From an uncultured Spirochaetaceae bacterium (GTDB taxonomy: Bacteria > Spirochaetota > Spirochaetia > Treponematales > Treponemataceae): DNA of 49,064 nucleotides. Made by a program: the position numbers and the translations under genes. Under the pieces are notes generated by a model. The model was given only the letters and a program-made list of their open reading frames with translations, was not told where the DNA came from and ran no database searches. The stretch covers positions 1 through 49,064 of the forward strand of contig CACYWZ010000013.1 of the NCBI GenBank assembly GCA_902778325.1, written 5' to 3'. The number at the start of each line of letters is the position of its first letter. Position 1 is the first letter of the stretch. Below are positions 1-49,064 of the stretch, piece by piece.

Positions 1-801
1 GGTGTTTTGGACTTTCTTGTAAGAGACAATCATGTGCGTTTTGAACATAGGGTCAAAAAAATCTTCCTGACCTTCCTGACCGTCGTAAATATGTTCGAGA
101 ATAAGCCCAAGCCCCTTAGTTTTGTCCATCTCCTCTGGTCTTGATTTTTCGTCAGTGCCTTCGTTCGCGTTTGCAATCGTCGTGTGCTTCACGCGGTTTA
201 TGACAGCAGGATGAAATCCTCCTCCCATATCGATATTTTTTGTTGCGTCGAGAATGCCGTTTCCGTTGATAATAAGAACGATTGCGCCGATCGGATTGTG
301 GTTGTTGTCAAAAACTGGAACACAATAATTTTGCAAAACGCTGTTCGCAATTTCGATGAAAAGCGGCTCAGAAATAAAGCGCTCCCCGCGCAAAGCCGCC
401 TCAAGATAAACCGCTCCCGAAAAGTTTCGGACGCTTCCGTCCGCCATCATCGCATCTCCGTTTTTCGTGTAAAAAGCCAGATTCTGATAGCGGTCTCCGA
501 GTTTTTTTCTGACAGTCGCCAAAATTTTGCTTTTTTCTGCCAGACTCACGTTCTCATCGCACATAACATCGAGTTTTGCCAGACTCTCAATCAAAGTGAA
601 TTCTTTTTCATTCATGTTCTCGATTGTGCCGGCAAGTTCTGACGAAATGGAATCAAGATGTCTTGAAACAGAATGCTTTAAGGCACTTGCTGCTATTTCA
701 TAAGATACAATCCCGATTATTGTTGTTGCAGTAACAATAATTGCCAAAACCAAAAAGAGCATTTTCGCAAAAATAGTGGTCTTAAGAAGTTTATCTCTCA
801 T
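1..801 (-). CDS. Methyl-accepting chemotaxis protein, N-terminal part (truncated by window edge)
   Basis: Reading the minus strand from an ATG at 801 gives 267 uninterrupted codons to the window edge, so the gene continues outside. The protein starts MRDKLLKTTIFAKMLF, has a membrane segment at about residues 10-33, and then a long periplasmic region of the Cache type, with a typical stretch YQNLAFYTKNGDAMMADGS (about 98-116) and VFDNNHNPIGAIVLIING further on. This is the usual architecture of spirochaetal chemoreceptors that sense small molecules in the periplasm. The HAMP and signalling domains would lie beyond the edge and are not seen, so a Cache-domain kinase or cyclase is possible. No Shine-Dalgarno sequence is visible. 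A TACAAT box at 810-815 lies 8 nt before the ATG, which suggests a leaderless message. Confidence 0.72.
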   Translation of the reverse strand, partial: MRDKLLKTTIFAKMLFLVLAIIVTATTIIGIVSYEIAASALKHSVSRHLDSISSELAGTIENMNEKEFTLIESLAKLDVMCDENVSLAEKSKILATVRKKLGDRYQNLAFYTKNGDAMMADGSVRNFSGAVYLEAALRGERFISEPLFIEIANSVLQNYCVPVFDNNHNPIGAIVLIINGNGILDATKNIDMGGGFHPAVINRVKHTTIANANEGTDEKSRPEEMDKTKGLGLILEHIYDGQEGQEDFFDPMFKTHMIVSYKKVQNT

Positions 802-886
802 ACTTTTTAATTGTAATAAAAAATATCTCAAAAACACGAGAGATTGAAATTATTTTGTTTTATATCTTTTTTTAGAAAAAAGCCCG

Positions 887-1091
887 ATAAATTTGAATTT
901 TTTGCCTCCCCAGAAGAAAAGGAAGCAATAAATTTAAATTTTTCACCTCCCCAGAGCAAAAGGAAGCAATAAATTTGAATTTTTCATCTCCACAGAAGAA
1001 AAGGAAGCAATAAATTTGAATTTTTCACCTCCCCAGAAGAAAAGAAAGCGATAAATTTAAATTTTTCACCTCCCCAGAAGAAAAGAAAGCA
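887..1091. repeat. Tandem repeat, five 41-bp units
   Basis: Units start at 887, 928, 969, 1010 and 1051, each exactly 41 bp. The unit combines ATAAATTTGAATTTTTCACC with a purine-rich half, CCCAGAAGAAAAGGAAGC. Copies differ by a few substitutions (ATTTAAATT for ATTTGAATT, AGAGCAAAAGG for AGAAGAAAAGG). The block lies between the divergently transcribed chemoreceptor and the sugar-importer operon. Because 41 is not a multiple of three, the unit cannot code a uniform peptide repeat. Confidence 0.95.
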
Positions 1092-1200
1092 AAAAATTTT
1101 TGTTTATGGCTCAAAATAGGGGAGGAAGAGAAAAAAAGTTTGGAGGTATTTTCGAAAAATAAAATTTCTTTCTTTTTCGAAAATTTTTGATAAAAATAAT

Positions 1201-1229
1201 TTGACAAACGTAAAAAAGCGGGTGATAAT
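1201..1229 (+). promoter_or_regulatory. Sigma-70 type promoter of the sugar importer operon
   Basis: TTGACA at 1201-1206 is a perfect -35 box. GATAAT at 1224-1229 is a near-perfect -10 box. The spacer is 17 bp. Transcription should start near 1236, leaving a leader of about 50 nt before the chvE start. This is the best consensus promoter in the window, as expected for an abundant binding protein. Confidence 0.85.
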
Positions 1230-1240
1230 TTATTTGTTGC

Positions 1241-1252
1241 GTTAACGATAAC
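1241..1252. promoter_or_regulatory. Probable LacI-family operator
   Basis: GTTAACGATAAC is an imperfect palindrome of the form GTTAnCGnTAAC with a central CG, the hallmark of LacI/GalR-family operators. It lies just downstream of the predicted transcription start (about +6 to +17), where a bound repressor would block initiation or early elongation. No LacI-family gene is in the window, so the regulator would act in trans. Confidence 0.6.
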
Positions 1253-1287
1253 ATAATGTGAACAAATTTATTGGGGGAATTTGACCT

Positions 1288-2394
1288 ATGAAGAAAATTT
1301 TGGCAATTTTGACAGCGGCAGCGATGACTTTCTCGCTGTTTTCTTGTGGCGAGTCAAAGGGAAAGGAAGCGGGTGCTAGCGCTTCTTCTACAACAGCAGC
1401 AAAGAAAATTGTAGGTGTTGCAATGCCTACACAGTCTTCAGAGCGCTGGATTAACGATGGTGCTAACATGAAGAAGCAGCTTGAGGCAAAGGGCTACTCT
1501 GTTGAGTTGCAGTATGCTGAGGACGATGTTCAGATGCAGGTTTCTCAGATTGAGAACCTCATCGCAAAGAACGTCAACTGTCTTGTTGTTGCCGCTATCG
1601 ACTCAACAGCTCTTGTAAACGTACTTGCACAGGCAAAGCAGAACGGTATTCCTGTTATTGCTTATGACCGTCTTTTGATGGACACAGACGCTGTTTCATA
1701 CTATGCGACATTCGATAACAAGGGTGTTGGTACTGCAATCGCAAAATACATCGAAGAGAAAAAGCAGCTCAAAACTGCAAAAGATGAGGGTCGCTCATAC
1801 ACAATCGAGTTCTTCATGGGCTCACCAGATGACAACAACGCTCTTTTCTTGTACAACGGTGTTATCGAGGTCTTAGGGCCTTATCTTGAGAATGGTGTTT
1901 TGAAGTGCAAGACTGGACGCACAACATTCGACAAGACTTGTATCTTGAGATGGTCTCAGGAAACAGCACAGCAGTGGGCAGAGAACTACCTCTCTGGCTT
2001 CTATGGCGATGAGAAACTTGACATTGCATGTTCTGCATTCGACGGATTCGCTTATGGTATCAAGGCTGCTCTTGAGGGCGCTGGATACACAGCAGACAAC
2101 TGGCCGCTCATCACAGGTCAGGACGCAGAGCTTATGGCAACAAAGAACATCATTGCAGGCACTCAGACAATGTCTATCTACAAGGACACACGTCTTCTTG
2201 CTTCAAAGTGCGTAACAATGGTTGAGGCTGTTCTTGAGGGTGCAAAGCCTGAAATCAACGACACAACACAGTACAACAACGGAAAGCTCGTTGTTCCGTC
2301 ATACCTTTGTACTCCTGTAGCTGTTGACCAGGATAACTATCAGTCAATCATCATTGACGGTGGCTATTACACAAAGGCACAGCTCGGATTGTAA
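1288..2394 (+). CDS. chvE: Multiple-sugar ABC transporter substrate-binding lipoprotein (ChvE type)
   Basis: A 368-residue type I periplasmic binding protein. Residues 1-20 form a lipoprotein signal with lipobox LFSC, followed by a Ser/Ala/Lys-rich linker. The mature protein begins VGVAMPTQSSERW and has the ChvE/XylF-like pattern: a DDVQMQVSQIENLI segment, PVIAYDRLL, and near the end GQDAEL and TVMV-like hinge segments. The family binds pyranose sugars (galactose, glucose, xylose, arabinose) and hands them to the GguAB pump. The start is set by GGGGGA at 1273-1278, nine nt upstream of the ATG. It is followed by gguA and gguB in the canonical order. Codon use is strongly biased (AAG, ACA, CAG, GAG), consistent with high expression. 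The exact sugar cannot be told from sequence. Confidence 0.82.
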   Translation: MKKILAILTAAAMTFSLFSCGESKGKEAGASASSTTAAKKIVGVAMPTQSSERWINDGANMKKQLEAKGYSVELQYAEDDVQMQVSQIENLIAKNVNCLVVAAIDSTALVNVLAQAKQNGIPVIAYDRLLMDTDAVSYYATFDNKGVGTAIAKYIEEKKQLKTAKDEGRSYTIEFFMGSPDDNNALFLYNGVIEVLGPYLENGVLKCKTGRTTFDKTCILRWSQETAQQWAENYLSGFYGDEKLDIACSAFDGFAYGIKAALEGAGYTADNWPLITGQDAELMATKNIIAGTQTMSIYKDTRLLASKCVTMVEAVLEGAKPEINDTTQYNNGKLVVPSYLCTPVAVDQDNYQSIIIDGGYYTKAQLGL

Positions 2395-2424
2395 AATATT
2401 AAGCCTTAGAAATAATGGCAACTG

Positions 2425-2472
2425 AAAAATCCCGCATCAAAACCGTTTTTGCGATTTGGTCGCGGGATTTTT
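2425..2472 (+). terminator. Hairpin between chvE and gguA (partial terminator/attenuator)
   Basis: AAAAATCCCGC at 2425-2435 pairs perfectly with GCGGGATTTTT at 2462-2472, an 11-bp stem ending in a T run. It lies inside the operon. Such hairpins after binding-protein genes usually stabilise the upstream message or reduce read-through, so the binding protein is made in excess over the pump subunits. Confidence 0.75.
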
Positions 2473-2497
2473 TACTTAAAACTGGGGTGTGATTTTA

Positions 2498-4066
2498 ATG
2501 AACGATATTATTTTGGAAATGTCGCATATTACAAAGGAATTTCCTGGCGTAAAGGCTCTTGACGATGTTTCAGTGAAGGTTGGACGCGGCGAGATTCACG
2601 CGCTTTGTGGTGAGAACGGCGCTGGAAAATCAACTCTGATGAACGTGCTTTCAGGAAGCTATCCTTATGGTACTTACTCAGGCGACATTATATATAATGG
2701 CAAAGTTTGCAAATTCCGTTCGCTTAAAGACAGCGAAGAAAAAGGTATTGTTATTATTCATCAGGAACTTGCTTTGAGCCCTTATTTGTCGGTTGCAGAG
2801 AACATTTTTATGGGCAACGAGCAGCTTTCGATGCCAGGTGTCATCAACTGGGACAAAACAAGGTCTAAAGCGGTTGAGATGCTCAAAAAAGTAGGACTTG
2901 AGCATGAAAACATAAATGCGCCTGTCAATTCTCTTGGTGTTGGAAAGCAGCAGCTTATTGAGATTGCAAAAGCGCTTGCAAAAAAAGTAAACCTCCTTAT
3001 TCTTGATGAGCCTACAGCCTCTCTTAACGATGAAGAGAGCGCGAATCTTCTTCAAATCTTGCTTGATTTGAAAAAGCAGGGAATCACGTGCATTATGATT
3101 TCGCACAAACTTAACGAAATCAGCTATGTTGCAGACAAAATCACTGTTATCCGCGATGGAAAGTCGATTGAAACGCTCACAAAAGGAGTGGACGATTTTT
3201 CTGAGGAGCGAATCATCAAGGGAATGGTTGGTCGTGAGCTTACGAACCGCTATCCGCCTCGAACTGATTGCAAAATCGGCGATGTGATTATGGAAGTGAA
3301 AAACTGGAATGTTTATCACGAAGATGACCCTGACAGACATTTCATAAAAAATGTTAATTTTAATGTGCGTGCAGGCGAAGTTGTTGGCTTTGCAGGTCTT
3401 ATGGGAGCCGGTCGAACTGAGCTTGCGATGAGCATTTTCGGAAAGGCTTGGGGACAAAAGATTACAGGCACGATAAAAATGCACGGCAAAGAAGTCAAAA
3501 TCAATTCCGTGCAGGACGCAATCAACGCAAAAATCGCCTATACGAGCGAAGACCGAAAAAATTACGGTTTGGTCTTGATTGACGACATCAAGCACAATAT
3601 GACGATGGCTGCGCTGAAGAATTATTTTTCAAAAAAAGGCGTTGTCGACAGTAACGAAGAGATTGTCAAATCTGAAGAGTATAGAAGTCGCATCAATGTA
3701 AAAACTCCGTCGATTAACCAGAAAGTCGGAAACCTCTCTGGCGGAAATCAGCAGAAAGTCGTTCTTGCAAAGTGGATGCTTTCTCAGCCTGACGTTCTTA
3801 TCCTCGATGAGCCGACTCGTGGTATCGACGTTGGTGCAAAATACGAGATTTACTGCGTTATCAACGAACTTGCAAAGAGCGGAAAAGCTGTTATCGTAAT
3901 CTCTTCTGAAATGCCTGAAATCTTGGGAACTTGCGACCGCATCTACGTCATCAACGAAGGCGAAATCGCAGGCGAGCTGAGTGCAAAGGGCGCAACTCAG
4001 GAAAGCATTATGAAATGTATTATGGCTCACAATAATTCAAAAGGAGATTCTTATGGAACTAAATAA
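2498..4066 (+). CDS. gguA: Multiple-sugar ABC transporter ATP-binding protein (GguA/MmsA)
   Basis: A 522-residue double ABC ATPase of the sugar (ribose/xylose/multi-sugar) type. The first half has an intact Walker A (GENGAGKST), a degenerate signature (LGVGKQQL) and Walker [12 protein letters not shown]. The second half has the usual degenerate P-loop ([11 protein letters not shown]), a canonical signature LSGGNQQKV and [20 protein letters not shown]. It powers uptake through GguB. A GTG at 2489 is in frame, but GGGG at 2484-2487 would be too close to it; the ATG at 2498 has correct spacing and was chosen. The 3' end overlaps gguB by 14 nt, implying coupled translation. Confidence 0.88.
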
Positions 4067-5261
4067 GCCGCTGACAAATAAAAAAGTCGCGTCTATAGAC
4101 TTGAAGCAATACGGAATGGTTATTGCTCTTATTATGATTTTCTTGCTGTTCTTCTTCGCAACTGGCGGAAAGAACGCTTCCCCGACAAATATCAACAACC
4201 TGATTATGCAAAACGGCTACGTCGTTATCCTTGCTGTCGGTATGCTTTTGTGCGTCCTTACAGGTAACGTCGATTTGGGCGTCGGCTCTGTTGTCGCTTT
4301 GACAGGCGCTTGCTCTGCGATTCTTGTCGTTGATATGGGGCTTCCTGTTTATCTTGCATTCATTGTTGCTCTCCTTGTGGGAACACTTTCTGGCGCTATC
4401 GTCGGCTTTTTCATCGCCTATATGCACATTCCGCCTTTCGTCGTGACGCTCGGCTCAATGCTTATGGGACGCGGTCTTACATACACAATGCTCAAGGCAC
4501 AGACAAAAGGACCGACACCTCCGCTTTACAACCTCATCGGTGTCGGATTCTTGCCAACAATCAACATTCCGTTCGGACACGTTGGTCCAAACCGTGTTCC
4601 GGGACACTTGGACTTGGTGTCAATGGCAATCGCGGTTATCGCAAGCGTTCTGATTATCTTGGGCGAAATCAAGGCGTACAAGACAAAAAAACGCTATGAC
4701 TTCCCTGTAAATCCAATCTGGCAGCTTGTCGTAAAGCATGTGATTATCCACTTTATTTTGTGGTTCTTGATTTACAAGCTCGCTCGCAACAACGGTATCC
4801 CGAACGTCCTCGTTTTGATGGTTATCCTCGTCGGAGTCTATCACTTCATCACAAGCCGCACTGTCGCAGGTCGCCAGATTTACGCTCTCGGCGGAAACGA
4901 AAAGGCCGCTCGCCTTTCAGGTATCAACACTCGAAGCGTATTCTTCTGGGTTTATCTCAACATGGGCTTCTTGGCGGCTGTTGCCGGTATCGTCCTTTCT
5001 GCGCGAAACGGCTCTGCAACGCCAAAGGCTGGTGACGGCTTCGAGCTTGACGCAATCGCTTCTTGTTACATCGGAGGCGCTGCTGCAGCTGGTGGTGTCG
5101 GAACGATTATCGGAGCTGTCGTAGGTGCTTTCGTCATGGGTATTTTGAACAACGGAATGTCATTGATTGGTTGGTCAACTGATATCCAGAAAGTTGTTAA
5201 GGGCGCAGTTCTTGTCGGAGCGGTCGTCTTTGACATCATTTCAAAGCGAAAGAAGGCATAA
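4053..5261 (+). CDS. gguB: Multiple-sugar ABC transporter permease (GguB/MmsB)
   Basis: A 402-residue polytopic inner-membrane permease of the branched-chain/ribose (BPD_transp_2) family. It shows many hydrophobic segments and the family motif [19 protein letters not shown], then [20 protein letters not shown]. The long form near 400 residues matches GguB/MmsB rather than the ~330-residue RbsC or XylH. The ATG lies inside the end of gguA and is preceded by AAGGAG. It forms the membrane channel for sugars delivered by ChvE. Confidence 0.88.
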
Positions 5262-5280
5262 AAGCCAAATAATCTTTTGA

Positions 5281-5323
5281 AAAAAGAGCCTGTTTCCTTT
5301 TTGTTGGGAGCAGGCTTTTTTTG
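5281..5323 (+). terminator. Intrinsic terminator after gguB
   Basis: GCCTGTTTCC (5289-5298) can pair along its whole length with GGGAGCAGGC (5307-5316), with two G-T pairs and an 8-nt loop, followed by seven T residues. An A run precedes the stem. It ends the chvE-gguA-gguB transcript. Confidence 0.85.
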
Positions 5324-5339
5324 ACTTAAAACTGCATTT

Positions 5340-5566
5340 CTCAATTTTTGGCTAGAAATTGCCTTCTTCAAAGTGAAGCAAGCAGTTTCGGATTAGAAAT
5401 TGATTGCCGCAACAGTGAAGAAGTCAATTTTTGGCTAGAAATTGCTTTCTTCAAAGTGAAGTAGCCAATTTCGGATTAGAAATTGATTGCCGCAAGAGTG
5501 AAGAAGCCAATTTTTGGCTAGAAATTGGTTGCTGCAAGAGTGAAGTAATCAATTTCGGATTAGAAA
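5340..5566. repeat. Tandem repeat, alternating 41/42-bp units
   Basis: The shared word TAGAAATTG (or close variants) recurs at 5353, 5394, 5436, 5477, 5519 and 5561, so the period is 41-42 bp. Two unit types alternate (one begins GGCTAGAAATTG, the other GGATTAGAAATTG), giving a higher-order period of about 83 bp. Within a pair GAAATTG faces CAATTTC, and CTTC faces GAAG, so each unit can fold into a hairpin. The block fills the space between the gguB terminator and rpoZ. A short open frame crosses it but has no coding character. Confidence 0.9.
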
Positions 5567-5713
5567 CGTCAATGCAGTCTTTTGATTTCAATCGAAAAAT
5601 CTGTGCTGAAGACTTCTTTTTTTCGCCCTTTCGCTCAAATTTGCTGAAGCCGACAGAAAATTTTGTATTGCAATAATTTTTCGTTGTTGATAGAATATTT
5701 TTTGAGGTACACA

Positions 5714-5911
5714 ATGATATTCCCACTTGAACAGCTTGTGAAATTTAAGGGTAATGTTTACGCCGCAACTTGCGCCTCTGCAAAGCGTGCGTACCAGCTT
5801 GCGATGATGAAAGACCCGATACTTTCCGACAACGATGACAAAGCGGTGTCTATCGCCGCTCGTCAGATTTTCACACAAGACGTGCAATACAAAATCGCGT
5901 CTCCTGAGTGA
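5714..5911 (+). CDS. rpoZ: DNA-directed RNA polymerase omega subunit
   Basis: A 65-residue protein beginning MIFPLEQLVKFKGNVYAATC. The segment GN-Y--T--A-KRAYQL and the later DKAVSIAARQI match the omega pattern (helix with N-R/Y, then the conserved K-V-IA-REI helix). Omega helps assemble the beta' subunit into RNA polymerase. The reading frame is open upstream, but GAGG at 5704-5707 six nt before the ATG at 5714 fixes the start. Its TGA stop overlaps the GTG start of miaA in the tetranucleotide GTGA. The sequence is divergent, as usual for spirochaetal omega, so the name rests on pattern and size. Confidence 0.72.
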   Translation: MIFPLEQLVKFKGNVYAATCASAKRAYQLAMMKDPILSDNDDKAVSIAARQIFTQDVQYKIASPE

Positions 5912-6909
5912 ACGCTGTGGAAAAACTTCCGCTTCTTGCGCTTTATGCGCCGACAGCATGCGGAAAGACTGCTCTTTGTTCCGAGCTTTTTGGACGGAGC
6001 AGCCTTTTTTTTGCTTCCCGTGCCGAAATAATCAGCGCTGATTCGATGGCGGTTTATCGCGGTCTTGATATCGGAACTGCAAAGCCAACTGCTGAAGAGC
6101 GCAAAAATCTTGTGCATCATTTAATCGACGTTTGTGATATTTCACAGCAGTTTGGTGCAGGCGAATTTGTTGAGAGCGCTGATAAACTTGCTTTTGAAAT
6201 TGCTTCTCGCTCAAAGATTCCCGCTGTTGTTGGCGGAACTGGGTTTTATTTGCGCAATTTTCTTCTTGGGCTTCCTCCGACTCCGCCGTCGAATCCTCTT
6301 GTTCGCGAAAGGTTGAAAGAGCGGCTTTCAAAAGAGGGGAGTGAGGCGTTGCACGCGGAGTTAGCGCGTTTTGACGCTGAGAGCGCAAAGAAAATTCACC
6401 CGAATGACGCTTTTCGCATTTGCCGTGCGCTTGAAGTTTTTGAAATCTCAGGAAAGCCTCGAAGCGCATTCTCTGTTTCAGGCGCGATACGCTCAAAATA
6501 CGATGTTTGCACTGTCATTCTCACTCGAGAGCGCAATGAGCTTTATGAGCGGATTGATTTTCGCGTTGATGAAATGTTTCGGCGAGGGCTTGTTGATGAA
6601 GTTCAAGAACTGCTTTTCGAAGGTCATAACGCTTGTGAGCCTGGAATGCAGGCAATAGGTTATAGAGAATTTGCGCAGAAATGGCAGAACCGTCAATTCT
6701 CTCTTTCGGAGCTGGACGAAATACGGGATAATATAAAAAGAAACAGCAGAAAATATGCAAAAAAACAATTTACGTATATGAAAGATATTCCTGGAGCAGA
6801 GATTTTTAATGCAGATGATAGTGATTTGGTGATTAAAAAAATATCTGATTTCTGTGATTATGCGCTCAATCTACTTGACGTTTCGGGAAAAAGATATGAT
6901 AATCTATAA
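5908..6909 (+). CDS. miaA: tRNA dimethylallyltransferase
   Basis: A 333-residue MiaA. It adds an isopentenyl group to A37 of tRNAs that read codons beginning with U. The P-loop is APTACGKT (GPTASGKT in most homologues), followed by the signature SADSMAVYRGLDIGTAKPT and VGGTGFYLR. The C-terminal GMQAIGYREF and RNSRKYAKKQFTY motifs are intact. It starts at a GTG overlapping the stop of rpoZ, so translation is probably coupled. Its substrate dimethylallyl diphosphate comes from the pathway opened by dxs, encoded just downstream. Confidence 0.93.
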   Translation: MNAVEKLPLLALYAPTACGKTALCSELFGRSSLFFASRAEIISADSMAVYRGLDIGTAKPTAEERKNLVHHLIDVCDISQQFGAGEFVESADKLAFEIASRSKIPAVVGGTGFYLRNFLLGLPPTPPSNPLVRERLKERLSKEGSEALHAELARFDAESAKKIHPNDAFRICRALEVFEISGKPRSAFSVSGAIRSKYDVCTVILTRERNELYERIDFRVDEMFRRGLVDEVQELLFEGHNACEPGMQAIGYREFAQKWQNRQFSLSELDEIRDNIKRNSRKYAKKQFTYMKDIPGAEIFNADDSDLVIKKISDFCDYALNLLDVSGKRYDNL

Positions 6910-6935
6910 TACATTTTTACTAAGGAGTGCTCATC

Positions 6936-7025
6936 GTGCCTTGTGGAAAGAAAAGAAAGCGCGCAAAGATAGCGACACATAAGCGTAAGAAGAAGCTTAG
7001 AAGAAATCGACATAAGAGCAAGTAA
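6936..7025 (+). CDS. Small basic ribosomal protein, AURKAIP1/COX24 type (bS22-like)
   Basis: A 29-residue protein, MPCGKKRKRAKIATHKRKKK followed by LRRNRHKSK, read from a GTG with a strong AAGGAG at 6922-6927, eight nt upstream. The pattern K-A-THKRKK-LRKNRHK is the AURKAIP1/COX24 (mitochondrial mS38) signature; bacterial members correspond to the small-subunit protein bS22 reported in mycobacterial and Borrelia ribosomes. It would bind 16S rRNA. It follows miaA by 26 nt and is directly followed by a terminator. Standard gene finders often miss it because of its size. Family assignment is by eye. Confidence 0.8.
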   Translation: MPCGKKRKRAKIATHKRKKKLRRNRHKSK

Positions 7026-7036
7026 TTGCTTTTGTC

Positions 7037-7069
7037 AAAAAAGGGCTGGGGCAAAACCTAGCCTTTTTT
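7037..7069 (+). terminator. Intrinsic terminator after the rpoZ-miaA-bS22 operon
   Basis: An A run and GGCTGGG pair with CCTAGCC and a T run (one G-T pair, short loop GCAAAA), ending in six T residues. It separates this operon from dxs. Confidence 0.85.
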
Positions 7070-7111
7070 AGTATTTTTCTATTCAACCTATCTAAAAACG
7101 GAGTGTCTATA

Positions 7112-9031
7112 ATGATTTTGCCAAATATCAATTCACCGCAAGATGTAAAAGCACTTACCAAAAAACAACTTCCCACGCTTGCAAAAGAAATCCGCAAAAC
7201 AATCCTTGAAGTAGTAGGCAAAAACGGCGGTCATTTGGCTTCAAACCTTGGAGCTGTAGAACTTACGATTGCGCTGCACCGTGTTTTTGAAAGCCCAAAA
7301 GACGCGATTATCTTTGACGTGAGCCACCAAAGCTACACTCATAAACTCCTTACAGGCAGATACAAGGATTTCAAAACAATCAGACAAAAAGACGGCATTT
7401 CAGGCTTTACACGCATTGCAGAAAGCGAACACGATTTTTTTGACGCAGGACACGCTTCCACTTCGATTTCGTCGGCTTATGGGCTTTTGACGAGTTGGGA
7501 TATTCTCAAAAAAGAAGGCAAAGTCGTGGCTGTCATAGGCGACGGCGCGCTTACTGGAGGTTTAGCTTTTGAGGCATTGAGCAATGCAGGACAGACTAAT
7601 CGCAATCTCATTGTTATTCTGAATGATAATCAGATGTCGATTAGCAAAAACACAGGCGCAATCAGCGAATATCTGTCAAAAATCACGATGACGAAGCACT
7701 ATCAGCGTTTTCGCCATTTTGTTGATGTTGTTGCAAAACGAGTGCCGTTTTTTAGCTCAATACTTGAAAAACTTATCTTCCGCCTTCGACGCGGCTTAAA
7801 GGGCTTGCTGTTTTCAAATAATCTCTTTTCTGACCTTGGGTTTGATTATGTTGGACCTCTCGACGGTCATAATATTTCTGGAATGGAAAAAGTTTTCCGT
7901 CAAGTGAAAGAATTGCATCGCCCTGTCGTTGTTCACGTCATCACGAAAAAAGGCTGCGGCTATTCTCCTGCCGAAAATGACCCCGCGACTTTCCACGGAA
8001 TTGGCCCATTTTCGCTAAGCGACGGCAAAGTGGAAAAGTTCAACGCCTTGAGCTACACAGAAGCCTTTTGCAATGCGCTTATGGAAATCGCAGCAAAGAG
8101 AAGCGACATTGCGACAATCACGGCGGCTATGTCGAAAGGCACTGGCTTGAGCTTGTTTCAGCACAAGTATCCAGAGCGATTTTTTGATGTGGGAATTGCA
8201 GAAGAACACGCCGTAACCTTTGCGGGCGGTTTGGCGGCGGGAGGCTTAATTCCTATCGTTGCGATTTACTCGACCTTTTTGCAGCGTTCGATAGACCAAA
8301 TAATCCACGATGTTGCTCTTCAAAAGCGGCACGTCGTCTTTTGCATAGACAGAGCAGGAGCAGTTCCCGGCGATGGCGAAACACATCAAGGCGTGTTTGA
8401 TATTGCTCTTGTGCGTCCAATCCCGAATATGACGATACTTTCTCCGTCTACGGCGCACGATTTGGCTCTTTGCTTGCAATGGGCTATCGATAACGATAAA
8501 AGCACACTTATCCGCTACCCAAAAGCCTCCTGTCCGTCAGAACACACAGTGTTTTCTTCAAAAATCGAACTTGGTCGGGGTGTCTTGGTAAAAGCCGAAG
8601 ATATAGCTCCGACATTGATAAACAACTTGGAAAATGTTGTGGACAAAAATCAGACAAAAGCTGTTACCTTTGAGAAACAAGTTCTGCTTGTGTGTACAGG
8701 AGGAATGTTTGGGGAAGTTTTGAGCGCGGCAAGAAATCTTATTATGAAAGGCGTGGGTGCAGATATTTACACATTGCGCTTTATAAAACCTCTTGATACA
8801 AATTATTTTGCAACGCTGGTAAAAGAGGGCGGATATAATGCGGTTGTCTTTGTGGAAGACGGCGTGAAAATCGGCGGAGTGAGCGAGTATCTTGCGACAT
8901 TTATCGATAAGCCGAAAAAAATACTCGCCTTTGGAGATGAATATATGCCGAGCGCAACAAGGGAAGAACTTTTGTCGCTTGCACACTTGTCGATAGAAGA
9001 TATAACAGAAGCGGCGTTATCGCTTTTGTAA
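7112..9031 (+). CDS. dxs: 1-deoxy-D-xylulose-5-phosphate synthase
   Basis: A 639-residue thiamine-diphosphate enzyme that joins pyruvate and glyceraldehyde 3-phosphate, the first step of the MEP isoprenoid pathway. N-terminal features are GGHLASNLGAVELTIALH, FDVSHQSYTHKLLTGR and the cofactor motif GDGALTGG. The middle has GPLDGHN and the transketolase pyrimidine-binding part contains DVGIAEEHAVTFAGGLAAGG and DRAGAVPGDGETHQG. The C-terminal transketolase domain is complete. A GTG at 7103 is in frame, but GGAG at 7100-7103 overlaps it; the ATG at 7112 has eight-nt spacing. It opens a seven-gene run continuing to truA. Confidence 0.95.
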   Translation: MILPNINSPQDVKALTKKQLPTLAKEIRKTILEVVGKNGGHLASNLGAVELTIALHRVFESPKDAIIFDVSHQSYTHKLLTGRYKDFKTIRQKDGISGFTRIAESEHDFFDAGHASTSISSAYGLLTSWDILKKEGKVVAVIGDGALTGGLAFEALSNAGQTNRNLIVILNDNQMSISKNTGAISEYLSKITMTKHYQRFRHFVDVVAKRVPFFSSILEKLIFRLRRGLKGLLFSNNLFSDLGFDYVGPLDGHNISGMEKVFRQVKELHRPVVVHVITKKGCGYSPAENDPATFHGIGPFSLSDGKVEKFNALSYTEAFCNALMEIAAKRSDIATITAAMSKGTGLSLFQHKYPERFFDVGIAEEHAVTFAGGLAAGGLIPIVAIYSTFLQRSIDQIIHDVALQKRHVVFCIDRAGAVPGDGETHQGVFDIALVRPIPNMTILSPSTAHDLALCLQWAIDNDKSTLIRYPKASCPSEHTVFSSKIELGRGVLVKAEDIAPTLINNLENVVDKNQTKAVTFEKQVLLVCTGGMFGEVLSAARNLIMKGVGADIYTLRFIKPLDTNYFATLVKEGGYNAVVFVEDGVKIGGVSEYLATFIDKPKKILAFGDEYMPSATREELLSLAHLSIEDITEAALSLL

Positions 9032-9046
9032 AGGAGATGTATAAAA

Positions 9047-9907
9047 ATGGCTTTAGCAGAGATTTGCCATACGCTGAACTTGAGAGATAGAGTTATTTCG
9101 ACAAAATATGACGCGTTTATCATGGGTATTGTGAATGCAACGAAAGACTCGTTTTGGGAAAAGAGCAGGGGCGGAATTGAGAGAGCTTTGCAACTTATCG
9201 ACGAGGGCGCGGATATCATCGACATAGGAGCGGAGTCTACACGACCTGGCGCGGCTTACGTAAAGGCTGAAGACGAGATAAAAGCCATTGTACCGATTAT
9301 CGAGGCGATAAGGGCTAAAAGCGATATTGCGATAAGCATAGACACAAGAAAAAAGAGTGTGATGGAAGCCGCTTTTAACGCAGGCGCAGATATCTTGAAC
9401 GACGTTTCTGCCCTTGAAGATGACGAGCAAATGGCTCTTTTTGCCGCAGAGAAAAAAATCCCCGTCATCTTGATGCACAAGAGAGGAACTCCTGAGAATA
9501 TGCAAAAAAATGCGAGCTATTCCAATGCTTTTAACGAAGTTGACGAATACTTAAAAAGCCGAGTTGATTTTGCTCTATCGTCTGGAATTGCAAAAGACAA
9601 GATTATTCTTGACCCAGGAATCGGCTTTGGCAAAGATTTGAGCGCGAACCTTGATTTGATAGCCCATGCTTCTGAACTTTTAGGAGGAGAATATCCTGTG
9701 CTGATGGCTCTTTCTCGAAAGACTTGTATCGGTCAAGTTACATCGCGTGAAGTGCAAGACAGAATGACAGGTACGATTACGGCGGATTTGCTTTCTGTTT
9801 TGAGCGGTTGCTCTCTTGTTCGTGTGCATGATGTTGGTGAGACCGTCGATTCTCTTAAAATCTTACACGCCCTCAAAAACAGTGGCTGGAGCGTAAGAGG
9901 AGCGTAA
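9047..9907 (+). CDS. folP: Dihydropteroate synthase
   Basis: A 286-residue TIM-barrel enzyme that condenses p-aminobenzoate with the pterin diphosphate in folate synthesis, the target of sulfonamides. The family blocks are all present: MGIVNATKDSF (usual MGVLNVTPDSF), DIIDIGAESTRPGA, ISIDTRK, DILNDVSAL, ILMHKRGTPENMQ, ILDPGIGFGK and LMALSRKTCIG. The ATG has AAGGAG upstream, immediately after the dxs stop. The first block is more divergent than in enterobacteria. Confidence 0.93.
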   Translation: MALAEICHTLNLRDRVISTKYDAFIMGIVNATKDSFWEKSRGGIERALQLIDEGADIIDIGAESTRPGAAYVKAEDEIKAIVPIIEAIRAKSDIAISIDTRKKSVMEAAFNAGADILNDVSALEDDEQMALFAAEKKIPVILMHKRGTPENMQKNASYSNAFNEVDEYLKSRVDFALSSGIAKDKIILDPGIGFGKDLSANLDLIAHASELLGGEYPVLMALSRKTCIGQVTSREVQDRMTGTITADLLSVLSGCSLVRVHDVGETVDSLKILHALKNSGWSVRGA

Positions 9908-9909
9908 TA

Positions 9910-10695
9910 ATGAACATTTTGACAGCAATCCTTGATATTGGAATTTTGACGTTTATCTTATACAAAGCATATGAGCTGATTACAAAAACAAACAGTATGC
10001 AGATTATCCGTTCAGCGATAATAATAGGTCTTATCTACGGAATTGCATATGTTGCAAAGTTGAACACTCTCAACTGGATTCTTCAAAATATAACGAGTGT
10101 GCTTTTTATCAGTATTGCAATAGTTTTTCAGCCAGAACTACGAAAGGTGTTCTTGAAACTTGGTCAAAATGAATGGTTTTCTTTCGGTAACCGTGCAAAA
10201 GATACGTCTGTTGAGTCCGTCCTTGTTGCAGCTGAAGAACTCTCAAAGCTCCGACGAGGAATGCTTGTTGTTTGGATGCGCCACTCAAAAATAGATGACT
10301 TGAAGCGCGTCGGAACGATTTTGAATGCGGATATTTCCGCCGCTCTTCTTGTGGCAATTTTCAAATATGACACACCTCTTCATGACGGCGCTTGCATAAT
10401 TCAGGGCAAAAAGATTTTTTCCGCAGGAGGATTTTTGCCTTTAAGTGAGAATTACGAAATAAAAAAGACATTCGGAACGCGCCATCGTGCTGCTTTGGGA
10501 ATGGCTTCGATAAGCGACGCCGTCGTTCTTGTTGTGTCAGAAGAAACTGGAGCGATTTCGCTTGCTTATGATTCAAGCCTGCATTACGATTTGAGTATGG
10601 ACGAACTTCGCAAAACTCTCGAAAGCCTTCTTGAACTAAAACGTGACGACAAAAACGTAAAGGATAAAATCGATGAACATCCAGCCATTATTTGA
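9910..10695 (+). CDS. cdaA: Membrane diadenylate cyclase CdaA
   Basis: A 261-residue protein with three N-terminal membrane segments (about residues 5-85), the linker PELRKVFLKLG, and a DisA_N cyclase domain. Both catalytic motifs are seen: HDGACII (DGA) and GTRHRAALG (RHR). It makes cyclic di-AMP from two ATP. The start follows the folP stop by two nt with AGGAG upstream. It overlaps cdaR by 23 nt. The pair cdaA-cdaR is conserved in Firmicutes, where the second protein modulates the first; the mucS/glmM gene often third in that operon is absent here. Confidence 0.92.
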   Translation: MNILTAILDIGILTFILYKAYELITKTNSMQIIRSAIIIGLIYGIAYVAKLNTLNWILQNITSVLFISIAIVFQPELRKVFLKLGQNEWFSFGNRAKDTSVESVLVAAEELSKLRRGMLVVWMRHSKIDDLKRVGTILNADISAALLVAIFKYDTPLHDGACIIQGKKIFSAGGFLPLSENYEIKKTFGTRHRAALGMASISDAVVLVVSEETGAISLAYDSSLHYDLSMDELRKTLESLLELKRDDKNVKDKIDEHPAII

Positions 10696-11695
10696 AAACA
10701 TCACAGACAAATGGATTGTAAAAGTATTTTGTTTTGTAATTGCGCTCGTTCTTTTTTTTGTGCACCAAACAGCAAGCGTTGAGCGAAAATCTTTTATAGT
10801 GCCGCTTTCCGTAAAAGAAGACGGAGCTGTCGTCAGTACGAACATAACCGATGAAAACTCAAACCGCCTCACAACTGTGAAACTTGATGTCAGGGCTGAA
10901 GCCGATGACCTTGCAAAAATAGAAGCGCGAAAATCAGACCTGAAAGCATACGTTGATATTAGCGCAATCGGAAAAGCGGGAATAAAAAAAATGCCTGTTT
11001 ATCTTGAACTTCCCGATGATTTGAAACTTATTGAGCCTCTTGAAATTGCGAGCATTCCCGAAAGCGTCTTTGTGAAAACAGAGAGACTGATGAGCCGCTA
11101 CATTCCGATAAAGCCGTCGATAACTGGCGAAGTCGACCGCGGATATATCCAAAATGACATAACAGTCGTTCCGAACAGTGTTTTTGTCTCAGGGCCTGAA
11201 AGCATTGTTAGTGAACTCAGCTACATAATCACCGAGAACATCGATGTCGTAAATCATTACGACACTTTTTCAGCAAGAACAAGCCTTGTGAACTTCAATA
11301 AAGCCATAAAAATAAATTCCCCAGACGAAATTATGGTGCGAGTCGGAATTGCTGCTGTAAAAGATGTGAAACTCTTCGACTCAGTTCCCGTGCAGTTCGT
11401 TGGAATAAGACCTGAAGTGAGAATCTCAGAAAAAAGCGCGGAGCAGACCGTGAGCGTTAATTTGTCGGGCAATCTGCTTTTCCTTGAGCGCCTTTCGGCA
11501 ACAAGAATTATAGCGCGGGCAGATTGCTCTAAAATAACAACGCCGGGTGAATATGAGCTTAGCGTTTCCATTTCTGTTCCGTCAGGCTCTGTTAATGCCG
11601 ATAAAGATAAAAAGATTATTCGAGTTGTTTTTGAATCTTCAGCAGAAAACTCTTCGGAAAACGAAAAAGCGGAAAACGACAATAACGGAGCATAA
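10673..11695 (+). CDS. cdaR: YbbR-repeat protein, probable CdaA regulator
   Basis: A 340-residue protein with one N-terminal membrane segment (about 17-33) and an extracytoplasmic part made of several YbbR-like beta repeats, recognisable by recurring V-V-G-(I/V)-P-V-type strands such as MSRYIPIKPSITGEV and SVPVQFVGIRPEV. The C-terminal tail is Glu/Asn/Ser-rich. In Firmicutes the orthologue CdaR binds CdaA and tunes cyclic di-AMP synthesis. The start lies within the last codons of cdaA, preceded by AAGGAT, so the two are translationally coupled. Confidence 0.8.
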   Translation: MNIQPLFENITDKWIVKVFCFVIALVLFFVHQTASVERKSFIVPLSVKEDGAVVSTNITDENSNRLTTVKLDVRAEADDLAKIEARKSDLKAYVDISAIGKAGIKKMPVYLELPDDLKLIEPLEIASIPESVFVKTERLMSRYIPIKPSITGEVDRGYIQNDITVVPNSVFVSGPESIVSELSYIITENIDVVNHYDTFSARTSLVNFNKAIKINSPDEIMVRVGIAAVKDVKLFDSVPVQFVGIRPEVRISEKSAEQTVSVNLSGNLLFLERLSATRIIARADCSKITTPGEYELSVSISVPSGSVNADKDKKIIRVVFESSAENSSENEKAENDNNGA

Positions 11696-11704
11696 AAGAA
11701 AAAA

Positions 11705-12085
11705 ATGATATTCGGAATTGGTTGTGATATCGTTGACGTTGCACGAATGAAAAAATGGGTCAATGACGAAAAAATGCTCCATTTTGTTTTCAATGAGCGT
11801 GAAATTGTTGGCGCGGAGAAAAAATACAGCGAGCAAAAACTATGCGAGCATTACGCAGCACGCTTTGCAGCAAAAGAAGCGTTTTCAAAGGCACTTGGAA
11901 CAGGGCTTGTTTTTTCAGTGAGAGATGTTTTCATCGAAAAAAGCGAAAACGGCTCTCCATTTTTGATAGTCGAAAACAAGGCGAAAGAAATCCTTGAAGA
12001 AAAAGTCGGAAAATATAATGTACACGTTTCGCTAAGCCATGAAAAAAGCAGCGCGATTGCGTTTGTTGTAATAGAGCGCTTGTGA
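11705..12085 (+). CDS. acpS: Holo-[acyl-carrier-protein] synthase
   Basis: A 126-residue AcpS that transfers 4'-phosphopantetheine from CoA to acyl carrier protein. The Mg-binding motif GIGCDIVDV is at the N-terminus and the second motif AARFAAKEAFSKALGTG is at about residues 54-70, both intact. Normal length for the family. It lies nine nt after cdaR. A second, Sfp-type phosphopantetheinyl transferase is encoded at 20832-21380. Confidence 0.94.
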   Translation: MIFGIGCDIVDVARMKKWVNDEKMLHFVFNEREIVGAEKKYSEQKLCEHYAARFAAKEAFSKALGTGLVFSVRDVFIEKSENGSPFLIVENKAKEILEEKVGKYNVHVSLSHEKSSAIAFVVIERL

Positions 12086-12116
12086 GCGAAAAGCGAGAAC
12101 GAGGGAGGAATATAGA

Positions 12117-13031
12117 ATGCTTAGAGCAAAGAAAAATGAGCCGAAAAAGAAGGGCGCAATCTCATATTGGTCAAAAGAAAAATGCTTGTGCCCTGCTTGT
12201 CAGAAAAGTTTTGAGAAAGAAGAAATGCTTTCTGGAAACGGTCGAATGAACGCAGGTGATTTGACAGACGAGCTTCACAGAAACTTTATCCCTACAGAGC
12301 GTTTCGGCGAGATTTTCCCGATTATCTATAAAATTGGAGCGTGTCCTGAGTGCCACACAGCGCTTTTCTGGGACGATTTCCACCAAATTGACGACCAAGA
12401 ATCTCTTGACGCAATCGCTTCAAGCTCAAAAGAGCGACAGGACGCCGTGTTCCAGATTTTCCCGCACTACGACCTCACCCGACAGCGAACACTTTATGAC
12501 GGAGCGGCAATGCACTATCTGGCGCTTCTTTGCTATTCAAAAGTCAGCGCAAAATACGCGCCGACAGCAAAATGCGCAATCCTTTCGCTTCGCCTTGCAT
12601 GGCTTTGCAAGGATTTGAACCGCATTATCCCCGGCTACAATTACGATTACGTCTCAGAAGTATTTTACAGAAAAGCCCTTTTCTACTACCAGCAGACACT
12701 CATAAAAGAAACGACAGGCGAGGAAAGCGTCGGCACAATTGCAAACCTTGGTCCTGACATCGACAAGAATTATGGCTATGACGGCATTATCTACCTTTGC
12801 GGGCTTCTTGAATACAAGTATGGTCAAAAAGAAGATATGCCTCTTCGAGGAAAAAAACTTGATGAATACAAGCGCTCCATCGCCCGTATCTTCGGACTCG
12901 GAAAGTCAAGCAAAAACAAGCCGTCCGCGCTTTTGGAGCATGCACGCGCCCTTTACGACGCGCTTTCAAAAGAACTTTCGGCAAACAATATTTTCTCTGA
13001 TGACGACGAAGAAGAAGAGGTGGAGGTTTAA
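12117..13031 (+). CDS. DUF2225 protein with zinc-ribbon cysteines
   Basis: A 304-residue DUF2225 protein. Two CxxC pairs, CLCPACQKSF (about 22-31) and GACPECHTALFWDDF (about 74-88), probably bind one zinc. The rest is mostly helical with TPR-like periodicity (ARALYD-like repeats) and an acidic tail. The family is widespread in spirochaetes and Firmicutes and has no settled function. GGGAGGA lies eight nt before the ATG. It is followed directly by truA, whose ribosome-binding site lies in the last codons of this gene. Confidence 0.85.
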   Translation: MLRAKKNEPKKKGAISYWSKEKCLCPACQKSFEKEEMLSGNGRMNAGDLTDELHRNFIPTERFGEIFPIIYKIGACPECHTALFWDDFHQIDDQESLDAIASSSKERQDAVFQIFPHYDLTRQRTLYDGAAMHYLALLCYSKVSAKYAPTAKCAILSLRLAWLCKDLNRIIPGYNYDYVSEVFYRKALFYYQQTLIKETTGEESVGTIANLGPDIDKNYGYDGIIYLCGLLEYKYGQKEDMPLRGKKLDEYKRSIARIFGLGKSSKNKPSALLEHARALYDALSKELSANNIFSDDDEEEEVEV

Positions 13032-13038
13032 TAAAAAA

Positions 13039-13809
13039 ATGCGCAATATCCTGCTGACAATCTCTTACGACGGCACAAATTTCTGCGGCTGGCAGCGGCA
13101 GGACCAAGCGGGAAAAAATGTCCGCACCGTGCAGGGCGAAATCGAGGCGGCGCTGGAAAAAATCCACAAAGCGCACATCGACCTTCACGGAAGCGGGCGC
13201 ACAGATTCAGGAGTCCACGCGCGCGCTCAGGCAGCAAACTTTTTCACGCCAATCGATTCAATTCCAGAAGAGAAGTTCGTGATTGCATTGAACTCTTTCT
13301 TGCCGAATGATGTTCGTATCATGTCATCAAAAGTCGTCCCTGACAATTTTAATGCGCGCTTTTCCGCCACCAGCCGCACTTATCGCTATTTCTTGCATTG
13401 CGGGCTTTCTCCTTTGGCAAGCGAGATGCCTTTTGTGTGGGCTTTGCACCGCAGACCTGACCTCAATCGACTGAACGATATGGCAAGCCGACTTTTCGGC
13501 GAGACCGACTGCGCGACATTCGCGGCGGCAGGAGACCAGTCGCTTTCGACAAACCGCTACATCGAAAAGGCGGTTTTTTATCCCGATGGCGAAAAAATCG
13601 TCTTTGAGATTACGGCAAACGCGTTCTTGTGGAAAATGGTGCGCTCGCTCACAGGCTCTTTCGTGCATTTCGAGAAAATGGGTCTGACGGGCGACGACTT
13701 TGAAGAAATCCTCAGTTCTCGCGACAGAAAAAAAGCAGGCCCTACAGCGCCACCGCAAGGACTTTTCTTGTGGTCAATAAATTTCGACGGACTTCGACGC
13801 CACGTTTGA
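13039..13809 (+). CDS. truA: tRNA pseudouridine synthase A
   Basis: A 256-residue TruA that makes pseudouridine at positions 38-40 of the tRNA anticodon arm. The catalytic aspartate is in GSGRTDSGVHARAQ (Asp56). Other family blocks are ISYDGTNFCGWQ, RTYRY and FLWKMVRSLTG. The frame stays open for 100 codons upstream, through the DUF2225 gene, but only the ATG at 13039 gives a normal N-terminus; GGAGG lies at 13022-13026. It is the last gene of the dxs operon and ends at the repeat block starting at 13811. Confidence 0.93.
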   Translation: MRNILLTISYDGTNFCGWQRQDQAGKNVRTVQGEIEAALEKIHKAHIDLHGSGRTDSGVHARAQAANFFTPIDSIPEEKFVIALNSFLPNDVRIMSSKVVPDNFNARFSATSRTYRYFLHCGLSPLASEMPFVWALHRRPDLNRLNDMASRLFGETDCATFAAAGDQSLSTNRYIEKAVFYPDGEKIVFEITANAFLWKMVRSLTGSFVHFEKMGLTGDDFEEILSSRDRKKAGPTAPPQGLFLWSINFDGLRRHV

Positions 13810-13810
13810 T

Positions 13811-14070
13811 TTTTTTTCTGACACGCTTGTCTTTCCAAAAAATCACTGCATGTCAAAATGACACGCCTTCACTTTTTAAAAAGTCATGAATGTCATTTTG
13901 ACACGCCCTAATTTTTGCTATAGTTGATGTTTGTCATGGTGACACGACGAGTTTTTTCAAAAAAAGAGCGAATGTCATTTTTACACGCGCTCTTTTTCGC
14001 TCCAGTCGTGGTGTGTCATGGCGACACGAGTCAAATTTTTCAAAAGTCAGTGAATGTCATTTTGATACGC
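13811..14070. repeat. Palindrome-bearing tandem repeat, 40-41-bp period
   Basis: A conserved core TGTCATnnTGACACG recurs at 13851, 13891, 13932, 13973, 14014 and 14055, with a partial copy (CTGACACGC) before 13830. Intervals are 40, 41, 41, 41 and 41 bp. Between the cores are 24-26 bp of more variable sequence, several containing a T-run/A-run mini-hairpin. The core itself is a near-perfect palindrome (TGTCATGGTGACA). The block fills the gap between the convergent genes truA and ltaE, so it could also terminate transcription both ways. Confidence 0.9.
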
Positions 14071-14140
14071 TGCACATTCGCTTTTGGCTTTTGCTCAGCT
14101 AAAAAAATACGATTTTCCTGACAAAAAAACTGCACAAAAA

Positions 14141-15166
14141 CTAGAGAATCGACTTCAAATATGCAAGGTTTTCCGCTGTCGTCGCCCAACTTGTCGCAAA
14201 GCGGACGACGGTGTGGCTTTCGTCGAACTTTTGCCAAAGACTGAAGCCCACCTTTTCTTTTAACTCTTTTATCTTTGCATTTTCAAGAATGACGAACTGC
14301 TGGTTTGTCGGAGAATCGATGAAGAAGCGGTATCCCTTTTCTCTGAAAATCGATTTTAGCTCCTCAGCGGCCTCAATAGCGTTTTTCGAGATGTCAAAAT
14401 ACAGATTGTCGGTGAAAAGCGTGTCGAACTGAATGCCAAGGAGCCGACCTTTGGCAAGGAGCGCGCCGTGCTTTTTGACGAGGTTCTCAAAGTGCGCGGG
14501 CATATTGTTTTTTGTGAAAACGACCGCCTCTCCGCAAAGCGCTCCGACTTTCGTGCCGCCAATATAAAAAACGTCGCTGAGCTGTGCAATATCGCGCAGA
14601 GTTACGTCTGTTTCGCGGCTCATAAGAGCGTATCCAAGACGCGCGCCGTCGATGAAAAGCGGAATATTCGCCTTTTTGCACACATCGCTTATTTCCTGAA
14701 GCTCTTTTTTTGTGTAGAGCGTGCCGTATTCTGTCGGGTGCGAGATGTAGACCATTCCCGGATAAATCATATGCTCGCGGCTGTCGTCAGTGTAAAACTC
14801 GTCGATAAAAGAGATAAGCTCTTTGCTGTCGATTTTTCCTTCATGAGAAGGAACGGTCAAGACCTTGTGTCCTGTGTATTCGATTGCGCCTGCCTCATGG
14901 CAGTTGACGTGTCCTGTCTGTGCGCTCACGACGCCCTCATACTGCTTCAAAAGCGAGTCGATTACGATTTGGTTTGTCTGCGTGCCGCCCGTGATGAACT
15001 GGATTTGTGCGTCATCTTGAGCGATTGCCGCTCTGATTTTTGCTTTCGCGCTTTCGCAAAACTCGTCGTGCGAATAGCCTGAAACTTGAATCATGTTTGT
15101 TTGTGAGAGGCGGCTCAAAATCGCAGGATGCGCGCCTTCGATGTAATCACTTTCAAAAGAAATCAT
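14141..15166 (-). CDS. ltaE: Low-specificity threonine aldolase / beta-eliminating lyase family
   Basis: A 341-residue PLP enzyme of fold type I that would cleave L-threonine or L-allo-threonine to glycine and acetaldehyde. The PLP lysine is in YIGGTKVGALCG (Lys206); GGTQTNQIV, EAGAIEYTGHKV, HPTEYGTLYT and FIDGARLGYAL match the threonine aldolase family. AAGGAGGA lies just before the ATG. A substrate other than threonine (for example phenylserine) cannot be excluded. It is monocistronic, with its own promoter and a small leader hairpin. Confidence 0.85.
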   Translation of the reverse strand: MISFESDYIEGAHPAILSRLSQTNMIQVSGYSHDEFCESAKAKIRAAIAQDDAQIQFITGGTQTNQIVIDSLLKQYEGVVSAQTGHVNCHEAGAIEYTGHKVLTVPSHEGKIDSKELISFIDEFYTDDSREHMIYPGMVYISHPTEYGTLYTKKELQEISDVCKKANIPLFIDGARLGYALMSRETDVTLRDIAQLSDVFYIGGTKVGALCGEAVVFTKNNMPAHFENLVKKHGALLAKGRLLGIQFDTLFTDNLYFDISKNAIEAAEELKSIFREKGYRFFIDSPTNQQFVILENAKIKELKEKVGFSLWQKFDESHTVVRFATSWATTAENLAYLKSIL

Positions 15167-15180
15167 TTTTGTTCCTCCTT

Positions 15181-15203
15181 ATTTGCCCTTCTTTTTGGCA
15201 AAT
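15181..15203 (-). other. Hairpin in the ltaE leader
   Basis: ATTTGCC at 15181-15187 pairs with GGCAAAT at 15197-15203 (7 bp, 9-nt loop), right next to the ltaE ribosome-binding site. A probable -10 box, TAGAAT (minus strand, 15214-15219), with CAGACA 17 bp further upstream, would place the start of transcription near 15206, so the hairpin would form the 5' end of the message. Confidence 0.4.
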
Positions 15204-15280
15204 ATTTATTGTGATTCTAGCAAAAGGGATTGTTTTTGTCTGTCTGAATGGTTGTAAAATGTTGTTAATGCGTCTATGTA

Positions 15281-15308
15281 TTGCATTATTTTAATAAAAA
15301 TGTATAAT
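15281..15308 (+). promoter_or_regulatory. Promoter of the citrate synthase gene
   Basis: TTGCAT at 15281-15286 and a perfect TATAAT at 15303-15308 are separated by 16 bp. The predicted leader is about 48 nt, with GGGGG before the ATG at 15363. Confidence 0.7.
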
Positions 15309-15362
15309 TATAACATAGTTGAAGTTTTAACGCATAAATATTCAAAATACAGGGGGCTTTAA

Positions 15363-16724
15363 ATGTCTGATGAAGCAGCAATTGAGAGTAGCTTTTTGAA
15401 CCGTCTCTCTGAATTGGCAAAAGTCAACGACCCGATTGACCCGGAGCTTTATATCAAGCACGATGTAAAGCGCGGACTTCGCAATGCGAACGGAACTGGT
15501 GTTCTTGTAGGTCTTACAAGAATCGGTGATGTTGTGGGCTATGAGATGCGAAATGGCGAGAAAATTGCGATTCCAGGTCGGCTTATTTATCGTGGATACG
15601 ATGTTGCTGACCTCGTAAAAGACGCTGAAGCAAATAATATGTTCGGTTTTGAGCAGTGTGTTTATCTCTTGCTTTTCGGAAAGCTCCCGACAAAAGCCGA
15701 ACTTGAAGAGTTTACTTCGTTCTTGGGCGAGAGAAGAATCCTTCCGGAGCATTTCACTGAAGATATGATTATGAAAGCGCCTTCAAGCGATATTATGAAC
15801 AAACTTGCCCGTGGTGTTCTTGCGAGCTACTCATACGATGATAATCCTGAAGACCGCTCAATTACGAATATTTTGCGACAGTGTATTGAGCTTATCAGCC
15901 GCTTCAGCACTATTGTCGCTTATGGTTATCAGGCAAAAAGACGCTATTACGACGGAAAGAGCATGTATATTCACAATCCGCTTCCAACTTTGAGCACTGC
16001 GGAAAACTTTTTGCGCCTTACAAGAAGCGACAAGCAGTATAGCGACCTTGAAGCAAAGGTGCTCGACTTGGCGATGATTTTGCACGCGGAGCATGGTGGC
16101 GGAAACAACTCTTCTCTGACTGTTCACGTCGTTTCTTCGGCGGACACAGACACTTATTCTGCGATTGCGGCAGGTGTCGGCTCGTTGAAGGGAAGAAGGC
16201 ACGGTGGCGCGAATATTCGCGTTATGCAGATGATGAGCGAAATAAAAGCGAATGTTCACGACTGGTCAAACGAGTCGGAAGTTGCAGATTATCTTCGCAA
16301 AATCGTGCGAAAGGAAGCGTTCGACAAAACTGGCTTGATTTACGGTCTTGGACACGCTGTTTACACAATCAGCGACCCACGTTGTGTTTTGCTTCGCGAC
16401 AAGGCGGCTGTTCTTGCGAAAGAAAAGAACATGGAAGAGGAGTTCAATCTTTATCGCACGATTGAACGTATTGGTCCTGAAATCCTTTACGAGAAAATTG
16501 GCGACAGAAAGCTCATTTGCGCTAATGTCGACTTTTACTCAGGATTTGTTTATTCAATGCTCAATATTCCGTGCGAGCTTTTCACGCCGCTTTTCGCAAT
16601 TTCGCGTATTGCAGGCTGGAGCGCTCACCGCATAGAAGAAATCGTTGCAGGAGGACGCATTTACCGCCCTGCCTACAAGAACGTTTCGGCAGAAAGAGCA
16701 TTCGTTCCGCTTTCTGAGCGTTAG
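15363..16724 (+). CDS. gltA: Citrate synthase
   Basis: A 453-residue citrate synthase that condenses oxaloacetate with acetyl-CoA. The catalytic blocks are HAEHGGGNNSSLTVHV, VGSLKGRRHGGANI and YGLGHAVYTISDPR, plus the C-terminal RIAGWSAHRIEE. It has an N-terminal extension of about 70 residues before the usual RGY-D segment, as in some anaerobe enzymes. No other citric-acid-cycle gene is nearby, so it may supply 2-oxoglutarate for glutamate synthesis; this is inference. A methylcitrate synthase activity is possible. Confidence 0.9.
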   Translation: MSDEAAIESSFLNRLSELAKVNDPIDPELYIKHDVKRGLRNANGTGVLVGLTRIGDVVGYEMRNGEKIAIPGRLIYRGYDVADLVKDAEANNMFGFEQCVYLLLFGKLPTKAELEEFTSFLGERRILPEHFTEDMIMKAPSSDIMNKLARGVLASYSYDDNPEDRSITNILRQCIELISRFSTIVAYGYQAKRRYYDGKSMYIHNPLPTLSTAENFLRLTRSDKQYSDLEAKVLDLAMILHAEHGGGNNSSLTVHVVSSADTDTYSAIAAGVGSLKGRRHGGANIRVMQMMSEIKANVHDWSNESEVADYLRKIVRKEAFDKTGLIYGLGHAVYTISDPRCVLLRDKAAVLAKEKNMEEEFNLYRTIERIGPEILYEKIGDRKLICANVDFYSGFVYSMLNIPCELFTPLFAISRIAGWSAHRIEEIVAGGRIYRPAYKNVSAERAFVPLSER

Positions 16725-16746
16725 TTTTTGTTTTTGCTCAATAAAC

Positions 16747-16788
16747 GAAAAGGCTTGCCAAGATTTTTTTCTTTGGCAAGCCTTTTTT
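16747..16788. terminator. Bidirectional terminator between citrate synthase and lipoprotein genes
   Basis: AAAAGGCTTGCCA pairs with TGGCAAGCCTTTT in a stem of at least 13 bp, with A-rich and T-rich flanks on both sides. It lies between the 3' ends of two convergent genes and can end both transcripts. Confidence 0.92.
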
Positions 16789-16794
16789 GCAATT

Positions 16795-17634
16795 TTAGTT
16801 TATTGTGATGTCAAGACTCCCGTTGCCCTCAGAAGCGCTCTCACCGTCTGCGCTTGCTTTCAGGCTTATGCCTAATTTGTGGTCAGTACCTCCAGTTTTA
16901 ATAATGCCAATGTAATAAGTTGCACCACTTGTTGTTTTGACAAGCATTTTTGGAGGTTGATTGCTTGTGTTAGTATTGTAACTACCTTCTGCTTTTGAGT
17001 TTGCACTTGCTTTTTCGCAAAGATTTCCTTTTTTGTCAAAGATTGCAATGTAGATTTTTCCGTTGTCGCTTTGAACAGGATTTTCTTTTTTCAACTGAAT
17101 CTCTGTTTGAGCTGAAAGTGCAACAAATGTATACCAAAACTCTTTTTCTGCGACAAGTGTTTCTTTCACCTCTTTGCCAAGGTCGATTTTCACTGCTTCA
17201 ACAGGAACGCAAGTAACGCTGACTTTCGCGGTTTTCCCTGCTGGAACATCAAACGGCTCGCTCTCTCCTTTGACGACAGGCGTTTCACCGTTTGCTTCAT
17301 TGAAGATTTGAACGCGGACGGTGTAGCCGCTTGCGCTTTTCACGCTGGCTTTGACTGTCACCGTTTTTGATTTTGCGTTAGGCTGAATTTTGTCGCTCAA
17401 GTCTTCTTCTGCGCCGTCTTTGCTTACAAGCGTGAGCGAAATCTTGTCGGCTTTCAGTATCGCACGATTAGAAGAAGGGGAGTGCTTTGAATCGACAAGG
17501 CTTGTGATTTTAAGCGACAGTGTTCCTGTCTTCTCATCTTCTTCGTCGTCGCCGAGAGAAAGCGTACACGAAACATTCGCCATAAAAAGCGAAAGCACAA
17601 CAACAAGTGAAAAAATGATTGATGCTTTTTTCAT
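16795..17634 (-). CDS. Predicted lipoprotein with PPC-like domain
   Basis: A 279-residue exported protein, start chosen at the ATG at 17634 because AAGGAGT lies just upstream (the frame is open 11 codons further). The signal peptide ends in a lipobox (MANVSC, Cys22). An acidic linker (GDDEEDEKTG) follows. The first half looks like a beta-sandwich (KSKTVTVKASVKSASGYTV), and the C-terminal ~120 residues (EFWYTFVALSAQTEIQL ... ATYYIGIIKTGG) resemble bacterial pre-peptidase C-terminal (PPC) domains. No specific function is assigned. It is the last gene of a minus-strand group. Confidence 0.75.
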   Translation of the reverse strand: MKKASIIFSLVVVLSLFMANVSCTLSLGDDEEDEKTGTLSLKITSLVDSKHSPSSNRAILKADKISLTLVSKDGAEEDLSDKIQPNAKSKTVTVKASVKSASGYTVRVQIFNEANGETPVVKGESEPFDVPAGKTAKVSVTCVPVEAVKIDLGKEVKETLVAEKEFWYTFVALSAQTEIQLKKENPVQSDNGKIYIAIFDKKGNLCEKASANSKAEGSYNTNTSNQPPKMLVKTTSGATYYIGIIKTGGTDHKLGISLKASADGESASEGNGSLDITIN

Positions 17635-17708
17635 AAAGGACTCCTTACAATGTTTATCCCTTTGCAATGTAAAAAATCCTTTGCGACTTGTGCTTTTTTT
17701 TGCGATTT

Positions 17709-19424
17709 TTAAAGGCTTTCTGCTTCCTCAATAGCTGTTTTTGCTTCCGAGAGCGCAAAATCGTGATAAAGTTTTTCTGCGCTTCTCAGCAAATCTTCTT
17801 TTTTCGGAATCCACGGATATTTTTCGCGCAATATCTCGGCTTCCTGCAAAACGCTTTTGTTGCTCTTTTCTTCAGCGCTCTTGACGTCTGCTCTGAAAGT
17901 TTCGATGTCGAAAACTTCTTCTTCTTTTTCACTTTCAACGCTTTCAACTTGCCATCGTTTTCCTTTGAAGACAAGGTGAACCGTGTCTGTTGTTTTTATG
18001 ACCGTGAGCGTGTCAGCGCCTGTGTTTGCGACGAGATAATAGTCTGCCGTGTGCGTTTTTTTTGCGCCATCTTTTTCTGCAAGCTCCTTTGGGTGTGAGT
18101 TTTTTTGAGGAGCGGCGAAATCAAGAGCGCAATATTTTTCATCGAGGGTGAAATTTGTTATTCCAAAAATAAAAAAGCGAAAGTGATTGTGAAAGAAAAG
18201 CCATTCTTCAAGCGGCTTCGTTGCGGCGTTTTGGTCGTAAGATGTGCGGGCTTTGTTCGTAACGTAAATATTTGCGATTGTGTCAGAATAGTGCTTGTCG
18301 GCTTTTCCTGTCGCGCTGTTGTGAATGGCGATGACGTCAGAGTTTTGAATGCCTGTGTAGAAAGTGAGTGCGGCGTCAAAACTGGAAAGTCCCTTTGTTG
18401 TGATTTCGCTGCCTTTGCTGTGGATATGAGTTGCCACAAGCGCAATGATGATAAGAGCTGTTGCAGTGAGAATGCCTAAGAGCGTGCCGTGTTTTCTTAT
18501 GAAACGCTTTCGGCTCACTTTTTTCTCACGATTTTTCTTTGCGATTTTCCTTTTCTTGTCGAATTTTTGCTGTGAGATTGTTTTTCTGTGCAGAACGGGC
18601 GCTTTCACCGCGCTGACAAAACCGTCTGTGTGTGCTGGTGTTGCCTCAAGACCAAGCTCTCGCGCAAGGGCTTCAATCGGGAAGTCTCCATATTCTTTTT
18701 GCGGGAAAAAGAGTCGCGCGTCAATTTCGCGGGAAAGATTTTCGTCAATTCCGTTTATTGCGCTTGAAATCGGCTCAAAAAGATTGTCGATATTGTCAAG
18801 TTCTCGCTCTTCGTTTTTTTGCGCTGTGAACGGAAATACGCCCGTAATGCCGCGATATGAAAGAACTGCGGCAAGAAAGTTTCGCGCTTTGTTTTTCGAA
18901 AGAGATTTGTTTTGGTAAAGTCCTTGCAAAAAAGCATATTCGCTTTCGCTTCTCATCTGGCTTGCATTTTCAAAAAGTGTGTCGGGCAAAAAAAGCACAT
19001 CGCCAGTCAAGTTTCCGCTCTCGCTTTCGCCCATGATAATTCCGCCAGCACCGACAGCGTTTATTTTGTCGCCGCATTTTGTGAGAGCCGCAGTGACAAA
19101 AAGGATTGCGAGTGCTGTTTTTGTTTCTGGTTCTTCTTCGATAATGACTGAAAGAGGAGTGCCTGAAAAGCCGTTTCCGCAAAAAAGAACTTTTCCGTCA
19201 TCGTCGAGTTTTGTCTCCTCAAATCGCCATGCGTATGCTGTATAATCAGGGATTTTTACGATGCCCGCAGTCTGTTTTTTGCTCTCGCTGACAACTTTTG
19301 CGAGCGTTCCGTTATCGTTTAATTGGTTTGAAAGGCGCGCTTTTGCAAAAGCTGCGGAAGAAAGACCCGTGTTCAAAAAAACGCTGCCGTTTTTGCAATA
19401 TGCAATAGATTTTTGTCGTTCCAT
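17709..19424 (-). CDS. Conserved spirochaete-type membrane protein, function unknown
   Basis: A 571-residue protein I do not recognise. Residues 1-275 look globular and cytoplasmic. Residues 280-311 are very rich in Lys/Arg. One membrane segment follows (about 313-334, LLGILTATALIIIALVA), and the remaining ~235 residues would be periplasmic, with a helical C-terminus (SAEEKSNKSVLQEAEILREK). The positive-inside rule agrees with this orientation. No Shine-Dalgarno site is seen; a weak TACCTT box at 19431-19436 lies six nt before the ATG. It lies between the metallo-hydrolase and lipoprotein genes in the same direction. Confidence 0.7.
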   Translation of the reverse strand: MERQKSIAYCKNGSVFLNTGLSSAAFAKARLSNQLNDNGTLAKVVSESKKQTAGIVKIPDYTAYAWRFEETKLDDDGKVLFCGNGFSGTPLSVIIEEEPETKTALAILFVTAALTKCGDKINAVGAGGIIMGESESGNLTGDVLFLPDTLFENASQMRSESEYAFLQGLYQNKSLSKNKARNFLAAVLSYRGITGVFPFTAQKNEERELDNIDNLFEPISSAINGIDENLSREIDARLFFPQKEYGDFPIEALARELGLEATPAHTDGFVSAVKAPVLHRKTISQQKFDKKRKIAKKNREKKVSRKRFIRKHGTLLGILTATALIIIALVATHIHSKGSEITTKGLSSFDAALTFYTGIQNSDVIAIHNSATGKADKHYSDTIANIYVTNKARTSYDQNAATKPLEEWLFFHNHFRFFIFGITNFTLDEKYCALDFAAPQKNSHPKELAEKDGAKKTHTADYYLVANTGADTLTVIKTTDTVHLVFKGKRWQVESVESEKEEEVFDIETFRADVKSAEEKSNKSVLQEAEILREKYPWIPKKEDLLRSAEKLYHDFALSEAKTAIEEAESL

Positions 19425-19489
19425 ACGCTAAAGGTAGCAAAAATAAATCGAAAACTCAAGTTTTTTGCAAAATCTTTAGCGCAGAATTC

Positions 19490-20335
19490 TTATTTGTCGA
19501 AGTGGTAAAACTCGCCTTGCTTTACAAATCCCAAAAAGCCGTCTGCTTCTGGATTGTATTTTTGAAATGAGTCTCCGTAATGGCAAAGATACATCTTGTT
19601 TTTCATTGACATCGGGAGTCGCTTTAGCTCGTCGTAACTGGCATGGACACCGCCGTTGAAAAGCTGGCAATCGTGGAAAATGTATTCGAGATTGTAATGA
19701 ACGTCCATCCAAGTGAGAAGTTTCACGTCAAATTGCGTGTCACCCGTGAAAAGTATGCGCTCGTCCAAAAGAACGCCGACAGAATAAAAACTGTCTTCCC
19801 AAGAATTTGCGCCGCCTGGAATATGGCGCGTCCTGAAAGTTTTGACGTCCAAGTCGCCAAGCGTTGTCTGAAACATCGGGCGCGATGTGCTTGGAATGAC
19901 TTTCATCGGGATTTGCTCGAAGTAATCTTCGAACTTCATATATGCGCCGTTTGAGTATTCGCTGTAGGAACAACCTCCGCGAAGGCTTTGCTCCCAAAGA
20001 ATTGTCTTGTATTCGTCAGTGATGAGCATTCGAGGTTTTGATGGCTCAGGAGAATATTTGTTTGAGAGCGCCATTTCCTCAAGACCGCCGATGTGGTCTG
20101 CATGCGAGTGCGTTACAAGCACATTTCGTATGCTCGTGAGGCTGGAGCCGTAACTTTGCAAGGCTTTTGAACACATTGTCCCGCAGTCAATCAACAAGTG
20201 TTCTGCGCCTTTCAGAACAAGCACATTTGTCTGAAAATGCATTTTTGAAAACGCACTTCCAACTCCAACGAAAAAAAGCGAAAGCCCTTCATTATTGCCC
20301 ACTGTCAGCGGAGGAACAAGTTTCTCAATTCTCAT
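19490..20335 (-). CDS. MBL-fold metallo-hydrolase
   Basis: A 281-residue metallo-beta-lactamase-fold protein. The metal motif THSHADHIGG is at about residues 76-85. Further ligands are likely in RHIPGG, the late aspartate of FTGDTQFD and CHYGD near the end, a pattern seen in RNase Z-like and cyclic-nucleotide phosphodiesterase-like members. A TTG two codons upstream is possible, but GAGG is correctly spaced only for the ATG at 20335. The substrate is not predictable. Confidence 0.82.
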   Translation of the reverse strand: MRIEKLVPPLTVGNNEGLSLFFVGVGSAFSKMHFQTNVLVLKGAEHLLIDCGTMCSKALQSYGSSLTSIRNVLVTHSHADHIGGLEEMALSNKYSPEPSKPRMLITDEYKTILWEQSLRGGCSYSEYSNGAYMKFEDYFEQIPMKVIPSTSRPMFQTTLGDLDVKTFRTRHIPGGANSWEDSFYSVGVLLDERILFTGDTQFDVKLLTWMDVHYNLEYIFHDCQLFNGGVHASYDELKRLPMSMKNKMYLCHYGDSFQKYNPEADGFLGFVKQGEFYHFDK

Positions 20336-20476
20336 GCTCAAACCTCAAAATTTATTATATAACAGAATTTCGAAAAAAAACATTTTCTTTTCTAAAAAAT
20401 AGGTTATGGAAATGAAAAAATTGCTCAATAATACGGAATATTGAGCTTTGCTTTATTCTATTCATTGAAGTTTTAA

Positions 20477-20660
20477 ATGAGTATTGAAGGATTTTAGAAA
20501 AGGAAGCGAATTATTAAATGAGTATTGAAGGATTTTGGAAAAGGAAGTGAATTATTGAATGAGCATTGAAGGATTTTGGAAAAGGAAGCGATTTATTGAA
20601 TGAGTATTGAAGAATTTGGAAAAAGGAAGTGATTTATTGAATGAGTATTGAAGAAAAATC
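20477..20660. repeat. Tandem repeat, 41-bp units
   Basis: Units start at 20477, 20518, 20559, 20600 and 20641, exactly 41 bp apart. The unit contains ATGAGTATTGAAGGATTTTG then AAAAGGAAGCGAATTATTGA, with a few substitutions per copy. The word AAAAGGAAG is shared with the blocks at 887 and 36431. The last unit runs into a terminator-like hairpin that uses AAAAAGGAAGC as its 5' arm. Confidence 0.93.
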
Positions 20661-20700
20661 AAAAAGGAAGCAAACTCAACTTGAATTTTGCTTCCTTTTT
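20661..20700. terminator. Terminator-like hairpin at the end of the repeat block
   Basis: AAAAAGGAAGCAAA (20661-20674) pairs with the arm ending GCTTCCTTTTT at 20700; the stem is about 14 bp with a 12-nt loop and T runs on either strand. It may end transcription of the phosphopantetheinyl transferase gene coming from the right on the minus strand. Confidence 0.7.
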
Positions 20701-20731
20701 GAAAAAGCGAACAAACTCAAAAAAAATATTG

Positions 20732-20825
20732 TGTCATTCTGAGCGAAGTCGAAGAATCTACTCCAAAACACAATCAGATTTTTCGACTCCAAACGGCTAA
20801 TCGCCATTTTCCGCTCAAAATGACA
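20732..20825. repeat. REP-like long imperfect hairpin
   Basis: TGTCATTCTGAGCG at the left faces CGCTCAAAATGACA at the right (one mismatch), and the inner arms GTCGAAGAATCT and AGATTTTTCGAC also pair. The 94-bp element belongs to the widely seen intergenic family that begins GTCATTCTGAGCGAAG. It lies between a 41-bp repeat block and the 3' end of the phosphopantetheinyl transferase gene. Confidence 0.8.
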
Positions 20826-20831
20826 GTAAGG

Positions 20832-21380
20832 TCACAAAACGACAATTTCAAGCGCTTCGTCCGTGATTTCCTCTTTTGAGCAGACGGTGTAGACATATCC
20901 GTCGTTTCGCTCAAATCCAAAAAACTTGTAAGCGCTGTCCATTGAAGCCTTGTTTCCCATCAGGTACGCAAGAGGCGTGTCTGTGGCTTTTGCGTAGCTT
21001 TCGATTTTTGTCCAGCTCACTGTGTCTTTGTCGGCTTTGTCGGCAAAAACTTCGACGTCGCAGCCAATCGGCTTTGAGGAGATGGCGCACATTGCCCTCT
21101 CGCCTGAATGTGAAAGGCTGAAATGCAGGTCGCTTCTGTTTTTGAAGTAGGGCATGCCGCTTTCTTTTTTTGCGTATTCAAGGCTCGCCTCGTCTTCTCC
21201 TGCTTTCAAAAGCGCGTAGGAAAGCGCAATCCCTGTTCCAAGGCAAAGGCGTTTGTCTTTTTCGTCTTTGTATGAATCGATGCGCTTTTTTCGATAATCA
21301 CTCATTTTTTCGTACTGAGAATCGAATACGGCTTTGTCCTCCAAAACTTTTGTGTCAAAAATATAAACTGCTGTCTTCAT
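20832..21380 (-). CDS. Short Sfp-type 4'-phosphopantetheinyl transferase
   Basis: A 182-residue protein with the Sfp-family blocks LHFSLSHSGERAMCAIS and PIGCDVE, then SWTKIESYAKATDTPLAYL, the counterpart of W(S/T)-KE(A/S)--K. It would activate carrier proteins with phosphopantetheine. Sfp homologues are about 220-240 residues; here the stretch between the GCDVE and WTKIES motifs is only about a dozen residues, so the F(F/T)--E segment of the usual C-terminal half is missing. GGAGGTG precedes the ATG. The metal-binding GCD-E and the WTxxES motif remain, so it may be active. It is downstream of the cobalamin genes. Confidence 0.75.
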   Translation of the reverse strand: MKTAVYIFDTKVLEDKAVFDSQYEKMSDYRKKRIDSYKDEKDKRLCLGTGIALSYALLKAGEDEASLEYAKKESGMPYFKNRSDLHFSLSHSGERAMCAISSKPIGCDVEVFADKADKDTVSWTKIESYAKATDTPLAYLMGNKASMDSAYKFFGFERNDGYVYTVCSKEEITDEALEIVVL

Positions 21381-21447
21381 AAGCGCACCTCCAATATTTT
21401 ACACGATAACCCAGAAAATATTTTTTTCAAGTTCATAACGTTTAATT

Positions 21448-22365
21448 TCAATCAAAATATGCAAGGCGAAAGCATATGCCCTTTTCGCCAATCTCGCTTG
21501 AAAAATCCAGCTCGCGCTGCTTTAATCCTGTCGCAAAAGCGCAGTTTGGCGAAAATATATCTCCTTCAAACTCGCCGAGATACTCGCTGATTTTTGATGA
21601 GCGCTCTTTTATGTATTTGAGCTCTATTAGGCGCGGAAGGCGAAAGCCGTTTGCGCTCTCGTTGCAATAAAAGGCGCTTCCGCTTGCGTCCATTATCATC
21701 TCTTGCCATTTTGCCTCGTCACTCTCGCCGTTCAGCGCATAAAACGGCTCTCTTCCTTCGAGGTGGCTGAGGGCGTTGCAATACTGCAGCACTGAGACGA
21801 AATCGATTCTGTCGACGGGGTCTGAAAGGCGAGGGAATGTTGAAAAATTTTGTCCGATGACGTCCAAAAACTCTTTTTGGCTGACAAGGCGCTTTGAAAT
21901 ATAGGAAGAGCCTCCGATGTGGAGAAAATCGTCATAGTTAAGCCTTTGTTCTCTCATGGGCTCTCTTTCGTAAAAAAGGTCGTACCATATTGCAAAGGGG
22001 GACGGAAGAAGAATGTTGTTGCAGGCTTCTCTTGCGCTTATTTCGTCTTTTTCTTTGAGAGCGGCATTGTATGAAAGCGCGATTTTTTTGCAAAGCTCGC
22101 TGATTTTTTTGATTTGCTTTTCAATGTCGCCTTCTATTTTTTCAATGCCGACGAAAAGTGTCAGTGATTGTTTGAACTTGACGCTAAGTTCTGCCGCAAA
22201 GCATTTTTTTGAATAAAGCGTGTGGAACGGCTGATATTCGGAAGGCGGCGTGATTTTGTAACAAGCAAACGATGAGTCTTTCATTGCGATGTCAACGATA
22301 GCTTTCGCTTTTGAAAACTCGATTTCACTGATTTTGGCTTTTTTTTCTTCGGTATAATCACTCAT
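21448..22365 (-). CDS. Degenerate FGE/SUMF1-like protein
   Basis: A 305-residue cytoplasmic protein. The ATG at 22365 overlaps the cbiG stop in ATGA and was preferred to an upstream in-frame codon. The N-terminal half is unrecognised, helical and Lys/Glu-rich. From about residue 175 it follows the formylglycine-generating-enzyme/SUMF1 scheme in weakened form: LVSQKEFLDVIGQNFS (usual VTN-EY--V-G-NPS), DFVSVLQYCNALS (usual VSW-DA--YCN-LS), ANGFRLPRLIELKYI (usual GYRLPTEAEWEYA) and a final GICFRLAYFD (usual GFR-V). The GG-W core is missing, so an enzyme is unlikely. A related but much better FGE-like domain is at 44500-45130. Confidence 0.6.
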   Translation of the reverse strand: MSDYTEEKKAKISEIEFSKAKAIVDIAMKDSSFACYKITPPSEYQPFHTLYSKKCFAAELSVKFKQSLTLFVGIEKIEGDIEKQIKKISELCKKIALSYNAALKEKDEISAREACNNILLPSPFAIWYDLFYEREPMREQRLNYDDFLHIGGSSYISKRLVSQKEFLDVIGQNFSTFPRLSDPVDRIDFVSVLQYCNALSHLEGREPFYALNGESDEAKWQEMIMDASGSAFYCNESANGFRLPRLIELKYIKERSSKISEYLGEFEGDIFSPNCAFATGLKQRELDFSSEIGEKGICFRLAYFD

Positions 22366-23336
22366 AATAAAACAAGGGCTACAGTTACGCTTTTTTCGTA
22401 AGTCTTTTTTTGTGCAATGAGTTTTCGCTCTTTTGAGCTTTTTGCTGCACAAAGAGCCGCGCGCTCGCAAACGCAGTCCACGCCTACTGTGTTTTTCACA
22501 AAATCGCTTTTGCTCACAGAGCCTGAAACTGCGTTCAGCTCGTCTTTTGAAAATGTCAGAAACGGCACTCCGAAATATTTTGCGCTTTCAACTAAGCCTG
22601 TCTCGTTCTTTTTTATGTCTATCGACGAGATTGAAAATATCGCTCTTGTGTCTATGTCGTTTTCAAAAAGGCATTGCTCTACGGCTTTTATTATGACTTC
22701 TTTTTTTGTGTTTTTCCTGCACCCGACTCCTATACAAATTGATTTTTTAATTAAATATAGGTGCTCTTCGTCGCTTTTTTTCTGATTATTTTCGATTTTT
22801 TTGTGCGTTATAATCACGTTGTCTTTTATTGGCTCATCGCGAAGGATTTTTGCATTTACTGTTTTTATGGCTTTTGGATTTACGATTGTCATATTGTTTT
22901 CGACAGCGAATGTGTCGATGGCGTCTTTGCCGTTTATGTCTGTCGCTGTCGTGATGATTGGGGTGGCGCTGATTATTTTGGCGATTGCAGAAGCGGCTTT
23001 GTTTGCGCCTCCGATGTGCCCGGAAAGAACGCTTATGACGAATGTGCCTTTTTCATCGATGCACAAAACGGCGGGGTCTGTTGTTTTTGAGCGCAAAAAA
23101 GGCGCAATCGTTCTCACGCAGATACCGAGCGCGCCTACAAAGATTACAAGGATTTTTTCTTTTTGGTTTTCAACAAAGCAATCTTCTGTCCATTTTGTTT
23201 TGTCTGTTTTGTTCTCGCCAAAGCCAAGAGCGAAGGAAAAGCCTTGGAGCAGCGAAGAAAGGCGGGCGCAAAGTTGTGCGCCGTTTTTTGTGAAGCAGAT
23301 TGCTTTTGTTTTTGAAAATCCAGAAAGTGCTGTCAT
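22362..23336 (-). CDS. cbiG: Cobalt-precorrin-5A hydrolase
   Basis: A 324-residue CbiG, which opens the lactone ring of cobalt-precorrin-5A and releases acetaldehyde in the oxygen-independent cobalamin pathway. The N-terminal domain has VGALGICVRTIAPFLRSK, the middle contains VISVLSGHIGGANKAA and ATDINGKDAIDTFA, and the C-terminal domain has CIGVGCRKNT and the late GVDCVCERAAL. It overlaps cbiF by four nt at its start and the FGE-like gene by four nt at its end. Confidence 0.92.
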   Translation of the reverse strand: MTALSGFSKTKAICFTKNGAQLCARLSSLLQGFSFALGFGENKTDKTKWTEDCFVENQKEKILVIFVGALGICVRTIAPFLRSKTTDPAVLCIDEKGTFVISVLSGHIGGANKAASAIAKIISATPIITTATDINGKDAIDTFAVENNMTIVNPKAIKTVNAKILRDEPIKDNVIITHKKIENNQKKSDEEHLYLIKKSICIGVGCRKNTKKEVIIKAVEQCLFENDIDTRAIFSISSIDIKKNETGLVESAKYFGVPFLTFSKDELNAVSGSVSKSDFVKNTVGVDCVCERAALCAAKSSKERKLIAQKKTYEKSVTVALVLL

Positions 23337-24094
23337 TGTTGTGTGGCTGGGCGAAATCCTGTTTCAAACGTCGGGTCGTAAAGTTTGCTTCTTTCATATG
23401 CTGCGTCAAGAAAATCCCCGACGAGAATGAGCGCTGTTCGCTTCAGATTTTCTCCGATTGTGAGCTTTGCGATGTTTCCAAGATTTCCTCTCAATATCAT
23501 TTCGTCTTTCCATGTTGCTTTGAACACAACGGCAGCAGGCGTCTCTTCTGTGTATGTGCCGCCTTTCAAAAGCTCTGCAACGACGTCAGAGATGAGTGCG
23601 ACGCTCAAGAATATTGCCATTGTTGCGCCATGGCTTGCGAGAGATGAGATTGATTCTCTTTCGGGGACAGGAGTTTTTCCTGCGATTCTGGTCACGATAA
23701 CGCTTTGCGTAACGCCTGGCAATGTGTATTCTGCTTTCAGGGCTGCTGATGCTCCGAAAAGGCTTGAAACTCCGGGAACGATTTCAAACGGAATCCCCAA
23801 TTTTTTGAAGACGTCCATTTGCTCTTTTATTGCGCCAAAAACAGCGGGGTCTCCTGTGTGGAGGCGCACGATTGATTTTCCTTCTTCGTGCGCTTTTTTT
23901 ACGACGTCTGCGATTTCCTCAAGCGTCATAAACGCGCTGTCATAAACGCTGCAGCCTTTTTTTGTTTTCTTCAAAAGCTCTGGATTCACAAGACTTCCAG
24001 CCCAGATGACGACATCAGCGTTTTTCAAAAGTTTTTCGCCTTTTACAGTGATGAGCTCAGGGTCTCCAGGACCTGCTCCGACAATGTGTATCAT
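23333..24094 (-). CDS. cbiF: Cobalt-precorrin-4 C11-methyltransferase
   Basis: A 253-residue SAM-dependent methyltransferase of the tetrapyrrole family, beginning MIHIVGAGPGDPELITVKG, with VIWAGSLVNPELL, VRLHTGDPAVFGAIKEQ and PGVSSLFGASAAL. WAGSLVNPE and TGDPAVFGA are typical of CbiF/CobM. It methylates C11 of the corrin ring. AGGAGAG precedes the start, 21 nt after cbiL. Confidence 0.92.
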   Translation of the reverse strand: MIHIVGAGPGDPELITVKGEKLLKNADVVIWAGSLVNPELLKKTKKGCSVYDSAFMTLEEIADVVKKAHEEGKSIVRLHTGDPAVFGAIKEQMDVFKKLGIPFEIVPGVSSLFGASAALKAEYTLPGVTQSVIVTRIAGKTPVPERESISSLASHGATMAIFLSVALISDVVAELLKGGTYTEETPAAVVFKATWKDEMILRGNLGNIAKLTIGENLKRTALILVGDFLDAAYERSKLYDPTFETGFRPATQQ

Positions 24095-24115
24095 GTTTCT
24101 CTCCTAAAAGTAAGT

Positions 24116-24826
24116 TTATTTTACAATCACAAGCGAAAAATAACTTTCTGATTCAAAAAGTTCTTTGCTCTCTGCTGTGTAATTCCCAAGGCTCAAGATT
24201 CGCTCACCTTCTAACCCGCAATTTTGAAAAAGTGTGCTTGTTTTTGAAAGTCCTGTCTCAAAAAGTATTTTGATAACATCTTGGTAAGAGCGCGATAGTT
24301 TCATCAGCACTTTTGTTCCCTTTCGCGCTAAGGCTTCTTTCAGCGTTCCGTTTTTGAATGCGCTGTCAGCAGGAATAATCGTTATTTCCTCATCACGCTC
24401 TGCAAGTGGAATCGCTATTCTTGCCGCAGAGGCAGAAATTGACGTTACACCCGCGCACCAAACAACATCGAAGCCTTTTTCAGCGACAATTTTTGAGACG
24501 CGTTCAGCTGTCGAATAAAACGAAACATCTCCGAGCGTTATAAACGCTGTATCAAGTCCTTTTGAAAGATATTGTGCGCATTGCAAGGCGATTTTTTCGT
24601 AATTTTGTGCCAAAAGCGCACTGTCGCGATTCATTGGCATTTCACATTCAATGATTGTTTTTCTGTCGAGGTTTATTCTTGCTTCTTTTATAATCGAAAG
24701 CGCAACAGTCGCGCCGCTTTTTGTTTTCGGGCAAAAAATCACAGGGCATTTTTCGATTGTGCGAACTGCCTCAAGCGTCAAAAGTTCTGGATTTCCAGGT
24801 CCGATTCCTACTGCATAAAATGTCAT
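24116..24826 (-). CDS. cbiL: Precorrin-2/cobalt-factor II C20-methyltransferase
   Basis: A 236-residue tetrapyrrole methylase, MTFYAVGIGPGNPELLTLEA, with CPKTKSGATVALSI, LGDVSFYSTAERV and PAD-type endings, matching CbiL/CobI, which methylates C20 of precorrin-2. The frame is open further upstream, but that stretch would cross the promoter; the ATG at 24826 gives the normal N-terminus. A TATAAT lies exactly seven nt before this ATG with no Shine-Dalgarno site, so the message is probably leaderless. It is the first gene of the run cbiL-cbiF-cbiG; the other cobalamin genes are not in the window. Confidence 0.9.
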   Translation of the reverse strand: MTFYAVGIGPGNPELLTLEAVRTIEKCPVIFCPKTKSGATVALSIIKEARINLDRKTIIECEMPMNRDSALLAQNYEKIALQCAQYLSKGLDTAFITLGDVSFYSTAERVSKIVAEKGFDVVWCAGVTSISASAARIAIPLAERDEEITIIPADSAFKNGTLKEALARKGTKVLMKLSRSYQDVIKILFETGLSKTSTLFQNCGLEGERILSLGNYTAESKELFESESYFSLVIVK

Positions 24827-24833
24827 AACTAAA

Positions 24834-24862
24834 ATTATATAGAATGCTTGCTCTGTTGTCCA
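24834..24862 (-). promoter_or_regulatory. Promoter of the cbiL operon
   Basis: On the minus strand TGGACA (24857-24862) and TATAAT (24834-24839) are 17 bp apart. The -10 box ends seven nt before the cbiL ATG. Its -35 box overlaps that of the divergent metallo-hydrolase gene, so the two promoters may exclude each other. Confidence 0.75.
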
Positions 24863-24886
24863 TAAACTCGCATTTTGTGATACAAT
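24856..24886 (+). promoter_or_regulatory. Promoter of the divergent metallo-hydrolase gene
   Basis: TACAAT at 24881-24886, with TG one base upstream (extended -10), and TTGTCC at 24856-24861, 19 bp away. The -10 box ends exactly seven nt before the ATG at 24894. Confidence 0.65.
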
Positions 24887-24893
24887 TCTCTCT

Positions 24894-25823
24894 ATGAGCA
24901 TATCAACTGAACGAATGACACTTGTCACAAAAAATATTTGTGTCTTTTATGGAAAAACAAACGTTGGCGCTGTTAAAGCAGGAAATAAAATCTATTTGAT
25001 TGACACGGGTGCAAGCGAAGAAGACGGAAAAGCGCTTTTGAAGGCTGTTGGCGAAGTATATCCTGATGCAAAGATTTGTGCTGTGATAAACACACATTCC
25101 CACGCTGACCATTGTGGCGGAAATGCCGTTATCATAAAGGAAACAGGAGCACAAATTTGGGCAAGCGAGGGAGAGAAGCCGTCGATTGAATATCCCGCTC
25201 TTGAAAATGCGATTGTTTGGGGCGGAAAAGCGCCCTGTGAAATCCAGCACAATTTCTTTGAAGCCGAAGCAACAAAAGTTTCGCGCATTATAAAAGACGG
25301 CGAGACACTTTTCAGCGATGATGAGGTAAGCGCGTATGCCGTAAGTCTTTCGGGGCATTATCTTGACCAAATCGGGATTATGGTTTTAGACAAAAAAGAA
25401 ATAAAAAGCGTATTTTTTCTTGGGGACGCGATTTTTGGGCGCTTCAGAATGGGAAAATATTGGATTCCTTACACGTTTGATGTTGGTCTTTTTAAGGAAT
25501 CGCTCCACAAAATTGAGCGCATTTCAAGCGATTATTATCTTCCGAGCCACGGCGATTTGGTAGAGGAAATCAGTGCCCTTTGCGAGCTGAACGAGTTTGC
25601 TGCTGTTGAAACAGAGCAGGCTATCATCAAATTCCTTGAAAAAGAGAGCCTTACAACAGAGCAAGTGCTTTCAAAAATTGCGGATTTGAACGCAATCCCT
25701 CTCAAACTTGGACTTTTTGCGCTAATTGGAAGCACAATCCGCTCTTATCTTTCGTACTTGGAAGAGGAGGGCAGAATCGAATATTTCTTTGAGAATAATT
25801 TTATGAAGTGGCGCATAAAATAA
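24894..25823 (+). CDS. MBL-fold metallo-hydrolase with winged C-terminal region
   Basis: A 309-residue protein with the metallo-beta-lactamase fold. NTHSHADHCGGN (about 64-75) is the metal motif. SGHYLDQIGIM, FFLGDAIFG and YLPSHGD supply the later ligands. The last ~70 residues (EKESLTTEQVLSKIADL ... SYLSYLEEEGRIEYFFENN) look like a winged helix, a layout found in the LACTB2/hydrolase branch of the family. The substrate is unknown. No ribosome-binding site is seen; the message appears leaderless. It heads a group with a lipoprotein and a PilZ-like gene. Confidence 0.82.
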   Translation: MSISTERMTLVTKNICVFYGKTNVGAVKAGNKIYLIDTGASEEDGKALLKAVGEVYPDAKICAVINTHSHADHCGGNAVIIKETGAQIWASEGEKPSIEYPALENAIVWGGKAPCEIQHNFFEAEATKVSRIIKDGETLFSDDEVSAYAVSLSGHYLDQIGIMVLDKKEIKSVFFLGDAIFGRFRMGKYWIPYTFDVGLFKESLHKIERISSDYYLPSHGDLVEEISALCELNEFAAVETEQAIIKFLEKESLTTEQVLSKIADLNAIPLKLGLFALIGSTIRSYLSYLEEEGRIEYFFENNFMKWRIK

Positions 25824-25847
25824 AAATATGGTATATATAAAAAAGAT

Positions 25848-26552
25848 ATGAAAAAGTTTTTCCGCTCAAAAAAAATCTTGTTTGCTTTTTTTCTTTTTTC
25901 GCTTTCAGTTTTGCAATCGTGCGCGATGAACAGCAGTGAAACCGAAAGCGAAAACGTACTTTCAGACGACGATGTTTTTTTGAAATCCGTTATTGAAAAT
26001 GAATACGAAAAAACGCAATGGACTGAAAATCTTAGTGATATTTCAAAAATGGAAAGTGCAGTTTTTCTTCCGGGCGCACGAAAAAATATAGCGCAAACAC
26101 CGGAAAATGCCATCGCAACAGAAGGTGGCGCAACGCTTCCTGTCTATCCTTCCATCGAGGGCTTCGGAAGCCTTGATACATCGGCTCTTTCAAAAGAGTG
26201 CAGGCAGTTTTTGGATTCCTTTTGCAAAAGCCTTTCACAAGGCGAAGAGAGTGTGTTCGACTTTATGAAAAAAAACCGAGAATATCTATTGTCTCTTTTT
26301 TTGTTTGACGCCAAAGAAAAATGGGAAAAAACTTATTCAACGCCTTTCCCCGAAAAAGAGCGCTTTTCGTCGTGGCGATATGCCGCTCCTTTTTTTGCAA
26401 AAGATTTGTTTTTGGTCAAAGTTTGTTTTTTCTTGCCGAGCGAAATCGACAGCAAAGGCTTTTTCAACGTGGAATTGTTTCTCGACAGTGCGGATGGCAA
26501 ATTTTCGATAAACCAGATTCGCTTTGCCAAAGGAGGAAAACGTGGCGATTAG
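25848..26552 (+). CDS. Predicted lipoprotein, function unknown
   Basis: A 234-residue protein with a Lys-rich start, hydrophobic segment and lipobox VLQSC (Cys25), followed by an acidic Ser/Glu linker. The rest has no motif I recognise. It is probably anchored in the inner or outer membrane. An AT-rich box (TATAAA or TATATA) ends six to eight nt before the ATG, so it may have its own leaderless promoter besides read-through from the gene upstream. Its last 11 nt overlap the next gene. Confidence 0.7.
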   Translation: MKKFFRSKKILFAFFLFSLSVLQSCAMNSSETESENVLSDDDVFLKSVIENEYEKTQWTENLSDISKMESAVFLPGARKNIAQTPENAIATEGGATLPVYPSIEGFGSLDTSALSKECRQFLDSFCKSLSQGEESVFDFMKKNREYLLSLFLFDAKEKWEKTYSTPFPEKERFSSWRYAAPFFAKDLFLVKVCFFLPSEIDSKGFFNVELFLDSADGKFSINQIRFAKGGKRGD

Positions 26553-27300
26553 CGAAACAGAGCTTCTTGGCATAAAACGCGAGTTGGTTCTTGAGGATTT
26601 TCTTGAGTGCAAAAACAACCTGCATTTGCGGGCAAGGCACTCGGACGCGACTTTGAAATTCACGCTTCCCGTCGGCGATTATAGTATTTTGGACACCGAT
26701 GTTGTTTTTTCAGCAGAGTGCGACAAGAAAAATGCGCTTGAGAGCTGGCGAGAGAAAAAAATAAGCGTTGTGTTTTTTTATAATAAAATCGCCCTTTCGT
26801 TTTCGTCAGTTTTGCATTTCGACGGAAAAAAATATTTAATTCCGGTCTCCTCAACACTAAAGCGCGTTCAAAGAAAAGTCGGAGAGCCATTTTTCACGGC
26901 AACACTTTTTTCAGGCGAAAAACACTTCGTTTTCACAGCCTCTGCCTTTGAAGCCGCCTCGCTTTTTGCGCTTAATTTGAGAAAAGAAGCAAACACTTTT
27001 TTGACGAGCGCCGCAAGCAAAGGCGAAATCCCGTTTTCTTTTGTTGGCACAAACTCCGACGGCTTTCTTGTGGGAGGAGCAGGGGAGTGCCCGCTAAAGC
27101 GAGGAAGCGAATACGCTTGTTTGCTTTCGCTGAAAATTGGCGCTGTGAGCAGGCGCATAAGAGTGAAAAGTAGCGTCGAAACAAAGTTTATCTCGTCAGA
27201 GTTGAGCGATGTCTGGTGTGTTTTTTTGCGCTTTTTGGATTTGGCGGAGGAAGACAAGCGACTCTTGTTTGAAAAATCGTCAAATCGTCTTGTTTCTTAA
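26542..27300 (+). CDS. PilZ-like domain protein, tentative
   Basis: A 252-residue cytoplasmic protein started at the GTG at 26542, preceded by GGAGG. The C-terminal stretch VWCVFLRFLDLAEEDKRLLF closely resembles the end of PilZ domains (v-vrFldlseedr-rL). A basic patch LKRVQRK (about 112) and NSDGFLVGG (about 172) fall where the c-di-GMP motifs RxxxR and D/N-x-S-x-x-G would be, but neither matches cleanly. If it is a PilZ protein, nucleotide binding may be weak or lost. The 3' end runs into a 41-bp repeat block whose first unit overlaps the stop codon. Confidence 0.5.
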   Translation: MAISETELLGIKRELVLEDFLECKNNLHLRARHSDATLKFTLPVGDYSILDTDVVFSAECDKKNALESWREKKISVVFFYNKIALSFSSVLHFDGKKYLIPVSSTLKRVQRKVGEPFFTATLFSGEKHFVFTASAFEAASLFALNLRKEANTFLTSAASKGEIPFSFVGTNSDGFLVGGAGECPLKRGSEYACLLSLKIGAVSRRIRVKSSVETKFISSELSDVWCVFLRFLDLAEEDKRLLFEKSSNRLVS

Positions 27301-27575
27301 AGCCGAATTGAAAAAAGAGAAAAAGCAGGTCGTTTCCTTAAAGCCGAATTGAAAAAAGAGAAAAAGTAGGTCGTTTCCTTAATGCCGACTTAAAACGAGA
27401 GCAAAAGCAGGTCGTTTCCTTAAAGCCGAATTGAAAAAAGAGAAAAAGCAAGCCATTTCCTTAAAGCCGAATTGAAAAAAGAGAAAAAGCAGGTCATTTC
27501 CTTAATGCCGACTTAAAACGAGAGCAAAAGCAGGTCGTTTCCTTAATGCCGAATTGAAAAATGACAAAAAGTCTC
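27300..27575. repeat. Tandem repeat, 41-bp units
   Basis: Units start at 27300, 27341, 27382, 27423, 27464, 27505 and 27546, all exactly 41 bp apart. The unit combines AAGCCGAATTGAAAAAAGAG with AAAAAGCAGGTCGTTTCCTTA. Two variants occur (AAGCCGAATT and ATGCCGACTT, the latter with AAACGAGAGC). The pattern of variants (A A B A A B) suggests duplication of a 123-bp block. The array fills the gap between two convergent genes and starts within a stop codon. Confidence 0.95.
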
Positions 27576-27582
27576 GGGAAAA

Positions 27583-28638
27583 TTATTCTGAGCCCATCAA
27601 AACTGCGAAAGGGCGGAGAGGCGGGATATTTTCGCAGACGATTTTCATGATAACGGTCATCGGAACGGCAAGAACAAGCCCTGCAAATCCCCAGAGCCAG
27701 CCCCAGAGCGAAAGAGATACGATTATGAAGAACGGCGAGAGTCCCAAGCCTTTGCCTTCCCATTTTGGCTCTACGACGTAGCCGATTGAGATGTTCATGC
27801 CAATCATCAAGATGATGATAAAGACTGTTCTCTCCCATGACGGATAGAATTGTACGACGGCGAAAAGTGTCGTGAGAAGTCCTGAGATGATTGAGCCAAA
27901 GTTGGGGATAAAGTTCAAGATGAACGCCAAAAGTCCCCAGATTATCGGGAACTGCAAGCCTGCAATCGCGCAGCCCAAGAACACCAAAAAGCCTGTCAGA
28001 AGCGACACGAAGGCTTTTATGGTGATGTAGTGTGTTACTTGCTTCATTATGTCTTTTATTGCGATTTCGATGTTTGTGTTTCCTTTTTGAAACACTGGAT
28101 TTTGTAGCTTTCTTTTCATCGAGCGCGCTTCAGCAAGCAAAAAGAAGACGAAAAAAAGCACCATGACTGCGTTCTTTGAAAACGAAATCAAGTTTCCTGA
28201 AATTGAAATCGCTGTGTTTTGGATTGCTGTTCTGACTCCGAGCGAGCTCCAGAGATTTGAAAAGAGGCTTAGTTCATTGTCGAACGGAAGATGAAACTGA
28301 AGGGCGAGTGTTGCGTATATTTTTGTGAATCGCTCTTCGTATTTTGGATAAAGGTTTACGATTGCCGTGATGCCTGAGACGAACATATTCGCCAAGACTG
28401 AAATTAAGACGACAAGCGCCATCAAAACGATGATTTCTGCAAGTAACCACGGGATTTTTACAATTGTGTTGAGTTTTCGTATAACTGGCTCAAGCACGAA
28501 TGCAAGAAGAACCGCGATTACTACAGGAACGATTACGCCTGCCATAAGCTTGAAAATCGTTCCTGCGATAACGATACACAAGAATAACAGCAGTAAAAAT
28601 ATTGCGTGTATAAAGCTGCTGTGTTCTGTGTGTATCAT
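27583..28638 (-). CDS. AI-2E family transporter (UPF0118)
   Basis: A 351-residue integral membrane protein with about eight hydrophobic segments, including two at the N-terminus (IFLLLLFLCIVIAGTIF and VIVPVVIAVLLAFVLEPVI) and the family block PIIWGLLAFILNFIPNFGSIISG, then VVEPKWEGKGLGLSPFFIIVSLSLWGWLWG shortened by eye into its conserved WGWLWG. Members export or take up small solutes or ions (autoinducer 2, sodium/proton exchange); the substrate here is open. It follows serS by 25 nt in the same direction. Confidence 0.85.
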   Translation of the reverse strand: MIHTEHSSFIHAIFLLLLFLCIVIAGTIFKLMAGVIVPVVIAVLLAFVLEPVIRKLNTIVKIPWLLAEIIVLMALVVLISVLANMFVSGITAIVNLYPKYEERFTKIYATLALQFHLPFDNELSLFSNLWSSLGVRTAIQNTAISISGNLISFSKNAVMVLFFVFFLLAEARSMKRKLQNPVFQKGNTNIEIAIKDIMKQVTHYITIKAFVSLLTGFLVFLGCAIAGLQFPIIWGLLAFILNFIPNFGSIISGLLTTLFAVVQFYPSWERTVFIIILMIGMNISIGYVVEPKWEGKGLGLSPFFIIVSLSLWGWLWGFAGLVLAVPMTVIMKIVCENIPPLRPFAVLMGSE

Positions 28639-28663
28639 TTTTGTTTTTCCTTGTTAAATAGAT

Positions 28664-29944
28664 TTATTTGTTCTTTGGCTCGATTTTGTCGAAGCCACAG
28701 ATTGGGCGCAAAACTTCAGGGATTGTGATTGAGCCGTCTGCGTTCTGGTAATTTTCCATAATTGCAAGCATTGCGCGTCCGACAGCGATTGCTGTTCCGT
28801 TGAGCATGTGAACATACTTGTTCTTTCCGTCGTCATCGCGATACTTTACGTTCAATCTTCGTGCCTGATAGTCGGTACAGTTAGATGTTGAAGTAACTTC
28901 ACCATATTCGCCGCCGTTGCGTCCTGGCATCCATGCTTCCAAGTCCCACTTTCTGTAAGCCGGTGCGCCGAGGTCTCCTGTGCAAGTGTCTACAACGTGG
29001 AACGGAATGCCCAAGCCTGTGAAGATTTCCTCTTCGATTAGGCGGAGTTTCTCGTGGAGTTCTTCGCTCTGTTCTGGCAAGCAGTACACGAACATTTCAA
29101 CTTTGTCGAACTGGTGAACGCGGTACAAGCCTTTGCTGAACTGACCTGCGCTTCCTGCTTCGCGGCGGAAACAGTGTGAAAGTCCGCAATACATGAGCGG
29201 GAGCTTTGCTTTGTCGAGGATTTCACCTGAGTGATAGCCGCCGAGCGTGATTTCTGCTGTAGCTACAAGACAAGTTCCCTCGTCTTCGATTGCATACACG
29301 TTGCTTTCGTTTCCGCGTGGGTTAAAGCCGATGCCCTGCAAGATTTCAGCACGTGCCACATCTGGAGTGATGAAAGTTGTGAAACCGTGCTTTCTGAGAG
29401 TGTTCAAAGCGTACATGATGAGAGCCTGCTCCAAGAAAACAGCCTCGTTTTTGAGATAGTAGAACTTAGGACCTGAAACCTTTGTTCCGCGATCAAAATC
29501 GATGAGGTCAAGTTCTTCTCCGAGCTGAACGTGGTCTTTTGGCTCAAAGTCGAAAACGCGAGGTGTGCCGACTTTCTTTACTTCGAGGTTCTCTGTGTCG
29601 AGCTTTCCGATTGGAGCTTTAGGGCTTGCCATGTTCGGAATCTTGCGAGCTGCTTCTTCGAGCTTTACTTCTTTGTCTTCGAGTTCTTTTGAAACAGAGG
29701 CGATTTCGTCTTTTATCTGCTTGCCTTCTTCGATATACTTAGCGCGAGTTTCAGCGTCGAGCTTCTGCTTCATGCTGGCTGCGTTTTCATTGCGCTTCTG
29801 CTGCAAGCTCTGCAATTTTGTGGTGAGTGCTGTGCGCTCGTCAAAAAGCTGCACAACAAGGTCTGCGTCCGCTGTCATATTGCGGTTCTTGATATTTTCT
29901 TTTACTGCTTCAAGATTGTCCTTGATAAATCTGTAGTCTAACAT
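28664..29944 (-). CDS. serS: Seryl-tRNA synthetase
   Basis: A 426-residue class II synthetase that charges tRNA-Ser. The first ~105 residues form the long antiparallel coiled-coil arm that grips the tRNA (ERTALTTKLQSLQQKRNE). The class II motifs are present: LNTLRKHGFTTFITPDV, CFRREAGSAGQFSKGLYRVH and the C-terminal LNGTAIAVGRAMLAIMEN. Normal length. An AT-rich TAGAAT box lies nine nt before the ATG, so it may have its own promoter inside a longer minus-strand unit. Confidence 0.95.
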   Translation of the reverse strand: MLDYRFIKDNLEAVKENIKNRNMTADADLVVQLFDERTALTTKLQSLQQKRNENAASMKQKLDAETRAKYIEEGKQIKDEIASVSKELEDKEVKLEEAARKIPNMASPKAPIGKLDTENLEVKKVGTPRVFDFEPKDHVQLGEELDLIDFDRGTKVSGPKFYYLKNEAVFLEQALIMYALNTLRKHGFTTFITPDVARAEILQGIGFNPRGNESNVYAIEDEGTCLVATAEITLGGYHSGEILDKAKLPLMYCGLSHCFRREAGSAGQFSKGLYRVHQFDKVEMFVYCLPEQSEELHEKLRLIEEEIFTGLGIPFHVVDTCTGDLGAPAYRKWDLEAWMPGRNGGEYGEVTSTSNCTDYQARRLNVKYRDDDGKNKYVHMLNGTAIAVGRAMLAIMENYQNADGSITIPEVLRPICGFDKIEPKNK

Positions 29945-29988
29945 AGTGTCCCTATTCTATATCGTGTATGTTTTTGTTTCAAGATGTT

Positions 29989-30711
29989 CTATTCCAACTC
30001 ATAGACGCAATCAACTTGAACAGAAACGATTTTTGTTCCTGCAGGAAGCGATGTTTCTTCAAATTGTGGCTCTGCAGCAATGTTCATTCTGTTTACTTTG
30101 AGAGATGCGCTTTCCATGTATGGCATTCCGCTCGAATATTCGTTGATTGTAAGGATTTTTCCAAGTTTTGCGCCTGTTGCTCCTGCAAGCATTTGAGCGG
30201 TGTCTTCGGCTTGTTTTACGGCGAGCATTCTTGCTTGCTTTACAGCTTCTGTATCGTCTTTGACATTATATGAAAGCGAAGTAAGTTCATTTGCGCCAGC
30301 GGCTACAGCGGCATCAATGAGTTTTCCTGCCAAAGTTACATCATTCAAGACGACGCGAACTTTGTTTTTCACTGTGTAATTTCTGTATCTCTTTTTTTCT
30401 GCTGTATATGCAATTTGCTGCTGGATTTTATAATCGAACGTTGAAACGTCGTTTTCCTTAACTCCATTGTCGCTAAATGCCTTTAACACTGCTGCCATAC
30501 GGTTTGCAGCGTCTTGTGTTGCTGTGTTTACGTCCCAACTTTCTGATGTTACAGAAAAGACAATTGTCACGCTATCAGGCTCAAGAACAACTTGTCCTGA
30601 TCCTCTGACAGAAACAGAACGCTCTCGCTCTGCTGTTTTTGCAGAATTTTCATGGCAAGAACAAAGAATTATTGCTGAAAGAAAAAACAATGGTAATACA
30701 ATTTTTTTCAT
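29989..30711 (-). CDS. SIMPL (DUF541) domain lipoprotein
   Basis: A 240-residue exported protein. GGAG upstream favours the ATG at 30711 over a TTG four codons earlier. The signal peptide has a lipobox ILCSC. The rest is a SIMPL domain (RSVSVRGSGQVVLEPDSVTI, then YRNYTVKNKVRVVL and a C-terminal KIVSVQVDCVYEL), the periplasmic/outer-membrane family that includes YggE of E. coli (oxidative stress related) and BP26 of Brucella. Function here is not known. Confidence 0.85.
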   Translation of the reverse strand: MKKIVLPLFFLSAIILCSCHENSAKTAERERSVSVRGSGQVVLEPDSVTIVFSVTSESWDVNTATQDAANRMAAVLKAFSDNGVKENDVSTFDYKIQQQIAYTAEKKRYRNYTVKNKVRVVLNDVTLAGKLIDAAVAAGANELTSLSYNVKDDTEAVKQARMLAVKQAEDTAQMLAGATGAKLGKILTINEYSSGMPYMESASLKVNRMNIAAEPQFEETSLPAGTKIVSVQVDCVYELE

Positions 30712-30740
30712 AAAAATCTCCAAAAAGTATTTTATAAAAA

Positions 30741-31874
30741 TTAATAGATATTGAAATAAAATCTCTCAAGATAAATAGCACGTTTTTCGGCTTCTGCGGC
30801 ATAGGTGCTATTTGGATAATTTAGAAGCAGATTCTTGTATGAACTGAGTGCTCCACGAATATTTTGCACAGATGAATATGCTTCAAGTATTTGTCCTTGC
30901 AAAAAAAGACCATGGTCAAGATTTGTAATCGCACTTCCAAAAAACGTATCGAGCAAAGATTTTGCTTCAGAAAAATTTCCCGCATTATATGCTTCTTGCG
31001 CTTTTTCAAGAACTGCATCTGTCTCACTTGGAGTTTCAGGCTGAGTTTCGCGGCTTTCGATTTTGAAAGAACTTGGGTCTGGTGCTTCTTTGTAAGAGCC
31101 TTTTTCACCTTGCGAAATTGTTTTTAGCGTGGTTTTATCTGATTCTGATTCAATTTCTGCTTTGCTCTCAGAAAGTTGCTCATCGTTTTGTTCTTGTTTA
31201 TCAGAAGTTTTTTGAGAGTTATTTTCTTGTGCATTTGAAGAGCCTTCAACTTCAAGAGCGATATAATCATCAATATATTTTTTTCCGATTACATCATTTT
31301 TGTAAAAATGCAAAAGAGTTGAGCCTGCATTTTTTGCAAAGAAATAAAATTCTGTTGATTTTTCTTTTGAGGCTGTTCCATCATAAGTTGTGATTTTATT
31401 CTCACCTTCTTCACCAAGATAAGTCCATTTCGTACCGTCAAAACTGATGCTGATATGCTGATTTTGTTTTGCAGAAATCGTTCTTGATGGCGTTATTTCT
31501 TTGCTCTCAGATTCGTTTTCTGTTTTGGATTCTGCTATTGTATTTTCAGACTTTTTCTCAGCAATTACTTCTTTTTCCACCTTAGGCTGTACAGAAGGTA
31601 GCTTTTTTTGCTCGTTTTTATTTTCAGAAGTTTTATTGCTAGCAGAATGTTGCACGTCTTCTGCTGCTTTTTTCTGTGGAAGAGCAATTTCATTTGCTTT
31701 TTGCTCATTGTTAACTGGTTCGACAAGATAAACTATCGTGTTATCTATTAATTCGCTTACAGCTTTTTTTTGAATGTTTGACTTCAAGACAACTTCTTCG
31801 TCTTGCAAAATTTCTTGAGCCGAAAGCGAAAATGATACTAATGCTACAAAAAACAAAAAGATCTTTTTTTTCAT
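30741..31874 (-). CDS. Exported TPR protein with low-complexity linker
   Basis: A 377-residue protein with a cleavable signal peptide (MKKKIFLFFVALVSFSLSAQ). Residues 70-125 and 210-275 are low-complexity, rich in Ser/Glu/Lys/Asn. Between them is a compact beta-like region (HISISFDGTKWTYLGEE ... EFYFFAKNAGSTLLHFYKND). The last ~95 residues form tetratricopeptide repeats (AQEAYNAGNFSEAKSLLDTF, NIRGALSSYKNLLLNYPNS), of the kind used in periplasmic assembly complexes. It overlaps the small membrane protein gene by four nt. Confidence 0.72.
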   Translation of the reverse strand: MKKKIFLFFVALVSFSLSAQEILQDEEVVLKSNIQKKAVSELIDNTIVYLVEPVNNEQKANEIALPQKKAAEDVQHSASNKTSENKNEQKKLPSVQPKVEKEVIAEKKSENTIAESKTENESESKEITPSRTISAKQNQHISISFDGTKWTYLGEEGENKITTYDGTASKEKSTEFYFFAKNAGSTLLHFYKNDVIGKKYIDDYIALEVEGSSNAQENNSQKTSDKQEQNDEQLSESKAEIESESDKTTLKTISQGEKGSYKEAPDPSSFKIESRETQPETPSETDAVLEKAQEAYNAGNFSEAKSLLDTFFGSAITNLDHGLFLQGQILEAYSSVQNIRGALSSYKNLLLNYPNSTYAAEAEKRAIYLERFYFNIY

Positions 31875-32242
31875 TGAACTGCTCCAAGGATTCCTTCGAC
31901 GAGTGAGTCATTTGATTTGCTCAAATCACGAATTCTGCTTTCATCTGGCTCTTCAAACCATCTGTCGACTTCTTCTTCGTCCCAACTCAAGTTTTGAGGA
32001 CGCGAAAGATAATAACCGTCCTCCATTGCTTGAGAACGTGGCATAAAAAGAGATTCTGCTGAAACAGGACTGTCTGAGATTTTTATGATGTCTTTATTAT
32101 TTGCTTGCGAGCATTGAGCAAAAAGCAATGCCACAAGAGCAATTATAAGAACAAAAAGCGCCGCAATCGCGCCAATAGCAGCTTTGCCCTTTTCTGCAAC
32201 AAAATCTTGAATAACGCCGCTCACATTGTCGATTATTTCCAT
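31871..32242 (-). CDS. Small single-pass membrane protein, function unknown
   Basis: A 123-residue protein with one membrane segment at about residues 22-43 (AIGAIAALFVLIIALVALLF) and an acidic, probably periplasmic tail (SWDEEEVDRWFEEPDESR). No family is recognised. It lies between smc and the TPR protein gene, overlapping the latter by ATGA, so the two are probably co-translated and may act together in the envelope. Confidence 0.68.
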   Translation of the reverse strand: MEIIDNVSGVIQDFVAEKGKAAIGAIAALFVLIIALVALLFAQCSQANNKDIIKISDSPVSAESLFMPRSQAMEDGYYLSRPQNLSWDEEEVDRWFEEPDESRIRDLSKSNDSLVEGILGAVQ

Positions 32243-32288
32243 TTGAAAAAACTCCTCTATATAAAATCGTGCATTTTCAGCCGTTTTT

Positions 32289-35147
32289 TCACTCTAAATT
32301 TCGTTTTGGAGGTCGACTTGGAATAACAATACCTTCTTCATCTGCAATTTCAGCGTCTTCATCAGCAATATTTTTCGAAAAATCTCTGTCTTGTGCTGTT
32401 GGAGGAGAGAACTCTTGGTCAAGCCTTAGCGCTATAATTTTGCTGATTCCGAACTCTTCCATTGTTACACCGAGCATAGCATTTGCGCCCAAAACAGTCT
32501 TTTTATTGTGAGTGATAACGATGTATTGGCTCATATCAGAAAAAGAATGAAGCGCATGTACAAAACTCATAACGTTTTTATCGTCCAACGCAGCATCGAT
32601 TTCGTCAAGCAGACAAAACGGAGATGGACGAACTTGGTAAGTAGCAAAAAGAAGAGCAATCGCTGTCATTGTCTTTTCGCCACCAGAAAGAAGCGCTATA
32701 TTTTCAAGTTTTTTTCCTGGAGGCTGAGCGTAAATGTCGATTCCTGTTGTCAAAACATTCTCGCCGTCCGTAAGACGCAACTCTCCACGACCGCCGTTCA
32801 TCAATTTTCGGAAAATATTATGGAAGTTTCTGCGGATTTCGTTGTATGTCTTTACGAACAATTCAGCGCTTTTTGCACGAATCTCGCTTGCAACACGCTC
32901 AAGGTCTTCCATCGATTTTTTCGTGTCGTCAAAACTTTGCTTTTGTTGCTCATAGCGCGTTTTCACTTCGTTAAAATCATCAACCGCCATCAAATTGATT
33001 TCACCGAGTGAGCGGATTTTTTCTCGAGCATCAAGAAGTTTTTCTTTTAGCTCAGAGTCACTTTGAGTGATTGAATCCATACGCTCTGAAAATTCCATCA
33101 AATCGCGTGAATGCTCTTCGCGGAAATTCTGCTTTGTGTTTGCAATGTCGCCTTCATTCATCGAAATATGAAGAGAAAGTTTTTCGTAGAGCGCCTGACA
33201 TTTTGAGCGCTCTTCTGTTTTCTTTTTCAGACTTGTCTGATTTATTTCAGTATCAGAACTATAAGTCTTTATCTTGTTTTCGAGCGTATTAAGAGTTTCC
33301 GCAATAGAGCGACCGTTTTTCTCAATCTCTGCCAAGTCTTCCTGAATCTCTGCGATTTTCTCTTCAATGTCTTCTTTTTTCTTGCTTTCCGAGAAAAACT
33401 CATCATCAAGTTCTTTTCGCGAAGCCTCTTCGCGCGCAAGAGATTTCCTCAAAATCCCGATTTGACGCTCATCAGCTTCAACCTGCGTCTTTTTCTGCGC
33501 TTCTTCAATACGCGCCTTTGAAAGCAAATCGCGAAGTTCTGCGATTTTTGATTGAGACAATGCGCTTTCTTCTTCGAGAGCCTTTTCCCTTTCTTCAATG
33601 GCTTCGATTTCGTCGCGAGCGCTTTTTATTTCAGAGTCGATTTTGTGCTTTTTGGAAATTATTCCCTCAGGCGAAAGAAGCTCGTCAATAAAACTCGGAG
33701 AATATTCAATGTACTCGTCGATGTGCTTTTTCACCGTTTCAATTTTCTTTTCGATTGTTGAAAGAGCGTCTGCATAATTTTCGATACTCTGCGCTTTTGA
33801 TTTTTGAGAGCGAACGAAATCCAACAAATCGCTTGTTGAACTTTCAATGTCTGATTTTGCTTTTTCGCATTTTTCAGCAGAATATCCTGCTTCTTGCAAC
33901 TTGGAATCGAGGCTTTGAACAATGTTTTCAGTAATCGCCTCAAGTTCGCCCTGTTTTTTTTGAAGCGACTCATCAAGTTTGACAATCTGCTCATTGCCAA
34001 GTTTTATTTTTGCGGCGTTTTCAAAAATAATGCGCTCAAAATTTTTTATAGAATCTTCGTTTTCCTTGATTTCATTTTCAAGACGCGAAAGTGCTTTTTT
34101 CTTTGCAAAAAGAGAAGAACTCTGCTCATCGATTTCTTCCGTCAATTCAGTGATGCGCTCTTCAAGAGATTTTCGTTTTCCGTCGATGTGATTGAGTTTT
34201 TCCTTTATTTGCGACAATTGCACAGAAAATTGCTTTGAAAGTTCGAGCTTGCCGTTTTTTTCAGCGCCAATGCTGATGAGCTTTGACTGAAACTCGTGGA
34301 ATTGCTCCTGTGAATCCTTGATTTTGTCCATATTCACAGACAAAAGTTTGTCCAGCTCCTCGATTTCGCTTTGCAGTTCCTTTCGCCTCTTTTCCGTTTC
34401 TTTTAGCTGCTCTTCCTGCCGCTTTTTTTCCTGCATTATGTTTTTCACTTTAAGCAGCTGACGGTCGATTTCCGTGTTGAATGCAGTTTCTTTGAGCGCA
34501 CGATATTGGAGAGTCTTTTCTGCCTGAACCTTAAGAGAATCGTATCGATTTTTTATCTCAGAAAGAGAAGCTTCGATTTGACTCAAGTTTACCCTTGTGT
34601 TTTCAAGCTCCCTTTCTGCCGCAGCACATTCGAGCTTGCTTTTGCTGATGCCCGCCGCTTCCTCAAACAAATATCGCCTGTCCTCAGGCTTGCTTGAAAG
34701 AATTTGGTCGATTTTTCCCTGCTCCATCACGGAATACGCCGATTTTCCGACCCCCGTGTTCATAAAGAGCTTTTTTATCTCGCTTGGAATGACTTTGTGA
34801 TTATTGATGAAAAACTCATTTTCGCCGCTTCTGTAAAGACGGCGCTTGAGCTCAATTTCGCTGTCATCGAGCGGCAAAATCTTTGCGCTGTTGTCAATCG
34901 TTAGCGCGACTTCGGCAATGTTGAGAGCCGCACGCTTTTCCGTGCCGTTAAAGATGACATCTTCCATCTTTTCGGCTCTCAAATTCTTTGAGCGGTTTTC
35001 AGCCAGAACCCATTTTATCGCGTCGACAACATTGCTCTTTCCGCAACCGTTCGGACCCAAGAGCGCCGTAATCCCGTCAGAGAAATCTATATGAGTGCGG
35101 TCGGCAAACGATTTGAAGCCGAATAAATCCAGACTTTTCAAAAACAT
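32289..35147 (-). CDS. smc: SMC-family chromosome condensation ATPase, hinge-poor form
   Basis: A 952-residue SMC protein. The N-terminal head has Walker A GPNGCGKSNVVDAIKWVLAE (about 31-50) and the C-terminal head has signature LLSGGEKTMTAIALLFA (about 819-835) and Walker B SPFCLLDEIDAALDD (about 842-856). Between them is almost continuous coiled coil (about 170-760). Bacterial SMC is about 1150-1200 residues with a globular hinge of about 150 residues in the middle. Here the only break is a short Pro/Gly stretch, EYSPSFIDELLSPEGI (about 481-496). No CxxC zinc hook is present. A TTGTAA-17-TATACT promoter ends ten nt before the ATG. It heads a minus-strand run. Confidence 0.9.
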   Translation of the reverse strand: MFLKSLDLFGFKSFADRTHIDFSDGITALLGPNGCGKSNVVDAIKWVLAENRSKNLRAEKMEDVIFNGTEKRAALNIAEVALTIDNSAKILPLDDSEIELKRRLYRSGENEFFINNHKVIPSEIKKLFMNTGVGKSAYSVMEQGKIDQILSSKPEDRRYLFEEAAGISKSKLECAAAERELENTRVNLSQIEASLSEIKNRYDSLKVQAEKTLQYRALKETAFNTEIDRQLLKVKNIMQEKKRQEEQLKETEKRRKELQSEIEELDKLLSVNMDKIKDSQEQFHEFQSKLISIGAEKNGKLELSKQFSVQLSQIKEKLNHIDGKRKSLEERITELTEEIDEQSSSLFAKKKALSRLENEIKENEDSIKNFERIIFENAAKIKLGNEQIVKLDESLQKKQGELEAITENIVQSLDSKLQEAGYSAEKCEKAKSDIESSTSDLLDFVRSQKSKAQSIENYADALSTIEKKIETVKKHIDEYIEYSPSFIDELLSPEGIISKKHKIDSEIKSARDEIEAIEEREKALEEESALSQSKIAELRDLLSKARIEEAQKKTQVEADERQIGILRKSLAREEASRKELDDEFFSESKKKEDIEEKIAEIQEDLAEIEKNGRSIAETLNTLENKIKTYSSDTEINQTSLKKKTEERSKCQALYEKLSLHISMNEGDIANTKQNFREEHSRDLMEFSERMDSITQSDSELKEKLLDAREKIRSLGEINLMAVDDFNEVKTRYEQQKQSFDDTKKSMEDLERVASEIRAKSAELFVKTYNEIRRNFHNIFRKLMNGGRGELRLTDGENVLTTGIDIYAQPPGKKLENIALLSGGEKTMTAIALLFATYQVRPSPFCLLDEIDAALDDKNVMSFVHALHSFSDMSQYIVITHNKKTVLGANAMLGVTMEEFGISKIIALRLDQEFSPPTAQDRDFSKNIADEDAEIADEEGIVIPSRPPKRNLE

Positions 35148-35180
35148 AACGTCAAAGAGTATACAAGAAAAATAATTGCA

Positions 35181-36368
35181 TTACAATTCACGAGGCTCGA
35201 CAACTTCGCCTCTGAAAAGCATCTTCGGGTGAACGACAATCTTGAGCCTTTTCTCAAGAGAGGCGTAATTCCTCATCTCCCGCTCATCTCCGATAACGAC
35301 ATTCACGCCGCTTTCTCCCTGACGCGCAGTTCGCCCGGCGCGATGAGTAAAATAAGCGTCGTCCTCGTTCAAATCCAGCTGAACAACGTGCGTCACCCCA
35401 CAAATATCAAGCCCGCGCGCAAAAACATCGCTTGTAACAAGAACATTGCTTTTTCCGCTCCTGAAAGCGTCAACAGCGTTCTTCCTCTCAAGTTTTCCCA
35501 TCTTTGCATAAAGAGATACGCACTTTATTTTTTTGAAAGTGAGTTTGCGTGCGATATTTTCAACTTGGTCGCCGCGGGAAGTGAAAACGATAATCTTTGC
35601 GCTTTTTTTCGCGCTCACAGCATTTATAAAAGAGCGAAGCGTATCAATTTTGTCGCGCCTTTCTGCGAAAATCGCCCAATGCTCAATTTTTCTTGAAAGA
35701 ATGTTTTCCTCAGGAAGCGCCTCAAAGCCAATTTCCAAGCCGCTCATTTTTTTTGCGCTCTCGCAAATCTTGCTGTTTGCAGTCGCAGAGCAGCCAATAA
35801 ATTGCAGATTTTCGTTTTTTGAAAGAAGCGAGAGAACTTCCTTCGTGTCGTCGCGAAGCTCGCGGTCAAAAAGACGGTCGATTTCATCAAGAACAACGAT
35901 TTTCACAGCGCTTGTCTTGAGCTTTTTGAGCCTTATCAACTCCAAGATTCGCCCGACACTTCCAATAACGACTTCAGGCTTTTCCTTTAGCGTTTCAATT
36001 TGCCGCTTTATCGGAGACGCGCCAATGATGAGCGCGGACTTTATAGAAGAAATCTTTTGAAGTTGTGCCTTGATTTGAGAAGAAAGCTCATAAGTCGGAG
36101 AAAAAATAAGAGCCTTAACAGAGCCGTTTCCCTCGATATTTTCGATTTGAGCCAAAATCGGAAGAAGAAAAGCGAACGTTTTTCCCGTTCCCGTTTCGCT
36201 TTTGAAAATCACGCTCTTCCCATTTGAAAGAAGCGGAATAATGCGCGATTGCACCGCAGTCGGCGCTTTTATGTTTATCGCTTCAAGTTTTTCTGTGTAT
36301 TTTTCGCTCACGCCGAGCGCGCCGAAAGTCGCCTCGCTGCTTTCGCTCTTGTTTTCATTGTCACTCAT
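35181..36368 (-). CDS. DExD-box ATP-dependent RNA helicase
   Basis: A 395-residue superfamily 2 helicase. Motifs in order: Q-motif region FGALGVSEKYTEKLEAI, I (SETGTGKT), Ia (SPTYELSSQIK), II (VVLDEIDRLFD, so DEID and not DEAD), III (CSATAN), IV-V (FTSRGDQVENIA; TSDVFARGLDI) and VI (HRAGRTARQG). It would unwind RNA duplexes in ribosome assembly or RNA turnover. The ATG at 36368 is chosen; an upstream frame extends into the repeat block and is not coding. TATAGT at 36375-36380 lies six nt before the ATG. Confidence 0.88.
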   Translation of the reverse strand: MSDNENKSESSEATFGALGVSEKYTEKLEAINIKAPTAVQSRIIPLLSNGKSVIFKSETGTGKTFAFLLPILAQIENIEGNGSVKALIFSPTYELSSQIKAQLQKISSIKSALIIGASPIKRQIETLKEKPEVVIGSVGRILELIRLKKLKTSAVKIVVLDEIDRLFDRELRDDTKEVLSLLSKNENLQFIGCSATANSKICESAKKMSGLEIGFEALPEENILSRKIEHWAIFAERRDKIDTLRSFINAVSAKKSAKIIVFTSRGDQVENIARKLTFKKIKCVSLYAKMGKLERKNAVDAFRSGKSNVLVTSDVFARGLDICGVTHVVQLDLNEDDAYFTHRAGRTARQGESGVNVVIGDEREMRNYASLEKRLKIVVHPKMLFRGEVVEPREL

Positions 36369-36430
36369 AAGCGCACTATAGCATATATTCAAAATCGAAA
36401 CTAGGGAGAAGCGGAAAAATGCGAAAAACA

Positions 36431-36620
36431 AAAAAGGAAGCCGTGGGAGCACTCCCAAGCGTTCCCCAACGAAAAAGGAAGCCGTGGGAGCACTCCCAAG
36501 CGTTCCCTAACGAAAAAGGAAGCCGTGGGAGCACTCCCAAACGTTCCCTAACGAAAAAGGAAGCCGTGGGAGCACTCCCAAGCGCTCCCTAACGAAAAAG
36601 GAGGGCGTGGAAGCACTCCC
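36431..36620. repeat. Tandem repeat, 41-bp units with internal palindrome
   Basis: Units start at 36431, 36472, 36513, 36554 and 36595 (the last is diverged), each exactly 41 bp. The unit contains AAAAAGGAAGCCG, then the palindrome TGGGAGCACTCCCA, then AGCGTTCCCTAACG. The block lies between the divergent helicase and response-regulator genes, downstream of neither promoter, so it could act on both. Confidence 0.95.
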
Positions 36621-36711
36621 AAGAGATGAAAAAAGAACGATATTGAAAAGAGATAACGTAAAGTTATTCCTTTTTAAGAATTCTTCATTTTTTCGGTGTA
36701 TACTATTGGGT

Positions 36712-37395
36712 ATGAGAATTTTACTTGTAGAAGATGAGGTTCGCCTTTCACAGGCTTTGGTTGAGATTTTCCAGAAGAACAAATTCGGAGTTGACGCTGT
36801 TTATACTGGCACTGACGGTCTTGAATATGCTCAATCTGGAATTTATGACTTGATTATTCTTGATATCATGCTTCCTGGCATGGACGGCATGGAGATTTTG
36901 CGTCGCCTTCGCACAGACAAGAATCAGGTTCCTGTTCTTTTTTTGACTGCGAAAGACGATGTCGCTGACAAGGTCAACGGATTGGACACAGGCGCTGACG
37001 ACTATATGACAAAGCCGTTTTCGACTGAGGAGCTTCTTGCGAGAATCCGCGCTTTGACTCGACGCCGTGGAGAAGTGAAGGAAGACACTGTTGTTGTCGG
37101 CGACTTGATTTTGAACGTGAAAAACTGCGAGTTGCAGTCAATCAAGGGCGACAGCGTGAAATTGTCGCTCAAAGAGTATCAGATTATCGATTTGCTTTTC
37201 AGAAATCCACATCAGATTATCACAAAAGAGCGCATTATCGAGAAAATCTGGGGCGGAGACAGCGATGCGGAATACAACAACGTCGAAGTTTACATTTCGT
37301 TCTTGCGAAAGAAAATCAGCGCTCTGAAAGTAACGACTGAAATCCGTACAGCTCGCGGAATTGGATATTCTATCGAAGACGGAACGCGCCTTTAG
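36712..37395 (+). CDS. OmpR-family response regulator
   Basis: A 227-residue regulator. The receiver domain has Asp51 (LIILDIMLPGMDG) as phosphate acceptor, the acidic pocket VEDE, Thr in FLTAKDD and Lys in MTKPFS. The C-terminal winged-helix domain (EYQIIDLLFRNPHQIITKE ... VEVYISFLRKKIS ... IRTARGIGYSI) binds DNA. An upstream open frame crosses the repeat block; the ATG at 36712 begins the receiver domain. TATACT ends exactly seven nt before it. It is followed after 17 nt by its likely kinase. Confidence 0.92.
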   Translation: MRILLVEDEVRLSQALVEIFQKNKFGVDAVYTGTDGLEYAQSGIYDLIILDIMLPGMDGMEILRRLRTDKNQVPVLFLTAKDDVADKVNGLDTGADDYMTKPFSTEELLARIRALTRRRGEVKEDTVVVGDLILNVKNCELQSIKGDSVKLSLKEYQIIDLLFRNPHQIITKERIIEKIWGGDSDAEYNNVEVYISFLRKKISALKVTTEIRTARGIGYSIEDGTRL

Positions 37396-37412
37396 TTTTT
37401 TGGAAGGTAAAC

Positions 37413-38783
37413 GTGAAAAGGGATTTTTTTGGCTTGCACAGAGGCGTCGTTTTTTCGATTGCCACTGTGATTCTTTTGATGCAGGGGTGCTTTCTTTCTA
37501 TCGAGGGCATTGCTTACTGGCATATCCGCTCTTCGCAGACAAAGGCGTTCTTGAATCGCTTGTTTGAAAACGAAGGGCACGCTGTTCCTATGATGGATTT
37601 TCACGACAAGAAGCCATCTTTTCTTGGCTCTGAGATTTCTCCGCATCAAAAGCCGCCTGAAATCCCTTTTGCGTTTTCCTATGATTCTGACACTGTTCGC
37701 CGCTTCAGCGAAAATATTACGCGCTACATTTTCCCAAGCGGGAAAGAAGGCGACGATTTCCATTTGTATTTTGCCACAAGAACCGCTCCTGACGGCTCTT
37801 TGCTTGAGCTCATCACTGACTTTCCGTATGATTCGAGCGCTTCTGATATGGTCGACTTGCTAAAAACTATTCGCACTGTCAGCAGCCTTGAAAAAAAGTG
37901 GGGAGTTTGCGGGAACTTCTTTTACGACAGGCGTGAGCGAAGTTACGGCTATCTGACGGTTTACATAGACTTTCATCGGGAACTTGAGGAGCAGCGCTGC
38001 TTTTTCGCTCGCGTCATTCTTGTTCTTTTTGTGAGTCTGTTTTTTTCGTTTGTGGCGATTCTTGCAATCAACATTTTTGTTTTGCGTCCGCTAAAAAAAG
38101 CGTTCGATGCTCAAAAGCGCTTTATTTCTGATGCCGGACACGAGCTGAAAACTCCGATTGCGGCGATTAGCGCAAATCTTGAGGTTCTGAAAGGCGAAGT
38201 CCCAAACAACAAATGGGTCGATTATATCGCAGAAGAAAATGACAGAATGAATAATCTTGTCAAAGATTTGATGTATCTTGCTCACTCTGATGCAAGGCGC
38301 GAAAAGCTTGTGATGGAAAATGTGAATATTTCGGACGCGATAACTTTTGCAGTTTTGCCGCTTGAGAGCCTTATTTTCGAGAAGGGCAAGAAACTTGTGA
38401 TGAATGTTGAGCCTGACATGTACCTTTTGTGTGATGAGAAAAAAATCAAGCAGCTCCTTGTGATTCTTGTTGACAATGCTGTGAAAAACTCTGATAAGGG
38501 CGATGTAATTACGGTGAGCGCAGATAAAAAAGACGGCGCTATCGTGATAAAAGTGCATAACACGGGCTGGGGGATAAAGAGCGAAGAGCTAAAAAAGATA
38601 TTCCGCCGTTTTTATCGAGTGGACACTTCTCGAAATCGGCAAACAGGCGGCTACGGGCTTGGGCTTTCGATTGCATCTGCGATTGTCAGCGAGCATCATG
38701 GAAAAATCAGCGCGGACAGCGAGTTTGGAAAATGGGCGGAATTTTCCATCGTATTGCCGTTTTTGAAAAGGGAGCGGCGGTGA
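37413..38783 (+). CDS. Sensor histidine kinase
   Basis: A 456-residue membrane kinase, partner of the response regulator just upstream. Membrane segments lie at about 11-33 and 200-224, enclosing a periplasmic sensor of about 165 residues I cannot assign. The H-box is SDAGHELKTPIAA (His243). The ATPase region has N-box ILVDNAVKNSD, an unusual G1 box (NTGWGIKSEEL, usual DTGIGI) and G2 GGYGLGLSIASAI. No clear HAMP domain is seen. Start is a GTG with GGAAGGT upstream. Confidence 0.9.
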   Translation: MKRDFFGLHRGVVFSIATVILLMQGCFLSIEGIAYWHIRSSQTKAFLNRLFENEGHAVPMMDFHDKKPSFLGSEISPHQKPPEIPFAFSYDSDTVRRFSENITRYIFPSGKEGDDFHLYFATRTAPDGSLLELITDFPYDSSASDMVDLLKTIRTVSSLEKKWGVCGNFFYDRRERSYGYLTVYIDFHRELEEQRCFFARVILVLFVSLFFSFVAILAINIFVLRPLKKAFDAQKRFISDAGHELKTPIAAISANLEVLKGEVPNNKWVDYIAEENDRMNNLVKDLMYLAHSDARREKLVMENVNISDAITFAVLPLESLIFEKGKKLVMNVEPDMYLLCDEKKIKQLLVILVDNAVKNSDKGDVITVSADKKDGAIVIKVHNTGWGIKSEELKKIFRRFYRVDTSRNRQTGGYGLGLSIASAIVSEHHGKISADSEFGKWAEFSIVLPFLKRERR

Positions 38784-38804
38784 AATTCTGCCGATATTTT
38801 CATT

Positions 38805-39797
38805 ATGATAAAGGTTCTTATTGCAGACGATTCTTCGTTACTTCGTTCTTTCTTGCGTCAAGTTTTTGCAAATGATTCTCGTTTTTGTGTTGTTGCAGAA
38901 GCGGTAGATGGACAAAAAGCTGTTGATGCTTGCAAAAAGTTTAGTCCAGATTTGGTGATTATGGACATAAATATGCCTGTTATGGACGGCATAAAGGCAA
39001 CCAAGCTCATAAAAAGCGAAATCAATTCCCCGCCTGTTGTGATATTCTCAACCGAGAATGCGTCGGCTGCTGGATACGACGCAATTGGCGCTGGTGCGAT
39101 TGAAGTCATAAAAAAGCCAGAATATCGCGATATGGACGAGACGTTTTTCAAGCGTTTTTGCGATAAACTTGCCGCTCTTGGAAAAAAGCGAACGAAGAGC
39201 GTTGAAATTAATGCTGTTTCAGATAAACCTCGTTCAAAAAATTACAAAATACTTTTGATTGGCGCTTCTACAGGCGGACCTACTGCGGTTCAGCGCGTTT
39301 TAACAGATTTGGGTTCTCCATTCCCGATTCCGATTTTGCTCACACAACACATTGATAAAACATTCGACAAAAACTTTGCAAAATGGCTTACAGAGACAAC
39401 AGGTCAAAATGTAATCCTTGCAGAAGAAGGCGTTATCCCGAAAGCAGGGACGGTTTATCTTGCTCCTGCGGGAAAGCATCTTGTGATGAGTTCATCTGGT
39501 GCATTGCATCTTTCCGAAAGCGAGCGCGTTCATTTTTTGCGCCCTGCTGTTGACCCGATGTTCCTTTCTGTCGCGAAGGTTTACGCAAACGCCGTGTTCG
39601 CAGTCCTTTTGACAGGAATGGGAAGCGACGGCGCTGAGGGGTGTGTTGATATAAAAAATCGCGGAGGCTACACCGTTGCCGAAGCCGCAAGCACTTGCGT
39701 CGTGTTTGGAATGCCAAAAGCCGCGATTATGGCAGGCGGAGCGAGCGCAATTCTTCCTCTTGGTGAAATTGGCTCGTTCGTAAAAACATACTGCTAA
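38805..39797 (+). CDS. cheB: Chemotaxis protein-glutamate methylesterase
   Basis: A 330-residue CheB: receiver domain (Asp54 in VIMDINMPVMDG) and C-terminal methylesterase domain with the catalytic triad Ser155 (GASTGGPT), His182 (TQHID) and Asp275 (GMGSDGAEG). It removes methyl groups from, and deamidates, chemoreceptors, resetting the sensory response. No cheR, cheA or cheW is adjacent; the only receptor in the window is the truncated one at 1-801. Its stop overlaps that of the convergent nnr gene. Confidence 0.92.
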   Translation: MIKVLIADDSSLLRSFLRQVFANDSRFCVVAEAVDGQKAVDACKKFSPDLVIMDINMPVMDGIKATKLIKSEINSPPVVIFSTENASAAGYDAIGAGAIEVIKKPEYRDMDETFFKRFCDKLAALGKKRTKSVEINAVSDKPRSKNYKILLIGASTGGPTAVQRVLTDLGSPFPIPILLTQHIDKTFDKNFAKWLTETTGQNVILAEEGVIPKAGTVYLAPAGKHLVMSSSGALHLSESERVHFLRPAVDPMFLSVAKVYANAVFAVLLTGMGSDGAEGCVDIKNRGGYTVAEAASTCVVFGMPKAAIMAGGASAILPLGEIGSFVKTYC

Positions 39798-41281
39798 ATT
39801 TTTTTGCCCAAGATTTTTATTGAGTCAATCAGCGAAAAGGGACTCATTGCATAATCGCAGTTTTCTTTGCAGTAGATTCTTGACGCGAGCGTGTGCGAAA
39901 GAGAAGATGATATTGCCGCGTCAAGCGCTCCTCGTCCTTGGGCAAGAAGAGAGAGCGCAAGCCCTGAAAGAACATCGCCGCTTCCGCCTTTTGCAAGACA
40001 ATTTTTTCCGAAAGGATTAAAAAAAGCGCAGACTTTCCCGTCCTTTTCGCCTGAGATAATCGGAATTGCGCCCTTTGAAATCAAAACAGCTTTTTTGTAT
40101 TTATTCGAAAATGAAAGCGCAAACTCAAGTTTGTGATTGACAACATCTTTAACAGTTGTATTTTCATCGCACAATCTCGCATTTTTCAAAAGCGACAAAA
40201 ACTCTTTCGGGTGAGGAGTCAGAATAATGCGACTTTCATCCCCGTCCTCATTTTCCAAGAATTGCAAAAGCTCTTCGCTATGGCACAAATCAGCGTCAAA
40301 AACCGCCTTCACATTTTTGTTTTGCGAAAGATAGTCAAAGACACTTTGTATCCGTTTTTTGTCGCTTCCAAAACCCATCCCGACAGCAATCGCGTTCGTG
40401 TTTGCACTCGGTTTTTCACTTTGCAAAATCTCGAACGGAAGCGCCTCGATTTTTTCGCCGCTTATCACAGAAACAAGCCCTGCTCCAAACGAAAATGCCG
40501 CAGTTGCGCCAATCACAGCCGCTCCCGCTTTGTCGCCAGCAAAAACTGCTGCATGCCCAAAACTTCCTTTGTTGGTATTGCGCTTTTTCCTAAAAGGAAG
40601 AGACAAGTCGCTTTCCTCCAAGACAAAAAGAGGCGTTTCGGAATCTTTTTCAAAAAGAGAGCGCGAAATCCCAAGGTCAGCGCACTTTATTTCGCCCGTA
40701 AAATCGCTCGCCGTGTCGCTAAAAAGCGCTGTTTTGAGACTTCCCATCGAAATCGTCTTGTCTGCACAAAAGACTTCGCCCTCCGCGCATCCCTTTGAGT
40801 CAAGCCCGCTCGGAATATCGCAGGCAATCCTTATCGCGTCCGCTCCATTGGCGATTTTTATGGCGCTTTCGATTTCGCTTGGCAGTTTTCCGTGAAAACC
40901 TGCGCCAAACGCACAATCCACGATAACGTCAGCGCTTTCGATTTCGCTTTTTTCTTCCGCGCTTAAAAGGTGCGAGAAAAATATCTGCTTCACGCCACAT
41001 TTTTGCGCCCTTTCTGCTTGAAGAGCGCAAAGTTGCGTCTTTGGCGTTTTTTCTCGAAACACAACAACATCTTTTTTTCCAAAAAGCCGTCGTGCTAGCG
41101 AAAACCCGTCCGCTCCGTTGTTTCCTGAGCCACAAAAAATTACAATTTTGTTCGCTTTCTCGCTTTCAATCTCTCTTTCAAGAGCGGCGGCTGCGTTTTC
41201 CATCATAAGCTCTTCGCTGAGCGAAAACTTTTCACGTGCTTTTTTGTCCAAAATGCGACTGTCGTCAAAAACTTTCTGCAT
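39794..41281 (-). CDS. nnr: Bifunctional NAD(P)H-hydrate epimerase/dehydratase
   Basis: A 495-residue repair enzyme. The N-terminal YjeF_N domain (about 1-215; ENAAAALE, FCGSGNNGADGFSLARRL, DCAFGAGFHG, DIPSGLDS) epimerises hydrated NAD(P)H. The C-terminal ribokinase-like dehydratase (about 225-495; KGSFGHAAVFAGD, NPFGKNCLAKGGSGDVLSG) restores NAD(P)H using ADP or ATP. GGAGAAAG precedes the ATG. It converges with cheB with a 4-nt overlap and no terminator between. Confidence 0.92.
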   Translation of the reverse strand: MQKVFDDSRILDKKAREKFSLSEELMMENAAAALEREIESEKANKIVIFCGSGNNGADGFSLARRLFGKKDVVVFREKTPKTQLCALQAERAQKCGVKQIFFSHLLSAEEKSEIESADVIVDCAFGAGFHGKLPSEIESAIKIANGADAIRIACDIPSGLDSKGCAEGEVFCADKTISMGSLKTALFSDTASDFTGEIKCADLGISRSLFEKDSETPLFVLEESDLSLPFRKKRNTNKGSFGHAAVFAGDKAGAAVIGATAAFSFGAGLVSVISGEKIEALPFEILQSEKPSANTNAIAVGMGFGSDKKRIQSVFDYLSQNKNVKAVFDADLCHSEELLQFLENEDGDESRIILTPHPKEFLSLLKNARLCDENTTVKDVVNHKLEFALSFSNKYKKAVLISKGAIPIISGEKDGKVCAFFNPFGKNCLAKGGSGDVLSGLALSLLAQGRGALDAAISSSLSHTLASRIYCKENCDYAMSPFSLIDSIKILGKKI

Positions 41282-41418
41282 TCTTCTTTCTCCTTTTTCT
41301 TTTTCGCGTGGTGCTTGAATTTTAATTTGCTTCCCTTAAATTAGGATTGACATCTGAGCATTTTTTTCACACCTTTTGACTTTGGTGAAAAAAAATCGAA
41401 ATCATTTTGAATTGATGT

Positions 41419-41424
41419 TATAAT
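41419..41424 (+). promoter_or_regulatory. -10 box of a leaderless promoter for the NYN gene
   Basis: Perfect TATAAT with TG one base upstream (TGTTATAAT), and a TCGAAA -35 candidate 17 bp away. The start codon is the eighth base after the box, so transcription is expected to begin at or next to the A of the ATG. Confidence 0.7.
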
Positions 41425-41431
41425 CAAAACT

Positions 41432-42190
41432 ATGAACGAGCAAAAGGAAAATGCAAAGATTGCCGTCTTGATTGACGCAGAGAACACGAATTACAAAAAG
41501 ATTGGCGACATTATGCAAGAAGTGTCGCTTTACGGGCATATCATCACGAAGAGGGCTTACGGAAACTGGAAAAACTGCGCGGAGGGCTGGGTTCGCGCGA
41601 TAAAAAACAACGCAATCACTCCAATTCAGCAATTCGAGAACTCGAAAGGCAAGAACTCTTCTGACATAACGCTTGTCATTGACGCGATGGATTTGCTTTA
41701 CAGCAAGAAATACGACACATTCGTCATTGTTTCAAGCGACAGCGATTTCACGAAACTTGTGACCCGCATCCACGACGACGAGATTTTCGTCATTGGCGTT
41801 GGCGAGAAAAAGACACCAGAATCGCTTATAAAGGCGTGCGACGAGTTTATATATATCGAAAACATCGAGACGGACGAGCAGGGCGACGAGGTGGCTGTGA
41901 AGGCAACGCAGACAAAAGAAGCACCGTCGAAGTTCACCTCGGTGGACAAAAAGATTTTGACGATGAAACTTGAGAAAATCACCGAAACAAAGTACGCCGA
42001 CGAAGAGGGCTGGGTGAATATCGGCTCGGCAGGCTCCGTCTTGAAGCGACAAGACCCAGGCTTTGACACTCGCACTTATGGCTTTTCGAGTCTTGTGAAG
42101 ATGATTGAATACTTGAGTTCCGCCTTTGAGCTTCGCCGCGGCAACAACAGTGGCGGCACAATCGAATACAGAGTAAAGCCAAGATTCTGA
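41432..42190 (+). CDS. NYN-domain (PIN-like) protein with OST-HTH/LOTUS domain
   Basis: A 252-residue protein. Residues 9-145 form an NYN domain (LabA/DUF88 type) with acidic active-site positions in AVLIDAENTNYKKI, SSDITLVIDAMDLLY and VSSDSDFTKLV, a predicted RNase fold. The C-terminal ~75 residues (DEEGWVNIGSAGSVLKRQ ... YGFSSLVKMIEYLSSAFEL) match the OST-HTH/LOTUS domain, which binds RNA. Such two-domain proteins are widespread and thought to process RNA; the target is unknown. TATAAT (extended by TG) ends exactly seven nt before the ATG, with no ribosome-binding site. Confidence 0.88.
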   Translation: MNEQKENAKIAVLIDAENTNYKKIGDIMQEVSLYGHIITKRAYGNWKNCAEGWVRAIKNNAITPIQQFENSKGKNSSDITLVIDAMDLLYSKKYDTFVIVSSDSDFTKLVTRIHDDEIFVIGVGEKKTPESLIKACDEFIYIENIETDEQGDEVAVKATQTKEAPSKFTSVDKKILTMKLEKITETKYADEEGWVNIGSAGSVLKRQDPGFDTRTYGFSSLVKMIEYLSSAFELRRGNNSGGTIEYRVKPRF

Positions 42191-42220
42191 TTCTCACAAA
42201 TTTCACGAACGGGAAATCCC

Positions 42221-42239
42221 TTGCAAAATGATTTCGCAA
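42221..42239. promoter_or_regulatory. 19-bp imperfect palindrome, possible operator
   Basis: TTGCAAAATGATTTCGCAA reads as TTGCnAAATnATTTnGCAA, symmetric except at one pair and the centre. It lies between the NYN gene and a 23-bp repeat array, upstream of the FGE-like gene. It may be a regulator site or a weak terminator stem. Confidence 0.4.
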
Positions 42240-42245
42240 TAAAAA

Positions 42246-42337
42246 CTTGCGTGTACTTGGCAAGATACCTTGCTGGAGCACGCAAGTATGTCTTGCTAGG
42301 GCTGGCAGAGGTGTCTTGCTAAGGCACGCAGAAAAAA
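42246..42337. repeat. 23-bp degenerate tandem repeat upstream of the FGE-like gene
   Basis: Four copies start at 42246, 42269, 42292 and 42315, each opening with CTTGC. Copies two and four share GGCACGCA-like words (GAGCACGCAAG, AGGCACGCAG). CTTGCGTG at 42246 faces CACGCAAG ending at 42286. The array ends just before the ribosome-binding site (AGGAG at 42341) of the next gene. Confidence 0.75.
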
Positions 42338-42352
42338 TATAGGAGTTTTTTG

Positions 42353-45130
42353 ATGAAGAGTATGAAAAAAGTATTTGGCATAATGCTTTTTCTTTTGGTT
42401 GCTTGTGCTGCTTTTGCGCAAAGCAAAGTTATTACAGAAAAGAAGTTGGTTCAAACATTGGAGAAGAACAAAAAAACTGATGTTGTTTTTGTGAGCGAAA
42501 TCAGCCTTAGCGGTTTTTCTGTGGATGATAATGGTTCTGTGTCTATTCCATTGTTTTCGGGCAGTGCAATAAAGCTCGTTTCTGCAATGGATATGACGAA
42601 TATTTCAGAGCGTTTGGCATACAAAAAAGGTTCGCATAAGGTTACGTTTCAGACAAAAGAAGCGGGCAAGACTTACGCGATAACTGCGATTGACGGCATT
42701 GAAAGCGTTGCTGAATACAATGCACGACTGGTGCAGGAGAGAAAGCAGAATATCACAAAGTTATCTGTTCAAGTCGTTTTGCCAGAGCTTGAGAATGTTA
42801 CAGGAAACGAAAAGAACTGGATTGCGGGACAGATTCAAGACAAGCTCAAAAGCAATTTGCAAGAGTATCTTTCGATGAAAACACTTGTGGACGCAAAGAG
42901 CGAAGCTGCGATTGTCAAGGTACAAAAAGAAAGCGAAAGCAATGCAAGAGATGAAGCAAGTGCGATTGAACTCGGAAAGATTACGACTGCAAAGTTCGCA
43001 CTTTTCTCAAAGATTCGCAAGACTGGCAAAGGCTATATCATCACGGCAGATTTCACCGACTTGACCACTGGCGAGCAAATGGCAAGTGCAACATCAAAGG
43101 AGTATAGCGAGGTAGAATATCTCTATGGCTCAACAGGTGCGGTCGATGAATTGACGCTTTTAATCGCTGATAAATTGGGCTTGCAGATTTCAACGATAAA
43201 CAGAAATGTTTTGTCGAGCGGTTCAGCGGGATTCTCTGTTGATGAACAGCTTGCTTTGGCACGAGAGAACGAAGAGAACTTCAAAAAGATGATGGCGCAA
43301 AAAGATGCTGAAATTAGAAGTTTGAGCACATCAAGCGATTTATCGGCTACTGAAAATATCAAGAAAATCGAAGCTGAAAAAGCGTTGCTCGCAGAAAAGC
43401 AGAAAGCCGAGCAGAAGCGACAACAGGAACTTTTGGAGCAGAAAAAGAGAGCCGACGCAGACGCGAAACTTGAAGCCGAGCGTTCTATTGCACTCAAAAC
43501 TCAACGCGATAAAATGGCACAGGAAGCAAGTGCAAAAGCCGCAGAAGTGCGAAAACTCAAGATTGCAAAGCAGGGCGTTCTTGGACAGATTAACATTATC
43601 GAAAGCAAGAAAAAAGCTTTAGTTGAAATCCGAAACAGCGTTGAAGCACGTTCACAGGAGCTTTTTGCACAGCTTGAAAAAGACAGAGCGAGCGAAGAAC
43701 AGAGAATCAGAAACAAAAGCTACAGCACTGTAGAGCTTGGCGGCGACGGAAAACCAACAGAACAGGCTTTGGAAAGACGTGAAAAGCAGGTTATTAAGAG
43801 CTATGAGGATTTGACAAACAAGTTTTTCTCTGATTGCGACGCAGTAAAAGCAAGCACACAAGCTCAAGACAATGCACTTTTAGCAGAAATCCGAGCAGAC
43901 CAAAAAGCACTGACGGCGAATAGAACTGTTAGCAGTATGGGAGATGAGCTGAAAGTGAGCTTCGGCACTTATGAAGGAAGCAAAAACGGCTGGAATGCAT
44001 ATCTTTCGCTGTATTCTGACGGTGTGCTTTTGTACACAGACAGCTTTATCGTGGGCTATGAGGCTTTGAGCGGAAAGAAAGCTCCTGATATGGCGACGGA
44101 ACTCGATGACGCTGTTATCGAGGAGTACACGAACAACGTTGATATGTACAACTCTTTGCTCACTCGTGGTGACCCGATTTTATACTTTGAGCTTGACTAC
44201 ACCGCTACAGCCGAAGCCGACGACAAGCCAAGTGAATACAAGTTCAATTTCAACAAAATCCGCGTGATTAACACCGTGAGCGGCAAAACTGTGCAGACAA
44301 CGGCATTGAACAAGATTGAACCTAGAACAATGTTACCAGTGCAGGATTTGCAAATCATCGGCATTGTGGCAAAGGAGAAAGAAAACTTTGCGGCATTAGA
44401 GAAATATATTGCAAAAGGTAAGAATCTAATAACTGCAAAAAAGGAAAGTTCAGATTATCAGCAGTTTATGAAATCTGTTACACTTTGCTTAGATATGATA
44501 AACATTCCTAATCAAAACTTTGCAATGTTAAAAACAGAAGTTACAGAAAAATTGTATATTGCAATTATGGGGGAAAATCCGAGTAGATTCAAAGGTGATA
44601 ATTTGCCTGTTGAGAAGGTATCTTGGTATGATGCGATTTATTTCTGCAACAAACTGAGTGAAAGACATGGTTTAAGTCCAGTTTATGCAGTTGACGGAAA
44701 AACAGATGTTTCAAGCTGGGGATATAGAGTACATAACGGTAATTCTATTCGCGGTGATATTACGCAGAATTTAAAAGCTGACGGCTTTAGATTGCCTACG
44801 AATGATGAATGGGAATATGCTGCAAAAGGCGGACAGAATTACAAATATGCAGGAAGCAATAATCTTGATGAAGTGGGCTGGTATGAAGATAACAGTAGAG
44901 AAAAAACACATCCTGTGGCACAGAAAAAGCCAAACGGCTATGGGCTTTATGATATGAGTGGCAACGTCTTTGAGTGGGTGTGGGATTCCCCCCACGGCTA
45001 CTACCGTTATAACCGTGGCGGCTGCTGGCTTCTTAGAGACAGTCACTGCGAGCTTAGCGACGGGTTCTACAGCAGTGCTAACTACCAGAGCGCCTGGTGT
45101 GGTTTCCGTATTGTGCGTACAGTAAAATAA
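42353..45130 (+). CDS. Secreted CsgG/LpoB-like protein with coiled coil and C-terminal FGE-like (C-type lectin fold) domain
   Basis: A 925-residue protein. The start is the ATG at 42353 with AGGAG seven nt upstream. It has a signal peptide cut after CAAFA. Residues ~120-290 resemble CsgG/LpoB domains (NWIAGQIQDKLKSNLQEYL ... DLTTGEQMASATSKEY). About 300-530 is a long coiled coil. The C-terminal ~200 residues are an FGE-sulfatase/SUMF1 domain: IMGENPSRFKG, PVEKVSWYDAIYFCNKLSE, GFRLPTNDEWEYAAKGG, GLYDMSGNVFEWVWD, NRGGCW and final GFRIVRT. This fold is the usual carrier of variable regions in diversity-generating retroelements, and the last ~130 bp have that look. Base composition changes sharply along the gene: about 28% G+C at 44401-44520 against 55% at 45001-45120. 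Confidence 0.82.
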   Translation: MKSMKKVFGIMLFLLVACAAFAQSKVITEKKLVQTLEKNKKTDVVFVSEISLSGFSVDDNGSVSIPLFSGSAIKLVSAMDMTNISERLAYKKGSHKVTFQTKEAGKTYAITAIDGIESVAEYNARLVQERKQNITKLSVQVVLPELENVTGNEKNWIAGQIQDKLKSNLQEYLSMKTLVDAKSEAAIVKVQKESESNARDEASAIELGKITTAKFALFSKIRKTGKGYIITADFTDLTTGEQMASATSKEYSEVEYLYGSTGAVDELTLLIADKLGLQISTINRNVLSSGSAGFSVDEQLALARENEENFKKMMAQKDAEIRSLSTSSDLSATENIKKIEAEKALLAEKQKAEQKRQQELLEQKKRADADAKLEAERSIALKTQRDKMAQEASAKAAEVRKLKIAKQGVLGQINIIESKKKALVEIRNSVEARSQELFAQLEKDRASEEQRIRNKSYSTVELGGDGKPTEQALERREKQVIKSYEDLTNKFFSDCDAVKASTQAQDNALLAEIRADQKALTANRTVSSMGDELKVSFGTYEGSKNGWNAYLSLYSDGVLLYTDSFIVGYEALSGKKAPDMATELDDAVIEEYTNNVDMYNSLLTRGDPILYFELDYTATAEADDKPSEYKFNFNKIRVINTVSGKTVQTTALNKIEPRTMLPVQDLQIIGIVAKEKENFAALEKYIAKGKNLITAKKESSDYQQFMKSVTLCLDMINIPNQNFAMLKTEVTEKLYIAIMGENPSRFKGDNLPVEKVSWYDAIYFCNKLSERHGLSPVYAVDGKTDVSSWGYRVHNGNSIRGDITQNLKADGFRLPTNDEWEYAAKGGQNYKYAGSNNLDEVGWYEDNSREKTHPVAQKKPNGYGLYDMSGNVFEWVWDSPHGYYRYNRGGCWLLRDSHCELSDGFYSSANYQSAWCGFRIVRTVK
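44985..45118 (+). other. Candidate variable region (VR) of a diversity-generating retroelement target
   Basis: This is the extreme 3' end of the FGE-like gene. It codes the surface loop between the conserved NRGGCW and GFRIVR motifs. Between TGG (Trp) and GGTTTCCGT most codons end in C or T (CTT, GAC, AGT, CAC, TTC, TAC, AAC and so on), the residue left when AAY codons in a template are mutated at adenines. The stretch has 66 G/C in 120 bases (45001-45120), twice the share of the sequence just upstream. A 14-bp stem hairpin lies 24 nt after the stop codon, a feature reported near many such regions. Confidence 0.5.
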
Positions 45131-45153
45131 GTGAGCTGTAGCGGTGGAATAAC

Positions 45154-45204
45154 AAAACTGCGACTTTGATACACTTTTTGCGGTGTGTAGAAAGTCGCAG
45201 TTTT
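45154..45204. terminator. Strong hairpin downstream of the FGE-like gene
   Basis: AAAACTGCGACTTT (45154-45167) pairs perfectly with AAAGTCGCAGTTTT (45191-45204); the loop has a further ACAC/GTGT pairing. It has T residues on the plus-strand side and can serve as a bidirectional terminator between this gene and the convergent Rpn-type gene. Hairpins at this distance also promote retrohoming at variable regions in known retroelements. Confidence 0.85.
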
Positions 45205-45261
45205 TGAAAATCACCCTGTGGGTGTAAAAGCAGCCTGTGTTTGAAAAGCGGTCTTTGACCG

Positions 45262-46158
45262 TTAGCCTTGGTATTCTGCGAGGAGTTGCTGCAAATATGC
45301 ACTGTCGGTGAAGGCTCTCTTTACGTCTGCGTCCCGTCCTTGTGCATAAAGACTGGACATCAGGGCTGTCATTGAGTTAATCCCCTCTGTGCGTCCGATA
45401 GATATACCCTCTGTGCGTCCTTGTGAAATGCCTTGAGAAATACCTTGCTGCACACCTCTGTTCCAGTATGTTTGAAAGAGTCCGCTCATTTTTACGCCTC
45501 CTGTTTTCTGCTGTGTTTGAATAATGAAATCTTCAATTTCTGTTCGTTTGAGGATTTCATTATCTGAAATCGACCGCAAAAGATTTAGTAATTCATGAAT
45601 ATGCTCAACCTTTTGCTCGTCCCAATCTTCAACGTTGCCTGTTCGTTCTGCTCTCAAGTATTCAACAACTAGCTTGAAATCGCTCTTGAAATAAGAAATC
45701 TCTTCATCTGTCAGCCAAGCTAAATCGAACACATTGAGCTTGTAATCGTTGATGTATGGCAATACTTTGCTGTTAACAGTTGAACCGAACAAATCAATTA
45801 AAGATTTCTTTTCAGTCCAACGTTTTGATGTATCAAAATTAAGCACTACTGTAATTACTGGATAATAGGGCTTATTATCTTTTACCTGCTTCATATATTC
45901 TGCTGCATCATAATTCATCACACGAATTGGCATCGTGTAATCTATATGAGTTTGGTTTTCTAAACCAAAACAGCTAATATATGTTTTACCTTTTACCCAA
46001 TATTTCGCAACATCTCTTTCTTGCCACTTTAGATTGTCATCGAACTTATAAATTGAAACCTTTTGAGCGTCTTTTAAGTCGTTATAATTTATGACTTGCT
46101 CGCCCTTAAATAATAGAGCATTTATGCTGTCGGCAAAAACATCGTTGTATGCTTCCAA
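45262..46158 (-). CDS. Rpn-family recombination-promoting nuclease / PD-(D/E)XK protein
   Basis: A 298-residue protein of the Rpn-like PD-(D/E)XK family. The core has ERDVAKYW-KGKTY, GLENQTHID (the E-x-Q catalytic pair) and YYPVITVVLNFDTSKRW. The C-terminal end carries the short Gly/Gln/Arg repeats usual in this family (GVQQGISQGISQGRTEG and IGRTEG), coded by a small tandem repeat at 45395-45460. The start at 46158 is a TTG. The typical N-terminus (GTQDVTEKILEAYNDVFAD) is readable in frame upstream to a stop at 46219-46221 but has no ATG, GTG or TTG, so the true start is unclear. AT-rich compared with neighbours, consistent with transfer. Confidence 0.8.
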   Translation of the reverse strand: MEAYNDVFADSINALLFKGEQVINYNDLKDAQKVSIYKFDDNLKWQERDVAKYWVKGKTYISCFGLENQTHIDYTMPIRVMNYDAAEYMKQVKDNKPYYPVITVVLNFDTSKRWTEKKSLIDLFGSTVNSKVLPYINDYKLNVFDLAWLTDEEISYFKSDFKLVVEYLRAERTGNVEDWDEQKVEHIHELLNLLRSISDNEILKRTEIEDFIIQTQQKTGGVKMSGLFQTYWNRGVQQGISQGISQGRTEGISIGRTEGINSMTALMSSLYAQGRDADVKRAFTDSAYLQQLLAEYQG

Positions 46159-46200
46159 AATTTTTTCAGTTACGTCTTGCGTACCAATAATTACATTTTC

Positions 46201-46229
46201 ATTATAGTATGATTTGAATTAGGTATCAA
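46201..46229 (-). promoter_or_regulatory. Promoter of the Rpn-type gene
   Basis: On the minus strand TTGATA (46224-46229) and TATAAT (46201-46206) are 17 bp apart, almost consensus. Transcription would start near 46194, inside the in-frame region preceding the TTG at 46158. Confidence 0.7.
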
Positions 46230-46269
46230 CAAATATGCTCTGAATATGTGATTTTGTCAAAAAAAGAAT

Positions 46270-46299
46270 TTGACCAATTTGGAATTTGTCGTTTAACAT
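46270..46299 (+). promoter_or_regulatory. Probable promoter of the beta-glucosidase gene
   Basis: TTGACC (46270-46275) and TAACAT (46294-46299) lie 18 bp apart. Transcription would start near 46306, placing the RAT element at the very 5' end of the message, as in bgl and lic operons. Confidence 0.55.
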
Positions 46300-46311
46300 A
46301 AATATCAAGCT

Positions 46312-46341
46312 GGATTGTTACTGTGAATAACAGGCAAAACC
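46312..46341 (+). promoter_or_regulatory. Ribonucleic antiterminator (RAT) for a BglG/LicT-family protein
   Basis: GGATTGTTACTG, then seven bases (TGAATAA), then CAGGCAAAACC. This reproduces the conserved RAT sequence of the E. coli bgl and Bacillus bgl/lic leaders (GGATTGTTACTG, a 6-base loop, CAGGCAAAACC), with a loop one base longer. Its 3' half (GGCAAAACC) is also the 5' arm of the terminator at 46333-46384, so protein binding and termination exclude each other. Confidence 0.85.
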
Positions 46342-46384
46342 TCTTAAACCTTTAGCGCAAGGAAAAGAAGTTTTGCCTTTTTTT
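46333..46384 (+). terminator. Leader terminator upstream of the beta-glucosidase gene
   Basis: GGCAAAAC (46333-46340) pairs with GTTTTGCC (46370-46377), with inner pairing CTT/AAG and CCTT/AAGG, then seven T residues (46378-46384). It lies in the leader, 36 nt before the ATG at 46420. No plus-strand gene precedes it that lacks a terminator, which supports an attenuator role. Confidence 0.88.
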
Positions 46385-46419
46385 ATGCGCTGAAGAATAT
46401 CTTATTTTGGAGGGCATTT

Positions 46420-48792
46420 ATGCTCCGAACTAATTTTAGCGCACGACCAGCGGTGCGTTTTGCAGCTTGTACTGCACTTTGTCTTTTGGCTTTAGACGCT
46501 ACGGCAACGACCAAAAAGAAGTACACAACCAAGACCGTAAGCGACGGAAAGACAACTTACGTTTTGGTTGAGAACAAAAAAGGCGCAAGATTGGGCTATT
46601 CCGAAAAGAGTGGTGTCAAAATCATCGAAGATAAGGGCTTTGCGTTCAAGGATATGAACAAGAACGGCAAACTCGACGCTTGGGAAGATTGGCGACTTTC
46701 AGCAGAGAAAAGAGCAGAGGCACTCGCGAAAGAACTCACCCCCGAACAGATTGCAGGCTTGATGCTTTTCAGCTCGCACGAGCGTGCTATCGAAGAAGGA
46801 TTGACTGACGCGCAGAAAAAATACTTGAAAGAAGACAATCTTCGCGCTGTCTTGAACGCAGGAAGCAACAACGTGGCTGCGGCAGTGCAATGGAACAATG
46901 AAATGCAGGCGTTTGTGGAAAGTTTGGATTTCCCTGTTCCTGTAAACTATTCTTCTGACCCGAGAAGCACGGCTGGTACAGGCGACCAATATTCTAATAT
47001 GATTTCGGGTGCAGATATTTCTATGTGGCCATCTAATCTCGGGCTTGCGGCGACTTTCGACACCAACATAATGTATCAGTTTGCAAAAGATGTGTCGCAA
47101 GAGTATCGCGCAATGGGAATTACAACAGCGTTAGGTCCTCAGATTGACCTTGCAACAGAACCGAGATGGCTTCGAGTGAACGGAACTTTCGGCGAAAACA
47201 CTCAACTTGCTATCGATATGACGCAGGCTTACGTTGACGGCTCTCAATCTACATACAACACGAAGGGAAAAGACACGGGTTGGGGCGAAGATTCGATAAA
47301 CTGTATGATTAAGCACTGGCCAGGCGACGGAATCGGCGAAGCTGGTCGCGAAAGCCACATGGAAAGCGGCAAGTTCGGAGTTTATCCAGGCGATAATTAC
47401 GCGGAGCACCTCAAGCCTTTCACTCTCGGAGGCTTCAAGCTCAAGGGCAAGACCAAAAGCGCAACTGCCGTGATGGATTCTTACTCAATCGCGCTCGACA
47501 AAGATGGAAATCCTCTTGAGGGCGGCGCAGTCGGCTCTGCTTACAACAAAAAGAAGATGGACGATTTGAGAAACGGCGCGGCTTTCGGTGGAGTGGTCTG
47601 CACAGACTGGGGCGTAACTCTTGCGGCAACTCCAGACTTCTTCGGCATGGCGTGGGGCGAGGAAAATCGCAGTGTGGAAGAGCGACACTATGACGCGTTG
47701 ATGAACGGAATCGATATGTTCGGTGGAAACAACGACTCAAAGCCGATTTTAGCTGCTTATGAGATGATGAAGAAAGAAATGGGCGAGGAAAAAGCCCGTG
47801 AACGCTTCGAACTTTCTGCGAAACGCATTTTGATGCTCTGTTTTAACCCTGGTTTGTTCGAAAATCCTTATCTCGACATTGAACGCTCAAAAGCACTTGC
47901 GGGAAACGCCGAAAAAAGAGCCGATGGATACAATGCACAGCTCGCTTCAATCGTAATGCTCAAAAACAAGGGCGGTTTAATCAAGGCGAATGGCGATATG
48001 AAAGACAAAACCGTTTATATTCCTATGACTTACCTCGAATCTATTCCTGGACCTTGGGGTGCGAGTGAACCTGCCTGGCTTGAATCTATGTCGCTTTCTA
48101 TCGCGGGCAATTATTTCAAGAAAGTCGTTACCGATACGCCGATTACGGACGAAGAGGGCAACATCACAGGCTACGAAACGCCAGATTTGAGCGGAGTCGA
48201 TATGATTATTGCAGGAATGAGCAGCCCTAACAACGGCTCGAACTTCTCCAAGGCTGGAATGACGACAAACGAGGACGGAACAAAGACTTTCTATCCGCTT
48301 TCGTTGCAGTACGAGCCGTACACAGCAGAGTTCGGTCGCAAAGTTTCTCTCGGCGGCAATATCACAGACGGCGTGAAAGAAAATCGCAGCTACAACGGAC
48401 AGACTTCAAAGCTCTATAACGAACGCGACTATATCGCATTCAAGAACGCGATTGCGGCAAAGGCGGGCAAGGATATTCCTGTTGTGATTTGTATGAAAGC
48501 GGCAAATCCTGTTTGCTTCGGCGAGATTGAAAAAGACGCGGACGCGATTTTGCTCGCATTCTCGGTCAGCGACCAGGCATTCTTCGACATTTTGACGGGC
48601 AAAGCCGAGCCACGCGGACTTCTTCCAATGCAGATGCCTGCTAATATGCTCGCAGTTGAGGCACAGCTTGAGGACGTGGGGCAGGATATGGTTTGTTACA
48701 CCGACAGCGAGGGCAATACATACGATTTCGCGTTCGGCTTGAACTATTCTGGCAAAATAAACGACGCTCGTGTCAAGAAATACGCTAAATAA
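46420..48792 (+). CDS. Secreted glycoside hydrolase family 3 (beta-glucosidase type)
   Basis: A 790-residue exported GH3 enzyme with an N-terminal signal (AACTALCLLALDATA). A Ca-loop-like segment, DMNKNGKLDAWEDWR (about 78-92), precedes the barrel, as in related gut enzymes. The (beta/alpha)8 domain has GPQIDLATEPRW, IKHWPGDG (Lys298-His299) and the nucleophile Asp396 in VVCTDWGVT. The second alpha/beta domain (about 500-760) includes VVICMKAANPV and PRGLLPMQMPA. It would release glucose or xylose from beta-linked oligosaccharides outside or in the periplasm. GGAGG precedes the ATG. Its leader carries a RAT and terminator, so expression should follow a sugar-sensing BglG/LicT-type protein, not encoded here. 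Confidence 0.88.
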   Translation: MLRTNFSARPAVRFAACTALCLLALDATATTKKKYTTKTVSDGKTTYVLVENKKGARLGYSEKSGVKIIEDKGFAFKDMNKNGKLDAWEDWRLSAEKRAEALAKELTPEQIAGLMLFSSHERAIEEGLTDAQKKYLKEDNLRAVLNAGSNNVAAAVQWNNEMQAFVESLDFPVPVNYSSDPRSTAGTGDQYSNMISGADISMWPSNLGLAATFDTNIMYQFAKDVSQEYRAMGITTALGPQIDLATEPRWLRVNGTFGENTQLAIDMTQAYVDGSQSTYNTKGKDTGWGEDSINCMIKHWPGDGIGEAGRESHMESGKFGVYPGDNYAEHLKPFTLGGFKLKGKTKSATAVMDSYSIALDKDGNPLEGGAVGSAYNKKKMDDLRNGAAFGGVVCTDWGVTLAATPDFFGMAWGEENRSVEERHYDALMNGIDMFGGNNDSKPILAAYEMMKKEMGEEKARERFELSAKRILMLCFNPGLFENPYLDIERSKALAGNAEKRADGYNAQLASIVMLKNKGGLIKANGDMKDKTVYIPMTYLESIPGPWGASEPAWLESMSLSIAGNYFKKVVTDTPITDEEGNITGYETPDLSGVDMIIAGMSSPNNGSNFSKAGMTTNEDGTKTFYPLSLQYEPYTAEFGRKVSLGGNITDGVKENRSYNGQTSKLYNERDYIAFKNAIAAKAGKDIPVVICMKAANPVCFGEIEKDADAILLAFSVSDQAFFDILTGKAEPRGLLPMQMPANMLAVEAQLEDVGQDMVCYTDSEGNTYDFAFGLNYSGKINDARVKKYAK

Positions 48793-48829
48793 AGCGGTGC
48801 TGTTACGAAAGTATGCTGAAAAAAACTAT

Positions 48830-48896
48830 TGTCATTCCGAACTTGTTTTCGGAATCTGCTACAACTTAGAGATGCTGAAACAAGTTCAGCATGACA
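48830..48896. repeat. REP-like hairpin element after the beta-glucosidase gene
   Basis: TGTCATTCCGAACTTG at the left and CAAGTTCAGCATGACA at the right form an imperfect hairpin (TGTCAT/ATGACA ends, AACTTG/CAAGTT inner arms). It belongs to the common intergenic family beginning GTCATTCCGAACTTG and is of the same general class as the element at 20732. It overlaps a short minus-strand frame that is not a gene. Confidence 0.78.
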
Positions 48897-48942
48897 TAAT
48901 GCAACATACTTTTCTTAACACCTAAAGCTGATACTATTTCAT

Positions 48943-48997
48943 AAAAACTCTTTTTTCGGCTGGATACTATTTGTTGTCTGGTTGAAAAAGAGTTTTT
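48943..48997. terminator. Hairpin with A/T-rich arms near the right edge
   Basis: AAAAACTCTTTTT pairs with AAAAAGAGTTTTT over 13 bp, and T-rich sequence follows. It could end transcription after the beta-glucosidase gene or of a gene beyond the window. The remaining sequence to 49064 holds no recognisable gene. Confidence 0.65.
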
Positions 48998-49064
48998 GTG
49001 TGAGCGTTTTTTGTTTTTTGCTCTCTTTTTGCTCAGGGAAGCAAAAAACATTTGTTTATTGCTC

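Follow-up and report, generated by a model that had tools for sequence, protein, structure and literature searches.

Intergenic tandem arrays of many sequence families share a 41/42-bp spacing in the genome of an uncultured Spirochaetaceae bacterium

The DNA analysed here (the window) is a stretch of 49,064 nucleotides on contig 13 of an assembly of an uncultured Spirochaetaceae bacterium (3.35 Mb, 173 contigs, 94.3% complete). Its gene at 42350-45130 has its best protein relatives in rumen/gut Treponema genomes, T. saccharophilum and T. zioleckii. A sequence-only reading, whose guess of a spirochaete these relatives bear out, had placed in this window six intergenic repeat blocks of different unit sequence but common 41-bp period. 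As shown in Table 1, Tandem Repeats Finder (TRF) recovered all six at the positions given, and the TRF units do differ between blocks. The word AAAAGGAAG was indeed common to the blocks at 887, 20477 and 36431, and the use of divergent, convergent and tandem gaps alike was borne out by a codon-model gene caller, which put two blocks in each. A palindrome per unit, also claimed for several blocks, was evident by eye in three of them (5341, 13811, 36427), weak at 887 and not found at 20476 or 27292; hairpin enrichment was likewise absent in the latter two. Most of array 1 is matched by five further sites in the same genome at 79-90% identity. Array 3 holds six palindromes in steps of 40, 41, 41, 41 and 41 bp, and array 6 holds five copies of the palindrome TGGGAGCACTCCCA in 41-bp steps with at most two mismatches.

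Table 1. Repeat arrays of the window, with the palindromes of array 3 (hairpin z, single-strand folding)
Feature	Position	Strand	TRF result, period and family	Extent (units)	Gap	Hairpin z
Array 1	884..1143	.	TRF 874-1099, period 41; GGAAGC/AATAAATTT family	6.3	divergent, before ChvE-like gene	-0.91 (block 874)
Array 2	5341..5566	.	TRF period 83 (alternating 41/42); palindrome CAATTT-N8-AAATTG		tandem	-5.08
Array 3	13811..14070	+	TRF 13888-14070, period 82; TGTCA-NNN-TGACA family		convergent	-1.96
Array 3 left half-site TGACA, in register	13819..13823	+
Array 3 palindrome 1	13851..13863	+
Array 3 palindrome 2	13891..13903	+
Array 3 palindrome 3	13932..13944	+
Array 3 palindrome 4	13973..13985	+	1 mismatch
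Array 3 palindrome 5	14014..14026	+	1 mismatch
Array 3 palindrome 6	14055..14067	+	1 mismatch
Array 4	20466..20720	.	TRF 20476-20653, period 41; no clear palindrome	6.2	tandem	+1.15
Array 5	27292..27571	.	TRF period 41, higher-order 123; no clear palindrome	6.6	convergent	+1.49
Array 6	36427..36623	.	TRF period 41		divergent	-3.95

The genome was sampled in part (about 0.8 of 3.35 Mb). Periods were counted in 26 loci (520 kb) picked without regard to repeats, from which the 14 of 40 own-genome loci picked owing to prior matches were separated out. Those 14 loci are included in what we call the pooled sample (679 called genes), which was used for the lag scan, self-complementarity, gene-model placement, gap classes, hairpin z, lag-versus-identity windows, the recurrent-palindrome test, array-versus-array matching and array extents. 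For comparison, 52 loci (946 kb) were taken from 16 congeneric genomes together with T. saccharophilum and T. zioleckii (18 genomes in all). Among noncoding tandem arrays with a minimum length of 100 bp and a minimum period of 15, 54 of the 58 in the 520 kb had a period of 40-42, 83/84 or 21 (31 at 41, 12 at 42, 3 at 40, 4 at 83/84 and 4 at 21), and the other 4 had 23/24; 50 of the 58 had a period of 40-42 or 83/84. The other genomes yielded eight such arrays, two of which fell into this spacing class (period 40 or 41). A broad spread of periods without a 41-bp peak, set beforehand as the refuting condition, was looked for in the sampled DNA and not found; the periods over the 520 kb instead peaked at 41/42, and the effect was larger than first claimed. 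By extrapolation from the 520-kb count, there would be about 320 such elements per genome.

The same periods were seen without TRF. In a lag scan of the pooled sample, coding DNA included, at least 15 runs were found solely at lags 21, 41, 42, 63, 69, 82-84, 105, 123, 124, 126, 147, 164, 165, 168, 205 and 210, that is, at 21, 41, 42, their multiples or sums, plus 69; four coding arrays repeat at this last value too. The periods of coding arrays at the same own-genome loci were all divisible by three (21, 42, 69, 102 and 138). When the arrays were masked, a weak 41/42 autocorrelation persisted in the intergenic DNA of this genome, beside signals at 15, 18 and 21.

The arrays form dispersed families, a frequent core is a conserved palindrome with drifting linkers, and many array ends lie at half-sites; the sequence-only reading had missed all three. 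When TGTCA-NNN-TGACA was scanned for with at most one mismatch and steps of up to 90 bp allowed, clusters were found at five places (the window and loci C6, C14, C19 and C4), and all 22 steps were 41 (16 steps) or 40 bp (6 steps). The step order 40,41,41,41,41 is common to the window, C6 and C14; among the 41 own loci, 25 of 47 sites lay alone outside clusters. Pairs of this palindrome at start-to-start distances of 34-45 were found in 1 of 198 genus genomes, the one studied here, with 11 matches all spaced 40 or 41, whereas none of the 61 stretches matched in a viral control had that spacing, most being at 44-45. A plasmid search with array 3 gave no match. Fifteen palindrome families were then hand-defined after inspection of the arrays. 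Eleven of them clustered (28 clusters), with 114 of 115 steps at 40-43 and one at 83; over all 15 definitions, 122 sites lay outside clusters. As first defined, the other four (AATTATGA, TTTAAACA, TGGGCA and CCGAACGTTCGG) gave no cluster of at least three sites; with corrected loop lengths, three of them gave 3, 3 and 1 clusters, with 23 of 24 steps at 41-43, one at 82, and 19 sites unclustered. For the hand-defined families overall, 137 of 139 steps were thus at 40-43, and the remaining two were double steps.

Most families keep a period of their own: 42 for TTTCCA and AAACCGC, 42/43 for TATACA, 41 for TTCCC, TTAAG and CTGAG, and 40/41 for TTCCTTA and TGTCA. Both 41 and 42 occur in CTCACATT, AATTATGA and GGGCA; CTCACATT and the three corrected-loop families are mixed for 41 and 42 (and 43). 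After rounding (40/41 to 41, 42/43 to 42), all 28 hand-entered clusters of 8 families were pure for 41 or 42, which none of 20,000 shuffles equalled, in a test that leans towards purity because it omits singletons and the families of mixed period (CTCACATT and the corrected-loop ones) and because two of its clusters (L191) are a recent duplicate. Three TATACA loci, one of them read backwards, have the step order 42,43,42,42 in common, and their ungapped alignments are 82-84% identical. Family-specific periods and step orders indicate that spacing is seemingly inherited with the element and that some elements were copied whole; since copies inherit their spacing, length in each family does not count as a separate event.

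Even as sequence diverges, the spacing varies by only about ±1 base. This was seen when noncoding 30-bp windows of the pooled sample were compared with themselves at each lag. Near-identical units gave 89 windows at lag 41, 34 at 42, 1 at 40 and 0 at 43. At 19-20 matches of 30, lags 40-43 gave 23, 35, 34 and 6 windows over a background of 2 per lag (5 at lag 39, 2 at lag 44); at 17-18 matches, where the background was 15, they gave 64, 62, 59 and 31. Units only 57-73% identical thus kept the 40-42 spacing, while lag 43 reached double the background among the most diverged units and lags 39 and 44 stayed near it. Between dissimilar palindromes, no clean independent phasing and no clear 20.5-bp signal were found, one of the two tests having used pseudo-replicated pairs. 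A helical harmonic (harmonic 4) in purine/pyrimidine composition (z 3.8, 27 non-redundant units) was set aside, because 80 harmonics had been scanned and W/S gives -1.8.

Of 88 arrays, 25 carried a palindrome that recurred at 39-44 bp steps through most of the array: 24 of the 85 from this genome in the pooled sample and 1 of the 3 from other species. Although steps of 39-44 were allowed, all 79 centre-to-centre steps lay at 40-43. Neighbouring units were 95-98% identical in the stems (3-6 bases from the centre), conservation partly selected for by the way palindromes were picked, and 50-69% identical at distance 10-14, falling to 37-59% in the 16 more diverged arrays. Unconditioned, conservation was only weakly associated with dyads (36 arrays, mean r 0.07, z 2.9); in 14 of 30 arrays the mismatches came in blocks. 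For contiguous palindromes in the unit consensus, the best stem averaged 5.7, compared with 4.8 after shuffling (n=78). A second, weaker dyad lies at half period (0.37 vs about 0.25, p=0.02 in 27 non-redundant units), where no direct repeats were found. Self-complementarity of the whole unit was enriched (29 of 100 pooled arrays at p<=0.05) but not universal, and was rejected as a general rule.

The elements are short and mostly intergenic. Array extent had a median of 5.4 units (IQR 4.3-6.2, n=80, pooled sample) by a lag-based measure that underestimates diverged arrays; it gives array 3, for example, just 3.8 units. At the 58 ends of 29 arrays, 19 showed the inner arm of a next palindrome in register with its outer arm missing, compared with one of the reverse kind; overall, the inner arm was better at 36 ends and the outer arm at 19 (p 0.03). 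Terminal inverted repeats, a trait of MITEs, were not seen (3 inverted flank matches vs 4.0 expected at score >=11, n=82). Direct matches between left and right flanks exceeded chance (11 vs 1.3, same score and n), and are probably degenerate units past the TRF ends. Thirty flank pairs share sequence, several being array-plus-flank duplicates; a general end module of the boxA/boxC type was not seen among them. By the gene model, 91 of 100 pooled arrays are noncoding, though 88% of the DNA is coding. Arrays occupy 26 of 72 convergent, 13 of 85 divergent and 41 of 391 tandem gaps in the pooled sample, a convergent excess over divergent (Fisher p 0.003) which means either that arrays are tolerated away from promoters or that they act at 3' ends.

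Our preferred reading, in which our confidence is evenly balanced, is that these are dispersed intergenic elements whose four-turn spacing would be under selection through protein binding on one face of the helix. The six window blocks belong to a large set of short elements, each a chain of mostly 4-6 units spaced by four turns (41 or 42 bp) or, in a few cases, by two (21 bp). Some of these chains alternate a nearly unchanged core palindrome with a linker that drifts in sequence and hardly in length. The set comprises many sequence families with a common spacing, most keeping their own period, some copied whole between loci, and recombination may exchange units between elements and homogenise arrays. 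Selection would hold the spacing for one or more predicted dimeric DNA-binding proteins that occupy one helix face and assemble side by side, by analogy with ParB (SopB) on the 43-bp palindromic repeats of the F plasmid; such a binder might serve nucleoid organisation, insulation or a 3'-end function. Several points count against this reading: palindromes this diverse are beyond the reach of any one protein, the recurrent palindrome was found in just 25 of the 88 arrays, blocks 20476 and 27292 lack hairpin enrichment, and many matching sites stand outside clusters.

Of the rivals still standing, the strongest is that one ancestral array was copied and diverged, its 41/42-bp period being kept by descent in a selfish or neutral element that recombination tidies, with spacing unselected. 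Much of the family structure is what this rival, which we consider doubtful, would expect. The elements are dispersed paralogues with inherited step orders; 73 of the 88 query arrays (pooled sample) match some other array, and single linkage joins 40 of 100 into one cluster. Some copies carry flanks (L191 5262/7460, 96-99%), half-units recur in different combinations between arrays, and 16 additional noncoding sites (11 of them >82 bp) match beyond the listed arrays. The families are therefore partly related and not wholly separate, and the convergent-gap preference is as expected of tolerated insertions. Against this stand the 15 of 88 arrays that match no other, the locked spacing of diverged units and the constancy of linker length: 139 linker bases of the window, C6 and C14 TGTCA loci are 51, 55 and 63% identical pairwise, with zero net length change in all three pairs. 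The TTTCCA pair L100/L198 aligns without gaps at just 30% in the single orientation compared. An empty-site comparison had no close relative to draw on, DNA identity being at most 77% to the ten genomes compared, with matches on scattered contigs.

Arrays might instead function at the RNA level, as rows of small hairpins in 3' regions that serve as terminators or mRNA-end structures. The convergent-gap enrichment fits such a role. Single-strand folding is also better in arrays (mean z -2.85, n=79, pooled sample) than in artificial intergenic 41-mer tandems (-0.95) or plain intergenic DNA (-1.44, n=70 each), with 31 of the 79 not below z -2, window blocks 874, 13888, 20476 and 27292 among them. 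We nevertheless regard this role as improbable. No convincing covariation was found in stems or linkers; at the midway dyad, 9 compensatory cells compared with 3, 1, 8 and 1 in slid controls, and the linker halves of the TGTCA family showed none (z -1.0, 22 linkers), which favours a constraint on sequence or DNA over one on RNA structure. Moreover, RNA hairpin strings would not need exact linker length, divergent gaps are occupied too, and the window has no Rfam match at gathering scores.

The sequence-only reading had also proposed a common mechanism, either amplification by an enzyme that measures 41 bp or a phased architectural protein that selects the spacing. The shared helix-like spacing across different sequences stands, with selection on spacing as its best reading; the measuring enzyme is unsupported by the inherited step orders, the family-specific periods and the searches for candidate enzymes. 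A polymerase, recombinase or transposase with a 41/42-bp ruler, amplifying any sequence it met, would account for integer periods of 21, 41 and 42 common to different sequences with few exceptions. Such an enzyme is very improbable, however, given dispersed families with mostly their own periods and linkers that can differ strongly inside one array. RVT_1, Y1_Tnp and Cas1 had no match in the 94%-complete assembly; Y1_Tnp (PF01797) has a match in 13 of 39 genomes searched, and Cas1 (PF01867) is present in 9 of 14 control genomes. Near-identical head-to-tail units, a minisatellite trait, occur in many arrays but not in the TGTCA and TATACA elements, whose linkers differ, so at least some arrays are other than plain minisatellites. 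Tandem repeats are common in bacteria, yet chance or ordinary minisatellites are a scarcely credible explanation, refuted for this sample by the one spacing class that holds 54 of 58 own arrays compared with 2 of 8 elsewhere.

Among candidate binders, the best match to ParB (PF02195) in the 94%-complete assembly fell below the cut-off (E 6.9e-4), while every other genome in the search of 21 had one above it (20 genomes, 18 of them at E <1e-26). A ParB query from a congener also had no match in the assembly, in a search run without a positive control genome. The missing canonical ParB is a lead only, because two congeners (G007 and G008) likewise have no strong form of PF02195 and the assembly is incomplete. 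It would be a long shot that the preferred reading extends to a scaffold spanning the chromosome. Hundreds of chains would then be recognised by four-turn geometry and not by any one sequence, with about six modules forming one phased nucleoprotein unit, and the scaffold may take on nucleoid or segregation work in a lineage for which the assembly shows no canonical ParB.

Bacterial intergenic repeats are usually described family by family; here spacing, more than sequence, unites the families. REP/BIME elements are dispersed intergenic palindromes that occur in clusters and are tied to RAYT (Y1) transposases, whereas the present assembly has no Y1_Tnp match and its strict four-turn spacing extends over many palindromes. 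CRISPR arrays also combine a short palindromic repeat with near-constant spacer length. Unlike in CRISPR, most spacers of the arrays described here are degenerate versions of one another, linkers repeat within and between loci, the repeats are of many kinds, and the assembly has no Cas1 match. The nearest published anatomy that we found is sopC/parS_F of the F plasmid, with twelve 43-bp tandem repeats (about four turns) and ten 16-bp inverted repeats in the available text of PMC6238139; among the present elements, an inverted repeat recurring in the units was found in 25 of 88 arrays. That is a single plasmid site with one palindrome; the present elements have many chromosomal sites and many palindromes, with ParB below the cut-off. 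As dispersed elements, the closest systems are BOX and BrickBuilt, so far as the accessible parts of both reports describe them. BOX elements of Streptococcus pneumoniae are dispersed composites whose tandem core module varies in copy number (PMC3049150, in part); they have few module families and the end modules boxA/boxC, whereas the present elements have many families, one spacing and a palindrome with drifting linker, and no general end module was seen. BrickBuilt, an intergenic dispersed MITE of Porphyromonas gingivalis, has an internal tandem array of 23-nt units in 19 copies and, in the excerpt of PMC4596501, a leader and tail, small inverted-repeat ends and one sequence family; no inverted-repeat ends were found in the present arrays. 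Wolbachia VNTR-141 and VNTR-105 are intergenic tandem repeats with hairpins at two loci, with different periods and units 98-99% identical; the available portion of PMC3287509 gives no period common to families, unlike the one spacing found here. Among the matches listed in our literature search, judged by title and the start of the abstract and covering few subscription papers, there was no bacterial period common to different repeat families and no 41-bp array in rumen Treponema. If the preferred reading holds, the elements would record helical phasing of a chromosome as a signature in its sequence and offer a route to asking what reads DNA geometry in vivo, and their number is large enough for statistical tests.

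Such arrays were rare in the samples of other species, where 26 of 28 congener or Treponema genomes were sampled at no more than 82 kb each. A congener (G018) carries a TCGGAAAAATTCCGA chain (L123 13684-13954), which alone among the three foreign arrays showed a recurrent palindrome. One 41-bp array was found in T. saccharophilum (L013 895-1218), together with a TGCAC palindrome in what seems to be a diverged chain at 40/41 bp (L175 2540-2810). These occurrences suggest, without proving, that the chain design is older than the host species.

Next to array 4, one of the intergenic chains of ∼41/42-bp units, there is probably a different dispersed intergenic repeat, because the T. zioleckii genome contains, at G040:C29:35085-35112, an identical copy of a 28-bp word at window positions 20732-20759. 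A second palindromic repeat, of the GATGCTGAAACAAGTTCAGCATGAC type, adjoins two arrays of the hand-defined TTCCTTA palindrome family. Array copies lying a few kb apart with common flanks were found at two sampled loci. At L191 (copies at 5262 and 7460), the left and right flanks were both 96-99% identical; at L202 (547 and 5161), the right flank was 97% and the left flank 60% identical.

Tandem repeats of other lengths were present in other genomes. T. saccharophilum carried separate 91/94-bp arrays in two places. In G026, a genome of the same order with six matches to the transposase domain Y1_Tnp, loci L139, L140, and L141 held arrays of 19, 21, 63, and 121 bp, and GAGCTCTGTCCC or its reverse complement was present in the consensus units of the 19-, 21-, and 63-bp arrays.

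SMC is encoded in the window, yet a PF02195 profile search found no ParB over the cut-off in the whole G000 assembly (the window's own, 94% complete); the strongest match, C1:20218-20469, fell below it. A congener ParB used as query, in a search without a positive control genome, gave no match in G000. The SMC-like protein is shorter than the SMC_prok_B model (1181 positions). The protein at 42350-45130 has relatives in other Treponema genomes, some of which carry them on at least two contigs.

Coordinates of repeats and proteins in the window and sampled loci
Feature	Location	Remark
GATGCTGAAACAAGTTCAGCATGAC-type palindromic repeat	L092 16801-16870; also right flank of L101 8473-8652	
91/94-bp tandem arrays, T. 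saccharophilum	L013 247-469; L177 88-588	
36-bp repeat, 30 copies	L151 10729-11822 (congener G018)	classed as coding by gene model
SMC-like protein, 952 aa	window 32289-35147	above NCBIfam SMC_prok_B cut-off
926-aa protein	window 42350-45130	C-terminal stretch resembling TIGR02171/GldK
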